A model generated the notes under the pieces. That model was given only the letters and a program-made list of their open reading frames with translations. It was not told where the DNA came from and did no database searches. Source: Bacteroidaceae bacterium (lineage in GTDB: Bacteria > Bacteroidota > Bacteroidia > Bacteroidales > Bacteroidaceae). Taken from it: a stretch of 64,000 nt of DNA. Both the position numbers and the translations under genes were made by a program. Of this stretch, positions 1 through 64,000 are shown in pieces (the first letter of the stretch is position 1; every line of letters begins with the position of its first letter). The stretch spans positions 153,306 to 217,305 of the forward strand of contig JAFRQD010000011.1 in the NCBI GenBank assembly GCA_017428785.1, given 5' to 3'.

Positions 1-411
1 AATGACCAGCTGCTGCGAAAGATTGCAGAGTTTGACAACTACCGTAAGCGTACCATCAAGGAAAAGACTGATCTCATCCTGAATGGTGGCGAGAAAACCA
101 TCATCACAATCCTGCCTGTCATTGATGACTTGGAGCGAGCTCTCAAGAACATGAAGCGTGCTGAGGATGTTAATGCTGTGCTTGAAGGTATTGAGCTTAT
201 CTATAAGAAATTCATTGATATACTTGGCAAGCAGGGTGTCAGCATTATTGACACTAAGGAGGCTGATTTTGATGTTGACCTTCACGAGGCAGTTGCCCAG
301 TTGCCTGCTCCCACACCTGAGCTCAAGGGCAAGGTGATGGACTGCACTTTGACGGGTTACAAGCTCAATGAGAAGGTCATACGTCATGCTCAAGTTGTGG
401 TGGGAGTTTAA
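1..411 (+). CDS. grpE: GrpE nucleotide exchange factor (5' partial)
   Basis: The reading frame is open from the first base of the window and ends in TAA at 409-411, so the N-terminal part lies outside. The visible 136 residues start in the long helix (LLRKIAEFDNYRKRT), continue through the ILPVIDDLERAL segment and end in the beta domain with LKGKVMDCTLTGYKLNEKVI, all typical of GrpE. GrpE is the cytosolic nucleotide exchange factor that releases ADP from DnaK. dnaJ follows on the same strand after about 150 bp of repeats, which fits a grpE-dnaJ heat-shock unit. No dnaK or heat-shock operator is visible here. Identity is secure. Confidence 0.95.
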   Translation, partial: NDQLLRKIAEFDNYRKRTIKEKTDLILNGGEKTIITILPVIDDLERALKNMKRAEDVNAVLEGIELIYKKFIDILGKQGVSIIDTKEADFDVDLHEAVAQLPAPTPELKGKVMDCTLTGYKLNEKVIRHAQVVVGV

Positions 412-540
412 TATAATTGAATATTGAAAATTGAATATTGATATATTGAAGATTGAAGATTGATATATCAAATATTGAAAATTGAGATATTGACGTTGAC
501 AATTGACAATTGATAATTGAAAAAGCCAGCCCTTGAGGGG
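412..540. repeat. Low-complexity TTGAAnATTGA repeat tract
   Basis: The grpE-dnaJ gap is mostly degenerate copies of ATTGAA/ATTGAAAATTGA, with TTGACAATTGACAATTGA towards the end. The same repeat family occurs at 4147-4262, at 24341-24455 and inside folC near 2965-3011. The last 20 bp (cagcccttgagggggaaggc) resemble a fragment of the G/C palindrome family seen at 2113-2180. Confidence 0.75.
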
Positions 541-560
541 GAAGGCTTGGAAGGTTGTAT

Positions 561-1736
561 ATGGCAGAGAAGAGAGATTACTACGAGGTGCTTGGTGTCA
601 GCAAAACTGCGAGTGATGCTGAGATAAAGGCTGCCTACAAGAAGATGGCCATCAAGTATCATCCTGACCGCAATCCTGGCAACAAAGAGGCTGAGGAGAA
701 GTTCAAAGAGGCTGCAGAGGCTTATGATGTGCTCAGAGACCCTGACAAGCGTAAGCAATATGACCAGTTTGGCTTTGCTGGCATGAATGGCCAGGGAGGC
801 TTTGGAGGTGGTGCCAGCATGAGTATGGATGACATATTCAGCATGTTTGGCGACATCTTTGGAGGTGGCAACTTTGCTGGAGGAGGCTTTGCTGGAGGCT
901 TTGGCGACTTCTTTGGAGGTGGCAGAGCTGGTGGCAAGCATGTGGAGAAAGGCAGTGACCTTCGACTAAAGGTGCGTGTCAACCTCAAGGAGGTGGCTTC
1001 TGGTGTCACCAAGAAATTCAAGATAAACAAATATGTGACCTGTCCTCATTGCAACGGCAGTGGCAGTGAAGATGGCAAGACTGAGACTTGCACAAAGTGC
1101 AATGGCAGTGGTGTTACCTATCGCAATGTGAACACCATGTTCGGACACATGCAGACTCAGACTCAGTGTGATGCCTGTGGAGGAACTGGCAGTGTGATTC
1201 GCAACAAGTGTAAGCACTGTGGAGGTACTGGCATTGTGAAGGATGAAGAGATTGTTGAAATCAAGATTCCTGCCGGTGTTCAAGAGGGCATGATTATCAC
1301 TGAGAGGGGCAAGGGCAATGCTGCCAGATGGAATGGAGTGCCTGGCGACATTCAGGTTTACATTGTGGAGGAGCCACATCCTGAGCTGCTTCGCGATGGA
1401 CAGAACCTGCAATACCAGCTCTTGCTTGATGTCCCCACGGCCATTCTTGGAGGAAGTGCTGAGGTTCCAACCATCGACGGAAAGGTGAAGATAAAGATTG
1501 AGCCTGGCACTCAGCCTGGCAAGACCATGCGCCTGAGGGGCAAGGGACTACCAGGGGTGCAGGGATATGGCTTTGGCACTGGTGACCTCATTGTGCAGAT
1601 TGGTGTATATATCCCTGAGAACCTCTCGCGTGAGGAGAAGGAAACCTTCGAGAAGCTCAGCAAGAGTGAGAACATGAAGCCTGGAGCAACTGCCAAGAAC
1701 AACTTCTTCAACAGATTCAAGAAGATGTTTGAGTAA
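561..1736 (+). CDS. dnaJ: Chaperone protein DnaJ
   Basis: 391 residues, normal length for a type I DnaJ. The J domain carries the HPD motif at residues 34-36. A Gly/Phe-rich stretch follows at about 75-135. Four CxxCxGxG zinc-binding repeats ([32 protein letters not shown]) lie at about 161-224, followed by the C-terminal substrate-binding domains. DnaJ stimulates DnaK ATPase and delivers unfolded clients. The start chosen is the ATG at 561 ([12 protein letters not shown]), which matches the family N-terminus; a TTG two codons upstream is also open. AAGG lies just before it as a weak Shine-Dalgarno. It follows grpE and probably shares its transcription. Confidence 0.97.
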
Positions 1737-1792
1737 TACTAAGGAACTTAAAGTCCTTGAAGACCACAGAGACCTTGAAGACATAATTTTCA

Positions 1793-3124
1793 ATGACTTA
1801 CAATCAAGCTGTAAAATATTTATTCGATGCTGCTCCTATGTTTCAGAACGTGGGGGCAGCTGCGTATAAAGAGGGGCTTGGAGGCACGCTGCTGTTGGAT
1901 GAGTACTTTGGTCATCCACATCGCAACTATAAAACAATTCATGTGGGTGGCACGAATGGAAAAGGCTCTGTGACACACACTCTTGCAGCTATCCTTCAGG
2001 CTCAAGGCTATCGCGTAGGGCTCTACACCAGTCCTCATCTTGTTGACTTTCGCGAGAGGATTAGAGTCAATGGCAAGATGATAAGCAAGAAGAGGGTCAT
2101 TGACTTCGTGAAGACCCTCTCTAACTCCCCCTTAAAAGGGGAGAAAAAGAAGTCTCCCTTTAAGGGAGATTTAGAGGGTCTGTCTTTCTCTTTCTTCGAG
2201 CTGGCTACTGCACTGGCTTTCAAGTACTTCGAGGAGCAGAAGGTGGACTTTGCTGTCGTTGAGGTGGGCTTGGGAGGCAGGCTGGATTGCACAAATATCA
2301 TCACGCCCATCCTTTCTGTCATCACAAACATCAGCTTCGACCATGTGCAGTTCCTGGGGGACACTCTGCCAAAAATTGCGAGTGAAAAAGCAGGCATCAT
2401 CAAGCCTGGCATCCCCGTCTGCATTGGAGAGAACATAAATGAAGAGGTGAAGGCTGTCTTCCAAAACAAAGCAACGGAAATGGGGGCTCCCATCACATTT
2501 GCAGAAGACGAGAATTGTAAACTGTCAACGGTAAATGGTCAATGTTCAACGTTCAATTTCCAGCTGAAAGGTCTTTGCCAAGAGAAAAACCAAAGAACCA
2601 TCCTCACCTCTGTGCGTCTATTGAAGGAGAGAGGGATAGAGATCAGCGACGAGGCCATCAAGAAAGGTTTTGAAGAGGTTTGCAGCATGACTGGCTTGAA
2701 GGGTCGCTGGCAGATTCTCAGCAAGAAGCCCCTAACCATCTGTGACACAGGGCATAACGTGGGAGGCATGCAATACATTGCAAGGCAACTGGATGAGATG
2801 AGGAATGAAAAACTCAGCAAAAACGGGAAGGCAAAGCTGCACATTGTCTTTGGCTGCTGTCATGATAAGGATGTGAGCAAAGTGCTGGAGTTGTTGCCAA
2901 AGGATGCCATTTTTTATTTCACGCAGGCCTCGGTGGAAAGAGCGATGCCTGCAGAAACTTTATCGAAAATTGCCTTTTCAATATTCAATCTTCAATCTTC
3001 AATATATAATGATGTGGAGAGTGCCTGCAAAGCAGCCCAGGCAGCAGCTGGGGAGAATGACATCATCTTCATAGGCGGCAGCACATTTGTGGTGGCTGAC
3101 TTGCTGAGGAACATGAAAATATGA
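1793..3124 (+). CDS. folC: Bifunctional folylpolyglutamate synthase/dihydrofolate synthase
   Basis: 443 residues of the Mur-ligase-like FolC family. The protein adds glutamate to dihydropteroate and to folates in the cytosol. The P-loop GTNGKGSV is at about residues 52-60, the nucleotide/metal region VEVGLGGRLDCTN follows, and the C-terminal domain has the HNVGG motif. The gene is unusual in carrying three repeat-derived segments read in frame: a G/C palindrome at 2113-2180 (SNSPLKGEKKKSPFKGDLEG), a low-complexity stretch at about 2514-2562 (STVNGQCSTFNFQ), and one at about 2965-3011 (FSIFNLQSSIYN). The first two fall where FolC proteins usually have variable loops. It follows dnaJ by 56 bp containing a CCTTGAAGAC direct repeat. 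The function call is firm; whether the insertions affect activity is unknown. Confidence 0.94.
   Translation: MTYNQAVKYLFDAAPMFQNVGAAAYKEGLGGTLLLDEYFGHPHRNYKTIHVGGTNGKGSVTHTLAAILQAQGYRVGLYTSPHLVDFRERIRVNGKMISKKRVIDFVKTLSNSPLKGEKKKSPFKGDLEGLSFSFFELATALAFKYFEEQKVDFAVVEVGLGGRLDCTNIITPILSVITNISFDHVQFLGDTLPKIASEKAGIIKPGIPVCIGENINEEVKAVFQNKATEMGAPITFAEDENCKLSTVNGQCSTFNFQLKGLCQEKNQRTILTSVRLLKERGIEISDEAIKKGFEEVCSMTGLKGRWQILSKKPLTICDTGHNVGGMQYIARQLDEMRNEKLSKNGKAKLHIVFGCCHDKDVSKVLELLPKDAIFYFTQASVERAMPAETLSKIAFSIFNLQSSIYNDVESACKAAQAAAGENDIIFIGGSTFVVADLLRNMKI
2113..2180. repeat. Composite palindromic element inside folC
   Basis: 68 bp with outer arms GACCCTCT / TTTAGAGGGTC and two inner hairpins (CCCCCTTAAAAGGGG and TCTCCCTTTAAGGGAGA). 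It is translated as part of FolC without a stop. Related elements occur at 4046-4145 and 63622-63664 (intergenic) and at 38883-38957 (inside the ABC-F gene). Confidence 0.85.
2514..2562. repeat. TTCAACGTTCAATTT-type repeat read in frame in folC
   Basis: The stretch TGTAAACTGTCAACGGTAAA continues into TGTTCAACGTTCAATTTCC. It looks like the low-complexity intergenic tracts of this genome (TTGACAATTGA, TTCAATTTTCAA) yet encodes residues of FolC. Boundaries are approximate. Confidence 0.55.
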
Positions 3125-3163
3125 AGTTTTATCGGCTGGGAAAGCCTGGAATTTTCTAAAAAA

Positions 3164-3216
3164 ACTAGTCTAAACTAGTAAAACTAGTCAAAACTAGTAT
3201 AACTAGTTAAAACTAG
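3164..3216. repeat. ACTAGT palindrome array with about 10-bp period
   Basis: ACTAGT occurs at 3164, 3174, 3183, 3193 and 3202, with a final AACTAG at 3211-3216. The spacings alternate 10 and 9 bp, so the palindromes sit on nearly one face of the helix. The array is bracketed by imperfect inverted arms (GGCTGGGAAAGCCTGG before, CCAGGAAAGCCCAGGCC after). It lies just after folC and could act as its 3' hairpin or as a binding array. Confidence 0.7.
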
Positions 3217-3271
3217 AAAGCCAGGAAAGCCCAGGCCGTTGCTTTGCTGTGACTGTGGTTCATGACAGGGC

Positions 3272-3302
3272 TTGTTTTTCTGTGTATTTATTTGTATCTT
3301 TG
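3272..3302 (+). promoter_or_regulatory. Promoter of the HU-HIG gene
   Basis: A -33 element TTG (3272-3274) and a -7 element TATCTTTG (3295-3302) are separated by 20 nt, matching the Bacteroidetes housekeeping pattern. The predicted start near 3309 leaves a leader of about 100 nt that holds the 22-bp units at 3318-3361. Confidence 0.7.
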
Positions 3303-3317
3303 CATTGTAAATCAAGG

Positions 3318-3361
3318 AATTAGACATGTCTAAGTCGCGAATTAGGCACGCCTACCCAGAG
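3318..3361. repeat. 22-bp-period array, two units, in the HU leader
   Basis: Two units begin AATTAG at 3318 and 3340. Each has an RCRYGY hexamer at offset 6: ACATGT at 3324 and GCACGC at 3346. The first unit forms the perfect palindrome TTAGACATGTCTAA (3320-3333), the second TAGGCACGCCTA. It lies between the promoter and the start codon, so it is probably transcribed. Confidence 0.65.
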
Positions 3362-3407
3362 AGAGAACAAACACAGTATAAACCCTAAACTTTAAACTTT
3401 TAATATC

Positions 3408-3869
3408 ATGATCAACTACAGTATCGCAATTCTAAGCACTAAGCCAGGAACAAAGAAAGAAAACATCCAGGAAACCAAAGCCTATGGGACTGCTCAAGTC
3501 CATGAGATTCTTGACCTCGACAAGTTCTGCCAACACATTGCTGAGCACAACAGCCCCTTCTCCAAGGGTGCCATCAAAGGTGTGCTGACAGATGCCGTGT
3601 CTTGTTTGAGAGAGCAGATGCTGGCAGGCAACAAGGTGAAACTCGGTGACATGGGAGATTTCTATCCCGAACTCCAGACAGAAGGTGCAGTCACCACCGA
3701 TGATTTTTCTGTTGAGAACATCAAGGAGGTCAACGTCTGCTGGCTGCCCTCAAAGAGCTTCAAGAATTTGAGGCAAGAAGCTGAATTCAAGCTTGTTCCC
3801 AGTCGCTCTGCACAGGGTGATGCCATCGAGGTCATCAGGAACACAGACACCATCCATGGACTGGAATAA
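3408..3869 (+). CDS. HU-family DNA-binding protein (HU-HIG type)
   Basis: 153 residues starting MINYSIAILSTKPGTKK, the form of the Bacteroidales HU-like proteins (HU-HIG, Pfam PF18291). Recognisable parts are the AHL-like N-terminal strand region, the helix SKGAIKGVLTDAVSCLREQMLAGNKV, the LGDMGDFYPEL segment that corresponds to the HU/IHF core, and a long C-terminal tail. It probably binds and bends DNA. In Bacteroidales these genes often sit beside an amidase, a small protein and a VirE/DUF3987-type gene; here a DUF3987-like gene and a DUF5675 gene lie just downstream on the other strand. It has its own promoter and a strong terminator. The specific role is unknown. Confidence 0.85.
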   Translation: MINYSIAILSTKPGTKKENIQETKAYGTAQVHEILDLDKFCQHIAEHNSPFSKGAIKGVLTDAVSCLREQMLAGNKVKLGDMGDFYPELQTEGAVTTDDFSVENIKEVNVCWLPSKSFKNLRQEAEFKLVPSRSAQGDAIEVIRNTDTIHGLE

Positions 3870-3892
3870 CCACCAATCCTTGGAATTAAGAG

Positions 3893-3933
3893 AGGTGTTA
3901 GCTTTATTAAAAAGGAGGCTAACACCTTTTTTT
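3893..3933 (+). terminator. Rho-independent terminator after the HU-HIG gene
   Basis: A perfect 10-bp stem AGGTGTTAGC (3893-3902) / GCTAACACCT (3918-3927) with a 15-nt loop is followed by a run of T (3928-3933). Confidence 0.92.
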
Positions 3934-4045
3934 GTAGCAAAAGCGTAAACTGTCATCTGTCATTTTGCAAAAAACAAGGGACAATCCACCTGAACAAGGA
4001 AGCAATTTATAATTCTAGATTTTGATTATTAACTTATCATATTCA

Positions 4046-4145
4046 ACCCCACCCCTACCCCTCCCCTTCAAGGAATGGGAGGGGAGTTGGGGTGCTGGAC
4101 TCTCCTCCCATTAAGGGGAGGAGTGGCTGAAAGCCGAGGTGGGGT
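4046..4145. repeat. Intergenic composite G/C palindrome
   Basis: 100-bp element with outer arms ACCCCACC (4046-4053) and GGTGGGGT (4138-4145) and inner complementary blocks CCCCTCCCCTTC / GGAGGGGAG and CTCCTCCC / GGGGAGGAG. It has the same design as the elements inside folC and the ABC-F gene. Confidence 0.8.
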
Positions 4146-4146
4146 A

Positions 4147-4262
4147 AAGACATTTCTCATTTTTAATTCTTCATTATTAATTCTTCATTTATAATTCTTA
4201 ATTCTTCATTCTTAATTTTTCATTTTTAATTCTTAATTCTTTCATAACTTTCAATTTTCAAT
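4147..4262. repeat. AATTCTTCATT / TTCAATTTTCAA low-complexity tract
   Basis: Tandem degenerate TTAATTCTTCATT units are followed by TTTCAATTTTCAATTTTCAA. The last repeats overlap the 3' end of the DUF5675 gene: read on the - strand they supply its last codons and its TGA stop. Confidence 0.8.
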
Positions 4263-4619
4263 TTTCAATTTCACCTCATGTCCCCTCCTGATGGCATGGT
4301 TGATTCGGTCATAGAGCCTGAGGAATGGTTCTTTGCTTTTCTTCAGGCAGCCTGGGATGATGGTGGTGCCAAGCAAAATCCGGCCATCTTGACAGTTATA
4401 TATACCATTCCCATAGGCAAGACAGACATCAGGGGCTTCCAGGAGGAAAGGCATCTTGCGACGGAAATGCTTGCTATACATTATATCTATATGATAAGTC
4501 CCTGGAGGGACTTGATGCAAGGAGTGCTCACAGGTGTCGCATACATATTCACCACAGATGGAGAGTCTGCCTGTGGCGGCAAACTCCCCTATGTGGCTTC
4601 TTTGCAAAAGTATTTTCAT
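4251..4619 (-). CDS. DUF5675 family protein
   Basis: 122 residues matching the small DUF5675 family found in phages and phage-derived loci: MKILLQRSHIGEFAATGRL, a CDTCEHS segment, VPPGTYHIDI, a region around APDVCLAYGNGIYNCQDGRILLG, and a C-terminal part. Its biochemical role is not established. The coding end KLKIEN* is written in TTGAAAATTGAAAATTGA repeats, so the natural C-terminus may have been replaced or extended by a repeat. It lies 39 bp downstream of the DUF3987-like gene on the same strand and is probably co-transcribed as the last gene of a four-gene cassette. Confidence 0.75.
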   Translation of the reverse strand: MKILLQRSHIGEFAATGRLSICGEYVCDTCEHSLHQVPPGTYHIDIMYSKHFRRKMPFLLEAPDVCLAYGNGIYNCQDGRILLGTTIIPGCLKKSKEPFLRLYDRINHAIRRGHEVKLKIEN

Positions 4620-4658
4620 GGTTTTAGAATGTAAAAAGGTAAAAATGACGATGACAAT

Positions 4659-5924
4659 TTACATTTCAAACATCTTGTGATAGAGTTTTGTGGACTCTTC
4701 GAACCAAATCCACTTCAATTTTCGCCACTTATATATATAGTGACGGGCATCTGTTTTGAGATTTTTCTCTACAATTTTATCCATGAGTTGCTCACGCGTG
4801 AAACTTTCAGGCATCACATCAAAGAGTGGAATTTGTTCCGCTGCCAATTTGGGTTTAGGCAAGGCAGCTTCATACTCCTGTCCCCACTGATCCAATTGAG
4901 AATCAAGAATTTGCTGGGCAAAGTAGAGGTAGCACCTGCTCACCTTTTCCTGGTGCTCAGGATTCTCGTCCCAAAGGAAGTAAAGCGTTGCACACAGTCC
5001 GAAGGCAGAAACTGATGCCCGGACATAGAAGGCCTCGAGAGCTCTGGAGCCAGACTTTGTGATGATGTAGCGTTGGTCATCAAGCCATTTTTCAATTGTA
5101 GGCAGCAGCCATTCCATATTTATTAGATGTGTAGGCTGGAGCTTGGCGTCATCTGTAAACGTCATTTTGTAAAGTTTTTGGATAGCATCATCCACTGCCT
5201 GCTGCTGTTCTGGGGTAAGAGGATGAAACACAGGAGCAGTTGGTGCCAGCTCATTGCCAACCTTGATGAGGATTTGTCTTGCACCATCGCCGCAAAGCAG
5301 ACCCTTCTTCGTGATGTAATCATTGAGGGCTGCTTCTTGCCCAAGTAAAATGCTGTTCCATACTATATCTACCATCGCATTGTAACCATCCACATAAAGT
5401 GTGTCTTTTACGAACATCTCTCCAAGTGAGAATGCAGTTCTGGCAACTGCCTGTAAATCAAGCTTTGACCTTCGTGTTTCAACCAAAGTACCTAATTCAT
5501 CAGCAGTTAGGAGAAAGCCCAGCTGTTCACCATATTTGCGTTGCTGCTGGTCAGAGTATTTGCACACAATGGGCAAGGTGAAGTGCTGGAGTAGCCGAAT
5601 GCATACCAAAGGCTCTTCTTCCTTTTCTGACTGAGAGCTTTTTCTCTTGTTGGCTTCCTGAGCCTGCTGCAATAGTCTGCGCTGCTTTTGGTCCTCTTCT
5701 CTTAGAGTTGTTGTAAGCATTTTTACAACATCCATGACTTGACTTTTTCCTGACCCTGTGTGGCCGATGACAAGGAGGTTGCAGAGCAGCATATTTTCCT
5801 TGTTGTCGTAGGGATATCTGACTCTGAGCCTTGGAGCCTGAGCTTGGTAGCAAATGATACTTGCAATAGTGGTAGCCATACGGAGAGCAGGTTCACCCTC
5901 CTGATTCTCATAAAAACACCTCAC
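4659..5924 (-). CDS. DUF3987-like P-loop ATPase, possibly with a 5' frameshift
   Basis: 421 residues counted from the GTG at 5922-5924. A Walker A motif GHTGSGKSQ is at about residues 54-62. The flanking region (ATTIASIICYQAQAPRLRV) and the later LLTADELGTLVETRR segment resemble the DUF3987 helicase/primase-like proteins of Bacteroidales mobile loci. The N-terminus is uncertain. The same frame is open upstream to a TGA at 5964-5966. A better start, ATG at 5975-5977 (- strand), is in the neighbouring frame and would join this one if the T4 tract at 5950-5953 had one more base, giving MKEFESRIKNHPEDLPL. This may be a genuine frameshift, a sequencing error, or a non-ATG start. It follows the 110-aa ORF and precedes DUF5675. 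Confidence 0.7.
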   Translation of the reverse strand: MRCFYENQEGEPALRMATTIASIICYQAQAPRLRVRYPYDNKENMLLCNLLVIGHTGSGKSQVMDVVKMLTTTLREEDQKQRRLLQQAQEANKRKSSQSEKEEEPLVCIRLLQHFTLPIVCKYSDQQQRKYGEQLGFLLTADELGTLVETRRSKLDLQAVARTAFSLGEMFVKDTLYVDGYNAMVDIVWNSILLGQEAALNDYITKKGLLCGDGARQILIKVGNELAPTAPVFHPLTPEQQQAVDDAIQKLYKMTFTDDAKLQPTHLINMEWLLPTIEKWLDDQRYIITKSGSRALEAFYVRASVSAFGLCATLYFLWDENPEHQEKVSRCYLYFAQQILDSQLDQWGQEYEAALPKPKLAAEQIPLFDVMPESFTREQLMDKIVEKNLKTDARHYIYKWRKLKWIWFEESTKLYHKMFEM

Positions 5925-5963
5925 CGCCAGAGGAAGATCCTCTGGGTGATTTTGATTCTTGAT

Positions 5964-6296
5964 TCAAATTCTTTCATCTTTACTTTTTATTATAAAATTG
6001 TTTAATACTGTTCGTTCCACATCAAGTATTGCGGAATTTAGAAAAACCTCCCCCATTGGTGTGATCTGCAATTTACATTTCAGATAATCACCTGGGGTAG
6101 CCCACTTTATCTGAGGATACTTTGCCTTGACTGTAATGACACCAGCATCCGATTGCAGTTCAACTTTACAGTTGCCGTCCCATTCCTCTGGGCCATTGAT
6201 TCTACCTGCACCACCTGTTAACGATGTATAACTCCTAAAAACTTCTCCGTGTCCCTTATAAATTAAAGAGACATTAATAAAAATGTTTTCGTACAT
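5964..6296 (-). CDS. Hypothetical protein, 110 aa
   Basis: An ORF starting MYENIFINVSLIYKGHGEVF and ending IIKSKDERI*. It is rich in beta-prone segments (CKVELQSDAGVITVKAKY, YLKCKLQITPMGEVFLNSAI), with no signal peptide, membrane segment or motif that I recognise. It starts 13 bp after the 49-aa ORF and its stop overlaps the likely ATG of the ATPase gene (5975-5977). This tight spacing argues that it is a real gene of the cassette. Its composition is lower in G+C than the flanking housekeeping genes, which suits a transferred element. Confidence 0.6.
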   Translation of the reverse strand: MYENIFINVSLIYKGHGEVFRSYTSLTGGAGRINGPEEWDGNCKVELQSDAGVITVKAKYPQIKWATPGDYLKCKLQITPMGEVFLNSAILDVERTVLNNFIIKSKDERI

Positions 6297-6309
6297 AACT
6301 TAAATTTTT

Positions 6310-6459
6310 TTAATCGTTAAACAATTGATTTTCAATCTCTTTTGATACCTTCTTCTTGCTGAAGGCATCCCCAAAAAGCTCCTTGAGCTCTTGGGTAGTG
6401 TAGTGTTTCACCTGAAAACTTTGCTCCTGTTCGGAGACTTTTTCTAAATCTTTTGCCAT
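6310..6459 (-). CDS. Small hypothetical protein, 49 aa
   Basis: A short charged ORF, MAKDLEKVSEQEQSFQVKHY at the start and KKKVSKEIENQLFND at the end, probably helical. It begins at the ATG (cat at 6457-6459) and ends at TAA (6310-6312), 13 bp before the 110-aa ORF. Position and size resemble the small proteins that accompany HU-HIG/DUF3987 loci, but I see no convincing match to a named family. The closest -7-like sequence upstream on this strand is AACTTTG near 6520, which is weak. Confidence 0.5.
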   Translation of the reverse strand: MAKDLEKVSEQEQSFQVKHYTTQELKELFGDAFSKKKVSKEIENQLFND

Positions 6460-6811
6460 TTTACTATTTTTTGGCAGTTATACAATATATATAAAGCCAC
6501 TCTCTTGGCTTCCGCATGCAAAGTTCTGACAAAATTGTTACTTCGCAATGCACCTAAAAAAAGTACTGAGCAAAAATAATTTCCTACTTAGATTCAGCTT
6601 TTTTAGTGGGTTTGGCATGGTTTTTGTAAAACAAAAACTAACCTCTTTTCAGGAAAAGAGAAAAGTCCACACACCTTCATTCTTCCAAGGCAGCAGTTCC
6701 CAAAACACGAGGACTGCTGTTTTTGTTTGGAAATTAGGCGCGTTTACCACTCCTTCTTATGCTTTTCAACATCTTTTTACGGGATGTGGTGTAAGATTTT
6801 TGCCTTTTCCC
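6460..6811. other. Gene-free stretch between the cassette and galM
   Basis: No supported gene. A 104-codon + strand frame at 6548-6862 has no family features and overlaps the galM promoter. One solitary unit resembling the 22-bp arrays is present: AATTAG at 6732 with GCGCGT at 6738. Confidence 0.6.
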
Positions 6812-6842
6812 TTTGAAGCAATTGTTATTTTTGCTATATTTG
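6812..6842 (+). promoter_or_regulatory. Promoter of the galactose operon
   Basis: TTTG (6812-6815), 19 nt, TATATTTG (6835-6842): a full consensus Bacteroidetes promoter. The predicted transcription start is near 6849, about 75 nt before galM. Confidence 0.8.
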
Positions 6843-6925
6843 CAAGGAAAAAGCCCCATTGAACCACTTTGGGCATGAACAGAATAATTGTCAGAATGTG
6901 AAATACTAAAATATCATTTACGCCT

Positions 6926-8008
6926 ATGGACAACGTACTAATTTCAGGATTGAAGAGAGAAAACTTCCAGGCTGTCATCCAAGGTAAGGAGACTGACCTC
7001 TACACCCTCACAAACAGCAATGGAATGGAAGTGAGCATCACAAACTACGGTGGTGCAATCATGGCCATCATGGTTCCCGACAAGGAAGGCAAGATGGCCA
7101 ATGTCATTCAGGGCCACGACTCCATCCAAAACATGGTGAACAGCCCAGAGCCCTTCCTCAGCACATTGGTGGGACGTTATGGCAACCGCATTGCAAAGGG
7201 ACATTTCATCATGAATGGCAAAGACTACAGCCTGGCCATCAACAATGGTCCCAACCACCTGCATGGAGGTCCCACTGGGTTCCATGCCCGCGTGTGGGAT
7301 GCTGAACAAATCAATGAGCATGAGCTTGTGCTGCGCTACATCTCAGCCTATTATGAGGAAGGATTCCCTGGCGAGCTCCACATGAATGTGAAGTTCAGCC
7401 TCACTGAGGACGATGAGCTCATCATAGACTATCGCGGCACCACCAACAAGAAGACACCAGTCAACATGACAAGCCACGGCTTCTTCTCACTGGCTGGCAT
7501 TGCCAACCCCACACCTGAAGCTCTCAACAACATCCTCACCATCAATGCAGATTTCTTCATCCCTATCGACGAGACAAGCATCCCCACAGGAGAAATACTG
7601 AAGGTGGATGGCACTCCATTTGACTTCCGCACCCCTCATGCTGTGGGAGAGCGCATAGGAGACACCAGCTGTCAGCAGATAGTCAACGGCACTGGCTATG
7701 ACCACTGCTATGTGCTCAACAAGAGAGAGCCAGGCGAGCTTTCCTATGCAGTGAAGTGTGTGGAGCCCATCAGTGGAAGAAAGCTGGAGATGTGGACCAC
7801 AGAGCCAGGCGTGCAGTTCTACAGCAGCAATTGGCACAGCGGCTTCACAGGCAACCAGGGAGCCACCTATCCCAAGTACTCAGCCCTCTGCTTTGAGGCT
7901 CAGCACTTCCCCGACTCCCCCAACCGTGCCTACTTCCCCAGCTGCATACTCAAGGCTGGTGAGATATACAGGCAAAAGACTATCTATAAGTTCGGTATAG
8001 AGTGGTAA
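6926..8008 (+). CDS. galM: Aldose 1-epimerase (galactose mutarotase)
   Basis: 360 residues of the GalM fold. Visible family segments are the N-terminal NYGGAIMAIMVPDKEGK, the GRYGNRIAKGHF motif, the NGPNHLHGG motif with the catalytic-region histidine, the NMTSHGFFSLAG region, and GTGYDHCYVL. The enzyme interconverts alpha and beta anomers of galactose and glucose, which feeds GalK with alpha-galactose. It is the first gene of a + strand operon with a sugar porter, galK and a sodium symporter, and has its own promoter. The ATG at 6926 gives the normal length. No signal peptide is apparent, so the enzyme is probably cytosolic. Confidence 0.94.
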   Translation: MDNVLISGLKRENFQAVIQGKETDLYTLTNSNGMEVSITNYGGAIMAIMVPDKEGKMANVIQGHDSIQNMVNSPEPFLSTLVGRYGNRIAKGHFIMNGKDYSLAINNGPNHLHGGPTGFHARVWDAEQINEHELVLRYISAYYEEGFPGELHMNVKFSLTEDDELIIDYRGTTNKKTPVNMTSHGFFSLAGIANPTPEALNNILTINADFFIPIDETSIPTGEILKVDGTPFDFRTPHAVGERIGDTSCQQIVNGTGYDHCYVLNKREPGELSYAVKCVEPISGRKLEMWTTEPGVQFYSSNWHSGFTGNQGATYPKYSALCFEAQHFPDSPNRAYFPSCILKAGEIYRQKTIYKFGIEW

Positions 8009-8055
8009 AAGAAACAAACAACTATAATTCAAAATAACTAAATTCAAAAAACATT

Positions 8056-9345
8056 ATGACACAAACAAAATCGAATAGCAATCTGGTTGCTATCATCACA
8101 ATGTGCTTCATCTTCGCGATGATCAGTTTTGTAACCAACATGGCAGCCCCATTCGGCACCATCTGGAAGAACCAGTATGAGTGGGCAGGCATGACAGGTA
8201 ACCTCATGAACTTCCTTGCCTATCTGTTCATGGGCATTCCCGCAGGCAAGATGCTCCTCAAGATTGGTTACAAGAAAACCACTCTCGCTGCTCTTGCAGT
8301 AGGCTTCATCGGCATCTGCATCCAGTACCTCAGCAGCTTCGAGTTCCTGCAAGGCTCAGCCATTTATGTCTATCTGCTTGGAGCATTTGTATGCGGCTTC
8401 TGTGTCTGCATGCTCAACACCGTAGTAAACCCCATGCTCAACATGCTTGGTGGTGGTGGCAACAAAGGCAACCAGCTCATCCAGACAGGTGGCACACTGA
8501 ACTCACTGACAGGCACACTGACTCCTCTGCTGGTAGGTGCTCTCGTTGGCACAGTCACCGACAAGACAGCCATGTCTGATGTCTCTCCCCTACTCTTCAT
8601 TGCAATGGGTGTCTTCGGCCTTGCATTCATCATCATTGCCAGCCTCACAATTCCTGAACCAGCCCAGGAGCGCAACACAAAGGTTTATGAGCATAGTGCT
8701 TGGAACTTCCGTCACTTTGTGCTTGGTGCCATTGCCATCTTCTTCTATGTAGGTATCGAGATTGGTATTCCTGCACAGGTCATCTTCTACCTCTCAGATG
8801 CAAGTGAGAAGGGTGCAGGCATAGCAGTCAATGGAGCAGCCATCGGTGGTGCCATTGCAGCCATCTACTGGTTGCTGATGATGGTAGGCCGTTTCAGCAG
8901 CACATTGGTATCAGGCAAGGTCAGCAGCCGTGCACAGATGATCACCATGAGCACAATTGCCATCATCTTGATTCTCATCGCCATTTCTATTCCCAAGACA
9001 ACCACAATCAGCATGCCTGGCTATAGTGCAGCAGATGGCTTCGCCATGTTCCAAGTACCTCTGAGCTGTCTCTTCCTCGTGCTCTGCGGTATGTGCACCA
9101 GCATCATGTGGGGCTGCATCTTCAACATGGCAGTAGAAGGACTGGGTAAATACACAGAGCAGGCTTCTGGCATCTTCATGATGCTCGTAGTAGGTGGTGG
9201 TGTGATGCCCTGGCTGCAAGAAAAGATAGCAGAAGGCTTTGGCTACATGAACAGCTACTGGCTCGTAATTGCCATGCTCGTTTACATGCTTTACTACAGC
9301 TTGATTGGCTGCAAGAACGTCAACAAGGACATTCCCGTAGAGTAA
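8056..9345 (+). CDS. MFS sugar transporter, FucP/glucose-galactose type
   Basis: 429 residues with about 12 hydrophobic segments, starting MTQTKSNSNLVAIITMCFIFAMISF. Features of the FucP/GGP branch of the major facilitator superfamily include FMGIPAGKMLLKIGYKKT after helix 2, the FVCGFCVCMLNTVVNPMLNMLGG segment in helix 4-5, and the LLMMVGRFSSTLVSGKVSSR loop. Such porters import sugars by H+ (or Na+) symport through the inner membrane. Galactose or glucose is the likely substrate because the gene lies between galM (47 bp upstream) and galK (43 bp downstream). No substrate-specific residue was checked. Confidence 0.88.
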   Translation: MTQTKSNSNLVAIITMCFIFAMISFVTNMAAPFGTIWKNQYEWAGMTGNLMNFLAYLFMGIPAGKMLLKIGYKKTTLAALAVGFIGICIQYLSSFEFLQGSAIYVYLLGAFVCGFCVCMLNTVVNPMLNMLGGGGNKGNQLIQTGGTLNSLTGTLTPLLVGALVGTVTDKTAMSDVSPLLFIAMGVFGLAFIIIASLTIPEPAQERNTKVYEHSAWNFRHFVLGAIAIFFYVGIEIGIPAQVIFYLSDASEKGAGIAVNGAAIGGAIAAIYWLLMMVGRFSSTLVSGKVSSRAQMITMSTIAIILILIAISIPKTTTISMPGYSAADGFAMFQVPLSCLFLVLCGMCTSIMWGCIFNMAVEGLGKYTEQASGIFMMLVVGGGVMPWLQEKIAEGFGYMNSYWLVIAMLVYMLYYSLIGCKNVNKDIPVE

Positions 9346-9388
9346 CTCTTAAACATTCAAACAACAAAAACCATTAAACATATCAATA

Positions 9389-10549
9389 ATGAAACTTACA
9401 ATTGACGACGTAAGAAGTCGCTTCATCAAGCACTTCGATGGCAGCACAGGTTCCATTTATGCTTCTCCTGGCCGCATCAACCTCATTGGCGAACATACAG
9501 ATTATAATAATGGCTTCGTATTCCCTGGAGCAGTAGAACAAGGCATCATTGCAGAAATCAAGCCTAATGGCACTCGCAATGTACGTGCCTATTCCATTGA
9601 CCTCAAGGACTACACAGAATTCTCTCTTGATGATGAGAAAGGCCCCAATGCAACATGGGCACGCTACATCTTTGGTGTCTGCCGTGAGATGATGGCTCTT
9701 GGAGTTCCTGTAGAAGGCTTCAACACAGCTTTTGCAGGTGATGTACCCCTTGGTGCTGGCATGAGCTCAAGTGCAGCTCTCGAGAGCACCTATGCATTCG
9801 CCCTGAATGATTTGTTTGGAAACAACAAGATAGAGAAGATGGAACTCGCTAAGGTTGGTCAGCGCACAGAGCACAAGTATGTAGGTGTCAACTGTGGCAT
9901 CATGGACCAGGCCATCAGTGTACTTGGCAAGAAGGGAGCTCTTCTGCGTCTGGACTGCCGTAGTGGCGAATATGAATATTTCCCCTGGAATCCAAAAGGC
10001 TATCAGCTCATCCTTGTCAACAGCTGTGTAAAGCATGAACTGAAAGGCTCTCCCTACAACGAGCGCCGCTTGCAATGTGAGCATGTTGCAGAAATCATCA
10101 GCAAGACACATCCAGAAGTGAAGAGTCTTCGTGATGCAAACTACGACATGCTTGAGGAAGTGAAGAGCCAAATCACAGAAGATGAGTACAAGCGTGCACG
10201 CTATGTCATTGGTGAGGTTGTACGCGTGCTGACTGTATGTGATGCCCTCAAGAAGGATGACTACGAGACTGTTGGTAAGATGATGTATGAGACCCACTAC
10301 GGCCTCTCCAAGGAGTATGAAGTAAGCTGTGAAGAGCTTGACTTCCTCAACGAAGTTGCCAAGGAAGAAGGTGTTACAGGCTCACGCATCATGGGTGGTG
10401 GCTTTGGTGGCTGCACCATCAACCTTGTTGCCAACGAACTGGCTGACAACTTCAAGAAGGTTGTTGTCGAGAAGTTTGAGAAAAAGTATGGCAAGAAGCC
10501 CATTGTCATTGACGTAGTCATTGGTGATGGCTCTCGCAAGCTCTGCTAA
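9389..10549 (+). CDS. galK: Galactokinase
   Basis: 386 residues of the GHMP kinase family. The galactokinase signature GRINLIGEHTDYN is near residue 30, the ATP-binding loop PLGAGMSSSAALES is at about 120-133, and the C-terminal GHMP motif GSRIMGGGFGGCTINLV is at about 330-347. GalK phosphorylates alpha-D-galactose to galactose-1-phosphate with ATP in the cytosol, the entry step of the Leloir pathway. It sits in the galM-porter-galK-symporter operon. No galT or galE is present in this window. Confidence 0.96.
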   Translation: MKLTIDDVRSRFIKHFDGSTGSIYASPGRINLIGEHTDYNNGFVFPGAVEQGIIAEIKPNGTRNVRAYSIDLKDYTEFSLDDEKGPNATWARYIFGVCREMMALGVPVEGFNTAFAGDVPLGAGMSSSAALESTYAFALNDLFGNNKIEKMELAKVGQRTEHKYVGVNCGIMDQAISVLGKKGALLRLDCRSGEYEYFPWNPKGYQLILVNSCVKHELKGSPYNERRLQCEHVAEIISKTHPEVKSLRDANYDMLEEVKSQITEDEYKRARYVIGEVVRVLTVCDALKKDDYETVGKMMYETHYGLSKEYEVSCEELDFLNEVAKEEGVTGSRIMGGGFGGCTINLVANELADNFKKVVVEKFEKKYGKKPIVIDVVIGDGSRKLC

Positions 10550-10551
10550 TA

Positions 10552-10655
10552 AAAAGTTGAAAAGGTGAAAAGTTGAAAAAGTAAAAAGAAAAGGACATAT
10601 CTCACCTTTTCACTTTTTCACCTTTTCACCTTTTTATTTTTTTTACCTTTTCATC
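10552..10655. repeat. GTGAAAAG / CTTTTCAC inverted low-complexity tract
   Basis: A left block of GTTGAAAAGGTGAAAAGTTG units and a right block of CACCTTTTCACTTTTTCACC units can pair across about 15 nt and fill the galK-symporter gap. The same family is read in frame in the ompA gene (about 47998-48053) and lies at 21432-21458, where it supplies the stop of the MIP18 gene. The hairpin could attenuate transcription into the symporter gene. Confidence 0.7.
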
Positions 10656-12350
10656 ATGGCATTATTAGACTGGATTGTCATTGGCGTGTTCTGCTGTGCG
10701 CTGATTGGCATAGTTCTTTGGGTCGTTTCACAGAAGAACGATAACTCGGCAGACTATTTTCTTGGCGGAAAAGATGCAACATGGATAGCCATCGGTGCAT
10801 CTATCTTCGCTTCTAATATCGGCTCAGAACACCTCATCGGCCTTGCTGGAGCAGGTGCTTCATCTGGTATGGCAATGGCACATTGGGAGATTCAGGGCTG
10901 GATGATTCTGATACTCGGTTGGGTGTTCGTACCCTTCTACTCCCGTTCCATGGTATATACGATGCCTGAGTTCCTGGAGCGTCGCTACAACACCCAGAGC
11001 CGCACCATCCTCAGCGTTATCTCTCTTATCAGTTATGTACTGACAAAGGTTGCTGTGACGGTTTATGCCGGCGGCCTTGTCTTCCAGCAGGTGTTCGGCA
11101 TCAAAGAGCTTTGGGGCATCGACTTCTTCTGGATTGCAGCCATTGGTTTAGTGCTTGTCACAGCTCTTTATACTATCTTCGGAGGCATGAAGAGCGTACT
11201 CTACACCTCCGTGCTGCAGACGCCTATCCTCTTGCTCGGCTCGCTCATCATTCTCGTCCTGGGCTTGAAGGCTATTGGCAGTTGGGACCAGATGCTCCAG
11301 TATTGCGACGTGAAGCCCAACTACGAAGGTGCCACAGGCACAATGATTCACATCATGCGCTCTAACAGCGACCCGCAGTATCCCTGGTTGGGAGCACTCA
11401 TCGGCTCGGCTGTCATAGGCTTCTGGTACTGGTGTACCGACCAGTATATCGTTCAGCGTGTCCTTTCTGGTAAGAACGAGAAGGAGAGCCGCCGCGGTAC
11501 CATCTTCGGAGCCTACCTGAAGCTGCTGCCCGTGTTCCTGTTCCTGATTCCCGGCATGATAGCCCTGGCTCTGCACCAGAAGAATATGGATGCTGGTGCA
11601 GCTTTCCTGCCATTGCTCGAGGACGGCACACCCAATGCCGACGCTGCCTTCCCTACCCTAGTGGCTAAGATACTGCCTGCCGGCGTGAAAGGTCTCGTTG
11701 TTTGCGGCATCCTTGCAGCTCTGATGTCGTCGCTCGCATCGCTGTTCAACAGCTCGGCTATGCTCTTCACCATCGACTTCTGGAAACGCCTGAAGCCGCA
11801 GACCAGCGAGAAGAGCCTGGTTCGCATTGGACAGACTGCTACCGTCGTCATCGTGATACTCGGCATCCTGTGGATTCCCATCATGAGGAGCGTAGGCAAT
11901 GTGCTCTACAACTACCTGCAGGACGTTCAGAGCGTGCTTGCTCCTGGCATCGCTGCAACCTTCCTGCTGGGCGTCACATGGAAGCGTGCCTCTGCAAAGG
12001 GCGGTCAGTGGGGCCTGCTCTCGGGCATCATCATCGGCTTGACGCGACTCGGTGCAAAGGTGTATTACAGCAATGTCACCGACGCAGCAGACAATTGGTT
12101 CAAAGCCGTGTTCTACGACTTCAACTGGCTGTTCTTCTGCGGCGTGATGTTGGTAGTATGCAGCATGGTTGTCATCTTAGTATCGCTTGTCACAGAAGCT
12201 CCCAGCCGTGAGAAGATACAAGGCCTCGTCTTCGGCACATCTACTCCCGAACAGATTGCCGCAACGCGTGCCAGCTGGAACCACTGGGATGTCATCCACA
12301 CCCTCATTATCATCTGCTTCACCGTAGCATTCTACATCTACTTCTGGTAG
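10656..12350 (+). CDS. Sodium/sugar symporter, SSS family (SGLT-like)
   Basis: 564 residues with about 14 membrane segments. Family hallmarks are the N-terminal SADYFLGGKDATWIAIGASIFASNIGSEHLIGLAG (Na+ site region of helix 1), YTMPEFLERRYN, YTIFGGMKSVLYT, and the sugar-transporter signature around WYWCTDQYIVQRVLSGKNEKESRRG. It imports glucose or galactose with Na+ across the inner membrane. It is the last gene of the galactose operon; galK ends 106 bp upstream and a strong terminator lies 26 bp downstream. Its codons end in C or G more often than those of galK, so it may have a different history. The exact sugar is inferred from context. Confidence 0.9.
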   Translation: MALLDWIVIGVFCCALIGIVLWVVSQKNDNSADYFLGGKDATWIAIGASIFASNIGSEHLIGLAGAGASSGMAMAHWEIQGWMILILGWVFVPFYSRSMVYTMPEFLERRYNTQSRTILSVISLISYVLTKVAVTVYAGGLVFQQVFGIKELWGIDFFWIAAIGLVLVTALYTIFGGMKSVLYTSVLQTPILLLGSLIILVLGLKAIGSWDQMLQYCDVKPNYEGATGTMIHIMRSNSDPQYPWLGALIGSAVIGFWYWCTDQYIVQRVLSGKNEKESRRGTIFGAYLKLLPVFLFLIPGMIALALHQKNMDAGAAFLPLLEDGTPNADAAFPTLVAKILPAGVKGLVVCGILAALMSSLASLFNSSAMLFTIDFWKRLKPQTSEKSLVRIGQTATVVIVILGILWIPIMRSVGNVLYNYLQDVQSVLAPGIAATFLLGVTWKRASAKGGQWGLLSGIIIGLTRLGAKVYYSNVTDAADNWFKAVFYDFNWLFFCGVMLVVCSMVVILVSLVTEAPSREKIQGLVFGTSTPEQIAATRASWNHWDVIHTLIIICFTVAFYIYFW

Positions 12351-12376
12351 AGAATCATAAAACCTGCGATTGAAAT

Positions 12377-12411
12377 AAACCCCGAAAGCCAGACAAAAAC
12401 TTTCGGGGTTT
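12377..12411 (+). terminator. Terminator of the galactose operon
   Basis: A 12-bp perfect stem AAACCCCGAAAG (12377-12388) / CTTTCGGGGTTT (12400-12411), 11-nt loop, followed by a T-rich stretch. Confidence 0.92.
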
Positions 12412-12424
12412 ATTGTTATTTATG

Positions 12425-12773
12425 GGTGTCCGGTAAAATTACTCAAGTATCGGGAGTTCAGCCCGAAAGGGCTGTACTATGAGGACACCAGCTTTGCTGC
12501 CTGACCGAGAGGAAGAACCAAGGGTAACGCCCTTGGATTAAGGGAACTGCCTATCTACTCTCTGCCTGGAAGGCAGTACTTAAAATAACCTAGTATTGCC
12601 TTCCAGGCAAAGAGGTAAGTGTAGGCTCTCTTTCTTGGGGCGTTGCCCCAAGTTACTCAAAGTGTTGGCTTACAGCCAAATCAGAACTCTCGAAACATCA
12701 GTAAAATTATTTCATAAAGATCAGCACCCTCGATTACACCGTCATTTAAATGGAATTATTGGTGTCCGGTAAA
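12425..12773. repeat. Cluster of nested palindromes bounded by a 13-bp direct repeat
   Basis: GGTGTCCGGTAAA occurs at 12425-12437 and again at 12761-12773. Between and just after these lie at least six palindromes: CAGCCCGAAAGGGCTG, CCAAGGGTAACGCCCTTGG, GCCTGGAAGGCA paired with TGCCTTCCAGGC, CTTGGGGCGTTGCCCCAAG, TTGGCTTACAGCCAA and GGCCTTACAGGCC. There is no ORF of note. This looks like a non-coding, structured repeat element rather than a gene. Confidence 0.65.
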
Positions 12774-12840
12774 TTCGGCCTTACAGGCCAGAATTAACCG
12801 TTCAGCACTCCGTCAAAACACGCCCTGAGAGGGGGTTAAA

Positions 12841-12928
12841 AACGCCGCGTGCGGCGATGTCCAACGCCGCACGCGGGGATTGCCATCGCCGCAGCCGGGG
12901 ATTGCCATCGCCGCAGCCGGCGTTTTCA
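12841..12928. repeat. 22-bp-period array, four units (GC-rich type)
   Basis: Units begin at 12841, 12863, 12885 and 12907. Offset-6 hexamers are GCGTGC (12847), GCACGC (12869), then GCAGCC (12891 and 12913), so two are perfect RCRYGY and two differ. The array ends 5 bp from the stop codon of the orphan sorting tail at 12934. Confidence 0.85.
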
Positions 12929-12933
12929 TGGCC

Positions 12934-13060
12934 TTACTTTACCGTCTTTTTTCTTCCGTTTTGAATGTAGATTCCCTTCTGCGAGGGCTTGCTGTTTAAC
13001 CTCCTGCCGCTGAGGTCGTACCAGGCGGCATCCTCAAGGTCTGTTTGTTCTTTGTTTCAT
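12934..13060 (-). pseudogene. Orphan T9SS-like C-terminal tail (decayed gene)
   Basis: On the - strand the frame after TGA at about 13057-13059 reads NKEQTDLEDAAWYDLSGRRL and continues NSKPSQKGIYIQNGRKKTVK to TAA at 12934-12936. This is the terminal signature of Bacteroidales secreted proteins (LSGRRL then KGIYIxNGRK), the same form as the tail of the 1378-aa protein. Only about 40 codons exist and there is no start in this frame. An ATG at about 13060 opens only MKQRTNRP* in the neighbouring frame. A consensus promoter (13233-13263) and a leader hairpin (13103-13142) lie upstream, so this appears to be a gene that lost its body but kept its promoter and tail. Confidence 0.75.
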
Positions 13061-13102
13061 ATCGATATTGTTTTAATAGTTGGCAGATGGGGATATATAG
13101 CG

Positions 13103-13142
13103 CATCAGGCTCCCTGCGCCTGTCGGCACAGAAAGCCTGATG
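13103..13142 (-). other. Leader hairpin before the orphan tail
   Basis: A 9-bp stem CATCAGGCT (13103-13111) / AGCCTGATG (13134-13142) with a structured 22-nt loop, in the transcript predicted from the promoter at 13233-13263. Confidence 0.55.
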
Positions 13143-13232
13143 TCGTTATTCCTCCTTGATGGAGTCGTCACTTTTCCGCTCCCTTAGAAAGATGTGAGTG
13201 GTTGGACACATGATTTCTTTCCATTTCTGCTG

Positions 13233-13263
13233 CAAATATACGATTAAGTGAGCAAAGTGCAAA
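13233..13263 (-). promoter_or_regulatory. Promoter facing the orphan sorting tail
   Basis: On the - strand TTTG (complement of 13260-13263), 19 nt, TATATTTG (complement of 13233-13240). It is consensus, yet downstream there is only a short leader and the tail remnant. Confidence 0.75.
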
Positions 13264-13280
13264 GAAAATGCATGTTTTTC

Positions 13281-16200
13281 TTACTTAACGGCAACTTTTT
13301 TACCATTTACGATGTAGATACCCTTTTGCATCTTGCCGATGCGCTGGCCGGCGAGGTTAACTATCGTTGAGCCTTGCTCGTAGAATCTGTCGTCCGTTGT
13401 CCGTTGTCCGTTGTCTATTGCTTTGATGCCTGTCATCGTGTCTGCAGTGAAGTAGCCAGGACTACCTGTGCCGCCATCAGGACGGGCGTATGTCTTATCT
13501 ACGAATGAATAATTATATAGTGTACCCTTTCCACCGACAAGTTTATCGCATCCCTGGAACATGGCGCCCGAATTAGCATTGCTTGTACTCCAGTCGCCAA
13601 AGCAACAAATGGTTGTCAACTCGGAACATGAATTAAACATAAACTTCATATTTGTTACATTGGTAATATCGAATGAGGTAAGGTCGATTATCTGGAGTGA
13701 ACTGCAGTCTTCGAACATACAGTACATACGCGTTACATTGGAGGTGTTGAAGCTACTTAGGTCAAGAGATTTAAGTTTCGAGCAGCCATAGAACATAAAA
13801 CTTATGTCCGTAACATTATCCATGTTGAGGTTCTCCAGTCCTTCGATGCTCGTCAGTTCGGTGCATCCGCTAAACATACCTTCCATCGAAGTCAAGGTAG
13901 CTTCCTTCATCGAGGGGTCGATATCGGCCTTGAGTACCTTGTTGCCGAATTTGGAAGAGACTCTATTAGCTGGATCATATAGTTTCGTCTCGCCGCTGCG
14001 CGAAGTCCGCTGATAGTCATAGTAGAATGTCATTGTACCTGTTTCTTCAGCTAACTCAGCATATACTTCCTTCTTCCGAACAGGACGAACGGTTTGACCG
14101 TAGCAGCGGTTGTAGCTGCCTATGAAAATATTGCCAGAATAAAAGTACAGGCCGCACGCGATGCCGGAGGAATTCGCATAGAGCGAACGCGACAAGTAGT
14201 GGCCGTAGCTGCCTGCGCCGTTGTGATTCGTATCGTTGAAGAAGCCGGCAGCGGCCAGAAAAATTGAGTTGCCGTTGCTCTTGCTCGTAATCTTCCATCC
14301 GTTAACGCCGTTCACCTGCGTCCACTCTGTCGTCGTGTACTCGCTATTGATTAACTCCTCTATTTGGCTGTAGCTCGGCATCTGCCATTCGCTGCCCCAA
14401 ATGACTGTCGCAGCATCATCTTCGGGAAGAACCTCAGTCATGCCGACATCGTACTTTTTGAACGTGTCGCCGCCATCTTCGGTGTCGAAGTAAGTGCCCC
14501 AGCTGTAGTCTTCCTTCGGTTGCGTCTCGCCCCAAGCGAAGTAATCGCCATAGTCTTCTGGGTTCTCAGCACCTACATTGCATGTCGCCCAAAGTGTGCC
14601 GCTGGGCAAGCCGAGGTCTACATAGTCATGCTCCTCGGGTTCAAATACTGTCAGTTGGCATTCGGCCTTCACGCCGCTACCGTCCGTTGCATAACAGGTG
14701 ATTGTGCAGGTACCGACAGATTTTGCTTGGACTTTCCCTCCATACACTGTTGCCACGTTGGTGTCGCTACTTTTCCACCTCAAATAACCGTTGTCGGCAT
14801 TGGCAGGTTCAAGGGTAGACGTAAGTGACCAGTATGTGTCGACTTCCATTCTAAGCAAGGTATTGCTCAAATCTATTGAAGAAACCAATATAGGTTCTGT
14901 GTAGCGGACGGGCCGTACGCTTAAACAGAATTTTGGTGTTGCAAGATAATGGGCAAATAGGCTCGATGTAAAGTATATTTCTGAAGCATATTGATAAGAA
15001 GGATTCAAAATGCGTGACCAATAGTTACCTTTTTCCCCTTCTCCGGACTTCCCGTATAAGCAATTACCAGCAGCAGGCAGGAAGATGCTATTGCCGTTAC
15101 TCTTACTTGTAATCAGTCTGCCATTCACCCCGTTCAGTTGTGTCCACTCAGACGTGGTATATTCTTCGCTGATTAGTTCTAATATCTGAGCCTCGCTTGG
15201 CATCTGCCAATCGCTACCCCAATTGACTGTTGCTGCATCGTCTTCTGGTTGGAGAGATGTCAATATACCTGTGCCACCGTCCACATTATATTTTGCCAGA
15301 ATGTAGTCACTGATTCTGTAGCTTTCAAAGTTGTCGAAATCTTCCTTCGGCGTTGTCTCGCCCCAAGCGAAGTAGTCGCCATACTCCTCGGGACTGTTGG
15401 CACCCACATTACATGTAGCCCACAAAGTGCCGCTGGGCAAGCCAAGGTCGACATATTCATGCTCTTGAGGTGTTTCTGCTTTGCCGAGGTAAGAGAGCTG
15501 GAAGTTGTCGAAGGCAACCCACTGGTGCGTTGCTGTTCCCTCGATGCCGACAGTCAGACCGCCATTGCCGTCATATACGAATGTAATGGGCTCAATAGTG
15601 TAGCGCCCCATATAGAACGATGCGCCGGCATCGGCCATACTGTTCTCCGAACCTGCAATGGCAGGCAGTTCTGCCGTTTCGCTGCCAATGAAGAACTTGG
15701 GAGCATCTTCTGTAACGCCATCTTCCTGGCGATAGAAGCCTTGTGCCGTCAACTGATACACGCCAGCAGGAGCATCTGCGATGGTCTGGCTGATGGTAAA
15801 TGTCGAGTGATATGACTCGGCGCAGTAGTTCTCAACTTTATCATATAATGGACCGCCCAACGTCTTGTCGGTGCAGTTGCCGCCAACTTCCCAAGCTTCA
15901 GTACGCATGTCGTTGCGGTTGAAGGTGGGGTTCTGCAGCAGGAAGGTGGCATCCACGGGATTGTTCTGCGTAGCTGACTCTAATGCTTTCATGCGCTCCT
16001 GCATCAACTCATCTTTCGGAACGATAATCCATTCGTGCGGAGTGTTGCTCATCACGAGGTTGTTGTTGCTATCGATGTTGATATACTGTCCCTCGCTATT
16101 AGCTATGTAGAAGCCTGAGCCTTGTTTATCGAAGAACCATCCGTACTCGTCGCTGTCCATGTAGAGGTTGCTGCCAAGATATTGTTGGTATCCGCCATTG

Positions 16201-17417
16201 GTGACGCGGCTGTTGATGGAAACGCTGCGATTCGTTGTGTTAGGAGTAAGAATAAGGTCAAGGCCTTGCTCGTTCACGATGCCGTGAGTGCCCCATTCAT
16301 TGCCGGCAGCTATCATCAGTCTGCTCTCTCCGTCGAGGATGTAGTATTCGCCAGCAGCAAAGTCGATGTAGTAGTTGGCTCTTCTGAAGTCAGCAATGGC
16401 ATCCTTTAGCTCGGCAACAACTGCCTCCAGCTCGGGGATATTAAAATTGCTGCTGAAATACATAGTTTCTTCTGCTCTTTTGAGATATGCGGTGAACACT
16501 TCCTTGCCGTTGGTCTTGTTCTCGTCGCGGAAAAGTATCAGTCCCTCGGCAACAAGAGATGAGAGTCGGGATTTTGCTGCAGCGTATGCTTGCTTCGCAG
16601 TCGTAATCCATTTGAGGCTCTTGATTTGAATAGTGTGCCATTCCGTCTGCCCTGCCTTTGCAAGGGCAAGACCGATGAGGAGCTTTTCGTCGAATACCTG
16701 CACGCCATTGATGGCATAGGTCTCGGGCTCGAAACTCGACATGCCGCTGTTGCGACGGGCTGTTATCCACGTCTGCTCGGTGACTCCCAAGGAAGAGCCG
16801 AAGACATAAGCCACATCGTTGGCATCTGCCTGAAGGCTGGGAGCAGGGTTGTCTGCGCTCACGGGCATGTATTGACCGTTCCAAGCGTTGTGGGAAGTGG
16901 CATAGAGCTCGATGTTGTAAGTGCCGTTCTCCACGCTGACCTCTTGCGAAAGCATGATGCCTACGCGAGTTTCGCCGAAGTGCTCAATCAAGGTGATACC
17001 ATTGTGGGAGTAGGTAGCTTTTTGGCTATTGTTCCCTGAGCCGACATTCCAGTCGGCCATTTTGGTGCCAACCCTTGCAGTTTCGTCTTTCACCAGGTCG
17101 GCATTGTCGGCCAGGAACTGGTCGATGGCAGCTTGCAACTGGCTCTCGTCGTTGTTGTCCTTGGCCCATTGGATGGCTTTGCGCAGCTTGCCTACAGCAA
17201 CGGCATCGTCGTCGGAAGCCAAAGCTTCTGCCTGTTCCATCAGGGAATTATACTCGTCCGTCGGCACATCGGCATCAGTCTCTCCGCTCGTTGTGCACCA
17301 TTCAAGAACTCTGAAAGTAGGAAGGGAAGACCATTCTACATACTGATATGCATAAGCAGGAGCATTAAGCAACATCAATGCACTCAACAGAAATGATTGA
17401 AATAATGTTTTATTCAT
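13281..17417 (-). CDS. Large secreted multi-domain protein: paralogous domain x2, BIG2, BspA-type LRR, sorting tail
   Basis: 1378 residues from the ATG at 17415-17417; a longer frame would start inside the -7 box and is rejected. A signal peptide (MNKTLFQSFLLSALMLLNAP) is followed by an N-terminal region of about 640 residues without a clear family. Two copies of a domain beginning EYVDLGLPSGTLWATCNVGA lie at about 654-835 and 930-1114; this resembles the Fibrobacter succinogenes major paralogous domain. A BIG2-type Ig domain (about 840-925) separates them. BspA-like DUF285 repeats (MFxGCxxLxxLDLSSFNTSNVTxM) fill about 1129-1310. The end, STIVNLAGQRIGKMQKGIYI, is a T9SS-like sorting tail. Just before the tail, GTTGTCC repeats (13389-13417) are read in frame as DNGQRTTDDR. 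Probably a cell-surface adhesin or substrate-binding protein; the role is inferred. Confidence 0.8.
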   Translation of the reverse strand: MNKTLFQSFLLSALMLLNAPAYAYQYVEWSSLPTFRVLEWCTTSGETDADVPTDEYNSLMEQAEALASDDDAVAVGKLRKAIQWAKDNNDESQLQAAIDQFLADNADLVKDETARVGTKMADWNVGSGNNSQKATYSHNGITLIEHFGETRVGIMLSQEVSVENGTYNIELYATSHNAWNGQYMPVSADNPAPSLQADANDVAYVFGSSLGVTEQTWITARRNSGMSSFEPETYAINGVQVFDEKLLIGLALAKAGQTEWHTIQIKSLKWITTAKQAYAAAKSRLSSLVAEGLILFRDENKTNGKEVFTAYLKRAEETMYFSSNFNIPELEAVVAELKDAIADFRRANYYIDFAAGEYYILDGESRLMIAAGNEWGTHGIVNEQGLDLILTPNTTNRSVSINSRVTNGGYQQYLGSNLYMDSDEYGWFFDKQGSGFYIANSEGQYINIDSNNNLVMSNTPHEWIIVPKDELMQERMKALESATQNNPVDATFLLQNPTFNRNDMRTEAWEVGGNCTDKTLGGPLYDKVENYCAESYHSTFTISQTIADAPAGVYQLTAQGFYRQEDGVTEDAPKFFIGSETAELPAIAGSENSMADAGASFYMGRYTIEPITFVYDGNGGLTVGIEGTATHQWVAFDNFQLSYLGKAETPQEHEYVDLGLPSGTLWATCNVGANSPEEYGDYFAWGETTPKEDFDNFESYRISDYILAKYNVDGGTGILTSLQPEDDAATVNWGSDWQMPSEAQILELISEEYTTSEWTQLNGVNGRLITSKSNGNSIFLPAAGNCLYGKSGEGEKGNYWSRILNPSYQYASEIYFTSSLFAHYLATPKFCLSVRPVRYTEPILVSSIDLSNTLLRMEVDTYWSLTSTLEPANADNGYLRWKSSDTNVATVYGGKVQAKSVGTCTITCYATDGSGVKAECQLTVFEPEEHDYVDLGLPSGTLWATCNVGAENPEDYGDYFAWGETQPKEDYSWGTYFDTEDGGDTFKKYDVGMTEVLPEDDAATVIWGSEWQMPSYSQIEELINSEYTTTEWTQVNGVNGWKITSKSNGNSIFLAAAGFFNDTNHNGAGSYGHYLSRSLYANSSGIACGLYFYSGNIFIGSYNRCYGQTVRPVRKKEVYAELAEETGTMTFYYDYQRTSRSGETKLYDPANRVSSKFGNKVLKADIDPSMKEATLTSMEGMFSGCTELTSIEGLENLNMDNVTDISFMFYGCSKLKSLDLSSFNTSNVTRMYCMFEDCSSLQIIDLTSFDITNVTNMKFMFNSCSELTTICCFGDWSTSNANSGAMFQGCDKLVGGKGTLYNYSFVDKTYARPDGGTGSPGYFTADTMTGIKAIDNGQRTTDDRFYEQGSTIVNLAGQRIGKMQKGIYIVNGKKVAVK

Positions 17418-17450
17418 GTATAAAAGCTTTAAAATAATCAATAGTTGATG

Positions 17451-17481
17451 CAAATATAATTAAATAATGAATACAGACAAA
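17451..17481 (-). promoter_or_regulatory. Promoter of the 1378-aa surface protein gene
   Basis: On the - strand TTTG (complement of 17478-17481), 19 nt, TATATTTG (complement of 17451-17458). The predicted start near 17445 leaves a 28-nt leader and fixes the start codon at 17417. Confidence 0.8.
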
Positions 17482-17545
17482 GACTGACAAGCAGAAAAAA
17501 CAATAAAAGCATGAAATTCGGCGATTTAGCTCTCATTGCAAAAGA

Positions 17546-17640
17546 AGACACGTGATGTTAGCAAACATCACACGTGAATTTTACGATTTTCACATGTGAA
17601 TTTTGCAATTTTCACACGTGGATTTTGCCAACGACACGAG
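17546..17640. repeat. 22-bp-period array, five hexamers (CACGTG type)
   Basis: Hexamers ACACGT 17548, ACACGT 17570, ACATGT 17592, ACACGT 17614 and ACACGA 17636 are exactly 22 bp apart; four are perfect RCRYGY. The array ends 12 bp from the stop codon of the GH127 gene and lies upstream of the surface-protein promoter. Confidence 0.9.
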
Positions 17641-17652
17641 TATCTTTTTTAA

Positions 17653-20634
17653 TCAAAAGGCAATCTTCTTCCCGTTGACAATGCTGATGCCCGGTTGAGG
17701 CACATGCAATTGCTGTCCGAGGAGGTTATAAATGCTTTTATTTATATTAGGGTTAACATCCATGTTATTTACCCCTGTTCCATCATTCAGCGACAGCATA
17801 TAGGCGTAGAAGATGCCGCCGGTCAAGGTTCCTGTCGGAGAGGTGAGGTGGATGCGGACGCTTTCCTTGCCGCTTGTTCCTTCCTCGGGGATGGGATAGC
17901 AACGCATCATGAAACGCCCTGGTTCGTTGTGGAGGAGACTTTCGGAAGCTACAAACACATCGTCGCACATGATGTCGAAGTTGCGTGCATCGCCCTCGTC
18001 GCCCCAATATAATATCATCAGATAATTGCGATGTGTCTTGTTGACCTTCATCATCCAGCTCTGCCCTGTTGTGCCCGAGCCGTCGAGCCAAGTGCGGTTG
18101 CGGAAAGAGCCGCTGCCGCCATTGCTCGAATAGCGATGACTCGTGCGTGAAGCAGTCTTCGTCGTCCACATATAATCGACCGTCGCAGAGCCCTCGGGCA
18201 CACCTTCCGAGAGAGCCGTATAGACGCCAAACAGGCCGCCGACAATATTGTCAGCATTGGTGGATTGCATCTTTATCGTCACCTTATCTTTGTCCTTCGT
18301 GAGGTCAAAGGGAATAGGATGCCGCATGAAGTAATACTCGTTGGGAGAGAAGTTGTCAACATGTTCATAAGAGAAGACCGTTCCGTCGCAATAGATGTCG
18401 AAACGGCGGTTGCCTCCATCGCTGCCCCACAGCTTCAAGACAAGGTCGGTGGGGCGAAGAGGGTCAACCTTCATCTCGTAGCTGATCCATCCGTTCGGAG
18501 CATCGCGCCAACCAAGGTCGCTTCCCGTACGCATGTTGCTGCCCTGCAGGTGATGAGATTGTTCGCTTGCGCTGTTGCATATCTTTACCTCATCAAGGAA
18601 ATCCATAGGCTGCTGCATCTTGCTGGCATCCGTAGGAATCCATACCAACATGGACGAAGCAGCACGATGGGCACGGGCAAAGTATGGAATCAAACGAATC
18701 ACCTTATCAGATACAACAAGGTCGGCCTCGCTCTGGTTACCGCTTTGTGAACAGGACTTGCCGTTCATGCGAAGCTGTAGCATTCCGCCCTTGAAAAGAG
18801 ACGTCAGTGTAGAAGGTGCATTGCCAGCAACACCCGTTGCTCCTTCAGGAATAAAGAGATTGTCGAGCTTGCCACCATTGTCAACGCCCTCAGCACAATA
18901 GACAATAGGCCCGCGCTCGTAGGAACAGAGACCTTTGTTGGTCTTCAAATTCTCGTTAGAGACAACCTGATGCACATCCATCGGAAGCGATATACTTACT
19001 TCGTCGCCAGCCTTCCAGTCATTGTGCAAAAGAGCATATCCGTCCTGTACTGTATAGCTGACCTCTTCGCCGTTCAGCTTGATGACAACAGGCGTCGTTG
19101 TCGGGTTCACATAGGAATAGAGGTCGCTCTGGGCGGGCTTGTTTACAGCCCAACCAGGGATGCGAACCTTCAACGTCTTGCTCCCTGCACCTTGCCCCTC
19201 AACACTATTGAATGTCAGCTTCATGTCGCCCCTGAAAGGATAAGAGCCGGTAACGGTAATACCAAATGCGGCATCGCCAACAGTTGCCGTTGCCGTACTT
19301 GCCACAAAGAGGTTCCAATAGAGGGCATCATCGTCGGTGGCATAGATGTAGCCAGGAACAGAAGGGATGAGTCGGCAGAGGTTTGTGGGGCAGCAACTTG
19401 TGCCGAACCATTCCGGACGAGGATCTCCCCTTTCGCTCGTAGCCAAGCGGTTGGGATAATAGAATGTCTTGCCCGCAATGCCATAGCCGTCCAATACAGT
19501 ATTATATAATGCACGTTCGAGCATATCAATGTACTTGCCCTCACCATGCAAGCGGAACATGCGGAGGTTGAACATGCTGCCTGCCACCGAAGCACAGGTC
19601 TCACAATAGGCCGATGCATTCGGAAGCTCATAATCCTCGCCGAAAGCCTCGTTGTTGTCGCGAGCACCGAAGCCTCCGGTGATATAGAACTTCTTGCTTG
19701 CAATGTTGTCCCAAATGGCCTTTACTGCCGTCTCGTAAGCCTCATCGCCTGAGTAACGCACCCAATCCGCCATACCACTATAGAAGTACATTGCACGAAC
19801 TGCATGGCCTTCGGCAGAGCGTTGCTCAACAGCAGGCAAATGGTCTTGCCAATACTTACCGTTCACGCGCTGGTCACCGCTTGATGGGTCGAACTTGCGG
19901 ATGCCTCGACAATCGAGAAAGAACTTGCAGCCCTGCAGGTATCGCTCGTCTCGCGTCAACTCGTAGAGGCGAACAAGAGCCATCTCGACAACCGCATGAC
20001 CAGGAGCCATCTTGATGCCGTCCTCGTTGAAGACGCTCAGCATATTGTCCGCAGCCTTCTTGGCACAGTTCAACAGCTTGTCCTTGCTCGTAGCCTGATA
20101 GTAGGCAATTGCAGCCTCGACGAGTTCCGCCACATTGAATGTCTCGTGGGAAAGGTTCCAGTCGCTCGTCCACTTCTCACCGTTGTACCAAGGATGCAGA
20201 GGGTTGTGGATGGTGAAGTTTGTCTGAATGTAGCCGTCAGGCTCCTGAGCAGAACAGATAAGGTCAATAACCCCATCGCAATACTCTTCGAGGCTGGCAT
20301 TGGCCTGAGTCGTCAGCACATACGAAGCGCCCTCCAACACCTTATATACTTCCGCATCGTCATACGGATTGCCTGACTGGAAAGTAAGGTCGCCCACTTT
20401 CGCTTCGCCACTCACAATCTTGCCAGCATACTCAAAGTTGCGGAGCTGACCGGCATCCGTACACTTCTGGAAAGCATAGCGAATCGTCGTGTTTCGCATC
20501 ACATCAAGGCGTTGTTTCCAAAACAAGTCCTTCACTTGCACATCAGTAAAAGGCACTTGCTTAATCTCACCGGCTGCCGCAACATTAAGGCTATAGACGA
20601 GCACACAGACGAAAGTAACAAGAATCTTTTTCAT
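17653..20634 (-). CDS. GH127 beta-L-arabinofuranosidase with tandem C-terminal modules and sorting tail
   Basis: 993 residues from MKKILVTFVCVLVYSLNVAAA (signal peptide; start at 20632-20634; a longer frame into lpxH is rejected). The catalytic domain follows the GH127 (DUF1680) pattern: FTDVQVKDLFWKQRLDVMR, GYIQTNF, GHAVRAMYFYSGMADW, YCETCASV with E345 and C347, and TSCCPTN with C414 and C415. These match the Glu-Cys-Cys-Cys zinc/nucleophile set known from HypBA1. Two related modules follow at about 720-830 and 850-960 (each with WLD/GWR, KLWGSDGG or LYWGDEGD, FDIYCD or FDIMCD), resembling DUF6805. The C-terminus (IYNLLGQQLHVPQPGISIV) is a T9SS-like tail. It likely removes arabinofuranose from plant glycans outside the inner membrane. 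It is 25 bp downstream of lpxH, an unrelated neighbour. Confidence 0.88.
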   Translation of the reverse strand: MKKILVTFVCVLVYSLNVAAAGEIKQVPFTDVQVKDLFWKQRLDVMRNTTIRYAFQKCTDAGQLRNFEYAGKIVSGEAKVGDLTFQSGNPYDDAEVYKVLEGASYVLTTQANASLEEYCDGVIDLICSAQEPDGYIQTNFTIHNPLHPWYNGEKWTSDWNLSHETFNVAELVEAAIAYYQATSKDKLLNCAKKAADNMLSVFNEDGIKMAPGHAVVEMALVRLYELTRDERYLQGCKFFLDCRGIRKFDPSSGDQRVNGKYWQDHLPAVEQRSAEGHAVRAMYFYSGMADWVRYSGDEAYETAVKAIWDNIASKKFYITGGFGARDNNEAFGEDYELPNASAYCETCASVAGSMFNLRMFRLHGEGKYIDMLERALYNTVLDGYGIAGKTFYYPNRLATSERGDPRPEWFGTSCCPTNLCRLIPSVPGYIYATDDDALYWNLFVASTATATVGDAAFGITVTGSYPFRGDMKLTFNSVEGQGAGSKTLKVRIPGWAVNKPAQSDLYSYVNPTTTPVVIKLNGEEVSYTVQDGYALLHNDWKAGDEVSISLPMDVHQVVSNENLKTNKGLCSYERGPIVYCAEGVDNGGKLDNLFIPEGATGVAGNAPSTLTSLFKGGMLQLRMNGKSCSQSGNQSEADLVVSDKVIRLIPYFARAHRAASSMLVWIPTDASKMQQPMDFLDEVKICNSASEQSHHLQGSNMRTGSDLGWRDAPNGWISYEMKVDPLRPTDLVLKLWGSDGGNRRFDIYCDGTVFSYEHVDNFSPNEYYFMRHPIPFDLTKDKDKVTIKMQSTNADNIVGGLFGVYTALSEGVPEGSATVDYMWTTKTASRTSHRYSSNGGSGSFRNRTWLDGSGTTGQSWMMKVNKTHRNYLMILYWGDEGDARNFDIMCDDVFVASESLLHNEPGRFMMRCYPIPEEGTSGKESVRIHLTSPTGTLTGGIFYAYMLSLNDGTGVNNMDVNPNINKSIYNLLGQQLHVPQPGISIVNGKKIAF

Positions 20635-20659
20635 ATTCTTTCTTACCTTATATATATAA

Positions 20660-21418
20660 TTACAAAGGCGCTTCACCTTCAGTATAACTCTCAAGGTAAA
20701 GTCCTTCTCCATCATAAACGGCATAGGTGAACTGCGTAATCCAGTCGCCAAGAATAATGAGACGAGTCTGATGACTGAGAGCAAGGTCGAGTTCAATGTG
20801 ACGATGCCCGAAGATGAAGAAATCAACCTCTGGATGCTCCTTCAGATATTGCTTTGCAAAGAGAACCAACGGCTCCTTGTCCTCTCCCTGATAAGGCGCC
20901 TCTGCGTTATGCTTCATGCGGCTGTGCTTTGCCCAATTGAGGCCAAAACGCATACCCAAGGCAGGATGCAGCCAACGGAATGCCCATTGGCAGAACTTAT
21001 TGTGGAAGATGTTTCTAAGGAAACGAAACTTCCAATCACTATCGCCAAGACCATCGCCATGAGCAAGATAGAACGTCTGGTCGCCTATCTCAACAGTCAG
21101 TGCGCTTCGATGCAGAATAACACCACATTCCCTCTCCAGATAGTTGAGACACCAGATATCGTGATTACCGGTAAAGTAATGCACCTCAATGCCCATATCG
21201 GTCAGTTCGCTAACCTTACCGAGGAAGCGAGTAAAGCCTTTGGGTACAACACTCTGATATTCGAACCAGAAGTCGAACATATCGCCAAGCATATAGATGG
21301 CGCCTGCCTTCCCTTTAATCTCATCGAGGAAGCGCACCAAGCGTCTCTCCTGTTGGCGACGATGCTTGATTGCAAGGCTCCCCAAATGGGCATCGCATAT
21401 AAAATAAATGTTCTTCAT
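20660..21418 (-). CDS. lpxH: UDP-2,3-diacylglucosamine diphosphatase
   Basis: 252 residues of the calcineurin-like metallophosphoesterase fold. Metal-binding motifs are in order: DAHLG (residues 9-13), GDMFDFW (about 44-50), GNHD (about 85-88), HGDGLGDSD and FGHRH. LpxH removes UMP from UDP-2,3-diacylglucosamine to give lipid X in lipid A synthesis at the inner membrane. The N-terminal DAHLG and the size fit Bacteroidales LpxH-like proteins. Paralogous phosphoesterases exist, so the substrate is inferred from family. The gene lies 37 bp downstream of the MIP18 gene, separated by a GTGAAAAG-type repeat. Confidence 0.82.
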   Translation of the reverse strand: MKNIYFICDAHLGSLAIKHRRQQERRLVRFLDEIKGKAGAIYMLGDMFDFWFEYQSVVPKGFTRFLGKVSELTDMGIEVHYFTGNHDIWCLNYLERECGVILHRSALTVEIGDQTFYLAHGDGLGDSDWKFRFLRNIFHNKFCQWAFRWLHPALGMRFGLNWAKHSRMKHNAEAPYQGEDKEPLVLFAKQYLKEHPEVDFFIFGHRHIELDLALSHQTRLIILGDWITQFTYAVYDGEGLYLESYTEGEAPL

Positions 21419-21455
21419 CGCTCTGTGTTCTTTACTTTTTCACCTTTTCAACTTT

Positions 21456-21794
21456 TCACAGGAATCCAAGCTCCATTTTTGCTTCTTCGCTCATCATGTC
21501 CTTGTCCCACTCAGGTTCGAAGACGAGGTTGACCTCCACCTTTTCTAAGCCTGTAATGGTCTCGAGTTTTTGTCGCACGTCTTCGACAATGAAGTCAGCC
21601 GCAGGGCAATTGGGTGCCGTCAGCGTCATATCGACGCTCAATTCGGTGTTGTCTTCGTTTAGCTCAACACGATAGATGAGCCCGAGGTCGTATATGTTGA
21701 CGGGTATCTCTGGGTCGAAGACGGTCTTGAGCACCTCTATCACCCGCTCTTGCATCTCCAGTTCGGAGTTGACTTCCTTCGATTTACTATTCAT
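21456..21794 (-). CDS. MIP18/DUF59 family Fe-S assembly protein
   Basis: 112 residues. The DUF59 core is clear: VIEVLKTVFDPEIPVNIYDLGL, then LSVDMTLTAPNCPAADFI with the conserved cysteine, and VNLVFEPEWDKDMMSEEAK. Such proteins (SufT/MIP18 type) take part in iron-sulfur cluster assembly or carriage. The ATG at 21792-21794 overlaps the radC stop by 4 bp (coupled translation). The stop TGA (21456-21458) is written by a CTTTTCAC repeat, so the last codon or two may be repeat-derived. Function is by family. Confidence 0.85.
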   Translation of the reverse strand: MNSKSKEVNSELEMQERVIEVLKTVFDPEIPVNIYDLGLIYRVELNEDNTELSVDMTLTAPNCPAADFIVEDVRQKLETITGLEKVEVNLVFEPEWDKDMMSEEAKMELGFL

Positions 21795-22471
21795 ATCTTT
21801 CCGTTTTCTTGATAACTGTAATAGTCGTTCCCTGCAAAGATGACATGATCAACAAGGCGAATGCCAACTGCTTGGCAGGCTTCTGCTGCTCTCTTGGTCA
21901 GGTTGTCGTCTTCCCGACTTGGATTAGTTCGGCCGCTTGGATGATTGTGACAAAGCACGACGGCAACGGCCTGCCCTAGAATCGCTTCTCGCAACAGGCA
22001 GCGGACATCGACAGAAGCACCTGCAATGCCGCCTCTGCTGAGCAGTGCCGAGCCCTTGACTGCCATGCCTTGGTCGAGCAGAAGAAGGTGGCATTCCTCT
22101 ATCGGCAAGTCCTGCATTTTGTGTTTGAAGTATTCGAATGTATCGGCAGAACTGCTGATGCGCATACGCTTCGGCAAATCCTCCTTAAGGCGCTGGTTGG
22201 CCAGTTGACAGGCAGCAACTATCGTCACCGCCTTTGCTTCACCAATACCCTCATAGCGCATCAACTCCTGAACGGAAGCTTTGGCAAGAGACATAAGGCT
22301 GTCTCCGTAGTCAGAAAGAATGGTACGCATGATATCGACTGCCGATTTGCCAGGCACACCGCTTCCAATAAGGATTGCCAGCAACTCAGCCGTACTGAGA
22401 GTAGCAGCACCATTGGCAAGCAAACGCTCGCGAGGCCTGTCTTCCGGAGCCCAATTCTTTATCGCCTTCAT
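21791..22471 (-). CDS. radC: RadC/JAB-domain protein
   Basis: 226 residues. The N-terminal helix-hairpin-helix-like region contains LAILIGSGVPGKSAVDIMR and LMRYEGIGEAKAV, and the JAB/MPN metalloprotease-like domain carries HNHPSGRTNPSRED at about residues 173-186, the JAMM zinc motif. RadC was named for DNA repair but its true role is uncertain. The gene is coupled to the downstream MIP18 gene (overlap ATGA). A GTCTGTTGTC-type repeat fills the gap to the upstream glycosyltransferase. Confidence 0.92.
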   Translation of the reverse strand: MKAIKNWAPEDRPRERLLANGAATLSTAELLAILIGSGVPGKSAVDIMRTILSDYGDSLMSLAKASVQELMRYEGIGEAKAVTIVAACQLANQRLKEDLPKRMRISSSADTFEYFKHKMQDLPIEECHLLLLDQGMAVKGSALLSRGGIAGASVDVRCLLREAILGQAVAVVLCHNHPSGRTNPSREDDNLTKRAAEACQAVGIRLVDHVIFAGNDYYSYQENGKI

Positions 22472-22533
22472 CTCTATATCACGTTTTCTTTTGCCTGAAA
22501 GTCTGTTGTCTGTTGTCCGTCGTCCGTTGTCTT

Positions 22534-23625
22534 CTATTCGTAAAAGTTTTCTTTAAACGCCTGCAGTTCCTCGTTCCTTCCGCAAACGCACCTCAGCCAC
22601 CAAGCACGGATGAAACCTGTTCCGTACCCAATCAGCTGGATGAAACTTGCCCAAATCGACAGGAAGCCTATCTTTGCGCTCTTGTTTCTGATGGAACTAT
22701 CCACGAATACGAGCAACGAGAAAAGCAGCAAGGGAAGCAAAGCCAAGAGCATAATTGCCGCTCCTATAAAGGCAACGATGAGCCCCATGTTACAGCCTGT
22801 GCCTCCGAAGAAACCTGTATATAGGCCAAGTCCCGTGAAGACCAGACCGACAAGGAACAGGAGCAAGCAAAGGAAGACGCCAATCGTGAACACAGCTGGC
22901 AGCAGATGCACGAGCTTCAGACTTCCTTTGTGCCTTTTCATCAAGTTGATGCGAGCAATTCCCGAGTTGTGAACTTGCTTGAAGAACTTCTTGAAGTCGG
23001 TTCTGCGCTTGTGCCAAACCCATGCTTCCGGGAAGAGACGGCAACTCGCTCCACTCTTGTAGATGCGCAGGCTCAAGTCGATATCTTCGCCGAATCGCAT
23101 GGAAGAGAAGCCGCCGAGCTGTCGGTAGAGGCTGCGACGAATGCCAAGATTGAAGGAACGCGGATAGAACTTCTTGTCCATTTGCTTCTTTCCGCCACGA
23201 ATGCCGCCAGTCGTGATGAACGAGGTCATGCTGTAGCTGATGGCCTTTTGCACAGGGGTGAAGCTCTCGTGAGCACGGTCCGGACCGCCCCAAGCATCAC
23301 ATTCCTTCCTGTCTAACTCAGCCTCGACTTCTTTCAGAAAGTCTGGCGGCAAGACGCAATCGCTGTCGAGAAAGATAAGAAACTCGCCCTGACTACGTTC
23401 TGCTGCATAGTTCCTTGTCGGACCAGGCCCGCTGTTCTCCTTCGTGTAATAGCGGAGCTGAAGCTTGCCGGCATACTTGTGGACGACGCTTTCGCAGGGT
23501 TTGGTCGAGCCATCCTCAACGATGACAACCTCCATATCCTTGAAGGTTTGCTCCGTCAGGCTTTGAAGCAGTTCGTCAACCTCATCAGGACGATTATATA
23601 CGGGCACTATAATTGAGTACTTCAT
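22534..23625 (-). CDS. Family 2 glycosyltransferase with C-terminal membrane segments
   Basis: 363 residues. A GT-A domain opens MKYSIIVPVYNRPDEVDELL, with VIVEDGST and the metal-binding DSD in FLIFLDSDCVLPPDF, and an ED motif at FGEDIDLSLRIYKSG. Two or three hydrophobic segments follow at about 250-335. It probably transfers a sugar to a lipid-linked or surface glycan at the inner membrane; donor and acceptor cannot be told. Its ATG follows directly on the TAA of the upstream methylase gene with no gap, and GTTGTCC repeats abut its stop codon. Confidence 0.87.
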   Translation of the reverse strand: MKYSIIVPVYNRPDEVDELLQSLTEQTFKDMEVVIVEDGSTKPCESVVHKYAGKLQLRYYTKENSGPGPTRNYAAERSQGEFLIFLDSDCVLPPDFLKEVEAELDRKECDAWGGPDRAHESFTPVQKAISYSMTSFITTGGIRGGKKQMDKKFYPRSFNLGIRRSLYRQLGGFSSMRFGEDIDLSLRIYKSGASCRLFPEAWVWHKRRTDFKKFFKQVHNSGIARINLMKRHKGSLKLVHLLPAVFTIGVFLCLLLFLVGLVFTGLGLYTGFFGGTGCNMGLIVAFIGAAIMLLALLPLLLFSLLVFVDSSIRNKSAKIGFLSIWASFIQLIGYGTGFIRAWWLRCVCGRNEELQAFKENFYE

Positions 23626-24333
23626 TTACTTGTTAATTAGGAAAATGGCTGGAATCTTGCTCAGATAGGGCAGTTTAGTTTTCTTCCATTCCGAGATTGG
23701 GAGGGTTTGGATAAACTCGTCTTTGGTCGTGATGCCGGCAGCTATGCAGAGGCGTGTCTGCGGACGAAGGGTGCTGAGAAGTGCTTGGAACATCTTCTCG
23801 TTGCGGTATGGTGTCTCGATGAAAAGTTGTGTCTGTCCTTCTGTCCACGCTCTTGATTCGAGGGCTTTCAGTCGTTTTGCTCGATCCGAAGCGTCAACAG
23901 GGAGATATCCATTGAAGGCGAAGCTCTGTCCGCCCAGTCCACTACTCATCACAGCCATTATCATGCTGTTCGGACCTACAAGAGGAACAACTCGCAACCC
24001 TTCCCGCTGAGCAATCCTAACAATGTCTGCTCCTGGGTCGGCTACTGCCGGACAGCCTGCTTCGCTGATAACTCCGACAGGTTTTCCCTCGCGAAGCGGC
24101 TGCAGATATTGGCTGAACTGCTTCTCGTCGGCGTGCTTGCCCATCTCGAAGAACGTGCAATCGTCGATGGGAAAGGCTTTGTCGGTCTGTCGAAGGAAAC
24201 GCCGTGCGGAGCGGATATTCTCGACGACAAAATGCCTGATGCCCATGATGACCTCATGATTGTAAGGGGGCAAGACCTGATCTATCGAGGTCTCACCAAG
24301 CGTTACAGGTATGAGATAAAGGGCTGCGAGCAT
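23626..24333 (-). CDS. SAM-dependent tetrapyrrole-methylase family protein (RsmI-like)
   Basis: 235 residues. It begins MLAALYLIPVTLGET rather than the longer RsmI N-terminus and has FVVENIRSARRFLR, the PVGVISEAGCPAVADPG motif, VPLVGPNSMIMAVMSSGL and ETPYRNEKMF. RsmI methylates the 2'-O of C1402 in 16S rRNA. This shorter Bacteroidetes form is a relative whose substrate I cannot confirm. It is immediately upstream of the glycosyltransferase (stop and start touching) and downstream of hisS after a 44-bp tandem repeat. Confidence 0.8.
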   Translation of the reverse strand: MLAALYLIPVTLGETSIDQVLPPYNHEVIMGIRHFVVENIRSARRFLRQTDKAFPIDDCTFFEMGKHADEKQFSQYLQPLREGKPVGVISEAGCPAVADPGADIVRIAQREGLRVVPLVGPNSMIMAVMSSGLGGQSFAFNGYLPVDASDRAKRLKALESRAWTEGQTQLFIETPYRNEKMFQALLSTLRPQTRLCIAAGITTKDEFIQTLPISEWKKTKLPYLSKIPAIFLINK

Positions 24334-24340
24334 TTATTTA

Positions 24341-24455
24341 ATTGAAGATTGAAAATTGAAAATTGAATATAAAGAAGTCCTCTGATTGAAGATTGAAAAT
24401 TGAAAATTGAATATAAAGAAGTCCTCTAATTGAAGATTGAAGATTCAGAATTAAG
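24341..24455. repeat. 44-bp tandem repeat between hisS and the methylase gene
   Basis: Two near-identical 44-bp units (24341-24384 and 24385-24428), each made of ATTGAAGATTGAAAATTGAA and a tail ATATAAAGAAGTCCTCT, are followed by a partial third. The final part touches the hisS stop codon (24451-24453). Confidence 0.88.
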
Positions 24456-25887
24456 AGTTGATGGATGCTGCGATGTCTTCTGGCGAGACGAGTTTCTGCT
24501 CGCCGCTTGTCATGTTCTTGAGCATCACCTTTCCTGCCTGCATTTCTGTCTCGCCGGTCATGACGACGAAGGGAATGCCTTTCTGGTTGGCATACTGCAT
24601 CTGCTTCTTCATCTTGCTGGCATCGGGATAGATTTCACAACGGATGCCTTGTCCGCGAAGCTGTGAGATGATGGGAAGCGAATAGTCGGTTTCCTTCTCG
24701 CCAAAGTTGATGAAGAGCACCTGAGTAGCCGTCGTGACTGCTTCCGGGTAAAGGTTCAGCTGATTGAGGACGTCGTAGATGCGGTCCGCACCAAAGCTAA
24801 TCCCCACTCCGCTCAGGCCGGGCATACCGAAGATGCCAGTCAAGTTGTCATAGCGACCGCCTCCCGTGATGCTTCCTATCTCGACATCCAGGGCTTTCAC
24901 CTCGAAGATGCAGCCCGTATAATAGTTGAGACCGCGTGCAAGCGTCAGGTCGAGTTCAAGATTAGGGGCAAGGGGCGAGGGGCACGGGGCAAGAGGATTG
25001 CTTGGGCTGGATGTATTCTCTTGCTCCTTGCTCCTTGCTCCTTTAAACTTGTTCAGCACATATTCCACCTCGTCTATGCCTTTCTGTCCGACCTCGCTGC
25101 CAGCCAAGACCTCGCGCATCGTCAGTATCTTCTCCTCGTTCGTGCCGCTGAGGTTGATGATGGGCTGCAGCTTCTGAATGGCTTCTTCGCTGATACCGTC
25201 CTCGCGAAGCTCTTCGTTCACGGCATCGAGACCTATCTTGTCGAGCTTGTCGATGGCAACGGTGATATCCACTATCTTGTCGGCCTCGCCAATCATCTCT
25301 GCTATGCCTGAGAGAATCTTGCGGTTGTTTATCTTGATGCAAACGCGGATTCCGAAACGACGGAACACCTCATCGACAATCTGCATCAGTTCCACTTCGC
25401 AGAGCAGCGAGTCGCTTCCCACCACATCGGCATCACATTGATAGAACTCGCGATAACGTCCTTTCTGAGGTCTGTCGGCTCGCCAAACGGGTTGAATCTG
25501 ATAACGACGGAAAGGCAAAGCCAGTTCCTCACGATGCTGCACGACATAACGGGCGAAGGGAACAGTCAAGTCGTATCTGAGACCCTTTTCGCAGAGTTGG
25601 GCAGCAAGGTGGCCTGTAGCGCCATTTGCAAGGTCTTCGGTAGAGATGCCACGCAGGAAGTCGCCGCTGTTCAGTATCTTGAAGAGCAGTTTGTCGCCTT
25701 CTTCGCCGTACTTGCCCATCAGGGTTGAGAGGTTCTCCATCGCAGGTGTCTCGATTTGCTCGAAGCCATAGAGGGAATAGACCTCGCGAATCGTGTTGAA
25801 GATGTAGTTACGCCGTGACATTTCCTGCGGACCGAAGTCACGAGTTCCTTTTGGTATGCTTGGTTTTTGCGCCATATTATTTGACAT
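24451..25887 (-). CDS. hisS: Histidyl-tRNA synthetase
   Basis: 478 residues of a class II aminoacyl-tRNA synthetase: [14 protein letters not shown] at the N-terminus, motif 2 around [23 protein letters not shown] with QCDADVVG, the histidine-specific [14 protein letters not shown], motif 3 region [15 protein letters not shown], and a C-terminal anticodon-binding domain. It charges tRNA-His. The start may be 25887 or the second ATG at 25875 ([10 protein letters not shown]), which fits the family better. The gene contains an in-frame low-complexity insert at 24963-25042, encoding about residues 282-308 ([20 protein letters not shown] and onward), between the insertion domain and the histidine motif. 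A -7-like TAACTTTG lies at the complement of 25942-25949. Confidence 0.95.
24963..25042. repeat. GGGGCAAG / CTTGCTCC inverted low-complexity insert inside hisS
   Basis: AGGGGCAAGGGGCGAGGGGC on one side and CTTGCTCCTTGCTCCTTGCT on the other form loose inverted arms. The whole element of about 80 bp is read in frame in hisS as a Ser/Pro/Ala-rich stretch. Confidence 0.75.
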
Positions 25888-25941
25888 TTAAACTATTTGA
25901 CAATTTACATTCATCGTAATGAACTTTCAGTTTTCCGAACA

Positions 25942-25949
25942 CAAAGTTA
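25942..25949 (-). promoter_or_regulatory. Probable -7 box of hisS
   Basis: TAACTTTG on the - strand about 55 nt before hisS. No clear TTTG lies at the -33 position, so support is partial. Confidence 0.5.
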
Positions 25950-26174
25950 CGAAGAATAATTGAAAAATAAGAAAAAGAGCCAAGTTTTTTGCAAAAAAAC
26001 ATGTTTCTTGTGTGTCTGGATGAAACAACAAATCGATTTGGCAAAAGAAAAATCAATAATGCGGACACATGAGAAAAGCGACGAAACGAAAGCCGAAATC
26101 GCGAAAAAATCTTTACATAATTTGGGGACAATTCTTGAGATTATGGGACACACAGCACAATGAAAGATGAAACG

Positions 26175-26262
26175 TAACATGTGAAGTTTGCAAACATCAC
26201 ACGTGAAGTTTGTAAACACGACACGTGAAGTTCACCGATTCCACACGTGGAATTTGGTCCAA
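26175..26262. repeat. 22-bp-period array, four units (CACGTG type)
   Basis: Hexamers ACATGT 26177, ACACGT 26199, ACACGT 26221 and ACACGT 26243 are exactly 22 bp apart and all match RCRYGY. Weaker in-phase alternating hexamers (GCACAA 26155, ATGTGC 26265) suggest decayed outer units. It lies in the divergent gap between hisS and the zinc-hook gene. Confidence 0.88.
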
Positions 26263-26557
26263 AAATGTGCGCCGATTTGCAACATCACACAAAGAAATTG
26301 CAATTATTTTGCTTTGCGTCTCAAAACTCGATTTTATAGCATGTTGATTTTCAGCAGCAATTCGATTTAAGCTCATTTTTCGCATTTAGGGTAGATTTGT
26401 GCCAGCCAACAAAAAAGAACGCGTCTGTGAGCGTTTGATGGGAAAAAGTTCTTACATTCTCATCTGCAAAAAGGACGAATCATCATGATGTAATTTTCAA
26501 TTTTTCTTTTTTAATTTTTAATTTCTTCGTATCTTTGCAGGCGAAAAACCATAAGCT
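26263..26557. other. Divergent intergenic region, remainder
   Basis: No gene is supported. It is AT-rich and holds a -7 box TATCTTTG at 26530-26537 for the + strand gene and no other clear element; the -33 region is only a T-run. Confidence 0.55.
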
Positions 26558-29290
26558 ATGATCTTCTTCAACAAAAAGAATAATAAAGACAACGTACAGC
26601 AGACGACAGACGACAGTCAACAGGTTGTCAGCCAACAGACTGTTAGTCAAGTTCCGGTTTCTGCTGATGGCGGCATCAACTTCATCTTAGAAGACATTGA
26701 GTCCAGCACGCATCCGAAGCGCAATCCTCACATCCTGAACTCCACGCAACTGCAGCGCGTCAAGGATGCCAAGCGGTTGGCAGAGACAAAGTTGCAGGGC
26801 TTGGAAGAGAGTCTCGGCAGGCTCCAATCTCAAAGGCAATGGCTGCGTCGCTTCAACGAAACAAAGATGGTGCTGGACCGCGAAAAGAAACATCTCTTCG
26901 AACTCGGCAAGCAGAAGGCCATCTTGCAGAAAGACGCAAGCATGTTGGAGCGCTACGACCTCTTTGAAGGCATTCATGGCACCTATCAGAAACTCATGGT
27001 GCTGAGGGAACAAATCAGCCAGGAGAAGCGAGGTCTCTCTCTCTTAGAACGCGAAGCCGACGAGAACCGACAGAAGCTTACAGACCAGGAAAAGCGTCAG
27101 CAGCAAGCCAACGAGCAACTGAAGAATGCCAAGACCAGTATGACAAGCATCTTCGACCATGTTTGCTCTGCCTATCAACTGACTGGGGCGAATGCTTCCC
27201 TTGAAACAGAAACAGCTTTCCTGATTGACTATAATAATAAGGTAAAGGACGAAATGGAGGCGCTCTCTACTCTGATTGCAGAGAAAGAGAAGACTACTGC
27301 GATACTACAAAGCAACGTTGAGCAGCTCAGAACGAAGCGGCAAAGCATGGAGATTCATGAAAACATGCTGAGACACGGGGAAGCCGTCCTGCTGCAACTC
27401 AAACATCTGGAAGACAGAGACAAGCGCAGGACTGAGCTTCAGCAGAAATGTCAGCAGTCCATCAAGCGGCAGAATGAAGAGAACGAGTTGCTGGGCAAAG
27501 CCTTTGGCAAGTTCCAAGATCTCGTTTCACAGATAGAATCGGCTGAAGCGGAACTGAGCATACACCGCTCTTACATTCAGGGACAAGACGGCCTCATGCT
27601 TCAGGAACGAGCTTTGATGCTGAAAGGTCGCAGGCAAATGCTTCACTCTGCCCTTTCTTTGTGGAGGCGCATCAGCACGGGCTACGAGAGCATCGAAGAG
27701 AAGAGTAAGAAAGTGACTGCGCTTCGCCTGAACATCCAACACCTCGAGGCCGGCGTCCGCGAACTTGAAGAAGAGACGGGAAAGGCGCAAAGACTCTGCA
27801 AGGAGAAGGAATATACCTACCTTTTGAGTAAAGGCCAGGACATCATTCAGCTGCGAGCAGACCTGAGGGAAGGCGTCAGCTGCTCTGTTTGCGGAGCCAC
27901 TCATCACCCCTATCACAGCGATACAATCCTCGACCAAAGCAAGCTCATCGGTCAGATGAAAACCGATTATGAGCTTTTGGCTTCGGAAGCAAACGCCAAA
28001 CAGCAGCAACTTTCAGAGATGAAGGCAGAGTTGGCTATGGCTCAAGGCAGCCTCAACGCTGAAGAAGAAGCGCTAAACACCATCCGCATCCGTCAGAACG
28101 AAGATGTAATAGAATGGAAACTCTACGCCCAACTCGACCCAACATTTGTGGAATGTTCTGAAAGCACGAACCTCGACGCAAGAACTGCTTTGATACGGCA
28201 GTTCATAGAGAATGTCAGTCGCGACGCAGAAATGGCAGAGAAAGAACTGGAGACCTTTACTTTCCACCAAAGCAGCATCGCCAAGATTAGTGAAGAACTC
28301 CAGAAGCTCGAACAGAAGAAGAGCGAAGTGAACACGCAGCTAAGCGAACTAAACACCGGTTGCCAAGTGCTAAGCAGAGAGGTCGACCATATCGGCCAGC
28401 GCCTTGAAAGCGTCAACAAGCAGTTTACCCGCATCTACGAAAGCATGATGCAAGCCGTCACTTTCAAGGATTGGTACTCAGTATGGCAGAAGGCTCCAGA
28501 ACAACTCTATGAGCAGATACAGAAACTCATCACGGATTGGTTCAACGTGGAGCATGAGATTATGGACAAGCAAGCTATTCTCGATGCCGAGAAAGCAAAG
28601 CTGGAAGGCATGAAGACGCTGCATCAGTCGCTTGCCCGCTCTTCGTCCGTCATCGCAAAGGAGATAAAAGAATTGCAAGGCCGCAAGGCTGAGAACATAA
28701 AAGCCTATCAGCAAATAATTCCGGAAAGAGATGCAAAGAGCTATTATGAGAAGCATTTGCAGGCACTCAATTCAGCAAGAGAGCGTTTCGAAGAAGAGCA
28801 CAATCAGATGGATAGCATTCGCCACAATGCCGATATCATACAGGGTCGGCACGACTACTATCTGGCTCACATCGAGAAGCTGGAAGGAGAACAAAAGCAA
28901 TACAACGAGAAGCTCGACCTCTGGATGCATGCCTTCAACCTGCAACATCCGCCTGTTCAGCAAAGCGAACTTGACGAGGTTTTTGCCGACGGAAAGAATT
29001 GGAGCAAGATTCGAAGCAGCTTAAAACAGATAAACAGAGAAACGCTGCTCTGCCAAGCTAAAGTAGAAGACCTGAATAGCCGCATTATTGCTCTCGACAC
29101 AGAAGACGGACATTGCAACACCTCGACGCCCGACATTCAGGAAAGCATCACGGCTAAGCAACAAGCGCTCACAAAACAAAGGAACGACACAATGATGCAG
29201 ATTGCCCGACTTACCGTTCAGCTCGAGGAACATGAAAAGGCTCTTGCTGCCGAACGCAACTCTGCCGAGCCGGAAACGCATCTTGCATAA
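26558..29290 (+). CDS. Headless Rad50/SbcC-like coiled-coil protein with a zinc hook
   Basis: 910 residues, almost wholly heptad-rich and charged. Near the middle it has VSCSVCGATHHPYH with C442 and C445, the CxxC zinc-hook form of Rad50/SbcC (usually CPVCGSxxHP). Long coiled coils flank the hook almost symmetrically (about 440 and 460 residues). The N-terminal Walker A and C-terminal signature/Walker B parts of an SMC-type ATPase head are absent: the protein begins MIFFNKKNNKDNVQQTTDDS and ends EKALAAERNSAEPETHLA. It could be a structural or bridging partner, a decayed SbcC, or part of a split system whose heads lie elsewhere. Residues 8-30 are encoded by a CAGACGACAGACGACAG-type repeat. It has its own -7 box at 26530-26537. 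No sbcD is nearby. Confidence 0.7.
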   Translation: MIFFNKKNNKDNVQQTTDDSQQVVSQQTVSQVPVSADGGINFILEDIESSTHPKRNPHILNSTQLQRVKDAKRLAETKLQGLEESLGRLQSQRQWLRRFNETKMVLDREKKHLFELGKQKAILQKDASMLERYDLFEGIHGTYQKLMVLREQISQEKRGLSLLEREADENRQKLTDQEKRQQQANEQLKNAKTSMTSIFDHVCSAYQLTGANASLETETAFLIDYNNKVKDEMEALSTLIAEKEKTTAILQSNVEQLRTKRQSMEIHENMLRHGEAVLLQLKHLEDRDKRRTELQQKCQQSIKRQNEENELLGKAFGKFQDLVSQIESAEAELSIHRSYIQGQDGLMLQERALMLKGRRQMLHSALSLWRRISTGYESIEEKSKKVTALRLNIQHLEAGVRELEEETGKAQRLCKEKEYTYLLSKGQDIIQLRADLREGVSCSVCGATHHPYHSDTILDQSKLIGQMKTDYELLASEANAKQQQLSEMKAELAMAQGSLNAEEEALNTIRIRQNEDVIEWKLYAQLDPTFVECSESTNLDARTALIRQFIENVSRDAEMAEKELETFTFHQSSIAKISEELQKLEQKKSEVNTQLSELNTGCQVLSREVDHIGQRLESVNKQFTRIYESMMQAVTFKDWYSVWQKAPEQLYEQIQKLITDWFNVEHEIMDKQAILDAEKAKLEGMKTLHQSLARSSSVIAKEIKELQGRKAENIKAYQQIIPERDAKSYYEKHLQALNSARERFEEEHNQMDSIRHNADIIQGRHDYYLAHIEKLEGEQKQYNEKLDLWMHAFNLQHPPVQQSELDEVFADGKNWSKIRSSLKQINRETLLCQAKVEDLNSRIIALDTEDGHCNTSTPDIQESITAKQQALTKQRNDTMMQIARLTVQLEEHEKALAAERNSAEPETHLA

Positions 29291-29349
29291 ATAGTCTTAA
29301 TAAAGTATAAACTCTAAACACTAAACTCTCAACTCTCAACTATTTTTCG

Positions 29350-29357
29350 TACCTTTG
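29350..29357 (+). promoter_or_regulatory. -7 box of the BSP peptidase-queC-queF unit
   Basis: TACCTTTG at 29350-29357, 46 nt before the start codon at 29404. The region around it is TTAACTCTTAACT-type repeats and no good -33 TTTG is seen. Confidence 0.55.
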
Positions 29358-29403
29358 CACCCGATTAAACTCATAACTCTTAATTCTTAACTCTTAACTA
29401 AAT

Positions 29404-30222
29404 ATGAAACGTACACTCGCAATTATTGTAGCTGGCGCTTTTGCAATCGGCATTCAGGCTCAGGCAATCTTTAAAGACACGAAGTATCACGCTCCCATCA
29501 AGGTGGAGAAGAAGTGGCTCAAACATAACCCTGGAGACGTTGAGTTCCACGACGAAGCTCCTTCTTCCGAAGGTTCTCGCATCTATCATAACATCATTCC
29601 CAACCCTGCTCCTTACATTCAAGAGAATGCGTTGCGAGTTTTGCAGACACTCTACTGGGGACCAAAAGACCCCAATGTGCCCAAGTTGAAGCGCATCGTT
29701 TATACCATCAAGGACTACAACGGCATCAGTGAGAAGTATGGTAGCGGCGATTATGTCGGCATTCGTTACAGCACCAATTGGATTGAGAAGTGCTTCGAAG
29801 GCAACGACACCTTGCGTCTCGACTACGAGACTCGCGGCGTACTCTATCACGAACTTACCCATGCCTATCAGCTTTCGCCCGAAGGTTGCGGAGAATATGA
29901 CAACAAGAGCGAGTACTGGATATTCATCGAAGGTCTTGCCGACGCAGTTCGCGTGGCTTGCGGTTGCTTCGAGCAGGACTTCAAGAGCAAGGATCGTCCT
30001 CGTGCAAACACATGGCGCAAGGGCTATCGTGTGACGGGCTACTTCCTCTATTGGCTCTCTCTCAACAAAGACAAGGACTTCATCCGCAAGTTCAATCGTA
30101 GTGCTGTTGAACTCAATCCATGGAGTTGGGACAAAGCCATGAAACATATCCTCGGCGACAAGCCTGAGAACTCTGTCGATGCACTTTGGGACGAATATCA
30201 AAAGGCAATAGGCGACAAATGA
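29404..30222 (+). CDS. Basic secretory protein (BSP) family putative metallopeptidase
   Basis: 272 residues with a signal peptide ([20 protein letters not shown]). The BSP domain (Pfam PF04450) is indicated by [15 protein letters not shown], the zinc-binding [10 protein letters not shown] with H149, E150 and H153, and [16 protein letters not shown], which supplies the downstream acidic region. Members are plant and bacterial secreted proteins thought to be zinc peptidases; activity here is inferred. The TGA stop overlaps the ATG of queC (ATGA), so the two are translationally coupled although their roles differ. Confidence 0.82.
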
Positions 30223-30875
30223 CAAGCGCTCTCGTAGTTCTTTCCGGAGGTCAAGACAGCACGACTTGCCTTTACTGGGCTCTCAAGCACTTCGACGAGG
30301 TGCGAGCCCTCACTTTCCGCTATGGGCAGAGACACATCGTAGAGGTTGAGATTGCCAAGCAATTGTGCGAAGAGGCAGGTGTTCCCTGGGAATCGATGGA
30401 CATCAGTTTTATCTCCCAGCTCAGTCCTTCGTGCAGTTTGACTAATCCAAGTCTCGAAATCGAAGCCGAGAAGAAAGAAAGCGACCCCTACCCCACAACA
30501 TTCGTGCCTGGCAGAAACCTCTTCTTCATCTCTGTCGCTGCTATTTATGCACGCAATCATGGCATCTACGATGTCATAACGGGTGTGGGACAAGCTGACT
30601 TCAGCGGTTATCCTGACTGCCGTGATGGTTTCATCAAGAGCCTGAACACGACGCTCAACCTTGCAATGGACGAGCAGTTCCGTCTGCACACACCTCTCAT
30701 GTGGCTCGACAAGCAGCAGACTTGGGCACTTGCCGACGAGCTTGGTGTGCTCGACACTATTCGCTATCGCACGCTAACATGCTATAACGGCATCGTTGGC
30801 GACGGCTGCGGACATTGCCCTTCATGCAAGCTTCGCCGCGAAGGCCTCAAAAGATATTTGGAAAGTAAAGCCTGA
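30219..30875 (+). CDS. queC: 7-cyano-7-deazaguanine synthase
   Basis: 218 residues. The PP-loop SGGQDSTT is at residues 8-15, [12 protein letters not shown] follows, then [32 protein letters not shown], and the C-terminal zinc-binding cysteines in [21 protein letters not shown]. QueC converts 7-carboxy-7-deazaguanine to preQ0 with ATP and ammonia in queuosine synthesis. The start is the ATG at 30219, overlapping the BSP stop; upstream codons in frame lie inside the BSP gene. queF follows after 4 bp, giving two consecutive pathway steps in one unit. No preQ1 riboswitch is apparent upstream. Confidence 0.95.
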
Positions 30876-30879
30876 TAAT

Positions 30880-31341
30880 ATGGAAAACAGAGAGAAGGAA
30901 GGACTCAAGGCTCTTGGCAAGAAGAGCGAGATACCACAGGACTACAATCCCGACGTTCTGGAGGCATTCGAGAATAAACATCCGGAGAACGACTATTGGG
31001 TACGATTCAACTGTCCTGAGTTCACGGCACTTTGTCCTATCACAGGCCAGCCAGACTTTGCAGAGATAAGGATAAGCTACCTGCCCGACAAGCGAATGGT
31101 GGAGAGCAAGAGCCTCAAGCTTTACCTCTTCTCGTTTCGCAATCACGGTGGTTTCCACGAGGACTGCGTCAACATCATCATGAAAGACCTCATCCGCTTG
31201 ATGGCACCCAAGTACATCGAGGTGACAGGCATCTTTGTTCCTCGTGGCGGCATCAGCATCTATCCCTTTGCCAACTATGGCAAGCCAGGTACGAAGTACG
31301 AGGAGATGGCGCAATATCGCCTCTTACATCACGACCTGTAA
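30880..31341 (+). CDS. queF: NADPH-dependent 7-cyano-7-deazaguanine reductase
   Basis: 153 residues of the short, GTP-cyclohydrolase-like QueF type. The catalytic Cys52 lies in [13 protein letters not shown], and the QueF motif [20 protein letters not shown] follows. It reduces preQ0 to preQ1 with NADPH, the step after QueC. Start at 30880 ([13 protein letters not shown]) gives normal length; the frame is open further upstream only within queC. A 15-bp terminator stem lies 18 bp after the stop. Confidence 0.95.
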
Positions 31342-31359
31342 CACGAAATAAGAATACTT

Positions 31360-31407
31360 AAGATAAGGCGGCAGCCGCTCAATGTAGCGTGACTGCCGCC
31401 TTATCTT
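31360..31407 (+). terminator. Terminator after queF
   Basis: A perfect 15-bp stem AAGATAAGGCGGCAG (31360-31374) / CTGCCGCCTTATCTT (31393-31407), 18-nt loop with an inner CGCT/AGCG pair, followed by a T-rich run. It could work in both directions. Confidence 0.88.
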
Positions 31408-31435
31408 CTTATTATCTTATTTTCCTAATTACTTA

Positions 31436-31540
31436 TTATCTCATTATCTTCTTGCCGTCCTTGATGTTGATGCCTCGTTGCATCTTATTCAAGCGTTGGC
31501 CTGAAACATTATAAATAGCTCCCGCGCCTTTGCCAGAAAA
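31436..31540 (-). pseudogene. Orphan T9SS-like C-terminal tail (gene remnant)
   Basis: On the - strand, directly after an in-frame TAA (31541-31543), 34 codons read FSGKGAGAIYNVSGQRLNKM, then QRGINIKDGKKIMR and a stop (31436-31438). This is the sorting-tail signature (IYNVSGQRL, then RGINIxDGKK) without any gene body, start codon or promoter. A 22-bp-period array lies 20 bp upstream of it. Confidence 0.75.
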
Positions 31541-31559
31541 TTACATGAGGCTTACTCAT

Positions 31560-31647
31560 GGCACACGAGATGTCGGCGAAATCCACACGAGGATTTGATG
31601 AAATCCACACGTGAACTTTGGGAAATCCACACGTGGATTTTGCAAAG
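31560..31647. repeat. 22-bp-period array, four units (CACGAG/CACGTG type)
   Basis: Hexamers ACACGA 31563, ACACGA 31585, ACACGT 31607 and ACACGT 31629 are exactly 22 bp apart. Each unit also shares AAATCC just before the hexamer from the second unit on. It sits 21 bp downstream of the DPP IV-like gene. Confidence 0.88.
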
Positions 31648-31668
31648 GTCTCGTTTTGACTGAAAAGA

Positions 31669-33885
31669 TTACTTCTGCATCTCCTTGAAGTGCTGCGTAA
31701 TCTGGCGGAAGAGGTGATTGCGCGTGTTGCCTCCGTAGATGCTGTGATTGCGGTTGGTGTAGGTCAGTTCGCGGAAATCTTTATCTGCCTGAACAAGTGC
31801 TTCGGCGTATTCTGCTGCATTACGGAAGTGAACATTATCATCTGCCATACCATGAACGAGGAGCAGCTTTCCGCTCAGTTTTGATGCGCGGCTGATGGGG
31901 CAAACATCATAGCCATCGCCATTTTCATTAGGCGTACGCATGAAACGCTCTGTATAAATGGTGTCGTAATACTTCCAGCTTGTGGGAGCAGCAACAGCCA
32001 CACCACAAGCAAAGACGGGACGACCCTCGCTCATGCTCATCAAGGTATTGAAGCCACCGTAGCTCCAGCCCCAAATGGCGATGCGGTCCTTGTCGACATA
32101 ACTCTGCTGGCCAAGCCAGATGGCTGCCTCAACCTGGTCGTGACTTTCCAATTGACCCAGCTTGAGGTAGGTGCATTGCTCGAAGTCGCGACCTCTGCCG
32201 CCTGTTCCTCTGCCATCCACACATACGCTGATGAAGCCTTCTTGTGCAAGGTATTGTTCATAAAGGCAGCCTCCCATATTGCCTGCGCTCCAGCTGTCCA
32301 CCACTTGCTGGCTGCCAGGACCTGAGTATTGATGCATCACGACGGGATACTTCTTGCCAGCATTGAAGTCGGCGGGCAGCACCATAAAGCCGTTGAGCTG
32401 TATGCCATCGGCAGTCGTGAATGTGAAGAACTTGCGCTCGCCAAGCTTCAGACCTGCAAGCTTCTGACGAAGAGCTGCGTTGTCTTCAAGCGTCTTGAGC
32501 GTCTTGCCCGAGGCGTCGCAAAGTGTCGTGACGGAAGGCGTGTTGAGGTCACTCCAGGTGTTCATGTAGTAACGCAAGTCGGTAGAGAAGATGGCGTTGT
32601 TCCAACCTGTCTGCGATGTGCTGAGACGCGTCACTTTCCCCTTGCTGTCGCTCTTATAGATGCTCTGTCTGAGAGGGCTTTCCTGATTGCTTGCATAGAA
32701 GGTGTTTCCCGTCTTTGCATCGTAGCCATACAGCGACTTCACCTCATAGTTCCCGTTTGTGAGTTGCCTTCGTAGCGTTCCATTTAAGTCATAGAGATAG
32801 AGGTGCTTGTATCCGCTTCGTTCACTCAACAGTACAAAGCCGCCAGGAATGACTTTGAAGGCCTTCAAGGTCTCTTCCGGCACATAGCATTCCGCCTGTT
32901 CGCGAACAATAACGCGGCACTCAGTACTCCTCGGGTTAGCAAGATAGATGTCGAGTTGGTCTTGATGCCGGTTGAGAGTCAGGACAAGCATCTTCTCGGC
33001 ATCGTCGGTAAAGAAGATACGAGGGATGTAGCCATCCGAAGGGATGGGGAGCTGCATCTTGCGGATGGCGCGGCTCTTGATGTCGAAGCTGTGCACGCTG
33101 ACGACACTATTTTTGGCTCCGGCAATAGGATACTTGTAGTCGTAGGAACCGGGATATCCGGCATAATCCTTCTTTTCTGGGTTCAAACCTTTGTACCACG
33201 GGAAGCTGAACATCGGCACTTCCGTCTCGTCATAACGAATCCAGGCAATCATCGTGTTGTCGGCGTTGAAGTCGAAAGCGCGGGCAAAGGAGAACTCCTC
33301 TTCGTTAACCCAATCCGGCTTGCCGTTGATAATCTTGTTGAACTCGCCATCCTTCGTGATCTGGCTCTCACTGTTGTTAAAGAGAAGTTTGACGAGGAAG
33401 AGGTTGCCGTCGCGAACAAAAGCCACCATTGTGCCGTCCTTGCTCCAAAGAGGTTGCTCCTGCGGCCCACCTTCGCTGAGATGTGCAAGCGTGCGGTTCC
33501 TTACATTATATATATAATACTCTGCCGTCTTGCTATGACGATAGATGCCCTTCGTCTCGGTCTGCACGAGGATATTCTTCTCGTCGGGACTCATCTGGTA
33601 GCCATCAATGCGGTCAATCTTGACGCGGTTCTTGATGTTGTTCACGTCGAAAAGCACACCTGTCTCCTCGCCCGTACGGAAGCTGTGACGCACGATCTGC
33701 TTGCCGTCGCGGGAAAGCTGGCTATAGCTCTCGCCATCGAGGAGAGGCGTCACACCATATATGCCTCTCTGAGAATAGACACCATTAGTAAGGTCTTTCA
33801 AAGTCAATTGTTCGGCCTCAACAAGGAAGATGGCGCAAAAGAGCGCCACAAGAGTCATGATTCGTCTCATCATATCATTTACCAT
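31669..33885 (-). CDS. S9 family dipeptidyl-peptidase IV-like protein
   Basis: 738 residues: signal peptide (MRRIMTLVALFCAIFLVEAE), an N-terminal beta-propeller of the DPP IV type to about residue 490, including DWVNEEEF with the double Glu that binds the substrate N-terminus, and a C-terminal alpha/beta-hydrolase. The catalytic set is Ser608 in GWSYGG, Asp682/683 in MADDNVHF and His714 in NRNHSIYGG. Such periplasmic or surface enzymes release X-Pro dipeptides, useful to peptide-consuming Bacteroidales. Start codons at 33885 or 33873 are both possible. The - strand box TACCTTTG at 33911-33918 is its likely -7 element, divergent from nhaA. Confidence 0.92.
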   Translation of the reverse strand: MVNDMMRRIMTLVALFCAIFLVEAEQLTLKDLTNGVYSQRGIYGVTPLLDGESYSQLSRDGKQIVRHSFRTGEETGVLFDVNNIKNRVKIDRIDGYQMSPDEKNILVQTETKGIYRHSKTAEYYIYNVRNRTLAHLSEGGPQEQPLWSKDGTMVAFVRDGNLFLVKLLFNNSESQITKDGEFNKIINGKPDWVNEEEFSFARAFDFNADNTMIAWIRYDETEVPMFSFPWYKGLNPEKKDYAGYPGSYDYKYPIAGAKNSVVSVHSFDIKSRAIRKMQLPIPSDGYIPRIFFTDDAEKMLVLTLNRHQDQLDIYLANPRSTECRVIVREQAECYVPEETLKAFKVIPGGFVLLSERSGYKHLYLYDLNGTLRRQLTNGNYEVKSLYGYDAKTGNTFYASNQESPLRQSIYKSDSKGKVTRLSTSQTGWNNAIFSTDLRYYMNTWSDLNTPSVTTLCDASGKTLKTLEDNAALRQKLAGLKLGERKFFTFTTADGIQLNGFMVLPADFNAGKKYPVVMHQYSGPGSQQVVDSWSAGNMGGCLYEQYLAQEGFISVCVDGRGTGGRGRDFEQCTYLKLGQLESHDQVEAAIWLGQQSYVDKDRIAIWGWSYGGFNTLMSMSEGRPVFACGVAVAAPTSWKYYDTIYTERFMRTPNENGDGYDVCPISRASKLSGKLLLVHGMADDNVHFRNAAEYAEALVQADKDFRELTYTNRNHSIYGGNTRNHLFRQITQHFKEMQK

Positions 33886-33910
33886 TTAGTCATTTACAAC
33901 ATACCATTTG

Positions 33911-33918
33911 CAAAGGTA
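33911..33918 (-). promoter_or_regulatory. -7 box of the DPP IV-like gene
   Basis: TACCTTTG on the - strand, 26 nt before the start at 33885. The -33 region is A/T-rich without TTTG. Confidence 0.55.
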
Positions 33919-33964
33919 CGAAATAAAAATGGAAAAATAAAAATGATAAATGAAAAATTATTTG

Positions 33965-33972
33965 TAACTTTG
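33965..33972 (+). promoter_or_regulatory. -7 box of nhaA
   Basis: TAACTTTG, 46 nt before the nhaA start codon; divergent from the DPP IV-like gene. The -33 box is weak. Confidence 0.55.
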
Positions 33973-34018
33973 CAGCGTTAAATGCTACCATAGCAAATGA
34001 TAAATAAGAAATGACCTG

Positions 34019-35377
34019 ATGGAAAACAATTATCCGTTCATAAGCATGCTCCGCAAATATGTGAGCAGCAGCGTACTTCTTGTAATAGCGACAATAGCGG
34101 CACTCGTCATAGCCAACAGCCCGATGGGCGACCTTTATCGAAAGTTTTGGGAACTGCCCGTTAGTCTTAGTCTTGGCGACTTCAACCTCTTCAGCCATAA
34201 TGGTCACCCGATGTCATTGGGAGCCTTTATCAACGACTTCCTGATGGCAATCTTCTTCCTGACAGTTGGTCTTGAAATAAAAAGGGAGTTGCTTGTAGGT
34301 GAGTTGTCGAGTGTGAAGAAAGCCCTCGCACCCGTCATAGGAGCTTGTGGAGGGATGCTTCTTCCCGTCATTGTCTTCTTCTTCGTTTGTCCTAAAGATC
34401 CCGTCATGGAGCGAGGTATGGCCATTCCGATGGCAACGGACATCGCCTTCTCTTTGGGCTGCCTCAGCATCTTTTCGAAACGTTGCCCCATAGGCTTGAA
34501 GATATTCCTTGCAGCCCTTGCTGTTGCAGACGACCTCGGAGGCATTCTCGTCATCGCTATCCGCTATACAGAGCACCTGAACCTTTGGTATTTGCTTGCC
34601 GCCGCTCTGGTAGTCGCAGTCCTTTGCATTGGCAATTGGCGAGGCATTCGCACAAAGGCATTCTATTTCAACACGGGACTCATTCTGTGGTACTTCATGC
34701 TTGGAAGCGGCATCCATGCCACTGTGGCGGGCGTTATTCTTGCCTTCTGCGTTCCCACCAATCTTCCTAAAGGCACGAAGTTCTATCTGGAACGCATCCG
34801 CCATGTGGTTGAACACTTCCCCGAAACAGAAGTTAGTCCCGAAGACCGCAACAAACCAGTCATGCTGAGCGACGATGAGATTTCGTTGTTGAAGAGACTG
34901 GAGTCTGCCAGCGACCATCTTGTCAGCCCGCTACAAGACATGGAGGATGTGCTGAAAATGCCTGTCAACTATCACATCATCCCGCTCTTCGCCTTTGCAA
35001 ACGCAGGTGTGAACCTTGCGGGAATGAGTCTGATGAGTCTCTTCTCCGGAGTTGGATTGGCAGTCTTCCTGGGTTTGCTGATAGGCAAGTTCTGTGGCGT
35101 GTTGAGTTTCTCATGGCTCGGTATCAAGCTGGGGCTCATGCAGATGCCCGAGAATGCCAACTGGAAGTCATTCGCCAGCGTATGTATGCTTTGCGGCATC
35201 GGCTTTACGGTAAGCATGTTCATGGCAGCCTTGAGCTATTCTTCTGCCGATCATGCCGACCTCTTGAACGACGCCAAGCTCGGCATCCTGTGCGGCACAA
35301 TAACAAGCGCCGTGATTGGTTGCCTGATGCTGAACCACTTCTTGCCAAAAGAAACCATAGAAGAGGAAATGCTATAA
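34019..35377 (+). CDS. nhaA: Na+/H+ antiporter NhaA
   Basis: 452 residues with about 12 membrane helices. The NhaA core is clear: FLMAIFFLTVGLEIKRELLVGEL, AIPMATDIAFSLGCL, and the ion-binding Asp pair D171-D172 in AVADDLGGILVIA. A longer than usual cytoplasmic loop (about 245-325, TNLPKGTKFYLERIRHVVEH to HLVSPLQDMEDVLKM) precedes helix 8-9. It extrudes Na+ in exchange for H+ at the inner membrane. It stands alone, facing a BspA-like gene, and its stop is followed 14 bp later by the first unit of a 22-bp-period array. Confidence 0.95.
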   Translation: MENNYPFISMLRKYVSSSVLLVIATIAALVIANSPMGDLYRKFWELPVSLSLGDFNLFSHNGHPMSLGAFINDFLMAIFFLTVGLEIKRELLVGELSSVKKALAPVIGACGGMLLPVIVFFFVCPKDPVMERGMAIPMATDIAFSLGCLSIFSKRCPIGLKIFLAALAVADDLGGILVIAIRYTEHLNLWYLLAAALVVAVLCIGNWRGIRTKAFYFNTGLILWYFMLGSGIHATVAGVILAFCVPTNLPKGTKFYLERIRHVVEHFPETEVSPEDRNKPVMLSDDEISLLKRLESASDHLVSPLQDMEDVLKMPVNYHIIPLFAFANAGVNLAGMSLMSLFSGVGLAVFLGLLIGKFCGVLSFSWLGIKLGLMQMPENANWKSFASVCMLCGIGFTVSMFMAALSYSSADHADLLNDAKLGILCGTITSAVIGCLMLNHFLPKETIEEEML

Positions 35378-35391
35378 AAGCGTGAGGCTCA

Positions 35392-35523
35392 AACCAAGCG
35401 TGCCCTGCTACAGAACTATGCACGTTTAGTTGTAAAACTAAGCACGCTTAATTGCCAAACTAAGCACGTTTAATTTACAAATATGGCGTGTTACGATTGC
35501 TATCATAACACGCCATGTTTGCG
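35392..35523. repeat. 22-bp-period array, six units (GCACGY type)
   Basis: Six perfect RCRYGY hexamers at exact 22-bp steps: GCGTGC 35398, GCACGT 35420, GCACGC 35442, GCACGT 35464, GCGTGT 35486 and ACACGC 35508. The third and fourth units begin AACTAAGCACG. Units five and six are mutually inverted and form an 11-bp stem ATGGCGTGTTA (35483-35493) / TAACACGCCAT (35506-35516), which may also stop transcription between the convergent genes. Confidence 0.92.
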
Positions 35524-35658
35524 TTTGTTCCTTCACATGTGCCCCGCTGTTGTTGTCCAACCCTTGTCTCTCATCTTATATGAGAGGGAAATTAGGATGC
35601 AACATTCTCTGCATCTCTAAGGGGCGAACGAGCGGGCTTGAGTGGGGTGACGAAGCCT

Positions 35659-36513
35659 TTATTTCAGGAAGCCTTCAGCTGTGAAGTACTTGCTCTTGCT
35701 GAGGGGCTCGATGCTACCGAACTTTTGCCATTCTGCGTCTGCTTTGAACTTAGCAAGGAAGGCATCGGGAACATAGAGTGTGCAACCCTTGTTGGGTGTG
35801 CAGTTCTTTGGCATTGGATAGAATTCGGTGCTGAGAAGGTAAATCTTCTTCCACTTCGCAGCAGAGGGAATCATGCCGAACATGCGGTTCTTGAAGTCGT
35901 TAGGAACGGAGAACTCCTCGATGCCGGTGCAGCCTTCGAATGCTCCATCCTCAAGTTTGCTCATCGTAATCGCCATAAGGATGCTCTTCAGCTTGGCGCA
36001 GCCGCCAAACGCTCCGTCGCGAATCCAGTAGATATGCTCGCCGAAGCGTGCCGACTCGAGTGATGTGCAACCTGCAAAGGAGTTGAGTCCTATCGTATAA
36101 ACATCGACATTAAGGCTCTTCAAGGCAGAACAGCCATTGAACGCCTCATCGTTGATGACAGGCATTTCGCCCTGGAAATGGACCTTTTCGAGAGAGGTGC
36201 AACCAGCAAAAGCATAGTTTGCGATGTGCTTGATCTGCGGTGCAATCCACACTTCCTTGATGCTCTTGTTGTCCTTGAACTCCTCTGTGTTGATACTCTG
36301 AATCGTTGAACCGAAGCCCATCTTCTCTTCTGTGGGCACATACTTGTCGGCACGATGCTTACTTGTATAGAAGAAGATGTCCTTTGCAGGTGTTTCAGTC
36401 GCATCCGACTCCACTTTAACTTTGTTTTCCTGCTTTGTTTGTTGTTTCTCACAGCTGGCAAAACCAATCAGACAAAATGCTGCAAAAACATAGAGAAAGA
36501 TGTTCTTTTTCAT
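35659..36513 (-). CDS. BspA-type leucine-rich-repeat lipoprotein
   Basis: 284 residues. A lipoprotein signal with lipobox GFASC (MKKNIFLYVFAAFCLIGFASC) is followed by an Asp/Lys-rich linker and about five LRR_5 repeats (IANYAFAGCTSLEKV, INDEAFNGCSALKSL, IGLNSFAGCTSLES, IRDGAFGGCAKLKSI, LEDGAFEGCTGIEEF), then a tail with CTLYVPDAFLAKFKADAEWQ. Such repeats form surface LRR solenoids used in adhesion or host binding in BspA proteins; the ligand here is unknown. It has a consensus promoter in a divergent pair with the YhhN gene. Confidence 0.85.
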   Translation of the reverse strand: MKKNIFLYVFAAFCLIGFASCEKQQTKQENKVKVESDATETPAKDIFFYTSKHRADKYVPTEEKMGFGSTIQSINTEEFKDNKSIKEVWIAPQIKHIANYAFAGCTSLEKVHFQGEMPVINDEAFNGCSALKSLNVDVYTIGLNSFAGCTSLESARFGEHIYWIRDGAFGGCAKLKSILMAITMSKLEDGAFEGCTGIEEFSVPNDFKNRMFGMIPSAAKWKKIYLLSTEFYPMPKNCTPNKGCTLYVPDAFLAKFKADAEWQKFGSIEPLSKSKYFTAEGFLK

Positions 36514-36545
36514 ATTTTTCGTTGTTTAGAATTGTTATCTGCCTG

Positions 36546-36576
36546 CAAATATACGACTAAAGAAGCAATAAACAAA
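36546..36576 (-). promoter_or_regulatory. Promoter of the BspA-type lipoprotein gene
   Basis: On the - strand TTTG (complement of 36573-36576), 19 nt, TATATTTG (complement of 36546-36553). It is back to back with the promoter at 36582. Confidence 0.8.
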
Positions 36577-36581
36577 ATTTA

Positions 36582-36613
36582 TTTGGCTTTTTGAACACTT
36601 TTTCGTAAATTTG
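36582..36613 (+). promoter_or_regulatory. Promoter of the YhhN-ABC-F unit
   Basis: TTTG (36582-36585), 20 nt, TAAATTTG (36606-36613); leader of about 14 nt to the start codon at 36634. The two divergent -33 boxes are only 5 bp apart. Confidence 0.8.
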
Positions 36614-36633
36614 CAAAACTTTTAAGCTAAGCT

Positions 36634-37296
36634 ATGAGAACTCGCACAATTATTGTCGTGGTTGTTTTCCTTTTGGCTGCAGAATGGTTCTTCTATCCTT
36701 TCATGCGGCCGGATGGAGACAACACCCTATTTGCCATGAGGCTTGCTTTGCCTGCAACTATTCTGGCGCTTGGAGGCATCGGATTGATTCCGCCATTGAT
36801 GACGTTTGGCTTCGTCTTTTGTGCAATTGGCGATGCGATGGGAGTGCTGAACAGTTTCGAAGGACAAATGGCTGGCTTTGCCTTGGCACATATATGCTTC
36901 ATTACCTACTTCATCAAAAGCATTCGAGAGTCAAAGACAAAGACGCCTGTATTAGTCAGCACTACCCTACTCTGCCTGATTCCCCTCGCTCTTGCTGCCT
37001 TGAAAGTGATTCCGATGGTAAACGTCCTTCCCATCCGAATAGGATGCTGCATCTATGCCTTGCTTCTGACGGGAACATTATGGACAAGCATCGTGAGGGC
37101 TTTCTCCATCGAGAACGGCAGAAAACTCCTTCCATACATTGCTGCATTAGGCGGATTACTGTTCCTCGTCTCCGACTTTGTCCTTTCATGGAACAAGTTT
37201 ACATCACACATTCCTCATGCCTCGATATACATAATGACGACTTACTATGCAGCTCTGCTGCTTCTCTTTATAGGCACTCTTAAGACACAATCATGA
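36634..37296 (+). CDS. YhhN/TMEM86-family membrane protein (lysoplasmalogenase-like)
   Basis: 220 residues, about seven to eight hydrophobic helices. The family pattern is visible in FCAIGDAMGVL (a GD in helix 3) and FLVSDFVLSWNKF (SD..L.WNKF). Relatives hydrolyse the vinyl-ether bond of lysoplasmalogens; the bacterial activity is not assured. Its TGA overlaps the ATG of the ABC-F gene (ATGA at 37293-37296), so they form one unit with its own promoter. Confidence 0.82.
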   Translation: MRTRTIIVVVVFLLAAEWFFYPFMRPDGDNTLFAMRLALPATILALGGIGLIPPLMTFGFVFCAIGDAMGVLNSFEGQMAGFALAHICFITYFIKSIRESKTKTPVLVSTTLLCLIPLALAALKVIPMVNVLPIRIGCCIYALLLTGTLWTSIVRAFSIENGRKLLPYIAALGGLLFLVSDFVLSWNKFTSHIPHASIYIMTTYYAALLLLFIGTLKTQS

Positions 37297-39182
37297 TTTC
37301 GATAGATAATTTAAGCGTAGAATTTAGTGCAAAGCCACTCTTCAATGACATCAGTTATGTCATCAACGACCACGACCGCATCGCCTTAGTAGGTAAGAAC
37401 GGTGCAGGCAAAAGCACGATGCTGAAGATTATCGCAGGCATTCAACTACCCACAAGCGGCTCTGTAAGTGTCCCCAAAGATGCCACAATCGCATACTTGC
37501 CTCAAGTAATGGCGCTTACCGACGAACGGACAGTTCGAGAGGAAGCAGAAAGAGCCTTCGAGCACATCACAGAGATGAATGACGAGCTTGAGCGTCTCAA
37601 CAGCCAACTTGCAGAACGAACTGATTACGAGAGCGACGAATACATGTCGTTAGTAGAACGCTTCACGCATCTGAACGAACATTTCCAGATGCTGGGAGGC
37701 TTGAATTATCAGGCCGAATTGGAACGAACCCTGCAAGGTCTCGGCTTCAAACGAGAGGACTTGGACCGACCGACGAGTGAGTTCAGCGGAGGATGGAGGA
37801 TGCGTATCGAGTTGGCAAAGCTGCTGCTTCAGCACCCGGATGTGCTTCTCCTCGATGAGCCAACGAATCATCTCGACATCGAGAGCATCCAATGGCTCGA
37901 GAACTTCCTTGCCACAAGTGCGAACGCCGTTGTGCTCGTCAGCCACGATCGCGCGTTTATAAATAATGTAACGAACCGAACGATTGAGATAAGTTGTGGT
38001 AAAATCTACGACTACAAAGTAAAATACGACGAGTATGTAACGCTTCATGCCGAACGACGCGAACAGCAACTTCGTGCTTTGGAAAACCAGCAGAAGGAAA
38101 TTGCCGACGCTCGTGCCTTCATAGAGCGCTTCCGTTATCAAGCCACAAAAGCCATTCAGGTTCAGCAAAAGATACGTCAACTGGAAAAGATTGTGCCCAT
38201 CGAAGTGGATGAGGTTGACAATAGTGCCCTGCGCCTCAAGTTCACATGCTCGATGCGAAGCGGCGACTTCCCCGTCATCTGCGACGAAGTGAGTAAGAGC
38301 TACGGCGAACATTGCGTGTTCAGCAAGGTTAATCTTACAATCAGACGAGGCGAGAAGGTGGCTTTCGTCGGGCGAAACGGCGAGGGAAAGACGACACTCG
38401 TGAAATGCATCATGGGCGAGATTCCTTTCGACGGCACTCTCAAAATAGGTCACAATGTGCAGATTGGTTACTTTGCACAAAACCAGGCACAACTCCTCGA
38501 AGGCGAATACACAGTGTTCGAAACGATAGACCGTGTGGCAAGGGGCGACATAAGGCTTAAGATAAGAGACATACTTGGTGCTTTCATGTTTGGTGGTGAG
38601 GCAGGCGACAAGAAGGTGAAGTTCCTTTCAGGAGGCGAACGGACGCGTCTGGCGATGATTAAATTGCTGCTCGAGCCCGTCAACTGCCTCATCCTCGACG
38701 AACCGACGAACCACCTCGACATGCGTTCGAAGGATGTATTGAAAGCCGCCATCCGCGACTTCGATGGCACAGTTATCGTGGTAAGTCACGACCGCGAGTT
38801 CCTCGACGGACTTGTGACAAAGGTCTATGAATTTGCAGACGGTAAGGTAAGAGAACATCTGGGCGGCATTTATGACTACTTAGCCCCCCTCCAACTCCCT
38901 CAAAGGGGAGAGAGCACCACGCAGAAAGCCTCCCCTCGGGGAGGTATGGAGGGGGCCGTCTCTTACGCCGAACAGAAAGCTCTTGCTCGTGAACAGAAGA
39001 AGCGTGAGAAAGCTCTGCAAGAGGCTGAGGATAAGGTGACGCAACTCGAGTCGGCTATCCGCATCCTCGAAGACCAGATGTCTACTCCTGAAGGCAGTCA
39101 GGATGTCTCGCTCTACGAGAAGCACGGACGACTGAAGGCTCAACTCAAGCAAGCGGAAGAAGAATGGGAAGCATTGATTTAG
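37293..39182 (+). CDS. ABC-F family ATPase with an in-frame repeat insert
   Basis: 629 residues with two ABC domains and no membrane part. Walker A motifs are GKNGAGKST (about 35-43) and GRNGEGKTT; signatures are FSGGWRMRIELA and LSGGERTRLAMI, each followed by LLLDEPTNHLD or LILDEPTNHLD. The linker between the domains (about 230-300) is the ABC-F arm, and a C-terminal coiled coil ends the protein. ABC-F proteins act on the ribosome (EttA/Uup type); the exact role is unknown. At 38883-38957 a palindromic element is translated as APLQLPQRGESTTQKASPRG and on to GGMEGAV, between the second ABC domain and the coiled coil. Confidence 0.9.
   Translation: MISIDNLSVEFSAKPLFNDISYVINDHDRIALVGKNGAGKSTMLKIIAGIQLPTSGSVSVPKDATIAYLPQVMALTDERTVREEAERAFEHITEMNDELERLNSQLAERTDYESDEYMSLVERFTHLNEHFQMLGGLNYQAELERTLQGLGFKREDLDRPTSEFSGGWRMRIELAKLLLQHPDVLLLDEPTNHLDIESIQWLENFLATSANAVVLVSHDRAFINNVTNRTIEISCGKIYDYKVKYDEYVTLHAERREQQLRALENQQKEIADARAFIERFRYQATKAIQVQQKIRQLEKIVPIEVDEVDNSALRLKFTCSMRSGDFPVICDEVSKSYGEHCVFSKVNLTIRRGEKVAFVGRNGEGKTTLVKCIMGEIPFDGTLKIGHNVQIGYFAQNQAQLLEGEYTVFETIDRVARGDIRLKIRDILGAFMFGGEAGDKKVKFLSGGERTRLAMIKLLLEPVNCLILDEPTNHLDMRSKDVLKAAIRDFDGTVIVVSHDREFLDGLVTKVYEFADGKVREHLGGIYDYLAPLQLPQRGESTTQKASPRGGMEGAVSYAEQKALAREQKKREKALQEAEDKVTQLESAIRILEDQMSTPEGSQDVSLYEKHGRLKAQLKQAEEEWEALI
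38883..38957. repeat. Composite palindromic element inside the ABC-F gene
   Basis: 75-bp element with outer arms GCCCCCCTCCA (38883-38893) / TGGAGGGGGCC (38947-38957) and inner hairpins (CTCCCTCAAAGGGGAG; CCTCCCCTCGGGGAGG). It is read in frame between the second ABC domain and the C-terminal coiled coil. Same family as 2113-2180. Confidence 0.85.
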
Positions 39183-39216
39183 TTCATAAAATACAATTTC
39201 TAATTTATAGTTAAAT

Positions 39217-41262
39217 ATGAAAACAAGAAACATGATTACAGCCTTTGCTTTTATAGCAATGACTGCTGCTTGCACACCTGGTGGCAAGCAACTGGCGTCT
39301 GGCATCGACCTCGCCAATCTCGACTCAACCTATCTGCCTGGAACAGACTTCTACATGTTTGCCACAGGCGGTTGGCAGAAACTGCATCCCTTGACAGCCG
39401 AGTACAGCCGCTTCGGTTCCTTTGACCAACTGGGCGAGGACAACAACAAGCGTCTGCGCTCTATCATCGAGGAAGTCTCTGCGAAGGAGAACGAAAAGGG
39501 TTCCATCGAGCAGAAGATTGCCGACCTCTACAACTCGGCAATGGACAGCGTGAAGCTGAACGGCGAATACTCTTGGTACGACCTCGAAGGCTTCCTGCTT
39601 TGCGACGGCTATCAGAACACCCGTGAAATCACGAACAATTGGCTCAAAGATGTTTGGCCACGCATGCAGCGACAAGGCGTCCCCGGACTCTTCAGTATGT
39701 ATATCGGGGCAGATGAGAAGGACTCAAAGAACAACCTGGTAAGCATCTTCCAAGGCGGCCTCACGCTGGGCCAGAAGGACTATTATGTGGATAATGACCC
39801 GAGGACGCAAGAGATTCGAACGGCTTATCAGAAGTACATCGTTGACCTCTGTAAGCATACGGGCTTTGGCGAGGACGACGCAAAACGCATCAGCGAGGAT
39901 GTCCTCCGCATCGAGACGCGCATTGCCTTTGCAAGCAAGAGCCGTACAGAACTGCGCGACCCCGAGGCCAACTACAACAAGATTTCCTACGCAGAGCTGA
40001 AAGAGCAGTTCCCTGGCATCGATTGGGACGGCTTCTTCAGCAACTTCGGAATGGAAGGCGTGAAGGAGGTTTGCCTCGGTCAGCCCGTTGCCATTCACGA
40101 GGTGGAGAAGGTGCTGAAGGAAGAGACTCCGGAAGCATTGCAGAACATCTATCTTTGGCACGCAATCGATATGGTTTCGTCCTTTATAGATGACGAGAGC
40201 CGAGCCCTGAACTTCGGCTTCTATGGCAAAGTGATGAGCGGCAAGGAAGAGGATCGTCCGCGCTGGAAGCGTGCAGTTGCTGCCGTTGAAGGCGGTCTTG
40301 GCGAAGCCCTCGGCCAGCTCTATGTAGCCAAGTATTTCCCGCCCGAAGCAAAGGCTCGCATGGAGAAGCTCATCAAGAACCTCCAGATTGCTCTTGGCGA
40401 GCGCATCGATGTGCAGGAATGGATGAGCGACGAGACGAAGAAGGTGGCTCGCGAGAAGCTCGACGCCTTCTATGTGAAGGTGGGCTATCCCGACAAATGG
40501 AAGGACTACAGCGACCTCGAGATTGGCGACAGCTACCTCTGCAACATGCTTGCCGTGGGAGAATGGGAAATCAAGGACATGATTAAGACCAAGTTCAACA
40601 AGCCCGTGGATCGCGACGAGTGGTATATGACGCCGCAGACCGTCAACGCCTACTACAACCCCACTACCAACGAGATTTGCTTCCCCGCAGGCATCTTGCA
40701 ACCACCCTTCTTCGATATGCAGGCCGACGACGCCTTCAACTACGGAGCCATCGGTGTCGTGATTGGACATGAGATGACACACGGCTTCGACGACCAGGGC
40801 AGCAAGTACGACAAGAACGGCAACCTCGTGACTTGGTGGAGCGAAGAAGACACAAAGCAATTCGAAGAGCGCATCCAGGTGATGCGTGAGTTCCACGACA
40901 GCATCGAGGTGCTGCCCGGACTGCATGCCAACGGCTCTCTCACGCTTGGTGAGAACATGGCCGACCACGGCGGTCTGATGGTTGCCTTCCAAGCTTTCAA
41001 GAACGCCACGAAGGACGCGCCTCTGGAAACCATCGACGGCTTCACGCCCGAACAGCGCTTCTTCCTTGCCTACGCCAACGTATGGGGACAGAACATCCGC
41101 GACGAGGAGATTCAGAAGCGCGTGAAGAGCGACCCGCATCAGTTGGGCATGTGGCGTGTGAACGGACAGATGCCGCACATCGATGCATGGTACGACGCCT
41201 TCGGCATCACGGAGTCCGACCCGATGTTTGTCCCGAAGGAAAAACGCGTCACAATCTGGTAA
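39217..41262 (+). CDS. M13 family metalloendopeptidase, putative lipoprotein
   Basis: 681 residues. A signal with a possible lipobox (FIAMTAACTPG, Cys19) suggests a lipid-anchored periplasmic protein. It has the neprilysin/PepO architecture: a long N-terminal M13_N domain (from DFYMFATGGWQKLHP) and a C-terminal catalytic domain with HEMTH (H518, E519, H522), the third ligand E579 in GENMADHGG, and NAYYNPTTNEICFPAGILQPP before it. It likely degrades oligopeptides. It starts 34 bp after the ABC-F gene without its own promoter and is followed by a strong terminator. Confidence 0.94.
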   Translation: MKTRNMITAFAFIAMTAACTPGGKQLASGIDLANLDSTYLPGTDFYMFATGGWQKLHPLTAEYSRFGSFDQLGEDNNKRLRSIIEEVSAKENEKGSIEQKIADLYNSAMDSVKLNGEYSWYDLEGFLLCDGYQNTREITNNWLKDVWPRMQRQGVPGLFSMYIGADEKDSKNNLVSIFQGGLTLGQKDYYVDNDPRTQEIRTAYQKYIVDLCKHTGFGEDDAKRISEDVLRIETRIAFASKSRTELRDPEANYNKISYAELKEQFPGIDWDGFFSNFGMEGVKEVCLGQPVAIHEVEKVLKEETPEALQNIYLWHAIDMVSSFIDDESRALNFGFYGKVMSGKEEDRPRWKRAVAAVEGGLGEALGQLYVAKYFPPEAKARMEKLIKNLQIALGERIDVQEWMSDETKKVAREKLDAFYVKVGYPDKWKDYSDLEIGDSYLCNMLAVGEWEIKDMIKTKFNKPVDRDEWYMTPQTVNAYYNPTTNEICFPAGILQPPFFDMQADDAFNYGAIGVVIGHEMTHGFDDQGSKYDKNGNLVTWWSEEDTKQFEERIQVMREFHDSIEVLPGLHANGSLTLGENMADHGGLMVAFQAFKNATKDAPLETIDGFTPEQRFFLAYANVWGQNIRDEEIQKRVKSDPHQLGMWRVNGQMPHIDAWYDAFGITESDPMFVPKEKRVTIW

Positions 41263-41319
41263 AAGCCCCGCACAGAATCCCTTTGTATGACACCCGCAAT
41301 GAGGGTGTGACTAATGAAG

Positions 41320-41356
41320 TGAACCCCAGAAGTATTTGCCTGACTTCTGGGGTTCA
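41320..41356 (+). terminator. Terminator after the M13 peptidase gene
   Basis: A perfect 14-bp stem TGAACCCCAGAAGT (41320-41333) / ACTTCTGGGGTTCA (41343-41356), 9-nt loop, then TTTCT. A smaller CACCC/GGGTG hairpin (41291-41307) precedes it. Confidence 0.9.
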
Positions 41357-41542
41357 TTTCTAATTATTGCTGCCCGACATATCCAGACTGGAAGGCCGGA
41401 CAGCAATGTTTTGTAAACATTTTTCCAAGAGAGATGCGTTATAAGAGCTTATTTTTTGTTTTGTGGCACTTTTCTATCTAAAACGCAGAAAATGGGCTTA
41501 AATCAAATCGGCACTGGTTATCAAATGGTTACAAAGCTAAAT

Positions 41543-41573
41543 TTTGAGACACTAAGCAAAGAAAGTATCTTTG
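41543..41573 (+). promoter_or_regulatory. Orphan consensus promoter upstream of a 22-bp-period array
   Basis: TTTG (41543-41546), 19 nt, TATCTTTG (41566-41573), facing right. No + strand gene follows before the convergent S41 gene; the predicted transcript (start near 41580) would contain the array at 41614-41701. A candidate for a non-coding RNA. Confidence 0.6.
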
Positions 41574-41613
41574 CCACACACCAAGCGGTCAAACAGCGCA
41601 GGGTTTGAGCCGA

Positions 41614-41701
41614 AATTCCGCCTGCGGAGATGGGCAACTTCACACGCGGAAATTACAAACATCGCGTGCGGCGTTGGCTATCTTCGCGTGCGGCGTTGGA
41701 A
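41614..41701. repeat. 22-bp-period array, four units (GCGTGC type)
   Basis: Hexamers GCCTGC 41620 (one mismatch), ACACGC 41642, GCGTGC 41664 and GCGTGC 41686 are exactly 22 bp apart; the last two units share CGCGTGCGGCGTTGG. The rest of the gap to 41896 has only small palindromes (TTGGCTGAAGCCAA). Confidence 0.88.
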
Positions 41702-41896
41702 AAGGCTCTTTACCACATCTCTTAACATCGCACTTTAAGACACAAAATATTGTAAAGATTTTTTCAGAAGGGACAGACCTGGGAATATGGTCATCTTGGC
41801 TGAAGCCAATACCTTTAGGCCCTTGGCTGACTGCTTAATGGCTCTGCAGGCCGTTTTACCAGGCAGCAATAATTGTTTTCGTCAGCAATAATTGCT

Positions 41897-42913
41897 TTAT
41901 TTCCCTTTTGCTATCAACTGCCTTGCTGCCTCGATCATGCTGTCCTTGCCTTGAACTGCCTGGGCTTCATCAAGGCTGCAAGGGATATCGGGCTGTATGC
42001 CGAACTCGATGTGCTGCATTCTGGCATCAAAGCTGGGACTTGCACTGAAGCGGACACTCCAGCCTATGGGCAACTCACTGGAGAAGGGAAGCCCAGAGCC
42101 TCCGCCTGTCTGGTCGCCCATGACTGTGACTAGAGGCATCTCTTTCATGTTGCGCACAAAGATGTTGGCGGCACTGTAGCAGGAACGATTGACGAGCAGA
42201 ACAACAGGCTTTTGCCAACGGATGTCCTTGCTCGGCTCTACGTACTCTGCACTTGGCTCAGAAAAGTCATCATGCCCTTTGCCAGTCTTGTGGCACATAT
42301 AGCCCACAAGCACTTTCTCGTTTGTGAAACGACGGGACAACTTCTCGGCATTAGTCAATTCGCCTCCTCCATTGCCACGGATGTCGAGTATCATGCCATT
42401 ACAGAGCCGCAGATAAGCGAGCATATCACTCAGGTTGCCCTCGCCAATGGCATGCGAGAAACTCTCATAGACGACATAGGCAATGTTATCGGGCAGGATG
42501 GTGTACTTCAAGCCGCTGCCTATATGATAGTCTGTGCCAAGATACTGCTGCCGGAGCTCCGTGTTGAGGTTCTCGGGATAGTCCTCTTTCCAACTCCAAT
42601 TCCTGCCCAAGTCCAGACTCGTGGAGATATTCACATGCCCGTCCTTCAGCTCGGAAAGCATCTGACAAAGCACCTCGAAGAGCTGGATACGCGACATGCT
42701 TGGATTGAGCTTCTCGCTGTACTTGGCATGAAGCTCCGACCACTTGAAGCCCAGTTGCTCTTCCTTATAAGAAAGGAAGCAATAGCGCTGGTCTATGAGT
42801 TGCCAAAGCGCATCCAGATTGCCCTGAGGCGTAGCATCATACTCAAAGTCACTCTTCTGGCAAGAGGTGAGCAAGGCAAGCAGAACAGCTATTATAGACA
42901 GAAAGCGTTTCAC
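41897..42913 (-). CDS. S41 family peptidase lipoprotein
   Basis: 338 residues. A lipoprotein signal MKRFLSIIAVLLALLTSC is followed by an N-terminal region with RYCFLSYKEEQLGFKW, a DGHVN motif typical of this family, and the S41 catalytic domain: GMILDIRGNGGGELTNA, and the catalytic serine Ser247 in NRSCYSAANIF. The PDZ domain of classical CtpA is not apparent. It probably is a periplasmic serine peptidase of the tricorn/CTP type; the substrate is unknown. It is 17 bp downstream of the DUF3316 gene on the same strand, so the two may be co-transcribed. Confidence 0.88.
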   Translation of the reverse strand: MKRFLSIIAVLLALLTSCQKSDFEYDATPQGNLDALWQLIDQRYCFLSYKEEQLGFKWSELHAKYSEKLNPSMSRIQLFEVLCQMLSELKDGHVNISTSLDLGRNWSWKEDYPENLNTELRQQYLGTDYHIGSGLKYTILPDNIAYVVYESFSHAIGEGNLSDMLAYLRLCNGMILDIRGNGGGELTNAEKLSRRFTNEKVLVGYMCHKTGKGHDDFSEPSAEYVEPSKDIRWQKPVVLLVNRSCYSAANIFVRNMKEMPLVTVMGDQTGGGSGLPFSSELPIGWSVRFSASPSFDARMQHIEFGIQPDIPCSLDEAQAVQGKDSMIEAARQLIAKGK

Positions 42914-42930
42914 TCTATATTCTTATTTTT

Positions 42931-43749
42931 TTATCTCTTAATTCTTAATTCCCCAAAGTATCTGACAATACCGAACATGAAGCTGTGGCTGATGTCGTGA
43001 TACTTCAGGCTACGGGCATTCTGCTGCCTGATGTCGCAGAGATAGCCAGCTCTCAGAGTTATACGCTTCAGGCAAAAGTCTACCATCAGCATTTGCCGGA
43101 AGCTAAGAGCATTGCCTGGATGAGCACATAAGATGTCGTGGCCAACACCTTGCTGAGAAATCTCATAATAACTCTCGCCGAACTCGGGAGAGAACATGAT
43201 GCCCAACATCGGCAAGTCTGCCTGATAGCTGGCTCTCACGGGAAGTTTCCAAAGATTGAATGTATAAGCAGCTCCAGCCGAGAGAGAAAGGTCGAGGCTG
43301 AAATGAGCCTGAGCCGGATTGTTGCCATTCCTGTCGTTATATAGGAAACCAAGGTCTGTACCAATCAAGGCGCCGCCTTTCAAATCGAGGTTCTTCAAGG
43401 GCGAATAGTGATAGTGCCAAGCGGCATCGTAAGCCAGACGAGCACCCAGATAACTGGCTGTCTCTGCAGGATTGTCGGAAGACGTGAAGGCTCCATGAAA
43501 AGTGCTTTGGAAGGAGATGTGCTGCTGGGCAAGATGTGTCATTCGCTCACTTTGTGCAAGAAAGCTGATTTGCGTCCCCGAGTATTCCATTGGCGAGAGA
43601 TAGGTGTCGAGTTGATGTGTCTTGCCAAAGCCCAAGAGAAAGGCTCTGGCAGAGGGCAGCCTTTCGGGCACAGGTTCCAAAGCTTGCTCTGCCTGTGCTG
43701 CTGCCGAGAACATGAATAAAAGAAGAAGGAAGTAAAAGCTGTTCCTCAT
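42931..43749 (-). CDS. DUF3316-like outer-membrane protein
   Basis: 272 residues with a signal peptide (MRNSFYFLLLLFMFSAAAQA). Alternating hydrophobic strands rich in aromatic residues (YLGARLAYDAAWHYHY, GALIGTDLGFLY, YYEISQQGVGHDIL, FMFGIVRYFGELRIKR) suggest a small beta-barrel. The pattern resembles the Bacteroidales family DUF3316, whose role is unknown. It sits between parC (26 bp upstream) and the S41 peptidase gene. Confidence 0.68.
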   Translation of the reverse strand: MRNSFYFLLLLFMFSAAAQAEQALEPVPERLPSARAFLLGFGKTHQLDTYLSPMEYSGTQISFLAQSERMTHLAQQHISFQSTFHGAFTSSDNPAETASYLGARLAYDAAWHYHYSPLKNLDLKGGALIGTDLGFLYNDRNGNNPAQAHFSLDLSLSAGAAYTFNLWKLPVRASYQADLPMLGIMFSPEFGESYYEISQQGVGHDILCAHPGNALSFRQMLMVDFCLKRITLRAGYLCDIRQQNARSLKYHDISHSFMFGIVRYFGELRIKR

Positions 43750-43775
43750 TATCTCATTCTATCATTCTTTCTTAT

Positions 43776-46493
43776 CTAAAAGTCAAAGCTCAGCTGACCA
43801 TTCATCTCGTCTGCCAACTCCTGCTGGCTCTTTTCATCAGAGCTATCGGAATTCACCGTATCGTCAGTATTATCTGAATCCTCTGAGTTCTCCTCTTCGG
43901 GAGTCGGTTCGGGGAAGCGCAGCGGCTCCAGCTCCTCTACCTTATCTATATGCAGGGTTGTGATGCGCTTGCCGATGGCCTTATAGCCTTTCACGAGGGC
44001 AAACTCCTCGACATCAATTTCAAGAGGCTCGCGGAAACTGTCCACACCTCCCATCGTGACGAGCACTCTCGGATAGGCCGTATCGGTGACAAGCACAATG
44101 TTCTCGGCAGGCATCTCGTTCATGAAGCTTTGCATGCGAACCGTTGCCTCCAGCTGGAAACGCTTTATATAAAGGAAGTCGCTTTGCTGGCTGTTGAAGT
44201 AGATGCAAGTCCAGACCTTGTTGGCATTGTACTTCTCGATGCGGAAGATGTTGTCCTCGTAATGATTGTTGACGTCAAAGTTCGTCAGGTAGTAACGTCC
44301 GTCCTTCAACATGACAAGCACTTGGTCTTCGCCATCGAATTCTCCAAGATACTTACCTTGACCATCGTAGTTGAGGCGCTTGATGTCGCTGTCGAACCAA
44401 ACCTTGCGGCCACCCAAAGTGCTGCTGCCATGGCTCTTGAGCGTCACTTTGCTGACTTCGATTTTGGTAAGCATGTTGCCTTTTGTTCCACGTCCCTTGA
44501 TGGCAACCTCGCTGAAGTCCTTGTCGAAGAATACCTTCTTCAGTTTCGGGTTAGGCTTGAGAGCAACCTTGACTACCTCGGCCTCGCCATTGGGATTTGC
44601 TGTGAAGTAAAGCACCTTGGAACCTGCATTGCCTTGGGTAAGGTCGTATTCCCTGTCGCGGATTATTGCAGTCACATTGAAGCGCTTGATGAAGCTGACG
44701 CCAGTCTTGCCGTCGCGATAGACAGCATTATAGATGGTGCGCTCATCATTCTTGCGGAAGACGGCAATATGGATGACTTCCACCTTCTTTTTGTTCTCTT
44801 TCTTGCTGCGTTCCGTCTCGCCGATAAAGAGCTTGTCGGCCACGCGAACTATCTTGTAGGTGCCGTCTCTGTAGAAGAGGATGACATCGTCGATATCCGA
44901 ACAGTTGGAGACGAACTCGTCCTTCTTCAACGATGTGCCGATGAAGCCCTCCTCTCTGTTGATGTAGAGCTTCTCGTTGGCCTCCACAACCTTAGCCGCT
45001 GCAATGGTGTCGAAGTTGCGTATCTCTGTCAGACGCGGATGGTCCTTGCCATACTTTTCCTTTATAAAGCGGAACCAGTCGCAAGTCACCTCAACCATGT
45101 TCTTCAGCTCGTGGTCTATCTGCTTTATCTCTTTCTTGATGGCAGCAATGTTCTGCTCGGCTTTGTCCTTGTTGAACTTGAGGATGCGAGCCATCTTGAT
45201 GTCCATCAGTTTCAGGATGTCGTCCTTTGTCACCTCACGCACCATCTTCGGATAGTAAGGCGTCAGGCGCTCGTCGATCCATTCGCAGGCTTCATCCATC
45301 GTCTTTGCGCCCTCGAATTCCTTGTCCTTATAGATACGCTCTTCGATGAAGATTTGCTCAAGGGAGGCGAAGTGCAGGCTTTCCATGAGCTCGCCTCTGC
45401 GGATGAGACGCTCTTGTCGGAGCAAAGCCAAAGTGTTGTCCACGCTGGAACGCAGCACATCGCTAACAGAAAGGAACTGCGGCTTTCTGTCCTGAATGAC
45501 GCAGCAGTTGGGCGAGATGCTTATCTCGCAATCCGTGCAGGCATAAAGGGCATCGATGGTCTTGTCGCTAGATGCGCCAGGGGTAAGGTGGATGAGGATT
45601 TCAGCTGTTGCAGCTGTGAGGTCTTCCACATTACGAATCTTAATCTTGCCACGCTCGTTTGCCTTCAGAATACTGTCGATAAAGGTGCTCGGCTTGGATG
45701 CAGTGCCCGTTGTCTTTCCGTAAGGTATCTCGGTGATAGCCAGCGTTTTGTTGTCTCGTTTCTCTATCTTTGCGCGAACACGGACCGAGCCTCCTCTTTG
45801 GCCGTCGTTGTATTTGGAGACATCTATGCTGCCGCCTGTCGGGAAGTCCGGGTAGAGGTGGAATTCCTCGCCATGAAGGTAACTGACAGCAGCATCACAT
45901 ATCTCGACCAGATTGTGTGGCAGAATCTTACAGTTCAAGCCTACGGCAATGCCTTCCGCACCTTGTGCCAGGAGCAGGGGAAACTTGACGGGCAGGGCCA
46001 CAGGCTCCTTGTTCCTGCCGTCGTAGCTCCATTTCCATTCCGTCGTCTTGGGGTTGAAAACCACATCGAGGGCAAACTTGGAGAGACGTGCTTCAATGTA
46101 ACGACCGGCGGCAGCATCGTCGCCTGTAATGATATTGCCCCAGTTTCCTTGGCAATCCACAAGCAAATCTTTCTGTCCGAGCTGCACGAGGGCGTCCTTG
46201 ATGCTGGCATCTCCGTGCGGATGGAACTGCATGGTGTGGCCCACGATATTGGCAACCTTGTTGTACTTGCCGTCGTCCATACGCTTCATGGAGTGCATGA
46301 TGCGCCGCTGCACAGGCTTGAAGCCATCGGTTATGTGCGGGACGGCTCTTTCCAGGATTACGTATGAAGCATAATCCAGGAACCAGTTCTGGTACATCTG
46401 GTTCAAGTGGTGAGTGATTCCGTCTGTAATCCTTTCTTCTCTATGTTCAGGCACTTGCGGATTGTCGGTCGTTTGTTCTTCGTTATCTATCAT
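43776..46493 (-). CDS. parC: DNA topoisomerase IV subunit A-like protein
   Basis: 905 residues. The GyrA/ParC breakage-reunion domain begins near residue 35 (NWFLDYASYVILERAVPHITDGFKPVQRRI) with the quinolone-region HPHGDASIKDALV, and the catalytic Tyr132 in AAGRYIEARLS. The C-terminal domain has about six beta-pinwheel repeats (for example GRGTKGNMLTKIEV). An acidic Ser/Asp-rich tail ends GQLSFDF. It cuts and rejoins DNA with a ParE partner to decatenate chromosomes; parE is not in this window. The long spacing and the lack of a strict GyrA box favour ParC over GyrA. A consensus promoter lies at 46524-46555. Confidence 0.9.
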   Translation of the reverse strand: MIDNEEQTTDNPQVPEHREERITDGITHHLNQMYQNWFLDYASYVILERAVPHITDGFKPVQRRIMHSMKRMDDGKYNKVANIVGHTMQFHPHGDASIKDALVQLGQKDLLVDCQGNWGNIITGDDAAAGRYIEARLSKFALDVVFNPKTTEWKWSYDGRNKEPVALPVKFPLLLAQGAEGIAVGLNCKILPHNLVEICDAAVSYLHGEEFHLYPDFPTGGSIDVSKYNDGQRGGSVRVRAKIEKRDNKTLAITEIPYGKTTGTASKPSTFIDSILKANERGKIKIRNVEDLTAATAEILIHLTPGASSDKTIDALYACTDCEISISPNCCVIQDRKPQFLSVSDVLRSSVDNTLALLRQERLIRRGELMESLHFASLEQIFIEERIYKDKEFEGAKTMDEACEWIDERLTPYYPKMVREVTKDDILKLMDIKMARILKFNKDKAEQNIAAIKKEIKQIDHELKNMVEVTCDWFRFIKEKYGKDHPRLTEIRNFDTIAAAKVVEANEKLYINREEGFIGTSLKKDEFVSNCSDIDDVILFYRDGTYKIVRVADKLFIGETERSKKENKKKVEVIHIAVFRKNDERTIYNAVYRDGKTGVSFIKRFNVTAIIRDREYDLTQGNAGSKVLYFTANPNGEAEVVKVALKPNPKLKKVFFDKDFSEVAIKGRGTKGNMLTKIEVSKVTLKSHGSSTLGGRKVWFDSDIKRLNYDGQGKYLGEFDGEDQVLVMLKDGRYYLTNFDVNNHYEDNIFRIEKYNANKVWTCIYFNSQQSDFLYIKRFQLEATVRMQSFMNEMPAENIVLVTDTAYPRVLVTMGGVDSFREPLEIDVEEFALVKGYKAIGKRITTLHIDKVEELEPLRFPEPTPEEENSEDSDNTDDTVNSDSSDEKSQQELADEMNGQLSFDF

Positions 46494-46523
46494 CTGTATG
46501 GAGCTGTTTCGTCAAATAATTTG

Positions 46524-46555
46524 CAAATATACGAATAAGTGATTAAAAAGCCAAA
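46524..46555 (-). promoter_or_regulatory. Promoter of parC
   Basis: On the - strand TTTG (complement of 46552-46555), 20 nt, TATATTTG (complement of 46524-46531); leader about 25 nt. Confidence 0.8.
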
Positions 46556-46597
46556 CATTTTCCGTTTTTATCCCCTTAACTTTAAACTTTTCAACAT

Positions 46598-46972
46598 TTA
46601 GTAGAATTTCGGGCGAGCCCTGAAGGCATCTTCTATATGTTCTATCCTGCTTCCTTCGTCGTTATAGATGATGGCCACAATGTCGAACCTGCTGCGGAAG
46701 TCAATACGGTTGGCCTTGAGGAAGGAATCGGCAGCCAGGCAGATGCGTCGCTGCTTCCTCGCATCCACAGCCTCCAAGGGACCCTGAGCAGAACCGGCTC
46801 TGCGCGTTTTCACTTCCACAAAGACAGCCACATCATCCTTCGTGGCAACAATATCCAGCTCCTTCCGCCCCATGTTCGTCCAGTTGCGCTCCAGGATGCA
46901 ATAGCCGTGTTGCTCAAGATATTGCGCAGCCATATCCTCTCCCTTCTGCCCTAAATCATTATGCTTAGCCAT
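46598..46972 (-). CDS. UPF0102/YraN family nuclease-like protein
   Basis: 124 residues from MAKHNDLGQKGEDMAAQYLE. The restriction-endonuclease-like core is clear: GYCILERNWTNMGRKELDIVATKDDVAVFVEVKTRR (D..ExK nuclease motif) and AVDARKQRRICLAADSFL. YraN proteins look like Holliday-junction or DNA-end nucleases; their cellular role is not settled. The frame is open for 17 more codons upstream, but those lie within the promoter, so the ATG at 46970-46972 is chosen. It precedes parC on the same strand with a separate parC promoter between. Confidence 0.9.
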   Translation of the reverse strand: MAKHNDLGQKGEDMAAQYLEQHGYCILERNWTNMGRKELDIVATKDDVAVFVEVKTRRAGSAQGPLEAVDARKQRRICLAADSFLKANRIDFRSRFDIVAIIYNDEGSRIEHIEDAFRARPKFY

Positions 46973-46992
46973 TTGTTTCCGATTTAATGTCG

Positions 46993-47024
46993 CAAAGTTA
47001 TGAAAATAACTGCAAAACCGCAAA
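46993..47024 (-). promoter_or_regulatory. Promoter of the YraN gene
   Basis: On the - strand TTTG (complement of 47021-47024), 20 nt, TAACTTTG (complement of 46993-47000); leader about 15 nt. Confidence 0.78.
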
Positions 47025-47118
47025 TGTTTCGGGGCATTTCTGCTTTTGTCGCCACATTCTCCCTGCTTAATTGCTCATCCTGGCAGACAGTGTTTCCAAA
47101 CACAGCAGGCGAAGTTCG

Positions 47119-47184
47119 TTGCTGCATCATGATAAATCAATTGCTGCATCATGATAAATCAATTGCTGCATCATGACAAATCAA
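47119..47184. repeat. 22-bp-period array, three units (TGCATCATGA type, left copy)
   Basis: Three units of 22 bp (starts 47119, 47141, 47163) built on TTGCTGCATCATGATAAATC; the third has one change. This type lacks the RCRYGY hexamer. An inverted copy lies at 54561-54626, and GTTCG precedes the first unit as it does in the inverted copy. Confidence 0.92.
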
Positions 47185-47301
47185 CGGACATAATGTGGTG
47201 AGTTGGGTAATGCGGTATGCTGAAAGGGGTAATTTAGCATAGAATATGCAGAAAAATGGCAGTTTGAGGCTGAGAAATTTGGCGGATATAAGAAAAAGTC
47301 A

Positions 47302-47309
47302 TAAATTTG
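47302..47309 (+). promoter_or_regulatory. -7 box four bases from the OmpA start codon
   Basis: TAAATTTG at 47302-47309 with the ATG at 47314. A transcript starting at the usual distance would have no leader, the same geometry as at uvrB. Confidence 0.6.
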
Positions 47310-47313
47310 TATC

Positions 47314-48525
47314 ATGAAAATGCTAAACCTAATTCATACAGACATGATTCGACTCAATTTTCTTTGCGCTGCCCTCTTTCTGTTGCTGGGGGCGACGACG
47401 ATAAACGCCCAAGAAGAGGAAAAGACGCTCTCCTACCCTCAAATCTTCTTCGGGATGCAGGGCGGCGCCCAGACGACGCTTACCGACAAGCACAATCAGG
47501 AACTGATCACCCCCACGGCGAGCCTTAGCGTCGGCTCGTTCTTCACGCCTGTCGTTGGTGCCCGACTGCATTTCAACGGCATCTGGAACAAAGGCGGTTA
47601 CGAGGATGAGATGAGCGACTTCAAGTACAAATACAAGTACCTGACCACCGATATTGACTTGATGGTCAATCTCGTGACGCTCTTCGGCAAGAAGAACTAC
47701 TATCCGGTGAACGTCTATCTTATAGGAGGAGCCGGTTTGAACTATGCTTGGGACAACGACGACGCCTATGCTCGCAGGGACAAGCTGGTGCTGGCCTACG
47801 ACGGGGGACGCTTCAGCCATAATGCCCGCATTGGTGCGCAGTTCGATTGCAACTTCTCAAAACATTTCAGCTTCAACCTGGAAGTGGCTGCCAATACGCT
47901 CAAAGACCGCTATAACAGCAAGATGTCGGGCAAGGGCGACTGGCAACTGACGGCTCAGGTGGGCGTGGCCTATAAGTTCGCTGCGAAGAAAGGCGAAAAG
48001 GGGAACGATGCCAAAGGTGAAAAGGTGAAAAGTTCAAAAGGCGAAAAGAGCCAAGAGGCAGAGCAGGCCGAGGTGTGGGAGACGCGTCAGGACACCATTT
48101 GGTACGACGAGGTTGTAGAGACGCCCAAGGATGCGAGGGGCTTTATGACCTGGACCGTCTTCTACGATGCCAGCAAGAGCGACTTTGAGGCAAACGAGCA
48201 ATTGGCCGAAATAGGAGCTTTCCTCAAGAACTGGCGCGACTGCAAGGTCGAGGTGAAATCCTATGCGGACGCCAAGACGGGCAATCCCGAGAAGAACCTC
48301 GCTCTCTCGAAAGAGCGCCTCGAGAAAGCCGTAAAGGCCTTGAAGGATGCCGGCGTGCCTGCCGCTTCCATCACATCCCAATATTTTGGCGACACCATCC
48401 AGCCCTTTGCCGATAACGACAAGAACCGCGTCACAATCATCAATGCCACAGGCAAAAGGGACGGCACAGACAAGAAAACCGTCAAGAAGTTCAAGACCAA
48501 GGAGGTGCGCTACAGAGTCAAATAA
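47314..48525 (+). CDS. OmpA-family outer-membrane protein
   Basis: 403 residues: signal peptide (about IRLNFLCAALFLLLGATTIN), an N-terminal beta-barrel-like domain (GMQGGAQTTLTD to VGVAYKFAAKKG), and a C-terminal OmpA/peptidoglycan-binding domain (VFYDASKSDFEANEQLAEIG, YADAKTGNPEKNLALSKERL, DNDKNRVTIINATG). The start is either 47314 (MKMLNLIHTDMIRLNF) or the inner ATG at 47344 that gives a tighter signal peptide. The linker between the domains (about residues 227-247) is encoded by GGTGAAAAGGTGAAAAGTTC-type repeats read as AKGEKVKSSKGEKSQEAEQ. It probably links the outer membrane to peptidoglycan. Confidence 0.88.
   Translation: MKMLNLIHTDMIRLNFLCAALFLLLGATTINAQEEEKTLSYPQIFFGMQGGAQTTLTDKHNQELITPTASLSVGSFFTPVVGARLHFNGIWNKGGYEDEMSDFKYKYKYLTTDIDLMVNLVTLFGKKNYYPVNVYLIGGAGLNYAWDNDDAYARRDKLVLAYDGGRFSHNARIGAQFDCNFSKHFSFNLEVAANTLKDRYNSKMSGKGDWQLTAQVGVAYKFAAKKGEKGNDAKGEKVKSSKGEKSQEAEQAEVWETRQDTIWYDEVVETPKDARGFMTWTVFYDASKSDFEANEQLAEIGAFLKNWRDCKVEVKSYADAKTGNPEKNLALSKERLEKAVKALKDAGVPAASITSQYFGDTIQPFADNDKNRVTIINATGKRDGTDKKTVKKFKTKEVRYRVK
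47998..48053. repeat. GGTGAAAAG-type repeat read in frame in ompA
   Basis: AAAGGTGAAAAGGTGAAAAG followed by TTCAAAAGGCGAAAAG matches the intergenic repeat family at 10552-10655. Here it codes for the Lys/Glu-rich linker between the barrel and the OmpA domain. Confidence 0.7.
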
Positions 48526-48596
48526 GCTCCTCCTCTGATGCTTCGGCACCTTCCGCCTGCGCCTGAGCACCTGCTGGAGCGCACCGAGGCGCCCAG

Positions 48597-50873
48597 TTAA
48601 GTGCGGAGCACGAACTCTTCCGCCTCGGCCAACGTGTCGAGCTTGCCCACATCCATGAGCTTTAGGCCAGGCTGGACATAGCCGTAGATGGGCTCCTGGG
48701 CGCAGACTTTCAGGTAGAAATCTATGATGCCGAATTTCTCGGGGAACTCTCCAAAGTAACTGAAAAGCCTCGGGTTCATGTAGTGAACGCCGGCAAAGGC
48801 GTATTTGTGATAGAGCTTGGCGTCGAGATTGGGATAAGGGCTGCGGACTTCTCCGGTCGCGATGTTCGTCCATCCCACAAGCCTCATGTCATCATCAAAG
48901 AGGAGATAGCGCTGCGTCTCGCGTTCGCTTACCAACAAGGTTGCAGCCCGCTTCGCACCTTGCTCCGTGCTTCTCGCCCCTGCCTTTGCGAAGGCCTGCA
49001 GGTCGACATTGCTCAAGATATCGACATTATGGATGAGGAATCCTTCTTGAGCATCGCGAAGAAGAGGGGCTGCATGCTTGATGCCGCCGCCTGTTTCGAG
49101 AAGTTCCGCCCGTTCGTCGGAGAAGTAGATGTGCATGCCCATGGGATGCGCCTGGCACCAATCCTCTATCATGTCGGCAAAGTGGTGGACATTGATGACG
49201 ACATCGCTGAAGCCCGCTGCCTTCAGCTTCTCAAGAAGGTGCTCGAGCAGGGGCTTTCCTCCAACGGGGACAAGGGCTTTGGGCATCGCGTCGGTAAGAG
49301 GTTTGAGGCGAGTGCCAAGCCCTGCGGCAAATATCATGGCACGGGCAGGCGTGAGCACCTGCTCTATCTTTTGCTCGCGATGGCAGATGTGAACCTCGAT
49401 GCCAAACTTCTTGTGGATGTATTCCCCCAAATGCTGGGCACAATAGACGCTTCGATGCTGACCGCCTGTGCAGCCGAAACTGAACATGAGGTTGGTGAAG
49501 CCTCTTTGCAGATAGCGCCTGATGTGCGCATCCGCCAACTTGTAAACGCTCTCCAGGAAGGTCAGGATTTCTCCATCATCCTCAAGGAAACGGATGACGG
49601 GCTCGTCGAGTCCCGTCAGTTTCTTGTAGGGCTCGTAGCGTCCGGGGTTGTGCGTGCTTCTGCAATCGAAGACATAGCCGCCTCCATTGCCGCTCGTGTC
49701 CTCGGGAATGCCTTTTCCGTATGAGAAACTGAACACGCGAACCACCAGCGGCCCTTGTGCATCGTAACGGGAGAAGGTGGCGGGACCGTCCTGTGGATGC
49801 GCTGTATAAGGGTTGAGCTCTGTGGTCTTCAGTCCGTCCGCTCGCTTCACCGATTCCTTTGGTTCCGGAGCAAACTGAGGCATGGCGACAAGCGCCTTGA
49901 GCACTTCATTGAGATAAGGATAGGGGCAACCGCCGTCTGCAAGCAAGTCGCGAAGGCTTTCCATTGCCGGCGGGATGCTCTCCAGGAAGTGCTTCTTGCG
50001 CTCGAAGTAGCCTCTGAAACCGTATGCCCCGAGCACCTGGAGCAGCCGGAACAGGACGCAGAGCTGCAGGCCCTGGCGGAACGGCTTCTCGCTGACCTCC
50101 TGATATTGCTTGAGGTTTTGCAGATAGACCTTGATGAGTTCCTGCCGGAGCCTCTTGGGATAGCGGGCAGACGCTTGCCAAAGGAAGCTTGCCACATCAT
50201 ATTGCACAGGTCCTCGCCTGCCTCCCTGAAAGTCGATGAAGTAAGGATTGTCCTGCGCATCGAGCATCACATTCCTTGCCTGGAAGTCGCGATACATGAA
50301 GGCGCCGCCCGGGATGCTCACTATGTCGCGTGCCATCAGTTGGAAGGAGGCCTCGAGCTTCAGTTCATGGAAGTCGAGCCCTGTGGCTTTGAGGAAGCAA
50401 TATTTGAAGTAGTTGAGGTCGAAGAGGACATTCGTCTCGTCGAGCGCCTCCTGCGGATAGCAATGGGAGAAGTCGAGCCCTCTTGCCCCACGAATCTGCA
50501 TGGCAGGCAGAGCGGCGATGGTTCGCCTGAGCAGCTCCTTTTCGTGGGCATTGTAACGGCCTCCAGCCTCTCGCCCACCTTTCAAGGCACCGAAGAGCGA
50601 CTTGTCCCCAAGGTCGTTCTGCAGGTAGCGCAAGCCGTCCTTGCTCTCAGCAATCACCTGAGGCACAGGCAGACCAGCCTCTGCGAAATGTCGGGCAAGA
50701 TAGCAGAAGGCATGATTCTCGTCCCTGCTTGTTCCGATGGCTCCGATGAGTGTGCTGCCATCGGTTCCCCTCATGCGATAGTACTTGCGGTTGCTTCCGG
50801 CTCCGGGGATGGCTTCCACATCGGCTACATCAAGGCCTGTCGCTTCCTTATATAGTTTCTTCAGTTCTTCCAT
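48597..50873 (-). CDS. Three-domain fusion: AmgK-like sugar kinase, RapZ C-terminal domain, MurU-like nucleotidyltransferase
   Basis: 758 residues. Residues 1 to about 340 are an aminoglycoside-phosphotransferase-type kinase (AmgK-like): GAGSNRKYYRM, and the catalytic region MYRDFQARNVML with YFIDFQGG. Residues about 373-505 match the C-terminal domain of RapZ: VFSFSYGKGIPEDTSGNGG, FDCRSTHNPG, and FGCTGGQHRSVYCAQ at about 463-477. Residues about 508-758 are a sugar-1-phosphate nucleotidyltransferase: MIFAAGLGTRLKPLTDAMPK, GKPLLEHLLEKL, FLIHNVDILSN. In pseudomonads AmgK and MurU turn recycled MurNAc into UDP-MurNAc, and the RapZ C-domain of E. coli senses glucosamine-6-phosphate. The fusion suggests a sensor-equipped cell-wall recycling enzyme; substrate and sensing are inferred. 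Confidence 0.85.
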   Translation of the reverse strand: MEELKKLYKEATGLDVADVEAIPGAGSNRKYYRMRGTDGSTLIGAIGTSRDENHAFCYLARHFAEAGLPVPQVIAESKDGLRYLQNDLGDKSLFGALKGGREAGGRYNAHEKELLRRTIAALPAMQIRGARGLDFSHCYPQEALDETNVLFDLNYFKYCFLKATGLDFHELKLEASFQLMARDIVSIPGGAFMYRDFQARNVMLDAQDNPYFIDFQGGRRGPVQYDVASFLWQASARYPKRLRQELIKVYLQNLKQYQEVSEKPFRQGLQLCVLFRLLQVLGAYGFRGYFERKKHFLESIPPAMESLRDLLADGGCPYPYLNEVLKALVAMPQFAPEPKESVKRADGLKTTELNPYTAHPQDGPATFSRYDAQGPLVVRVFSFSYGKGIPEDTSGNGGGYVFDCRSTHNPGRYEPYKKLTGLDEPVIRFLEDDGEILTFLESVYKLADAHIRRYLQRGFTNLMFSFGCTGGQHRSVYCAQHLGEYIHKKFGIEVHICHREQKIEQVLTPARAMIFAAGLGTRLKPLTDAMPKALVPVGGKPLLEHLLEKLKAAGFSDVVINVHHFADMIEDWCQAHPMGMHIYFSDERAELLETGGGIKHAAPLLRDAQEGFLIHNVDILSNVDLQAFAKAGARSTEQGAKRAATLLVSERETQRYLLFDDDMRLVGWTNIATGEVRSPYPNLDAKLYHKYAFAGVHYMNPRLFSYFGEFPEKFGIIDFYLKVCAQEPIYGYVQPGLKLMDVGKLDTLAEAEEFVLRT

Positions 50874-50923
50874 AGAGAGAATGTCAACTCCTCATCCGAT
50901 TGGTTTATGCTTTATTTCAGGTA

Positions 50924-50957
50924 CAAAGATACGACTTATTTTTAAATTTCCCGCAAA
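50924..50957 (-). promoter_or_regulatory. Promoter of the kinase/RapZ/nucleotidyltransferase fusion
   Basis: On the - strand TTTG (complement of 50954-50957), 22 nt, TATCTTTG (complement of 50924-50931); leader about 45 nt. The rest of the gap to 51167 has no gene or clear element. Confidence 0.68.
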
Positions 50958-51167
50958 GTGCGGAAAAAATTCTCCGAAGCAGGGGAAATGTTTCGCCTGT
51001 CGTATCCGATTCTTGATTCGAAGCCTGCGAATACCGGGGCGCAAACTACGAACATCCATACGCAACCTGCGTCTCTACATTTTCAGCTTGCGCATGAGGC
51101 ATGCGATATGGATAGGGGAAGAACCCGATATCCCGCAATCCGTTTGCCCGCACGAGCGGCTATGTAT

Positions 51168-52370
51168 TCACCTCTTGTTGTTCCATATTCCATTGATGCG
51201 GCGACGCACTACTATGCAGTTGGCGATGCTCACAACGATGAGGAGCGACAGGCCAAGCAGGATGGCTGGCAGTATGCTCCCCCCTTGCATCTTGGGAAAG
51301 ACGTTGGCAAGCATCTGCATGTATTGGGTGCGAAGGCATAGGAGGGCAACGACGGCAAGCATGAAGACGAGCAGATTGATGCCGACGGTCAGCATCTGAT
51401 AGGGCAAAGCCACTCGTGCCGGACTGTAGCCGATGAGCAGGAGCGTACGCATCTTGTCGCTGTTCTTCTCGACAAGCAGGTATATCGAGAGCATCAGGAT
51501 GTAGAAGCTCAGCAGGGAGATGAGCAGGCCTACCGTCATCACGATGCCCGAGACGAGGCGCAGGAAGAAAGTCATGCGACCGGCATCGAGCTTGTCGTCC
51601 TCCATTTCGTAGCCCTTCGCGTTGATATAGTTCACGATGGCATCATCGGCAGGATTGCCGACTTCCAGGATGATTCGCGACGGCTCGGCATCGGCATCAG
51701 GCGCATATCTTTCGTTGCTCCAACGGATGAAGCTCTCGGGGGCGAGTATCGTGTTGAGCCGCGTGCTGAAGCCTATCACCTTGCCCTTGATGAACTCGTT
51801 CCTGCCGTTGCCCCGCATGGAAATAACCATCTCCACCAGTCCGGCTACGCTCTCCGATATCTTGGGCAAGTTCTGGCTTTGTGCAAAGCCGAAGTTGTAG
51901 ATGGCAAGATAGGTGCGCGGCAGGATGATGGGCACCACCTCGTCGCCCTCGTCGAAGTGCCATTTCTGCAGGTCCGCATCGACAAAAGCGTCGGGCACGC
52001 TCTCGAAGAACATCTCGGTGCCGAGTTGCGCCACGCCATCGATGCCCATACTGCAGGAGACCTTGTACTGGCTGGCCGTGAAAGCCCCTACCCTCTTTGC
52101 AAAGGGCTGAGAGGCGAGCTCGTTCATCTCCTTTTCGGAGAAGGTGCTGACGGAGCCGAGGCCGATGGTGCCCAGCGCTGAGATGCGTTTGCTGAGGATG
52201 AGGAAGTCGGGACGAATGAAGCCGTCCTCTTCCGAGAAGACGGGCTTGACGTCGCGATAGAACTGCAGGGAGAGCAGCACGATGAGCATCCCCAAGAGGT
52301 TTGCGAAGAAGAAACCTGCAAGCTGCGGCAGGCTGATGTGCCTACGAAGGAGTTTCCAGACTAAATTCAT
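51168..52370 (-). CDS. FtsX-like ABC transporter permease
   Basis: 400 residues with one N-terminal membrane helix (QLAGFFFANLLGMLIVLLSL), a large extracytoplasmic domain (about 45-270), and three C-terminal helices (LVSGIVMTVGLLISLLSFYI, YQMLTVGINLLVFMLAVVAL, SILPAILLGLSLLIVVSIAN). This is the FtsX/MacB/LolE topology. The start overlaps the stop of the ATPase gene by 4 bp. Such permeases move lipoproteins or peptides, or work mechanically; the substrate cannot be told. Confidence 0.85.
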   Translation of the reverse strand: MNLVWKLLRRHISLPQLAGFFFANLLGMLIVLLSLQFYRDVKPVFSEEDGFIRPDFLILSKRISALGTIGLGSVSTFSEKEMNELASQPFAKRVGAFTASQYKVSCSMGIDGVAQLGTEMFFESVPDAFVDADLQKWHFDEGDEVVPIILPRTYLAIYNFGFAQSQNLPKISESVAGLVEMVISMRGNGRNEFIKGKVIGFSTRLNTILAPESFIRWSNERYAPDADAEPSRIILEVGNPADDAIVNYINAKGYEMEDDKLDAGRMTFFLRLVSGIVMTVGLLISLLSFYILMLSIYLLVEKNSDKMRTLLLIGYSPARVALPYQMLTVGINLLVFMLAVVALLCLRTQYMQMLANVFPKMQGGSILPAILLGLSLLIVVSIANCIVVRRRINGIWNNKR

Positions 52371-53011
52371 AGGCTATAGGTTTTGTCGTAGGGCAACGCC
52401 ATGTGCTTGCCGATACTGGTGATGATGATGCCGGCTTCCTGCTTTTGTGCCTCGGCAACCATGATGTCGGCCATCGCCTTCGAGTTCTCGTCGTCGAGAT
52501 GAGAGATGGGCTCGTCGGCAAGCAGGAAGTCGAAAGGCTGGACGAGGGCGCGAATCATGGCAACTCGTTGCTGCTGGCCAAAGCTCATGAGACGGACGGG
52601 AGCCTCTATCTTGTCTGCTATGCCCAGCGCTTCGAACCACAGCTCTATCTCTTTTCTCGTCTTATGAGCGGCAAGGCTGTTCTTTATCTCGACGTTCTCT
52701 ATTGCCGTGAGTTCGGGGAAGAGCCGCAGCTCCTGAAAAAGCATGCTGATGTGCTTTTGGCGCAACCCTGTCCAGTCCGCAGCCTTCAGCTTTCTGCTGT
52801 CCTTGCCGTCGAAAAGGATGCAGCCGTCGAAATCATGCCGATAGCCGATGATAAAGCTGCAAAGCGAACTCTTGCCCGTGCCGCTTTGGGCTTCTATAAG
52901 GTAGGTCTTGCCCTTCTCGAAGGAGACCTGTTGCCGCCAGATCTCGCTCTTGATGTCCGTCCTTTGCAGGAAGACATTCGGCAGGGCGTTGTTTAGAGAA
53001 ATAGTATCCAT
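52367..53011 (-). CDS. ABC transporter ATP-binding protein (MacB/LolD type)
   Basis: 214 residues. Walker A EAQSGTGKSS is at about residues 37-46, the Q-loop is in SMLFQELRLFPELTAIEN, and the Walker B is FLLADEPISHLDDEN. The signature reads MSFGQQQR in place of the usual LSGGQ; the Gly and Gln positions are kept. The D-loop follows and the H-loop histidine appears to be absent: TSIGKH instead of the common VTHD. It powers the FtsX-type permease, coupled by overlapping stop and start. The DUF4836 gene lies 9 bp upstream, so all three form an operon. Confidence 0.88.
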   Translation of the reverse strand: MDTISLNNALPNVFLQRTDIKSEIWRQQVSFEKGKTYLIEAQSGTGKSSLCSFIIGYRHDFDGCILFDGKDSRKLKAADWTGLRQKHISMLFQELRLFPELTAIENVEIKNSLAAHKTRKEIELWFEALGIADKIEAPVRLMSFGQQQRVAMIRALVQPFDFLLADEPISHLDDENSKAMADIMVAEAQKQEAGIIITSIGKHMALPYDKTYSL

Positions 53012-53020
53012 CGATGGCAG

Positions 53021-54382
53021 TCACTCTCCTGTTACGAGCGTCAAGAGGCTCGAGATGATGTCCTTGACGGGTTTCCTTGTTTCGATGCTCAGCTCCAGGC
53101 TATGCGGGGAGTCGGCGGTCAGGGAGACGCGGTCGAAGGCATCGGCCAGGTCGCGCACCTGAGGCATGGTCCTCAGCAGGATGGCAAGGCCGGGATAGGC
53201 GTCGATGACTTGACCGATATTGAGCGACGCGCAGAGGTATTTGCCCTTTGCTGCGCTTTGGAAAGCATCCTTGGGAGCTTGCGCGAACGCATTTTGAGCC
53301 ATCTTATCGTTCGAAGCCATATAGAGCATGTTGCCGCGCACGCCAAAGAACGCCCGAAGACCTTCATATTCAAACGCGAAATCGTTTGCGCCAACCTTTC
53401 TCACCATGCTCCAATCCCCTGCATTCTTCAGGAAATCCGTATTGGCAAGAGAGGCCGTAAGGATGAAATCGGGGCGCTGGAGGTCGAGCTTGGGCACAGC
53501 TATCGAGACGTCGCCATTGATGGCCTTCAGCATCATATCGACATCCACATTCATATTCAGGGCAAGGAGAATGCTCCTCAGCTGGGGCACTTCGCGAAGA
53601 AGGGGCAGAAGCCGCTCGCCATTCATGTTGAAGCAAACCCACAGAAAAGGCTTCTCGGGACCGATGCCGGCAAGGCTTCCCTTGATGGGAGCAAGCGGCA
53701 GGGAACTGAAATCCGTCGTCAGGTTTGCCGAAAGGCTGATATCCTTCTTCCCAATCTGCAGAGCGGCATTGAGGATAGCGTCGGAAACGCCTGCCGGAAG
53801 CTGCCTGGCATACTGCTCGGGAATGCCTCCGAGGGGCGTGCTCATGCGGAAGACGCCGTCTTGCTTGCTGGCTTTGTCCAAAGCCTCCACCTCTTTTCTA
53901 TCTTGCGACATGAGCTTCGCCATCTCATCCCGCAGCGCATCCGGAGCAGTCGAGCTCGAGGCATCGCACAGCAGCACCTTATCCCTGTCCATGCAACCGA
54001 TGCCACCGCTGCTCGCCAGCCATTGCAAACCGCCATGTTCCTCACTTTCAATGCCATACGAACTGATGGTCTTGAGCAGCTTATCGGCATCCTTGATGTT
54101 CAGCGTAATGCCCGTAACACCTTTTTCCGTCGAGAAAGCATAGACGGGTTTCGCAAGGTCGAGAGCCTCGATGAGGTCCTCAAAGTTCACGAAAAGCTTC
54201 ATCAACTTATCTTGCTTCAACCCAAGCCCCTGAATGAGCTCAGCAGGTTCGAGCACCGCCACCGCAGTAGCATCCTCGGGCAAGACGTCGCGAGCCTTGT
54301 CGCTGTCGCGATGGAAAAACCAGTAGGCAGCCGCAGCCCCAACTAGCAGCAAACAGGCGAGGGCAATAATGAGTTTCTTCAT
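53021..54382 (-). CDS. DUF4836-like envelope protein
   Basis: 453 residues. An N-terminal anchor or signal (MKKLIIALACLLLVGAAAAY) precedes DKARDVLPEDATAVAVLEPA, a pattern seen at the start of DUF4836 proteins of Bacteroidales, followed by repeated alpha/beta segments (VFRMSTPLGGIPEQYARQLP, GDVSIAVPKLDLQRPDFILT). It is exported and probably anchored in the inner membrane. Function is unknown. It is the first gene of the operon with the ABC ATPase and permease, which hints at a shared envelope task. The - strand box TAAATTTG (54414-54421) is a likely -7 element; the AT-rich stretch ending in AAGGTAT precedes its start codon. Confidence 0.68.
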   Translation of the reverse strand: MKKLIIALACLLLVGAAAAYWFFHRDSDKARDVLPEDATAVAVLEPAELIQGLGLKQDKLMKLFVNFEDLIEALDLAKPVYAFSTEKGVTGITLNIKDADKLLKTISSYGIESEEHGGLQWLASSGGIGCMDRDKVLLCDASSSTAPDALRDEMAKLMSQDRKEVEALDKASKQDGVFRMSTPLGGIPEQYARQLPAGVSDAILNAALQIGKKDISLSANLTTDFSSLPLAPIKGSLAGIGPEKPFLWVCFNMNGERLLPLLREVPQLRSILLALNMNVDVDMMLKAINGDVSIAVPKLDLQRPDFILTASLANTDFLKNAGDWSMVRKVGANDFAFEYEGLRAFFGVRGNMLYMASNDKMAQNAFAQAPKDAFQSAAKGKYLCASLNIGQVIDAYPGLAILLRTMPQVRDLADAFDRVSLTADSPHSLELSIETRKPVKDIISSLLTLVTGE

Positions 54383-54413
54383 ACCTTATTTATTATTATA
54401 GGTGATTTGCCTG

Positions 54414-54421
54414 CAAATTTA
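54414..54421 (-). promoter_or_regulatory. -7 box of the DUF4836/ABC operon
   Basis: TAAATTTG on the - strand, 31 nt before the start at 54382; no clear -33 TTTG. Confidence 0.5.
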
Positions 54422-54560
54422 CGAATAATTCGCGAGACTGCAATGCATTTACCGATAAAAGATGAAGACAGAGCAAGATTCAAGCCGGTATCGCCCAAGC
54501 CGGCAGCCTCCGCCGCCCAGCTTTTCACCCCATAAAAACCAACACGCCACGCCTTATTCG

Positions 54561-54626
54561 TTAATTCATCATGATGCAGCAATTGATTTATCATGATGCA
54601 GCAATTGATTATTCATGATGCAGCAA
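54561..54626. repeat. 22-bp-period array, three units (TGCATCATGA type, inverted right copy)
   Basis: Units start at 54561, 54583 and 54605 and end in ATCATGATGCAGCAA; they are the reverse complement of the units at 47119-47184. CGAAC follows the last unit, mirroring GTTCG before the left array. Confidence 0.92.
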
Positions 54627-54742
54627 CGAACACCCCCTGCGGCGTTGACCTTCATCGCCCCTTTGATTTGCTGTCGTTCCACTTGCGCCTGAGCACTTAA
54701 AGAGCGCAAGAAAGTACTTTCGCTCGGAAATATCCAAATAAA

Positions 54743-54774
54743 TTTGGCATTTCGCTCGCTTATTCGTACCTTTG
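54743..54774 (+). promoter_or_regulatory. uvrB distal promoter P1
   Basis: TTTG (54743-54746), 20 nt, TACCTTTG (54767-54774). A transcript would begin at or next to the ATG at 54779, which is in frame with uvrB and would add 25 residues. Confidence 0.75.
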
Positions 54775-54817
54775 ACCTATGCTCGAAAGTACTTTCGCTC
54801 GGAAATATCCAAATAAA

Positions 54818-54849
54818 TTTGGCATTTCGCTCGCTTATTCGTACCTTTG
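54818..54849 (+). promoter_or_regulatory. uvrB proximal promoter P2
   Basis: TTTG (54818-54821), 20 nt, TACCTTTG (54842-54849), 4 nt before the uvrB ATG at 54854; the mRNA would be leaderless or nearly so. Confidence 0.78.
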
Positions 54850-54853
54850 CAGA

Positions 54854-56854
54854 ATGAACTTCGATTTAATCTCCGACTATAAACCTACGGGCGACCAGCC
54901 CGAAGCCATCCAGCAACTGACCGACGGCGTCCGGCAGGGCGTGAAGGCGCAGACCTTGCTGGGCGTGACGGGCAGCGGCAAGACGTTCACCATCGCCAAC
55001 GTCATCAAGAACATCAACCGCCCTACCCTCATCCTGTCGCACAACAAAACGCTCGCCGCTCAGCTATATGGCGAGATGAAGCAGTTCTTCCCGCATAATG
55101 CTGTAGAGTACTATGTCAGCTACTACGACTACTATCAGCCGGAAGCCTACATGCCCTCCACAGATACCTATATCGAGAAGGACTTGGCCATCAACGATGA
55201 AATCGACAAGATGCGTCTGGCCGCCACCAGCGCTTTGCTTTCGGGCAGGCGCGATGTCATCGTGGTGAGCAGCGTATCGTGCATCTACGGAATGGGCAAT
55301 CCGTCCACCTTCTTCGAGTTCCTGCTTGAGTTGCATGCCGGACAGAAGATAGACCGCAACGAACTCCTTCGCAGGCTCGACGAGTTGCTGTATGTCCGCA
55401 ATGACATTTCCCTTTCCAGAGGAGAATATCGTGTGAAGGGAGACACCATAGATGTTGCCCTCGCATATAGCGACTTCCTGCTCCGCATCACGCTGTGGGG
55501 AGACGAGATAGAGAGCATAGAAGAAATTGATGCTGAGTTACTTGTACGCATTCAGCTCTACGACCAGTATAAGATATATCCTGCCAATCTTTTCATTACG
55601 GCCAAGGATGCTCAGGAGCGAGCCATTGTGGAGATTCAGGAAGACTTGCGTGCTCAGGTCGCATGGTTTGAGAGTCAAGGCAAGGAGCTTGAGGCAAAGC
55701 GCCTGTATGAGCGTGTCACCTACGACATCGAGATGATTCGCGAGCTGGGGCATTGCTCAGGAATTGAGAACTATAGCCGCTATTTCGATGGCCGCAAGCC
55801 AGGCACACGCCCCTATTGCCTGCTCGACTTCTTCCCCAAGGACTTCCTGATGGTCATAGACGAAAGCCATGTGTCTGTACCGCAGATACATGGCATGTAT
55901 GGCGGCGACCAATCCCGTAAGACAACGCTCGTGGAGTATGGCTTCCGCCTGCCTGCTGCAAAGGACAACCGGCCGCTCAAGTTCGAGGAGTTCCAAGAGC
56001 TGACAAACCAGGTGATTTATGTCAGCGCCACACCTGCCGACTATGAGATTGCAGAGAGCGAAGGCGTTGTGGTTGAACAAGTCATCCGTCCCACAGGCCT
56101 CCTCGACCCCAAGATTGACGTCCGTCCTACAGAAAACCAGGTGGACGACCTCATGGAAGAGATTCAGCAATGCATCGAGAGGAAAGAGAGGGTCCTTGTT
56201 GTGACCTTGACAAAAAGAATGGCCGAGGAACTGACGGAATACCTGTTGGGAACAGGCATTCAAGCCACTTATATTCATAGCGACGTGGACACATTGGAGC
56301 GTGTCCGCATCCTTTCTGAGCTTCGGGCAGGCGTTTATGATGTGCTTGTTGGCGTCAACCTATTGAGAGAAGGACTCGACTTGCCGGAGGTTTCGCTTGT
56401 CGCAATCCTCGATGCAGACAAGGAGGGGTTCCTGCGCAACGCAAGAAGCCTGACACAAACGATTGGACGAGCGGCCCGCCATGTGAACGGACGAGCCATC
56501 ATGTATGCCGACACGATTACAGACAGCATGCAGGCTACCATCAACGAGACAAGCCGTCGAAGAGAAAAGCAGCTAAAGTACAATGCTGAGCATGGGATTA
56601 CGCCTACACAAATTCGCAAAGCTCAGACGATGGGCAACCTCATGCAACATGGCGGACAGGCAGAACAGGCAGCATACGTAGAGCCTCATTATGAAGTACT
56701 TGCAGTTGCCGAAGCCGCAACGCTTACCACCGAACAGAAGCAGAAACGCATAGCAAGCCTTGAGAAGAAGATGAAGGAAGCAGCCAAGCGTCTCGAGTTC
56801 GTCGAAGCTGCCATCCTTCGCGACGAAATGCTCCGCCTGAAAGCTGAAATGTAA
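54854..56854 (+). CDS. uvrB: Excinuclease ABC subunit B
   Basis: 666 residues from MNFDLISDYKPTGDQPEAI, the standard UvrB N-terminus. Helicase motifs are present: Walker A LLGVTGSGKTFTIAN, the beta-hairpin region YYVSYYDYYQPEAYMPSTDT, DE-box MVIDESHVS, and YVSATPADYE; the C-terminal helicase domain has LREGLDLPEVSLVAILDADK and TIGRAARH, and the UvrC-binding UVR motif closes the protein (KRIASLEKKMKEAAKRLEFV). UvrB verifies damage after UvrA loading in nucleotide excision repair. The frame also opens at 54779 because the 75-bp promoter duplication is a multiple of three. No Shine-Dalgarno is seen at either start, in keeping with leaderless translation. Confidence 0.96.
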   Translation: MNFDLISDYKPTGDQPEAIQQLTDGVRQGVKAQTLLGVTGSGKTFTIANVIKNINRPTLILSHNKTLAAQLYGEMKQFFPHNAVEYYVSYYDYYQPEAYMPSTDTYIEKDLAINDEIDKMRLAATSALLSGRRDVIVVSSVSCIYGMGNPSTFFEFLLELHAGQKIDRNELLRRLDELLYVRNDISLSRGEYRVKGDTIDVALAYSDFLLRITLWGDEIESIEEIDAELLVRIQLYDQYKIYPANLFITAKDAQERAIVEIQEDLRAQVAWFESQGKELEAKRLYERVTYDIEMIRELGHCSGIENYSRYFDGRKPGTRPYCLLDFFPKDFLMVIDESHVSVPQIHGMYGGDQSRKTTLVEYGFRLPAAKDNRPLKFEEFQELTNQVIYVSATPADYEIAESEGVVVEQVIRPTGLLDPKIDVRPTENQVDDLMEEIQQCIERKERVLVVTLTKRMAEELTEYLLGTGIQATYIHSDVDTLERVRILSELRAGVYDVLVGVNLLREGLDLPEVSLVAILDADKEGFLRNARSLTQTIGRAARHVNGRAIMYADTITDSMQATINETSRRREKQLKYNAEHGITPTQIRKAQTMGNLMQHGGQAEQAAYVEPHYEVLAVAEAATLTTEQKQKRIASLEKKMKEAAKRLEFVEAAILRDEMLRLKAEM

Positions 56855-56943
56855 GAGCCGAGGAAGTTACTTCTATAGGGCATCGATAGCCGTTTATGAC
56901 TGAAGTCGCGAGAAGTGAAATGTACTCTGGCTTCCGACTCGTT

Positions 56944-57546
56944 TCATTCTCCGAAGATTTCGGCAAGCTTCGCTATCAGTTGCTGCCGCTCGTCATCAAC
57001 AAATCCATGCTCTTCGTAAGGGGAGAAGATGACCTGACCGTCGGGGTCGAGCAGGACAAACGTGGGGAAGTATTCTATGGCATACAAGTCAGATGCTGAG
57101 GTGTGACCTTCCCAGGAAGCAGTCGTTTCGCGCAGCATGGGCCAGGGGCACACGTGCTGACTGAGCGCATAACGCCAGGCATTGGGGTTCCTGTCTGCGG
57201 AGATGCCGATGATGAGCAGGCCCTGCTCGTGATACTTCTCATGGAATTCCTTCAGCATGGGGAAAGAGCGGATGCAGGAACCGCACCACGATGCCCAGAA
57301 GTCGAGCAGGACATACTGCCCCTTGCCTGCATATTCGGACAGGCGATGCACGGTGCTGTCGGGCAACTCAGCCTCGAAGTCGATGAACGGTTTACCTATG
57401 ACGGTCAGCTGCGGCTTTGGCTTAAAGTTGAGTTCGCGCCATTTTTGGTTTACCTTGTCCCATGCCAATATTGAAATAAACGCAAGCACAAGAATGAGCA
57501 GCGTGTAGAGAATAACCTTCACTATCTTCTTGATAATCCGTTTCAT
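56944..57546 (-). CDS. TlpA-like membrane-anchored thiol-disulfide protein
   Basis: 200 residues. An N-terminal membrane anchor (VILYTLLILVLAFISILAW) is followed by a thioredoxin fold with WCGSC (C88, C91) in LLDFWASWCGSCIRSFPML, and cis-Pro region IEYFPTFVLLDPDG. It ends KLAEIFGE, as does the 354-aa paralogue. It acts in the periplasm, probably as a reductant or in redox control. Last of five TlpA-like genes on this strand, 7 bp after the 505-aa gene. Confidence 0.87.
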   Translation of the reverse strand: MKRIIKKIVKVILYTLLILVLAFISILAWDKVNQKWRELNFKPKPQLTVIGKPFIDFEAELPDSTVHRLSEYAGKGQYVLLDFWASWCGSCIRSFPMLKEFHEKYHEQGLLIIGISADRNPNAWRYALSQHVCPWPMLRETTASWEGHTSASDLYAIEYFPTFVLLDPDGQVIFSPYEEHGFVDDERQQLIAKLAEIFGE

Positions 57547-57553
57547 CTTTTCT

Positions 57554-59071
57554 TCATTCTTTCAACAGTTCTTCCACTGTTGTGTTATCCCTTTGGTTGC
57601 CTTTTTTGTCAAAGAGCACGACGAAGGGAATGGATGTGAACTGGAACTTGGCTTGCAAGTAGCCCCATTCCGATTTAGTGATAAAGATATGCTCGCCCTT
57701 GATGTTGTTTGGCTCCAGGAAATGGCGGCACATCACTTCCGGGTCGTCGGTAATGTAGAGATACTTCACGGGCTTGTCTTTGTTAGCCTCCACCTCGTCG
57801 CGCATCTCGAGCATCTTTGCCCGGCAAGGACCACAATGCTCTTCCCAGAAGTCAACGTAGAGCACGTTGCCCTTGTACGGTTCGATGATGCGCTGGAAGA
57901 TGGAGTCACCTTTCGTCACAGGCCTCGCTTCACCTACAGGCAACTCGTTCTTCTTGACGTAATTGTGATATAAAAGCACAGCCTGACGCGTCAACTCGGG
58001 ATGAGTAATGTCGGACAATGTGTTTGCCACGACCTCGGCAGCTTGATTTGCAACCATCTCGACCTCATTATCCTTCGCCGTGTCCGAAGCCCTGCCAAAG
58101 AAGTCGAGCATCGTGGTGAGGAAGCGAAGCACGCTGACCTGCAGGCTGAAATCCGTAGTGCTAAGGTTCAGCTTGTCGTGCAAGCCGTTCAATATCACCT
58201 TACTGAAGTTCGTGGGGGACAAAGAAGTCATCAAGGGACTCATCAGGCATATTTCCACCCTATTGAAGAAAAACTCGTCAGCGGCAATCATCATCAGCGG
58301 ATTGTCGAGCATGTAACGTTCCCTGGGGACAAGGAAATCGACGTACGACTTCCAGACAGCTTCATCGTCAGGAACGTCAGCAAAGATGGCATCTAAGATT
58401 ATTTCCGTGTTCTCGGAAATGATGCGTGTGCGCAGGATGTCCGATGCCATAGGCGAACAGCCCTCCAGTTCGGGCAGACCGGCATTCATTTTGCGCACGA
58501 GGTCATCCATTTGAGCCACCTGAATGTCTTTCCATTTCAGGATTTCTTCCTCGTCTTCGATTTCATAATATCCAAAGTCCTTGTCGAAGTAGGCTTTCCT
58601 TATCTGTTCGTAGCGTTCGCTCACCTCGCCGCTGATGCCTGTGCCGCTAACGCTGACACCTTCGTCCTGCCATGAAGGTTTGGTGGTGTCAATCGTTAAC
58701 TCCAGCGTGTCGCCCGGACAGGCATATATATCAGTTAAAGGATAGACTCCCACGAACATGGGGTATGGCACTTGCAGATTGAGCGAGAAAGTGCCATCGG
58801 ACTTGAAGTCAATGAGAATGGTTTCCTCGTTTGCGACGAGATAATTGCGCAGAAGTACATAAACAGAACCGTTGAGTTCATCAATGTTCTTGGCGTCTTC
58901 GGCCACGACATGACCCTTTATCACGACCTCGCCGCCATGCAAGGGAAGCGTGCTCATATCCGCACTCGGATAGTTCAAGAGCTGAGGCACTTTTTGGTCC
59001 TTTACATTTTTCTTTGCTTGCCCCGCTAGACAGACGAGAGCAAGCAGGATGGCGATGACTGTCCTGTTCAT
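57554..59071 (-). CDS. TlpA-like protein with a long N-terminal domain, 505 aa
   Basis: Signal peptide MNRTVIAILLALVCLAGQA, a beta-rich region (about 25-150, DUF4369-like in shape: GGEVVIKGHVVAEDAKNID), an alpha-helical middle (about 150-380), and a C-terminal thioredoxin fold with CGPC (C413, C416) in VDFWEEHCGPCRAKML. Note EEHCGPC in place of the usual ASWCGPC. The cis-Pro region is FTSIPFVVLFDKKG. Periplasmic; partner unknown. Same operon and similar signal peptide as its neighbours, so likely a diverged duplicate. Confidence 0.83.
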   Translation of the reverse strand: MNRTVIAILLALVCLAGQAKKNVKDQKVPQLLNYPSADMSTLPLHGGEVVIKGHVVAEDAKNIDELNGSVYVLLRNYLVANEETILIDFKSDGTFSLNLQVPYPMFVGVYPLTDIYACPGDTLELTIDTTKPSWQDEGVSVSGTGISGEVSERYEQIRKAYFDKDFGYYEIEDEEEILKWKDIQVAQMDDLVRKMNAGLPELEGCSPMASDILRTRIISENTEIILDAIFADVPDDEAVWKSYVDFLVPRERYMLDNPLMMIAADEFFFNRVEICLMSPLMTSLSPTNFSKVILNGLHDKLNLSTTDFSLQVSVLRFLTTMLDFFGRASDTAKDNEVEMVANQAAEVVANTLSDITHPELTRQAVLLYHNYVKKNELPVGEARPVTKGDSIFQRIIEPYKGNVLYVDFWEEHCGPCRAKMLEMRDEVEANKDKPVKYLYITDDPEVMCRHFLEPNNIKGEHIFITKSEWGYLQAKFQFTSIPFVVLFDKKGNQRDNTTVEELLKE

Positions 59072-59108
59072 GACTTTATACCTTATATATTATTATATAG
59101 TGCCACTT

Positions 59109-60173
59109 TCACTCCCCGAAGATTTCGGCGAGTTTCTCTTCAAGCATGTAGTCGCGAAGGTCGTTGTCGATAATGTTGCCCTCGCCATCGAGAAGAATGT
59201 TGGCTGGGATGCCCTTGATGTCGTAAGTCTTCGCACCAAGGCTGTTCCAGCCTGCCAAGTCGCTCAGATGCACCCACGGCATCTTCATCGTATTGATGGC
59301 ACGAAGCCAAGCATCCTTGCTCGTGTCGAACGAGATGGCGACGATGTCGAGTCCCTTTGCGTGATACTTCTCGTAGCAGGCAGTCACGTTAGGCATTTCG
59401 GCACGACAGGGGCCGCACCACGATGCCCAGAAGTCGATGAGCACATAGCGTCCTTTGCCACACCATTCGCTCAGGCGGCGCTCACGGCCTGTGGTGTCGT
59501 TCATGGCGATGTCCGTGAATTTGTTCCCGATGGCACGCGCCTTCTGGCTTGACAAGAGTTCCTGACGCTCTTTTTGATATGCTTCTCGTATTTGAGACAT
59601 GTATTCCTTCGCTTCCTTCATGGCGGGATGGTTCTCATATGGCGCTCCCGGACGGAATATCTTTTGCAGTTCAGGGTACGTCAGCGCTTTATACATACCC
59701 ATCGGGAAGAACACGACGGGCAGCATCGAGTCGGTATTGTCCAATACAGCTTTGCGCATCTGCTGAACCGCTGCCAGTCCGTTGTCGTTCTTCATCGAAG
59801 CAAACAATTCCTTCCAGGTGGCATTCATTGCCTCGGAAGCCTTCGAACCTTTGACGGTGCCTGTGGTCAAGTCAATTTCCGTAGGAATGCTGTCTGCCAT
59901 AACCGTTATGACGTCTTCCTGCTTTGCCTGCTTTGCCTTTACGTCGGAGATAAAGGAAAGCGTATAGACATCAGCTGGCAGTTCTTTCATGTATTCCCAT
60001 TTGCCGTTTGTGACAGCTACGCTGTCTTGCCCGCCGCTACCATCCATGTTCTTCAAGATAGAGATGCTTTTCGCATCTGGCTCACAGATACCATGAATGT
60101 TGACTTTCGTCTGCGCCTGACTTGCCATTGATATGAAAGCAAGCAGGAAGGTGAAGATGATATTCCTTTTCAT
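59109..60173 (-). CDS. DUF4369/TlpA-like thiol-disulfide oxidoreductase, 354 aa
   Basis: Signal peptide MKRNIIFTFLLAFISMASQA, an N-terminal DUF4369-like domain (VNIHGICEPDAKSISILKNM, about 22-110), a helical linker with an AlkA/AhpC-TSA start (LSSQKARAIGNKFTDIAMND), and a thioredoxin fold with CGPC (C253, C256) in LIDFWASWCGPCRAEMPNV, then YDIKGIPANILLDGEG. It ends EKLAEIFGE. Such proteins are common near outer-membrane uptake genes in Bacteroidales; the target is unknown. Confidence 0.87.
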   Translation of the reverse strand: MKRNIIFTFLLAFISMASQAQTKVNIHGICEPDAKSISILKNMDGSGGQDSVAVTNGKWEYMKELPADVYTLSFISDVKAKQAKQEDVITVMADSIPTEIDLTTGTVKGSKASEAMNATWKELFASMKNDNGLAAVQQMRKAVLDNTDSMLPVVFFPMGMYKALTYPELQKIFRPGAPYENHPAMKEAKEYMSQIREAYQKERQELLSSQKARAIGNKFTDIAMNDTTGRERRLSEWCGKGRYVLIDFWASWCGPCRAEMPNVTACYEKYHAKGLDIVAISFDTSKDAWLRAINTMKMPWVHLSDLAGWNSLGAKTYDIKGIPANILLDGEGNIIDNDLRDYMLEEKLAEIFGE

Positions 60174-60228
60174 TTTCTTTTTTAGAGTATATTTGTTTTG
60201 TAAAAGTCTGTTTTCGTATTGTTTCGAC

Positions 60229-60247
60229 CTTGCCCGCAGCGGGCAAG
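60229..60247. other. Intergenic hairpin between two TlpA-like genes
   Basis: CTTGCCCGC (60229-60237), one base, GCGGGCAAG (60239-60247). A T-run follows on the + strand only, so it is not a plain terminator for the - strand genes; it may limit read-through or stabilise the upstream mRNA. Confidence 0.6.
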
Positions 60248-60255
60248 AATCTTTT

Positions 60256-62565
60256 TTATTTCACTCTTTCTATTATGTTTATGAGTCTTTCCAAATTACG
60301 AGGGTCGGCATCGACATCGAGGATGTTGCCTTCGCGGTCGATGAGTCTGTAGAATGGAAAGGCTTCGACACCAAAGAACTGCTCGATGGCTTTCTGTTGT
60401 TCTTTGGGTAAATTATAGTGCGCCACGTTGTCGCCCAATACCTCATACTTTTTTATGACATTTTCCCACTGCTCTTGTGGAGAGTTGTTTGCCAAGTAGA
60501 GATAAACTACATCATAGTCCTTCAGCCGCTCGTATTCTTCTTTGCTGTGCGAAAGAGCTTCCTTACAAGGGCCGCACCATGTGCCCCAAATATCCATCAG
60601 AACAAGTTTGCCCTTGTACGGCTCGATGAGCTTGCGCAGAATCTTTTCACCATCGCTCATGTTCGCCACATCGTCGGAGGACTTGATGCTGGTGACGTGC
60701 GCAAAGCCTTTCTGCTGTATCTCAATATATTTTTGCTGCTCTGCCATTAGCGTGTCCCTTGCGGCGGGCATTGACACTTTCTTCCTAAAGATTTCCAGGT
60801 GGGTGTCGTCTAAAGGTATATTCTTTTGTTCCAGCAACTGCATGAACTCCTTGGTGATGATGATGTCGCGGAGATCCTTGTCGCAGTCAAGCGAGTCTAT
60901 GACGGTAAGCTTTTCATAGAAGAACCACGTCGGCATGGTTTCGGAAAGGATGCTGTCGATGTCCTTGCGCTTCATAACCTCTGGCTTTTCATGCTGGTGG
61001 TGTTCCGAATAATTTTGTATCTCTGCCAGCTGGTCGTCCGCCACAGACACCTTCCCGATGTCCCTGTAAAGTTTCAATATGGGAACGCGCGCAAGTTCCA
61101 TGCTGAAGGAATGTCTGTTTTTGCTGATCTTGTCGGAAAACGTGTCCTCATGCTTCAGGTCGAGATAATCATCCACGAACCAGTTGTAGGGATTGAGCGA
61201 AAGGGGAAGCAAGAGCTGCTGCCAGTCCTGCTGAGTGACGTAACTCAGATAGTCCGCAGGGTAGTCGCCGACTCTCAGACGTTGGGCGGCACCGGCAAGC
61301 ATTGCTCCCTCGCCCATATTATATAGTCCTTTTTGGAAGTAGATGTATTGGTTGGAGAGATTGGGATGCGCCTTGACGAACCGCTCAAGCTTTGCCATGC
61401 GGTTCGCCTTGTTCTGCTTCGTGTCCTCTACGAACTTGGCAAAGGCTACCTCGTCAACTTCTTCATACAGGTACTCTTTCGGGAACTCCATCGGGTAGGA
61501 CAGGCACTCGTTTATGAAGTGGCTGTGCTTGCCCATCACGAGCTTGTGCCCCTCCTTGTAATCGAAGAGCACGAAGTATGTCTCTCCTGGCTCCCAAACG
61601 CCGTTGAAATATGTCTGTCCGTCGTATATGCTGAAATGCGTCGCATTGAGTAAAGGTAGCTTTATGACGCAACGCCCCAACGAATCTTCGTCGAAATCCA
61701 TCGAAGCAAACTTCCCGCCAAAGTTGTACTGATAAAAGATGTTGAACTTGCCACCTTCCTTCTTCATGGATTCTGGCATGTCCTTTGACCATCCGACAAT
61801 CGTCACCGTGTCCGGCACATAGTGCGTGTCTTTGAACTTCGTGTCGGCATCCTTCTTGGGATAGTCGGGCATGGTGACGGAACTGATGAAGCCATACGTT
61901 CCCTTTTTGCCGTCGATGGCAATCTCACGCTGACCGTTTCTATTCTTGTCCACACTGACAGCAATCTCCCTTCCTTCGTTCTCTAATACAAACAGGTATC
62001 TGTCGTCATGCTGCTCCTTATGTTTGTAGTTCCAGAACTTGCAGTCATAGACAGCCATATCATCATAGAAGCCAATGCCCCACTCGCCTGTCTCATTATT
62101 TCGCCAGTTGGAAGAGAACAAACGCGCAGCCCTTGTCCTCACATCCTCGATGCCCATGATGTGGAAAGCTCCGTCGTAATCTCCCCCGATGAAGTCAAAG
62201 TGGTTCGTTTTCAAGGGAAGCGGCTCAAAATGGAAGATGACATCCAAGCCCTTGGCATCCTGTATATGGATTTCTTTATCAAGTTCTGTTCCCGCACAAC
62301 CTTTCAAGGCATATTTTTTCCCATCGAGGACAAGACAGGACTTAGAACTAAATTTTATGCTATAATAAGGGTTGCTTACCACATGCATCATCACGCGCGT
62401 TTCTTCCTTGGCGAACTCCACGCGGGAAATCCCCACCTCAGGACATTGGGTCGCACAAATCAAGTTGTTCTCAGCCGTAGCAGGATGTTCCCAAACTATT
62501 TTTTCTCTCGCCTGCCCAACGACTGCAAAAAAAGCAAGCAGGATGGTGATAATGTCCCTTTTCAT
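60256..62565 (-). CDS. Large TlpA-like protein, 769 aa
   Basis: Signal peptide MKRDIITILLAFFAVVGQA, a long N-terminal part of about 600 residues (an early beta domain to about 200, later helical), and a C-terminal thioredoxin fold with CGPC (C664, C667) in LVLMDIWGTWCGPCKEALS, then FFGVEAFPFYRLIDREGN. It is the longest of the cluster; no known domain is obvious between residues 120 and 560. Periplasmic or outer-membrane associated. It starts 40 bp after the 329-aa gene with the same ATATATAAGGTA leader. Confidence 0.82.
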   Translation of the reverse strand: MKRDIITILLAFFAVVGQAREKIVWEHPATAENNLICATQCPEVGISRVEFAKEETRVMMHVVSNPYYSIKFSSKSCLVLDGKKYALKGCAGTELDKEIHIQDAKGLDVIFHFEPLPLKTNHFDFIGGDYDGAFHIMGIEDVRTRAARLFSSNWRNNETGEWGIGFYDDMAVYDCKFWNYKHKEQHDDRYLFVLENEGREIAVSVDKNRNGQREIAIDGKKGTYGFISSVTMPDYPKKDADTKFKDTHYVPDTVTIVGWSKDMPESMKKEGGKFNIFYQYNFGGKFASMDFDEDSLGRCVIKLPLLNATHFSIYDGQTYFNGVWEPGETYFVLFDYKEGHKLVMGKHSHFINECLSYPMEFPKEYLYEEVDEVAFAKFVEDTKQNKANRMAKLERFVKAHPNLSNQYIYFQKGLYNMGEGAMLAGAAQRLRVGDYPADYLSYVTQQDWQQLLLPLSLNPYNWFVDDYLDLKHEDTFSDKISKNRHSFSMELARVPILKLYRDIGKVSVADDQLAEIQNYSEHHQHEKPEVMKRKDIDSILSETMPTWFFYEKLTVIDSLDCDKDLRDIIITKEFMQLLEQKNIPLDDTHLEIFRKKVSMPAARDTLMAEQQKYIEIQQKGFAHVTSIKSSDDVANMSDGEKILRKLIEPYKGKLVLMDIWGTWCGPCKEALSHSKEEYERLKDYDVVYLYLANNSPQEQWENVIKKYEVLGDNVAHYNLPKEQQKAIEQFFGVEAFPFYRLIDREGNILDVDADPRNLERLINIIERVK

Positions 62566-62605
62566 AATCCTTATACCTTATATATTATTATATTTAGTGT
62601 CGCTT

Positions 62606-63595
62606 TCACTCCCCGAAGACTTTCGCCAAAGCCCTTTCGATGCCATCGCCGCGCAAGCCTCGCTTGAGGATGGTGCCGTCGGGAGCAAAGAGAATAATGT
62701 GCGGAATGCCCTTGATGCCGTAGGAAGCAATCTGTTCGAAGGTGATGCCGTATATCTGCGGATACGGGATGCCCATCTGTTCTATGGCCTTGTCAGCATC
62801 TTTCTTGTCGTCATTGACTATCAATCCGAGCACCTGCAGGCCGCGCTCTTTGTACTTCTCATGGGCGGCAACGATGTTGGGTATCTCTGCCCTGCAAGGC
62901 GGACACCAGCTTGCCCAGAAATCCACCAGGACATACTTCCCCTTGCCCACACAGTCGGAAAGACGCTTGCCGTCGAAAGCACTCTGGATGTCCAGCATCT
63001 TCTTGCCTTCACTGGTGGCTTCGTATTTGGCCCACACCTCCTTGCTATTAACGAAGAATGGATACTCCTTTATCATAGGGCCTCCCATGTTGTAAAGACG
63101 CAACTTGTCGGTAGGCGAAGCAAAACACATGTCAAGTATCCTTATGCCGAGAGCATCGTCCCTGTGACGAAGGTACATCGCCTCGGCATATTGCTCGAAG
63201 CGCTTACTCCTTGCCTCATCATCGAGCGTGCTGTCAATCGACTGAGGGTATTCTGTCGCCAAATACGTCAAGCTGTCATTAAGAGTTCCGCCGACTGCAG
63301 AGAACGGATATTTGAGCGTAATGTCTCCTGACTCCAGGATAAACATGTAAAGCACATTCCGATATTTGTTGATAACGACGGCAGGAACGGGCTTGTCCAC
63401 TTTGCCCTTCATCGTAAACTCTCCATTTGCAACGATGGCAGAGTCCAAGGTCTCGTAGCCTCTCCCTTCTTGCTCGAGATAGACGACTGTCACGTCTGGA
63501 TTGTCAACGGTTCCTCTAATGGTGTAGTTGTTCTCCTGTGCCTGACTTGCCAAGCTAACGAGGGCAAGCAGAATGGTGATGATTGTCCTGTTCAT
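62606..63595 (-). CDS. DUF4369/TlpA-like thiol-disulfide oxidoreductase, 329 aa
   Basis: Signal peptide MNRTIITILLALVSLASQAQ, DUF4369 domain at about 22-120 (YTIRGTVDNPDVTVVYLEQE, FTMKGKVDKPVPAVVINKYR), a helical linker, and a thioredoxin fold with CPPC (C231, C234) in VDFWASWCPPCRAEIPNIV, then GIKGIPHIILFAPDGTIL. It is the first gene of the five-gene TlpA run, after gpsA. The CPPC active site differs from the CGPC/CGSC of its neighbours, suggesting a different redox potential. Confidence 0.88.
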   Translation of the reverse strand: MNRTIITILLALVSLASQAQENNYTIRGTVDNPDVTVVYLEQEGRGYETLDSAIVANGEFTMKGKVDKPVPAVVINKYRNVLYMFILESGDITLKYPFSAVGGTLNDSLTYLATEYPQSIDSTLDDEARSKRFEQYAEAMYLRHRDDALGIRILDMCFASPTDKLRLYNMGGPMIKEYPFFVNSKEVWAKYEATSEGKKMLDIQSAFDGKRLSDCVGKGKYVLVDFWASWCPPCRAEIPNIVAAHEKYKERGLQVLGLIVNDDKKDADKAIEQMGIPYPQIYGITFEQIASYGIKGIPHIILFAPDGTILKRGLRGDGIERALAKVFGE

Positions 63596-63621
63596 ATTCT
63601 TTTTACCTTATTAATAATATA

Positions 63622-63664
63622 TCCCCCCTAAAGGGGGCTAGGGGGTCTTGGAGTTAGAGGGGGT
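63622..63664. repeat. G/C palindromic element abutting gpsA
   Basis: TCCCCCCTAAAGGGGGCTA followed by GGGGGTCTTGGAGTTAGAGG and GGGTC touches the gpsA stop codon (63665-63667). Read on the - strand it starts GACCCCCTCTAACTCC, close to the beginning of the element inside folC. Confidence 0.78.
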
Positions 63665-64000
63665 CTATCTGAACGCTTCGCTCAGGAGCTTTATCTCGAT
63701 GGTGGGGCTGATGCGCTCGTAGAGGATGTTATAGACGGCATCGAGGATGGGCATGTTGACATGCAGGTGCTTGTTGATGTCCTTCATGCACTTCGTAGCA
63801 AAGTAACCCTCAGCTATCATCTCCATTTCGAGCTGGGCACTCTTCACGCTGTAGCCCTGACCAATCATTGTGCCGAAGACGCGGTTGCGGCTGAAGTTCG
63901 AGTAGCCCGTCACGAGCAAGTCGCCTGTATAGACGCTCTCCGTGATGCTGCGGTCGATGGGATGCACGGTGTTGAGGAAGCGCTCCATCTCCTGTATGGC
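63665..64000 (-). CDS. gpsA: Glycerol-3-phosphate dehydrogenase [NAD(P)+], C-terminal part
   Basis: The frame runs to the window edge, so only the last 111 residues are visible. They match the substrate-binding C-terminal domain of Gps[20 protein letters not shown], then [33 protein letters not shown]. The enzyme makes sn-glycerol-3-phosphate from dihydroxyacetone phosphate for phospholipid synthesis in the cytosol. The stop codon directly borders a palindromic repeat, so the terminal EAFR may have been shaped by it. Confidence 0.93.

What the first reader, a model, noticed from the sequence alone, without database searches (positions are those of the whole stretch)
3318..41701. A family of intergenic mini-arrays with an exact 22-bp period and an in-phase RCRYGY hexamer
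Seven arrays (3318-3361, 12841-12928, 17546-17640, 26175-26262, 31560-31647, 35392-35523, 41614-41701) have 2-6 units of exactly 22 bp. In nearly every unit an alternating purine-pyrimidine hexamer (ACACGT, GCACGC, GCGTGC, ACATGT, GCGTGT) sits at the same offset after an AA-like start. The remaining bases differ from array to array but are alike within an array, as if each is homogenised locally. All are intergenic, at 3' ends, in leaders or between divergent promoters. 22 bp is two helical turns, so the hexamers face one side of DNA: this could be an operator or nucleoid-protein array, an iteron-like element, or a mobile minisatellite. Porphyromonas gingivalis is known to carry intergenic tandem repeats of about 22-23 nt (BrickBuilt elements); whether these are related is open.
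Basis: seen in the sequence. Interest (0 to 1): 0.88.

Follow-up and report, generated by a model that had tools for sequence, protein, structure and literature searches.

The report
Intergenic arrays of exact 22-bp palindromes
A rumen bacterium carries many short intergenic DNA arrays built from palindromes repeated every exactly 22 bases, often just behind genes; they resemble known bacterial extragenic palindromes, but the strict spacing, which relatives keep while the letters change, looks new.

Summary
In 1.247 Mb of the host genome (42%), a unit profile finds 146 arrays at period 22 and none at periods 18-21 or 23-26. The unit is a 22-bp dyad, CMAACTYC-RCRYGY-GGAGTTKG: AA, CRYG and TT nearly fixed, 5-bp arms variable. 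Of 143 arrays with gene context, 2 lie in genes; of the other 141, 44% lie within 60 bp of a stop codon, against 14% for random intergenic placement.

Class G: 88 bp, mostly four units, outward T-tracts, at gene 3' ends. Class A: variable arrays, also at 3' ends. Class C: inside a ~290-bp dispersed element, not at 3' ends. A three-unit family, T, was missed.

Relatives have 22-bp arrays with other letters, even at the same site behind nhaA. Two orthologous pairs differ by whole units.

Best reading: REP/BIME-like extragenic palindromes, new in their strict 22-bp head-to-tail phase. Class G probably acts as a bidirectional terminator (inferred). What reads the 22-bp framework is unknown. BrickBuilt and RAYT-linked REP membership were tested and not met; sense-strand RNA hairpins are not established for class A.

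The parts
12839..12926 (.). Class G array, 4 units, A-run at the left edge and T-run at the right edge, between convergent genes
17540..17649 (.). Class A array, 5 units, 3 bp behind the end of the - strand gene 17653-20715
26169..26256 (-). Class C array, 4 units, in an inverted copy of the ~290-bp element (end motif at 26103-26119, - strand), divergent promoter region
31555..31642 (.). Class A array, 4 units (3 pass the profile, 31577-31642), 26 bp behind the - strand peptidase gene ending at 31669; an ortholog in L044 has one unit more
35390..35521 (.). Class A array, 6 units (5 pass the profile), 12 bp behind nhaA
41410..41765 (+). Class C dispersed element with direct-repeat-like ends (TTTGTAAANATTTTTCC) holding the array 41612-41699 (4 units)
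47119..47184 (-).
54564..54626 (+).
3318..3361 (.). Two-unit candidate of the same form; too short to establish by itself
   Evidence: not recovered by the profile

Best explanation
The arrays are several families of dispersed extragenic palindromic repeats, analogous to REP/BIME elements and sharing one architecture: head-to-tail 22-bp dyad units (AA-N5-CRYG-N5-TT) whose phase is kept while the arms drift and stay alike locally. The commonest forms mark gene 3' ends. Class G (four units, A-run at the left edge, T-run at the right) most likely works as a bidirectional transcription terminator or 3'-end module, each outer unit giving a GC hairpin followed by a T-tract. Class A probably does this more weakly or stabilises transcript ends. 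Shown: period, dyad, location, outward T-tracts, whole-unit length changes, other letters at the same period in relatives. Inferred: termination itself, copying as the route of spread, and the reason for 22.
For: Location: 44% of 141 arrays within 60 bp of a stop against 14% in random placement; 27% convergent against 14%; tandem arrays nearer the upstream gene's end in 59 of 77 against 49%. T-runs of 4 or more at outer edges: class G 91 of 130, A 28 of 112, C 3 of 40; at internal junctions 5 of 430 and 20 of 514 for the G and A labels of that stage. Hairpin plus T-tract (-8 kcal/mol or lower) at 43 of 73 gene ends with an array against 100 of 296 without, p 1.5e-4. Class G has exactly 4 units in 54 of 65.
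Against: No strand preference: hairpin plus T-tract is as frequent on strands facing a gene end as not (G 58% of 84 and 57% of 54; A 30% of 69 and 27% of 75; class C not yet separated). T-runs at facing against non-facing ends: G 59 of 84 and 33 of 54 (p 0.27), A 19 of 69 and 11 of 75 (p 0.067). Masking the array removes the terminator signal (9 of 73), but a matched mask on other genes does the same (39 of 296), so arrays are not shown to replace other terminators. Class C is not at 3' ends (0 of 20). Wobble pairs in near-3' arrays show no sense preference (27 against 27).
Confidence: 0.45

Rival explanations
1. Operator-like arrays: a dimeric DNA-binding, nucleoid-type protein reads the AA-CRYG-TT framework, one dimer per 22-bp dyad, all on one face of the DNA; the 3'-end position would serve supercoiling or insulation, as proposed for BIMEs.
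For: Near-fixed framework with variable arms and a dyad-symmetric profile; no unit-specific arm compensation; exact period; framework kept better than arms in one ortholog pair, 37 of 40 against 38 of 50.
Against: No protein identified. Relatives have 22-bp arrays without this framework. Outward T-tracts of class G are not expected from a pure protein site.
Confidence: 0.3
2. Small mobile elements (MITE-like): classes G and C spread by transposition, and the 22-bp units are incidental to mobility.
For: Class C: about 40 copies found with 40 of 232 candidates scored, full-length ones 68-76% identical to the query, with direct-repeat-like ends. Class G four-unit copies are 83% identical on average, up to 99% (some class C arrays included). 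In G008 the 335-base stretch holding the 31.5-kb array is cut to 8 bases.
Against: The only Y1 transposase gene found in the genome is flanked by a different inverted repeat and has no array within its 3.3-kb locus. No target duplication seen by eye. Class A has no shared flanks in BLAST. Other transposases were not searched for.
Confidence: 0.13
3. Neutral minisatellites: an old set of 22-bp arrays that keeps its period by descent while letters drift and units are gained and lost.
For: Whole-unit length differences, 66 bp and 22 bp, at two orthologous sites; similarity falls with distance within arrays; same period with other letters behind nhaA in three species.
Against: Dyad excess at lag 22 in own, named-relative and congener sets (7.12, 6.52, 6.38 against 5.73, 5.55, 5.55 shuffled), though lag 23 in congeners (n = 5) is also high, 6.60 against 5.53. 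Fixed unit number in class G and strong 3'-end bias.
Confidence: 0.1

Closest known systems
REP / BIME elements (repetitive extragenic palindromes)
   Same: High-copy extragenic palindromes, clustered, proposed roles in termination, mRNA stability and supercoiling (passages of PMC3733652 and PMC2817692)
   Different: No GTAG/CGTC tag enrichment, no link to the genome's Y1 gene, strict head-to-tail 22-bp period, variable arms on a fixed framework
BrickBuilt of Porphyromonas gingivalis
   Same: Intergenic tandem units of about 22-23 nt in a Bacteroidales genome
   Different: Other consensus, no match in the window, terminal repeat at chance, many families instead of one element
Bidirectional intrinsic terminators
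   Same: Class G: GC hairpins with outward T-runs at gene 3' ends
   Different: Four phased units instead of one hairpin; termination not measured
Iterons and operator arrays
   Same: Several phased sites side by side
   Different: Many dispersed arrays of dyad units, many behind genes

Membership tests
REP | Extragenic palindrome in high copy number | tested here: met
   146 arrays in 1.247 Mb; 2 of 143 in genes; dyad excess
REP | Unpaired GTAG or CGTC tag at one end | tested here: not met
   GTAG 1.53 per kb in arrays against 3.28 intergenic, CGTC 2.44 against 4.09; at an outer edge of 4 and 6 of 143 arrays
REP | Cognate RAYT gene flanked by the repeat | tested here: not met
   One Y1_Tnp match in the genome; its flanks are a 46-nt inverted repeat of other sequence; no R1 match in its 3.3-kb locus. 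The assembly is 84% complete, so another copy could be missing.
BIME | Regularly spaced REPs in alternating orientations | tested here: inconclusive
   Units are regular, but being dyads their orientation is hard to define
BrickBuilt | 23-nt unit AGAYCATARTATCCTCTCRTRTG | tested here: not met
   0 matches in the window with up to 3 mismatches
BrickBuilt | Terminal inverted repeat CCGAAAGGTCTC | tested here: not met
   7 matches with up to 2 mismatches against 5.1 by chance, none at an array
Intrinsic terminator | Hairpin followed by a T-tract behind genes | tested here: met
   Sequence form only, mainly class G: 43 of 73 against 100 of 296 gene ends; T-runs at 91 of 130 class G edges
Intrinsic terminator | Stops transcription | not testable with these tools
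   No transcript data
Conserved RNA hairpin (sense strand) | Compensatory pairing and sense-strand wobble preference | tested here: inconclusive
   Same-unit arm match 2.52 of 5 exceeds all 2000 within-array shuffles (mean 2.28), but adjacent-unit arms match as well. Near-3' arrays 27 against 27; tandem arrays lean to sense, 17 against 9 and 39 against 27
Iterons | Array beside a replication initiator gene | not tested
   No search for a rep gene; mean spacing of 8.2 kb between arrays argues against it

The most novel reading that the evidence does not exclude
A bacterial satellite-like system in which phase and dyad symmetry, not sequence, are selected: a rumen genus keeps 22-bp head-to-tail palindromes at gene ends while the letters turn over between and within species. 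This implies a reader that senses geometry (a phased protein, or an RNA helix with 11 bp per turn), or a host factor whose specificity coevolves with its arrays.
Probability: 0.3. Interest if true: 0.85.

Novelty: new variant of a known kind. Interest (0 to 1): 0.62.

Why it matters
REP-type repeats are defined by a tag and, often, a transposase. Here a Bacteroidales genus has abundant extragenic palindromic arrays with neither feature found, sharing an exact phase that outlives the sequence. If the phase is selected, the arrays are a natural series for asking what reads them. If class G stops transcription in both directions, many 3' ends in an uncultured rumen group can be annotated at once. 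The orthologous sites that differ by whole units also show tandem-DNA turnover in bacteria.

Tried and rejected
RNA hairpin per unit: same-unit arms match better than a within-array shuffle (2.52 against 2.28 of 5, 0 of 2000), but adjacent-unit arms pair equally (0.602 against 0.588-0.621), so the effect is locality. RNAalifold on 31 class C copies gives little structure: one small helix on + and a few on -. RAYT-driven REPs: the one Y1 gene found has other flanks. BrickBuilt. Whole-array rod as the selected form: mirror excess is small (0.033) and nearly the same one step off centre (0.031 and 0.023). 'Arrays replace terminators': the matched-mask control removes this claim. Bimodal presence in the genus (10 of 37 genomes including own with 39-95 matches, 2 with 2, 25 with 0; 0 of 24 in other families) is at least partly a limit of the model and its strict filters, since R1-negative congeners carry other 22-bp palindromes and R1 finds copies, many weak, in 14 of 20 named loci. 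Literature searches: searches returned nothing; nothing relevant by title; BrickBuilt papers; REP papers. Only open-licence PMC papers are searched, so this does not show that the arrays are unpublished.

Limits: genes were called by my own codon-usage script. The 59-array set was taken from 66 lag-22 places, 7 dropped by eye as heptamer or unpatterned. R1 was built from 32 of 47 listed four-unit blocks. Labels G and A are rule-based; class C was split off only, so G and A figures include class C arrays. Searches scored only part of the first-look candidates (150 of 1401; 72 per genome; 40 of 232), so their counts are lower bounds. Profile arrays are selected for the framework; the AA/TT result was not. 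'About 350 per genome' is scaled from 42% of it. Dyad controls at lags other than 22 rest on few arrays (1-12 per set).
Full report
Setting. The window is G000:C2:153306-217305 of a 2.98-Mb, 71-contig assembly, 84% complete. Records with close nhaA genes are Bacteroidales MAGs, mostly from ruminants, labelled Bacteroidaceae, Prevotellaceae or Bacteroidales. No Rfam match or tRNA was found in the window.

Observation. The seven sites are as described. RCRYGY pairs at distance 22 number 17 in the window; other distances give 0-3 except 44 and 66. In 451 kb there are 88 against 0-9 at other lags from 8 to 43. With a profile of the unit, 1.247 Mb gives 146 arrays at period 22 and none at 18-21 or 23-26, nor in one mononucleotide shuffle. 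The arrays at 47119 and 54564 were missed; their core is TCATGA.

Anatomy. 255 units chosen by the hexamer alone give CMAACTYC-RCRYGY-GGAGTTKG. A at -6 is 0.89, A at -5 0.77, T at +10 0.72 and T at +11 0.88; these were not selected for. The unit is a dyad; the linker (commonly TTTGCAAA-like) is a second axis 11 bp away. The 5-bp arms vary between arrays, are alike between neighbours and lose likeness with distance.

Families. BLAST of arrays with 300-bp flanks showed that some lie in a longer repeat. Class C is ~290 bp; about 40 copies were found with 40 of 232 candidates scored, full-length ones 68-76% identical to the query, and 31 copies cut to the same margins are 420-423 long, so length changes are small. 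Of 143 arrays, 20 are C, 65 G and 58 A. G: exactly four units in 54 of 65, within 60 bp of a stop in 37 of 65, T-runs of 4 or more at 91 of 130 edges. A: 3-8 units, within 60 bp of a stop in 25 of 56, T-runs at 28 of 112 edges. C: 0 of 20 and 3 of 40. Class T has three units TTG...CATG...CAA; six copies in 451 kb form one BLAST group, and L037 and L044 hold triplets of the same shape with other arms.

Location. Of 143 arrays with context, 2 lie in genes. Of the other 141, 77 are tandem, 38 convergent and 26 divergent, against 60%, 14% and 26% for random placement in gaps of 100 bp or more. 44% lie within 60 bp of a stop against 14%; 8% within 60 bp of a start against 17%. In tandem context 59 of 77 are nearer the upstream gene's end, against 49%.

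Termination test. 43 of 73 gene ends with an array show a hairpin plus T-tract of -8 kcal/mol or lower, against 100 of 296 without (p 1.5e-4); the T-tract sits mostly at the array's 3' edge. Masking the array leaves 9 of 73, but the same mask on other genes leaves 39 of 296, so replacement of other terminators is not shown. Arrays score alike on strands that face a gene end and strands that do not (G 58% and 57%, A 30% and 27%, class C not separated), which suits bidirectional action but gives no orientation evidence.

RNA or DNA. Whole arrays tend to fold as rods: mean z -2.9 sense and -2.3 antisense for 22 arrays near a 3' end (sense more stable in 15), -2.1 and -2.2 for 37 others (13 of 37). 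Wobble: near-3' arrays 27 against 27; tandem arrays lean to sense, 17 against 9 with GU 179 and AC 146, p 0.076, and 39 against 27 in the larger set; single arrays tend to be one-sided, p 0.028. Class A mirror partners pair slightly above others (excess 0.038, CI 0.009-0.068), with nearly the same excess one step off centre. RNA structure is therefore not established for A, and a DNA-binding reading stays open.

Relatives. At least one lag-22 place occurs in 17 of 20 named loci, not all convincing by eye. In 561 kb of five R1-negative congeners, lag 22 has 20 places and lag 44 has 13, against 2, 5, 8 and 4 at lags 20, 23, 24 and 43; lag 21, a multiple of 3 and 7, has 23. Units there differ, for example ATAAGACGYGCGTCTTAT or TGGTTC-N10-GAACCA. 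Two other congeners sampled at 40 kb each gave none at lag 22 (G004, G030). Dyad scores at lag 22 exceed shuffles in the own, named-relative and congener sets; lags 21 and 23 in congeners (n = 12 and 5) are also raised, which counts against full specificity. In 311 kb of other families lag 22 has 2 places, no more than background.

Fixed sites. Behind nhaA the window has AACTAAGCACGTTTAATTGCAA-like units, L044 TTTGTTTCTCGTGAGGAAACAG-like units and L045 GAAGCGCAAGGCGCTTATTTCG-like units: same place and period, unrelated letters. Most other named loci have no such array there: the next gene follows at once or the gap differs. L048 and L049 differ by 66 bp and window and L044 by 22 bp within the array. 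In L033/L039 the framework matches at 37 of 40 positions, linkers at 18 of 20, arms at 38 of 50. In G008 the 335-base stretch holding the 31.5-kb array is cut to 8 bases, in G005 a 332-base stretch to 75.

Known kinds. REP and BIME elements are described as 20-40-bp extragenic palindromes with a GTAG or CGTC tag (PMC3733652, passages; it lists CGTC repeats in Bacteroidetes) and linked to RAYT genes (PMC2817692, passages). Tag and RAYT link were tested and not met. BrickBuilt (PMC4596501, passages) was tested and not met. I therefore do not file the arrays as REPs, though they are built and placed like them.

Verdict. A real, abundant set of 22-bp-phased extragenic palindromes in several families, most likely 3'-end modules, with class G a probable bidirectional terminator. 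Why the period is exactly 22 is open; that 22 bp is two turns of A-form RNA or of underwound DNA is recalled and was not tested.

Noticed in passing
window 415-523, 4151-4241, 24339-24452, 29308-29341: Many 7-bp tandem repeats (ATTGAAA, ATTCTTA, TAAACTC and others), also 8-bp ones, in intergenic DNA; lags 14 and 21 are raised in this genome and in relatives.
   Followed up: no
window 54710-54849: A perfect 75-bp tandem duplication (1.9 copies) just upstream of the gene at 54854.
   Followed up: no
L088:1302-1957: The only Y1 (IS200/RAYT-like) transposase gene found in the genome, flanked by a 46-nt inverted repeat of REP-like sequence unrelated to the 22-bp arrays.
   Followed up: partly
window 41410-41765 and 26103-26119: Class C element ends: TTTGTAAANATTTTTCC occurs at both ends in the same orientation (3 matches in the window against 0.03 expected).
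   Followed up: partly
window 13281-17453: Large protein with a DUF285 domain and a bacterial Ig-like domain; 35659-36513 has a PARCEL-repeat match below the curated cut-off.
   Followed up: no
L046 behind nhaA (after 11386): A single perfect 22-bp palindrome TTGCACATACATGTATGTGCAA, close to the units of the L044 triplet at 15054-15159.
   Followed up: no
L117:11589-11691 (G047, another family): A 22-bp array with units such as CGTTCTTGCAAGAACCAAGCAA, hinting that the architecture may reach beyond the genus.
   Followed up: no
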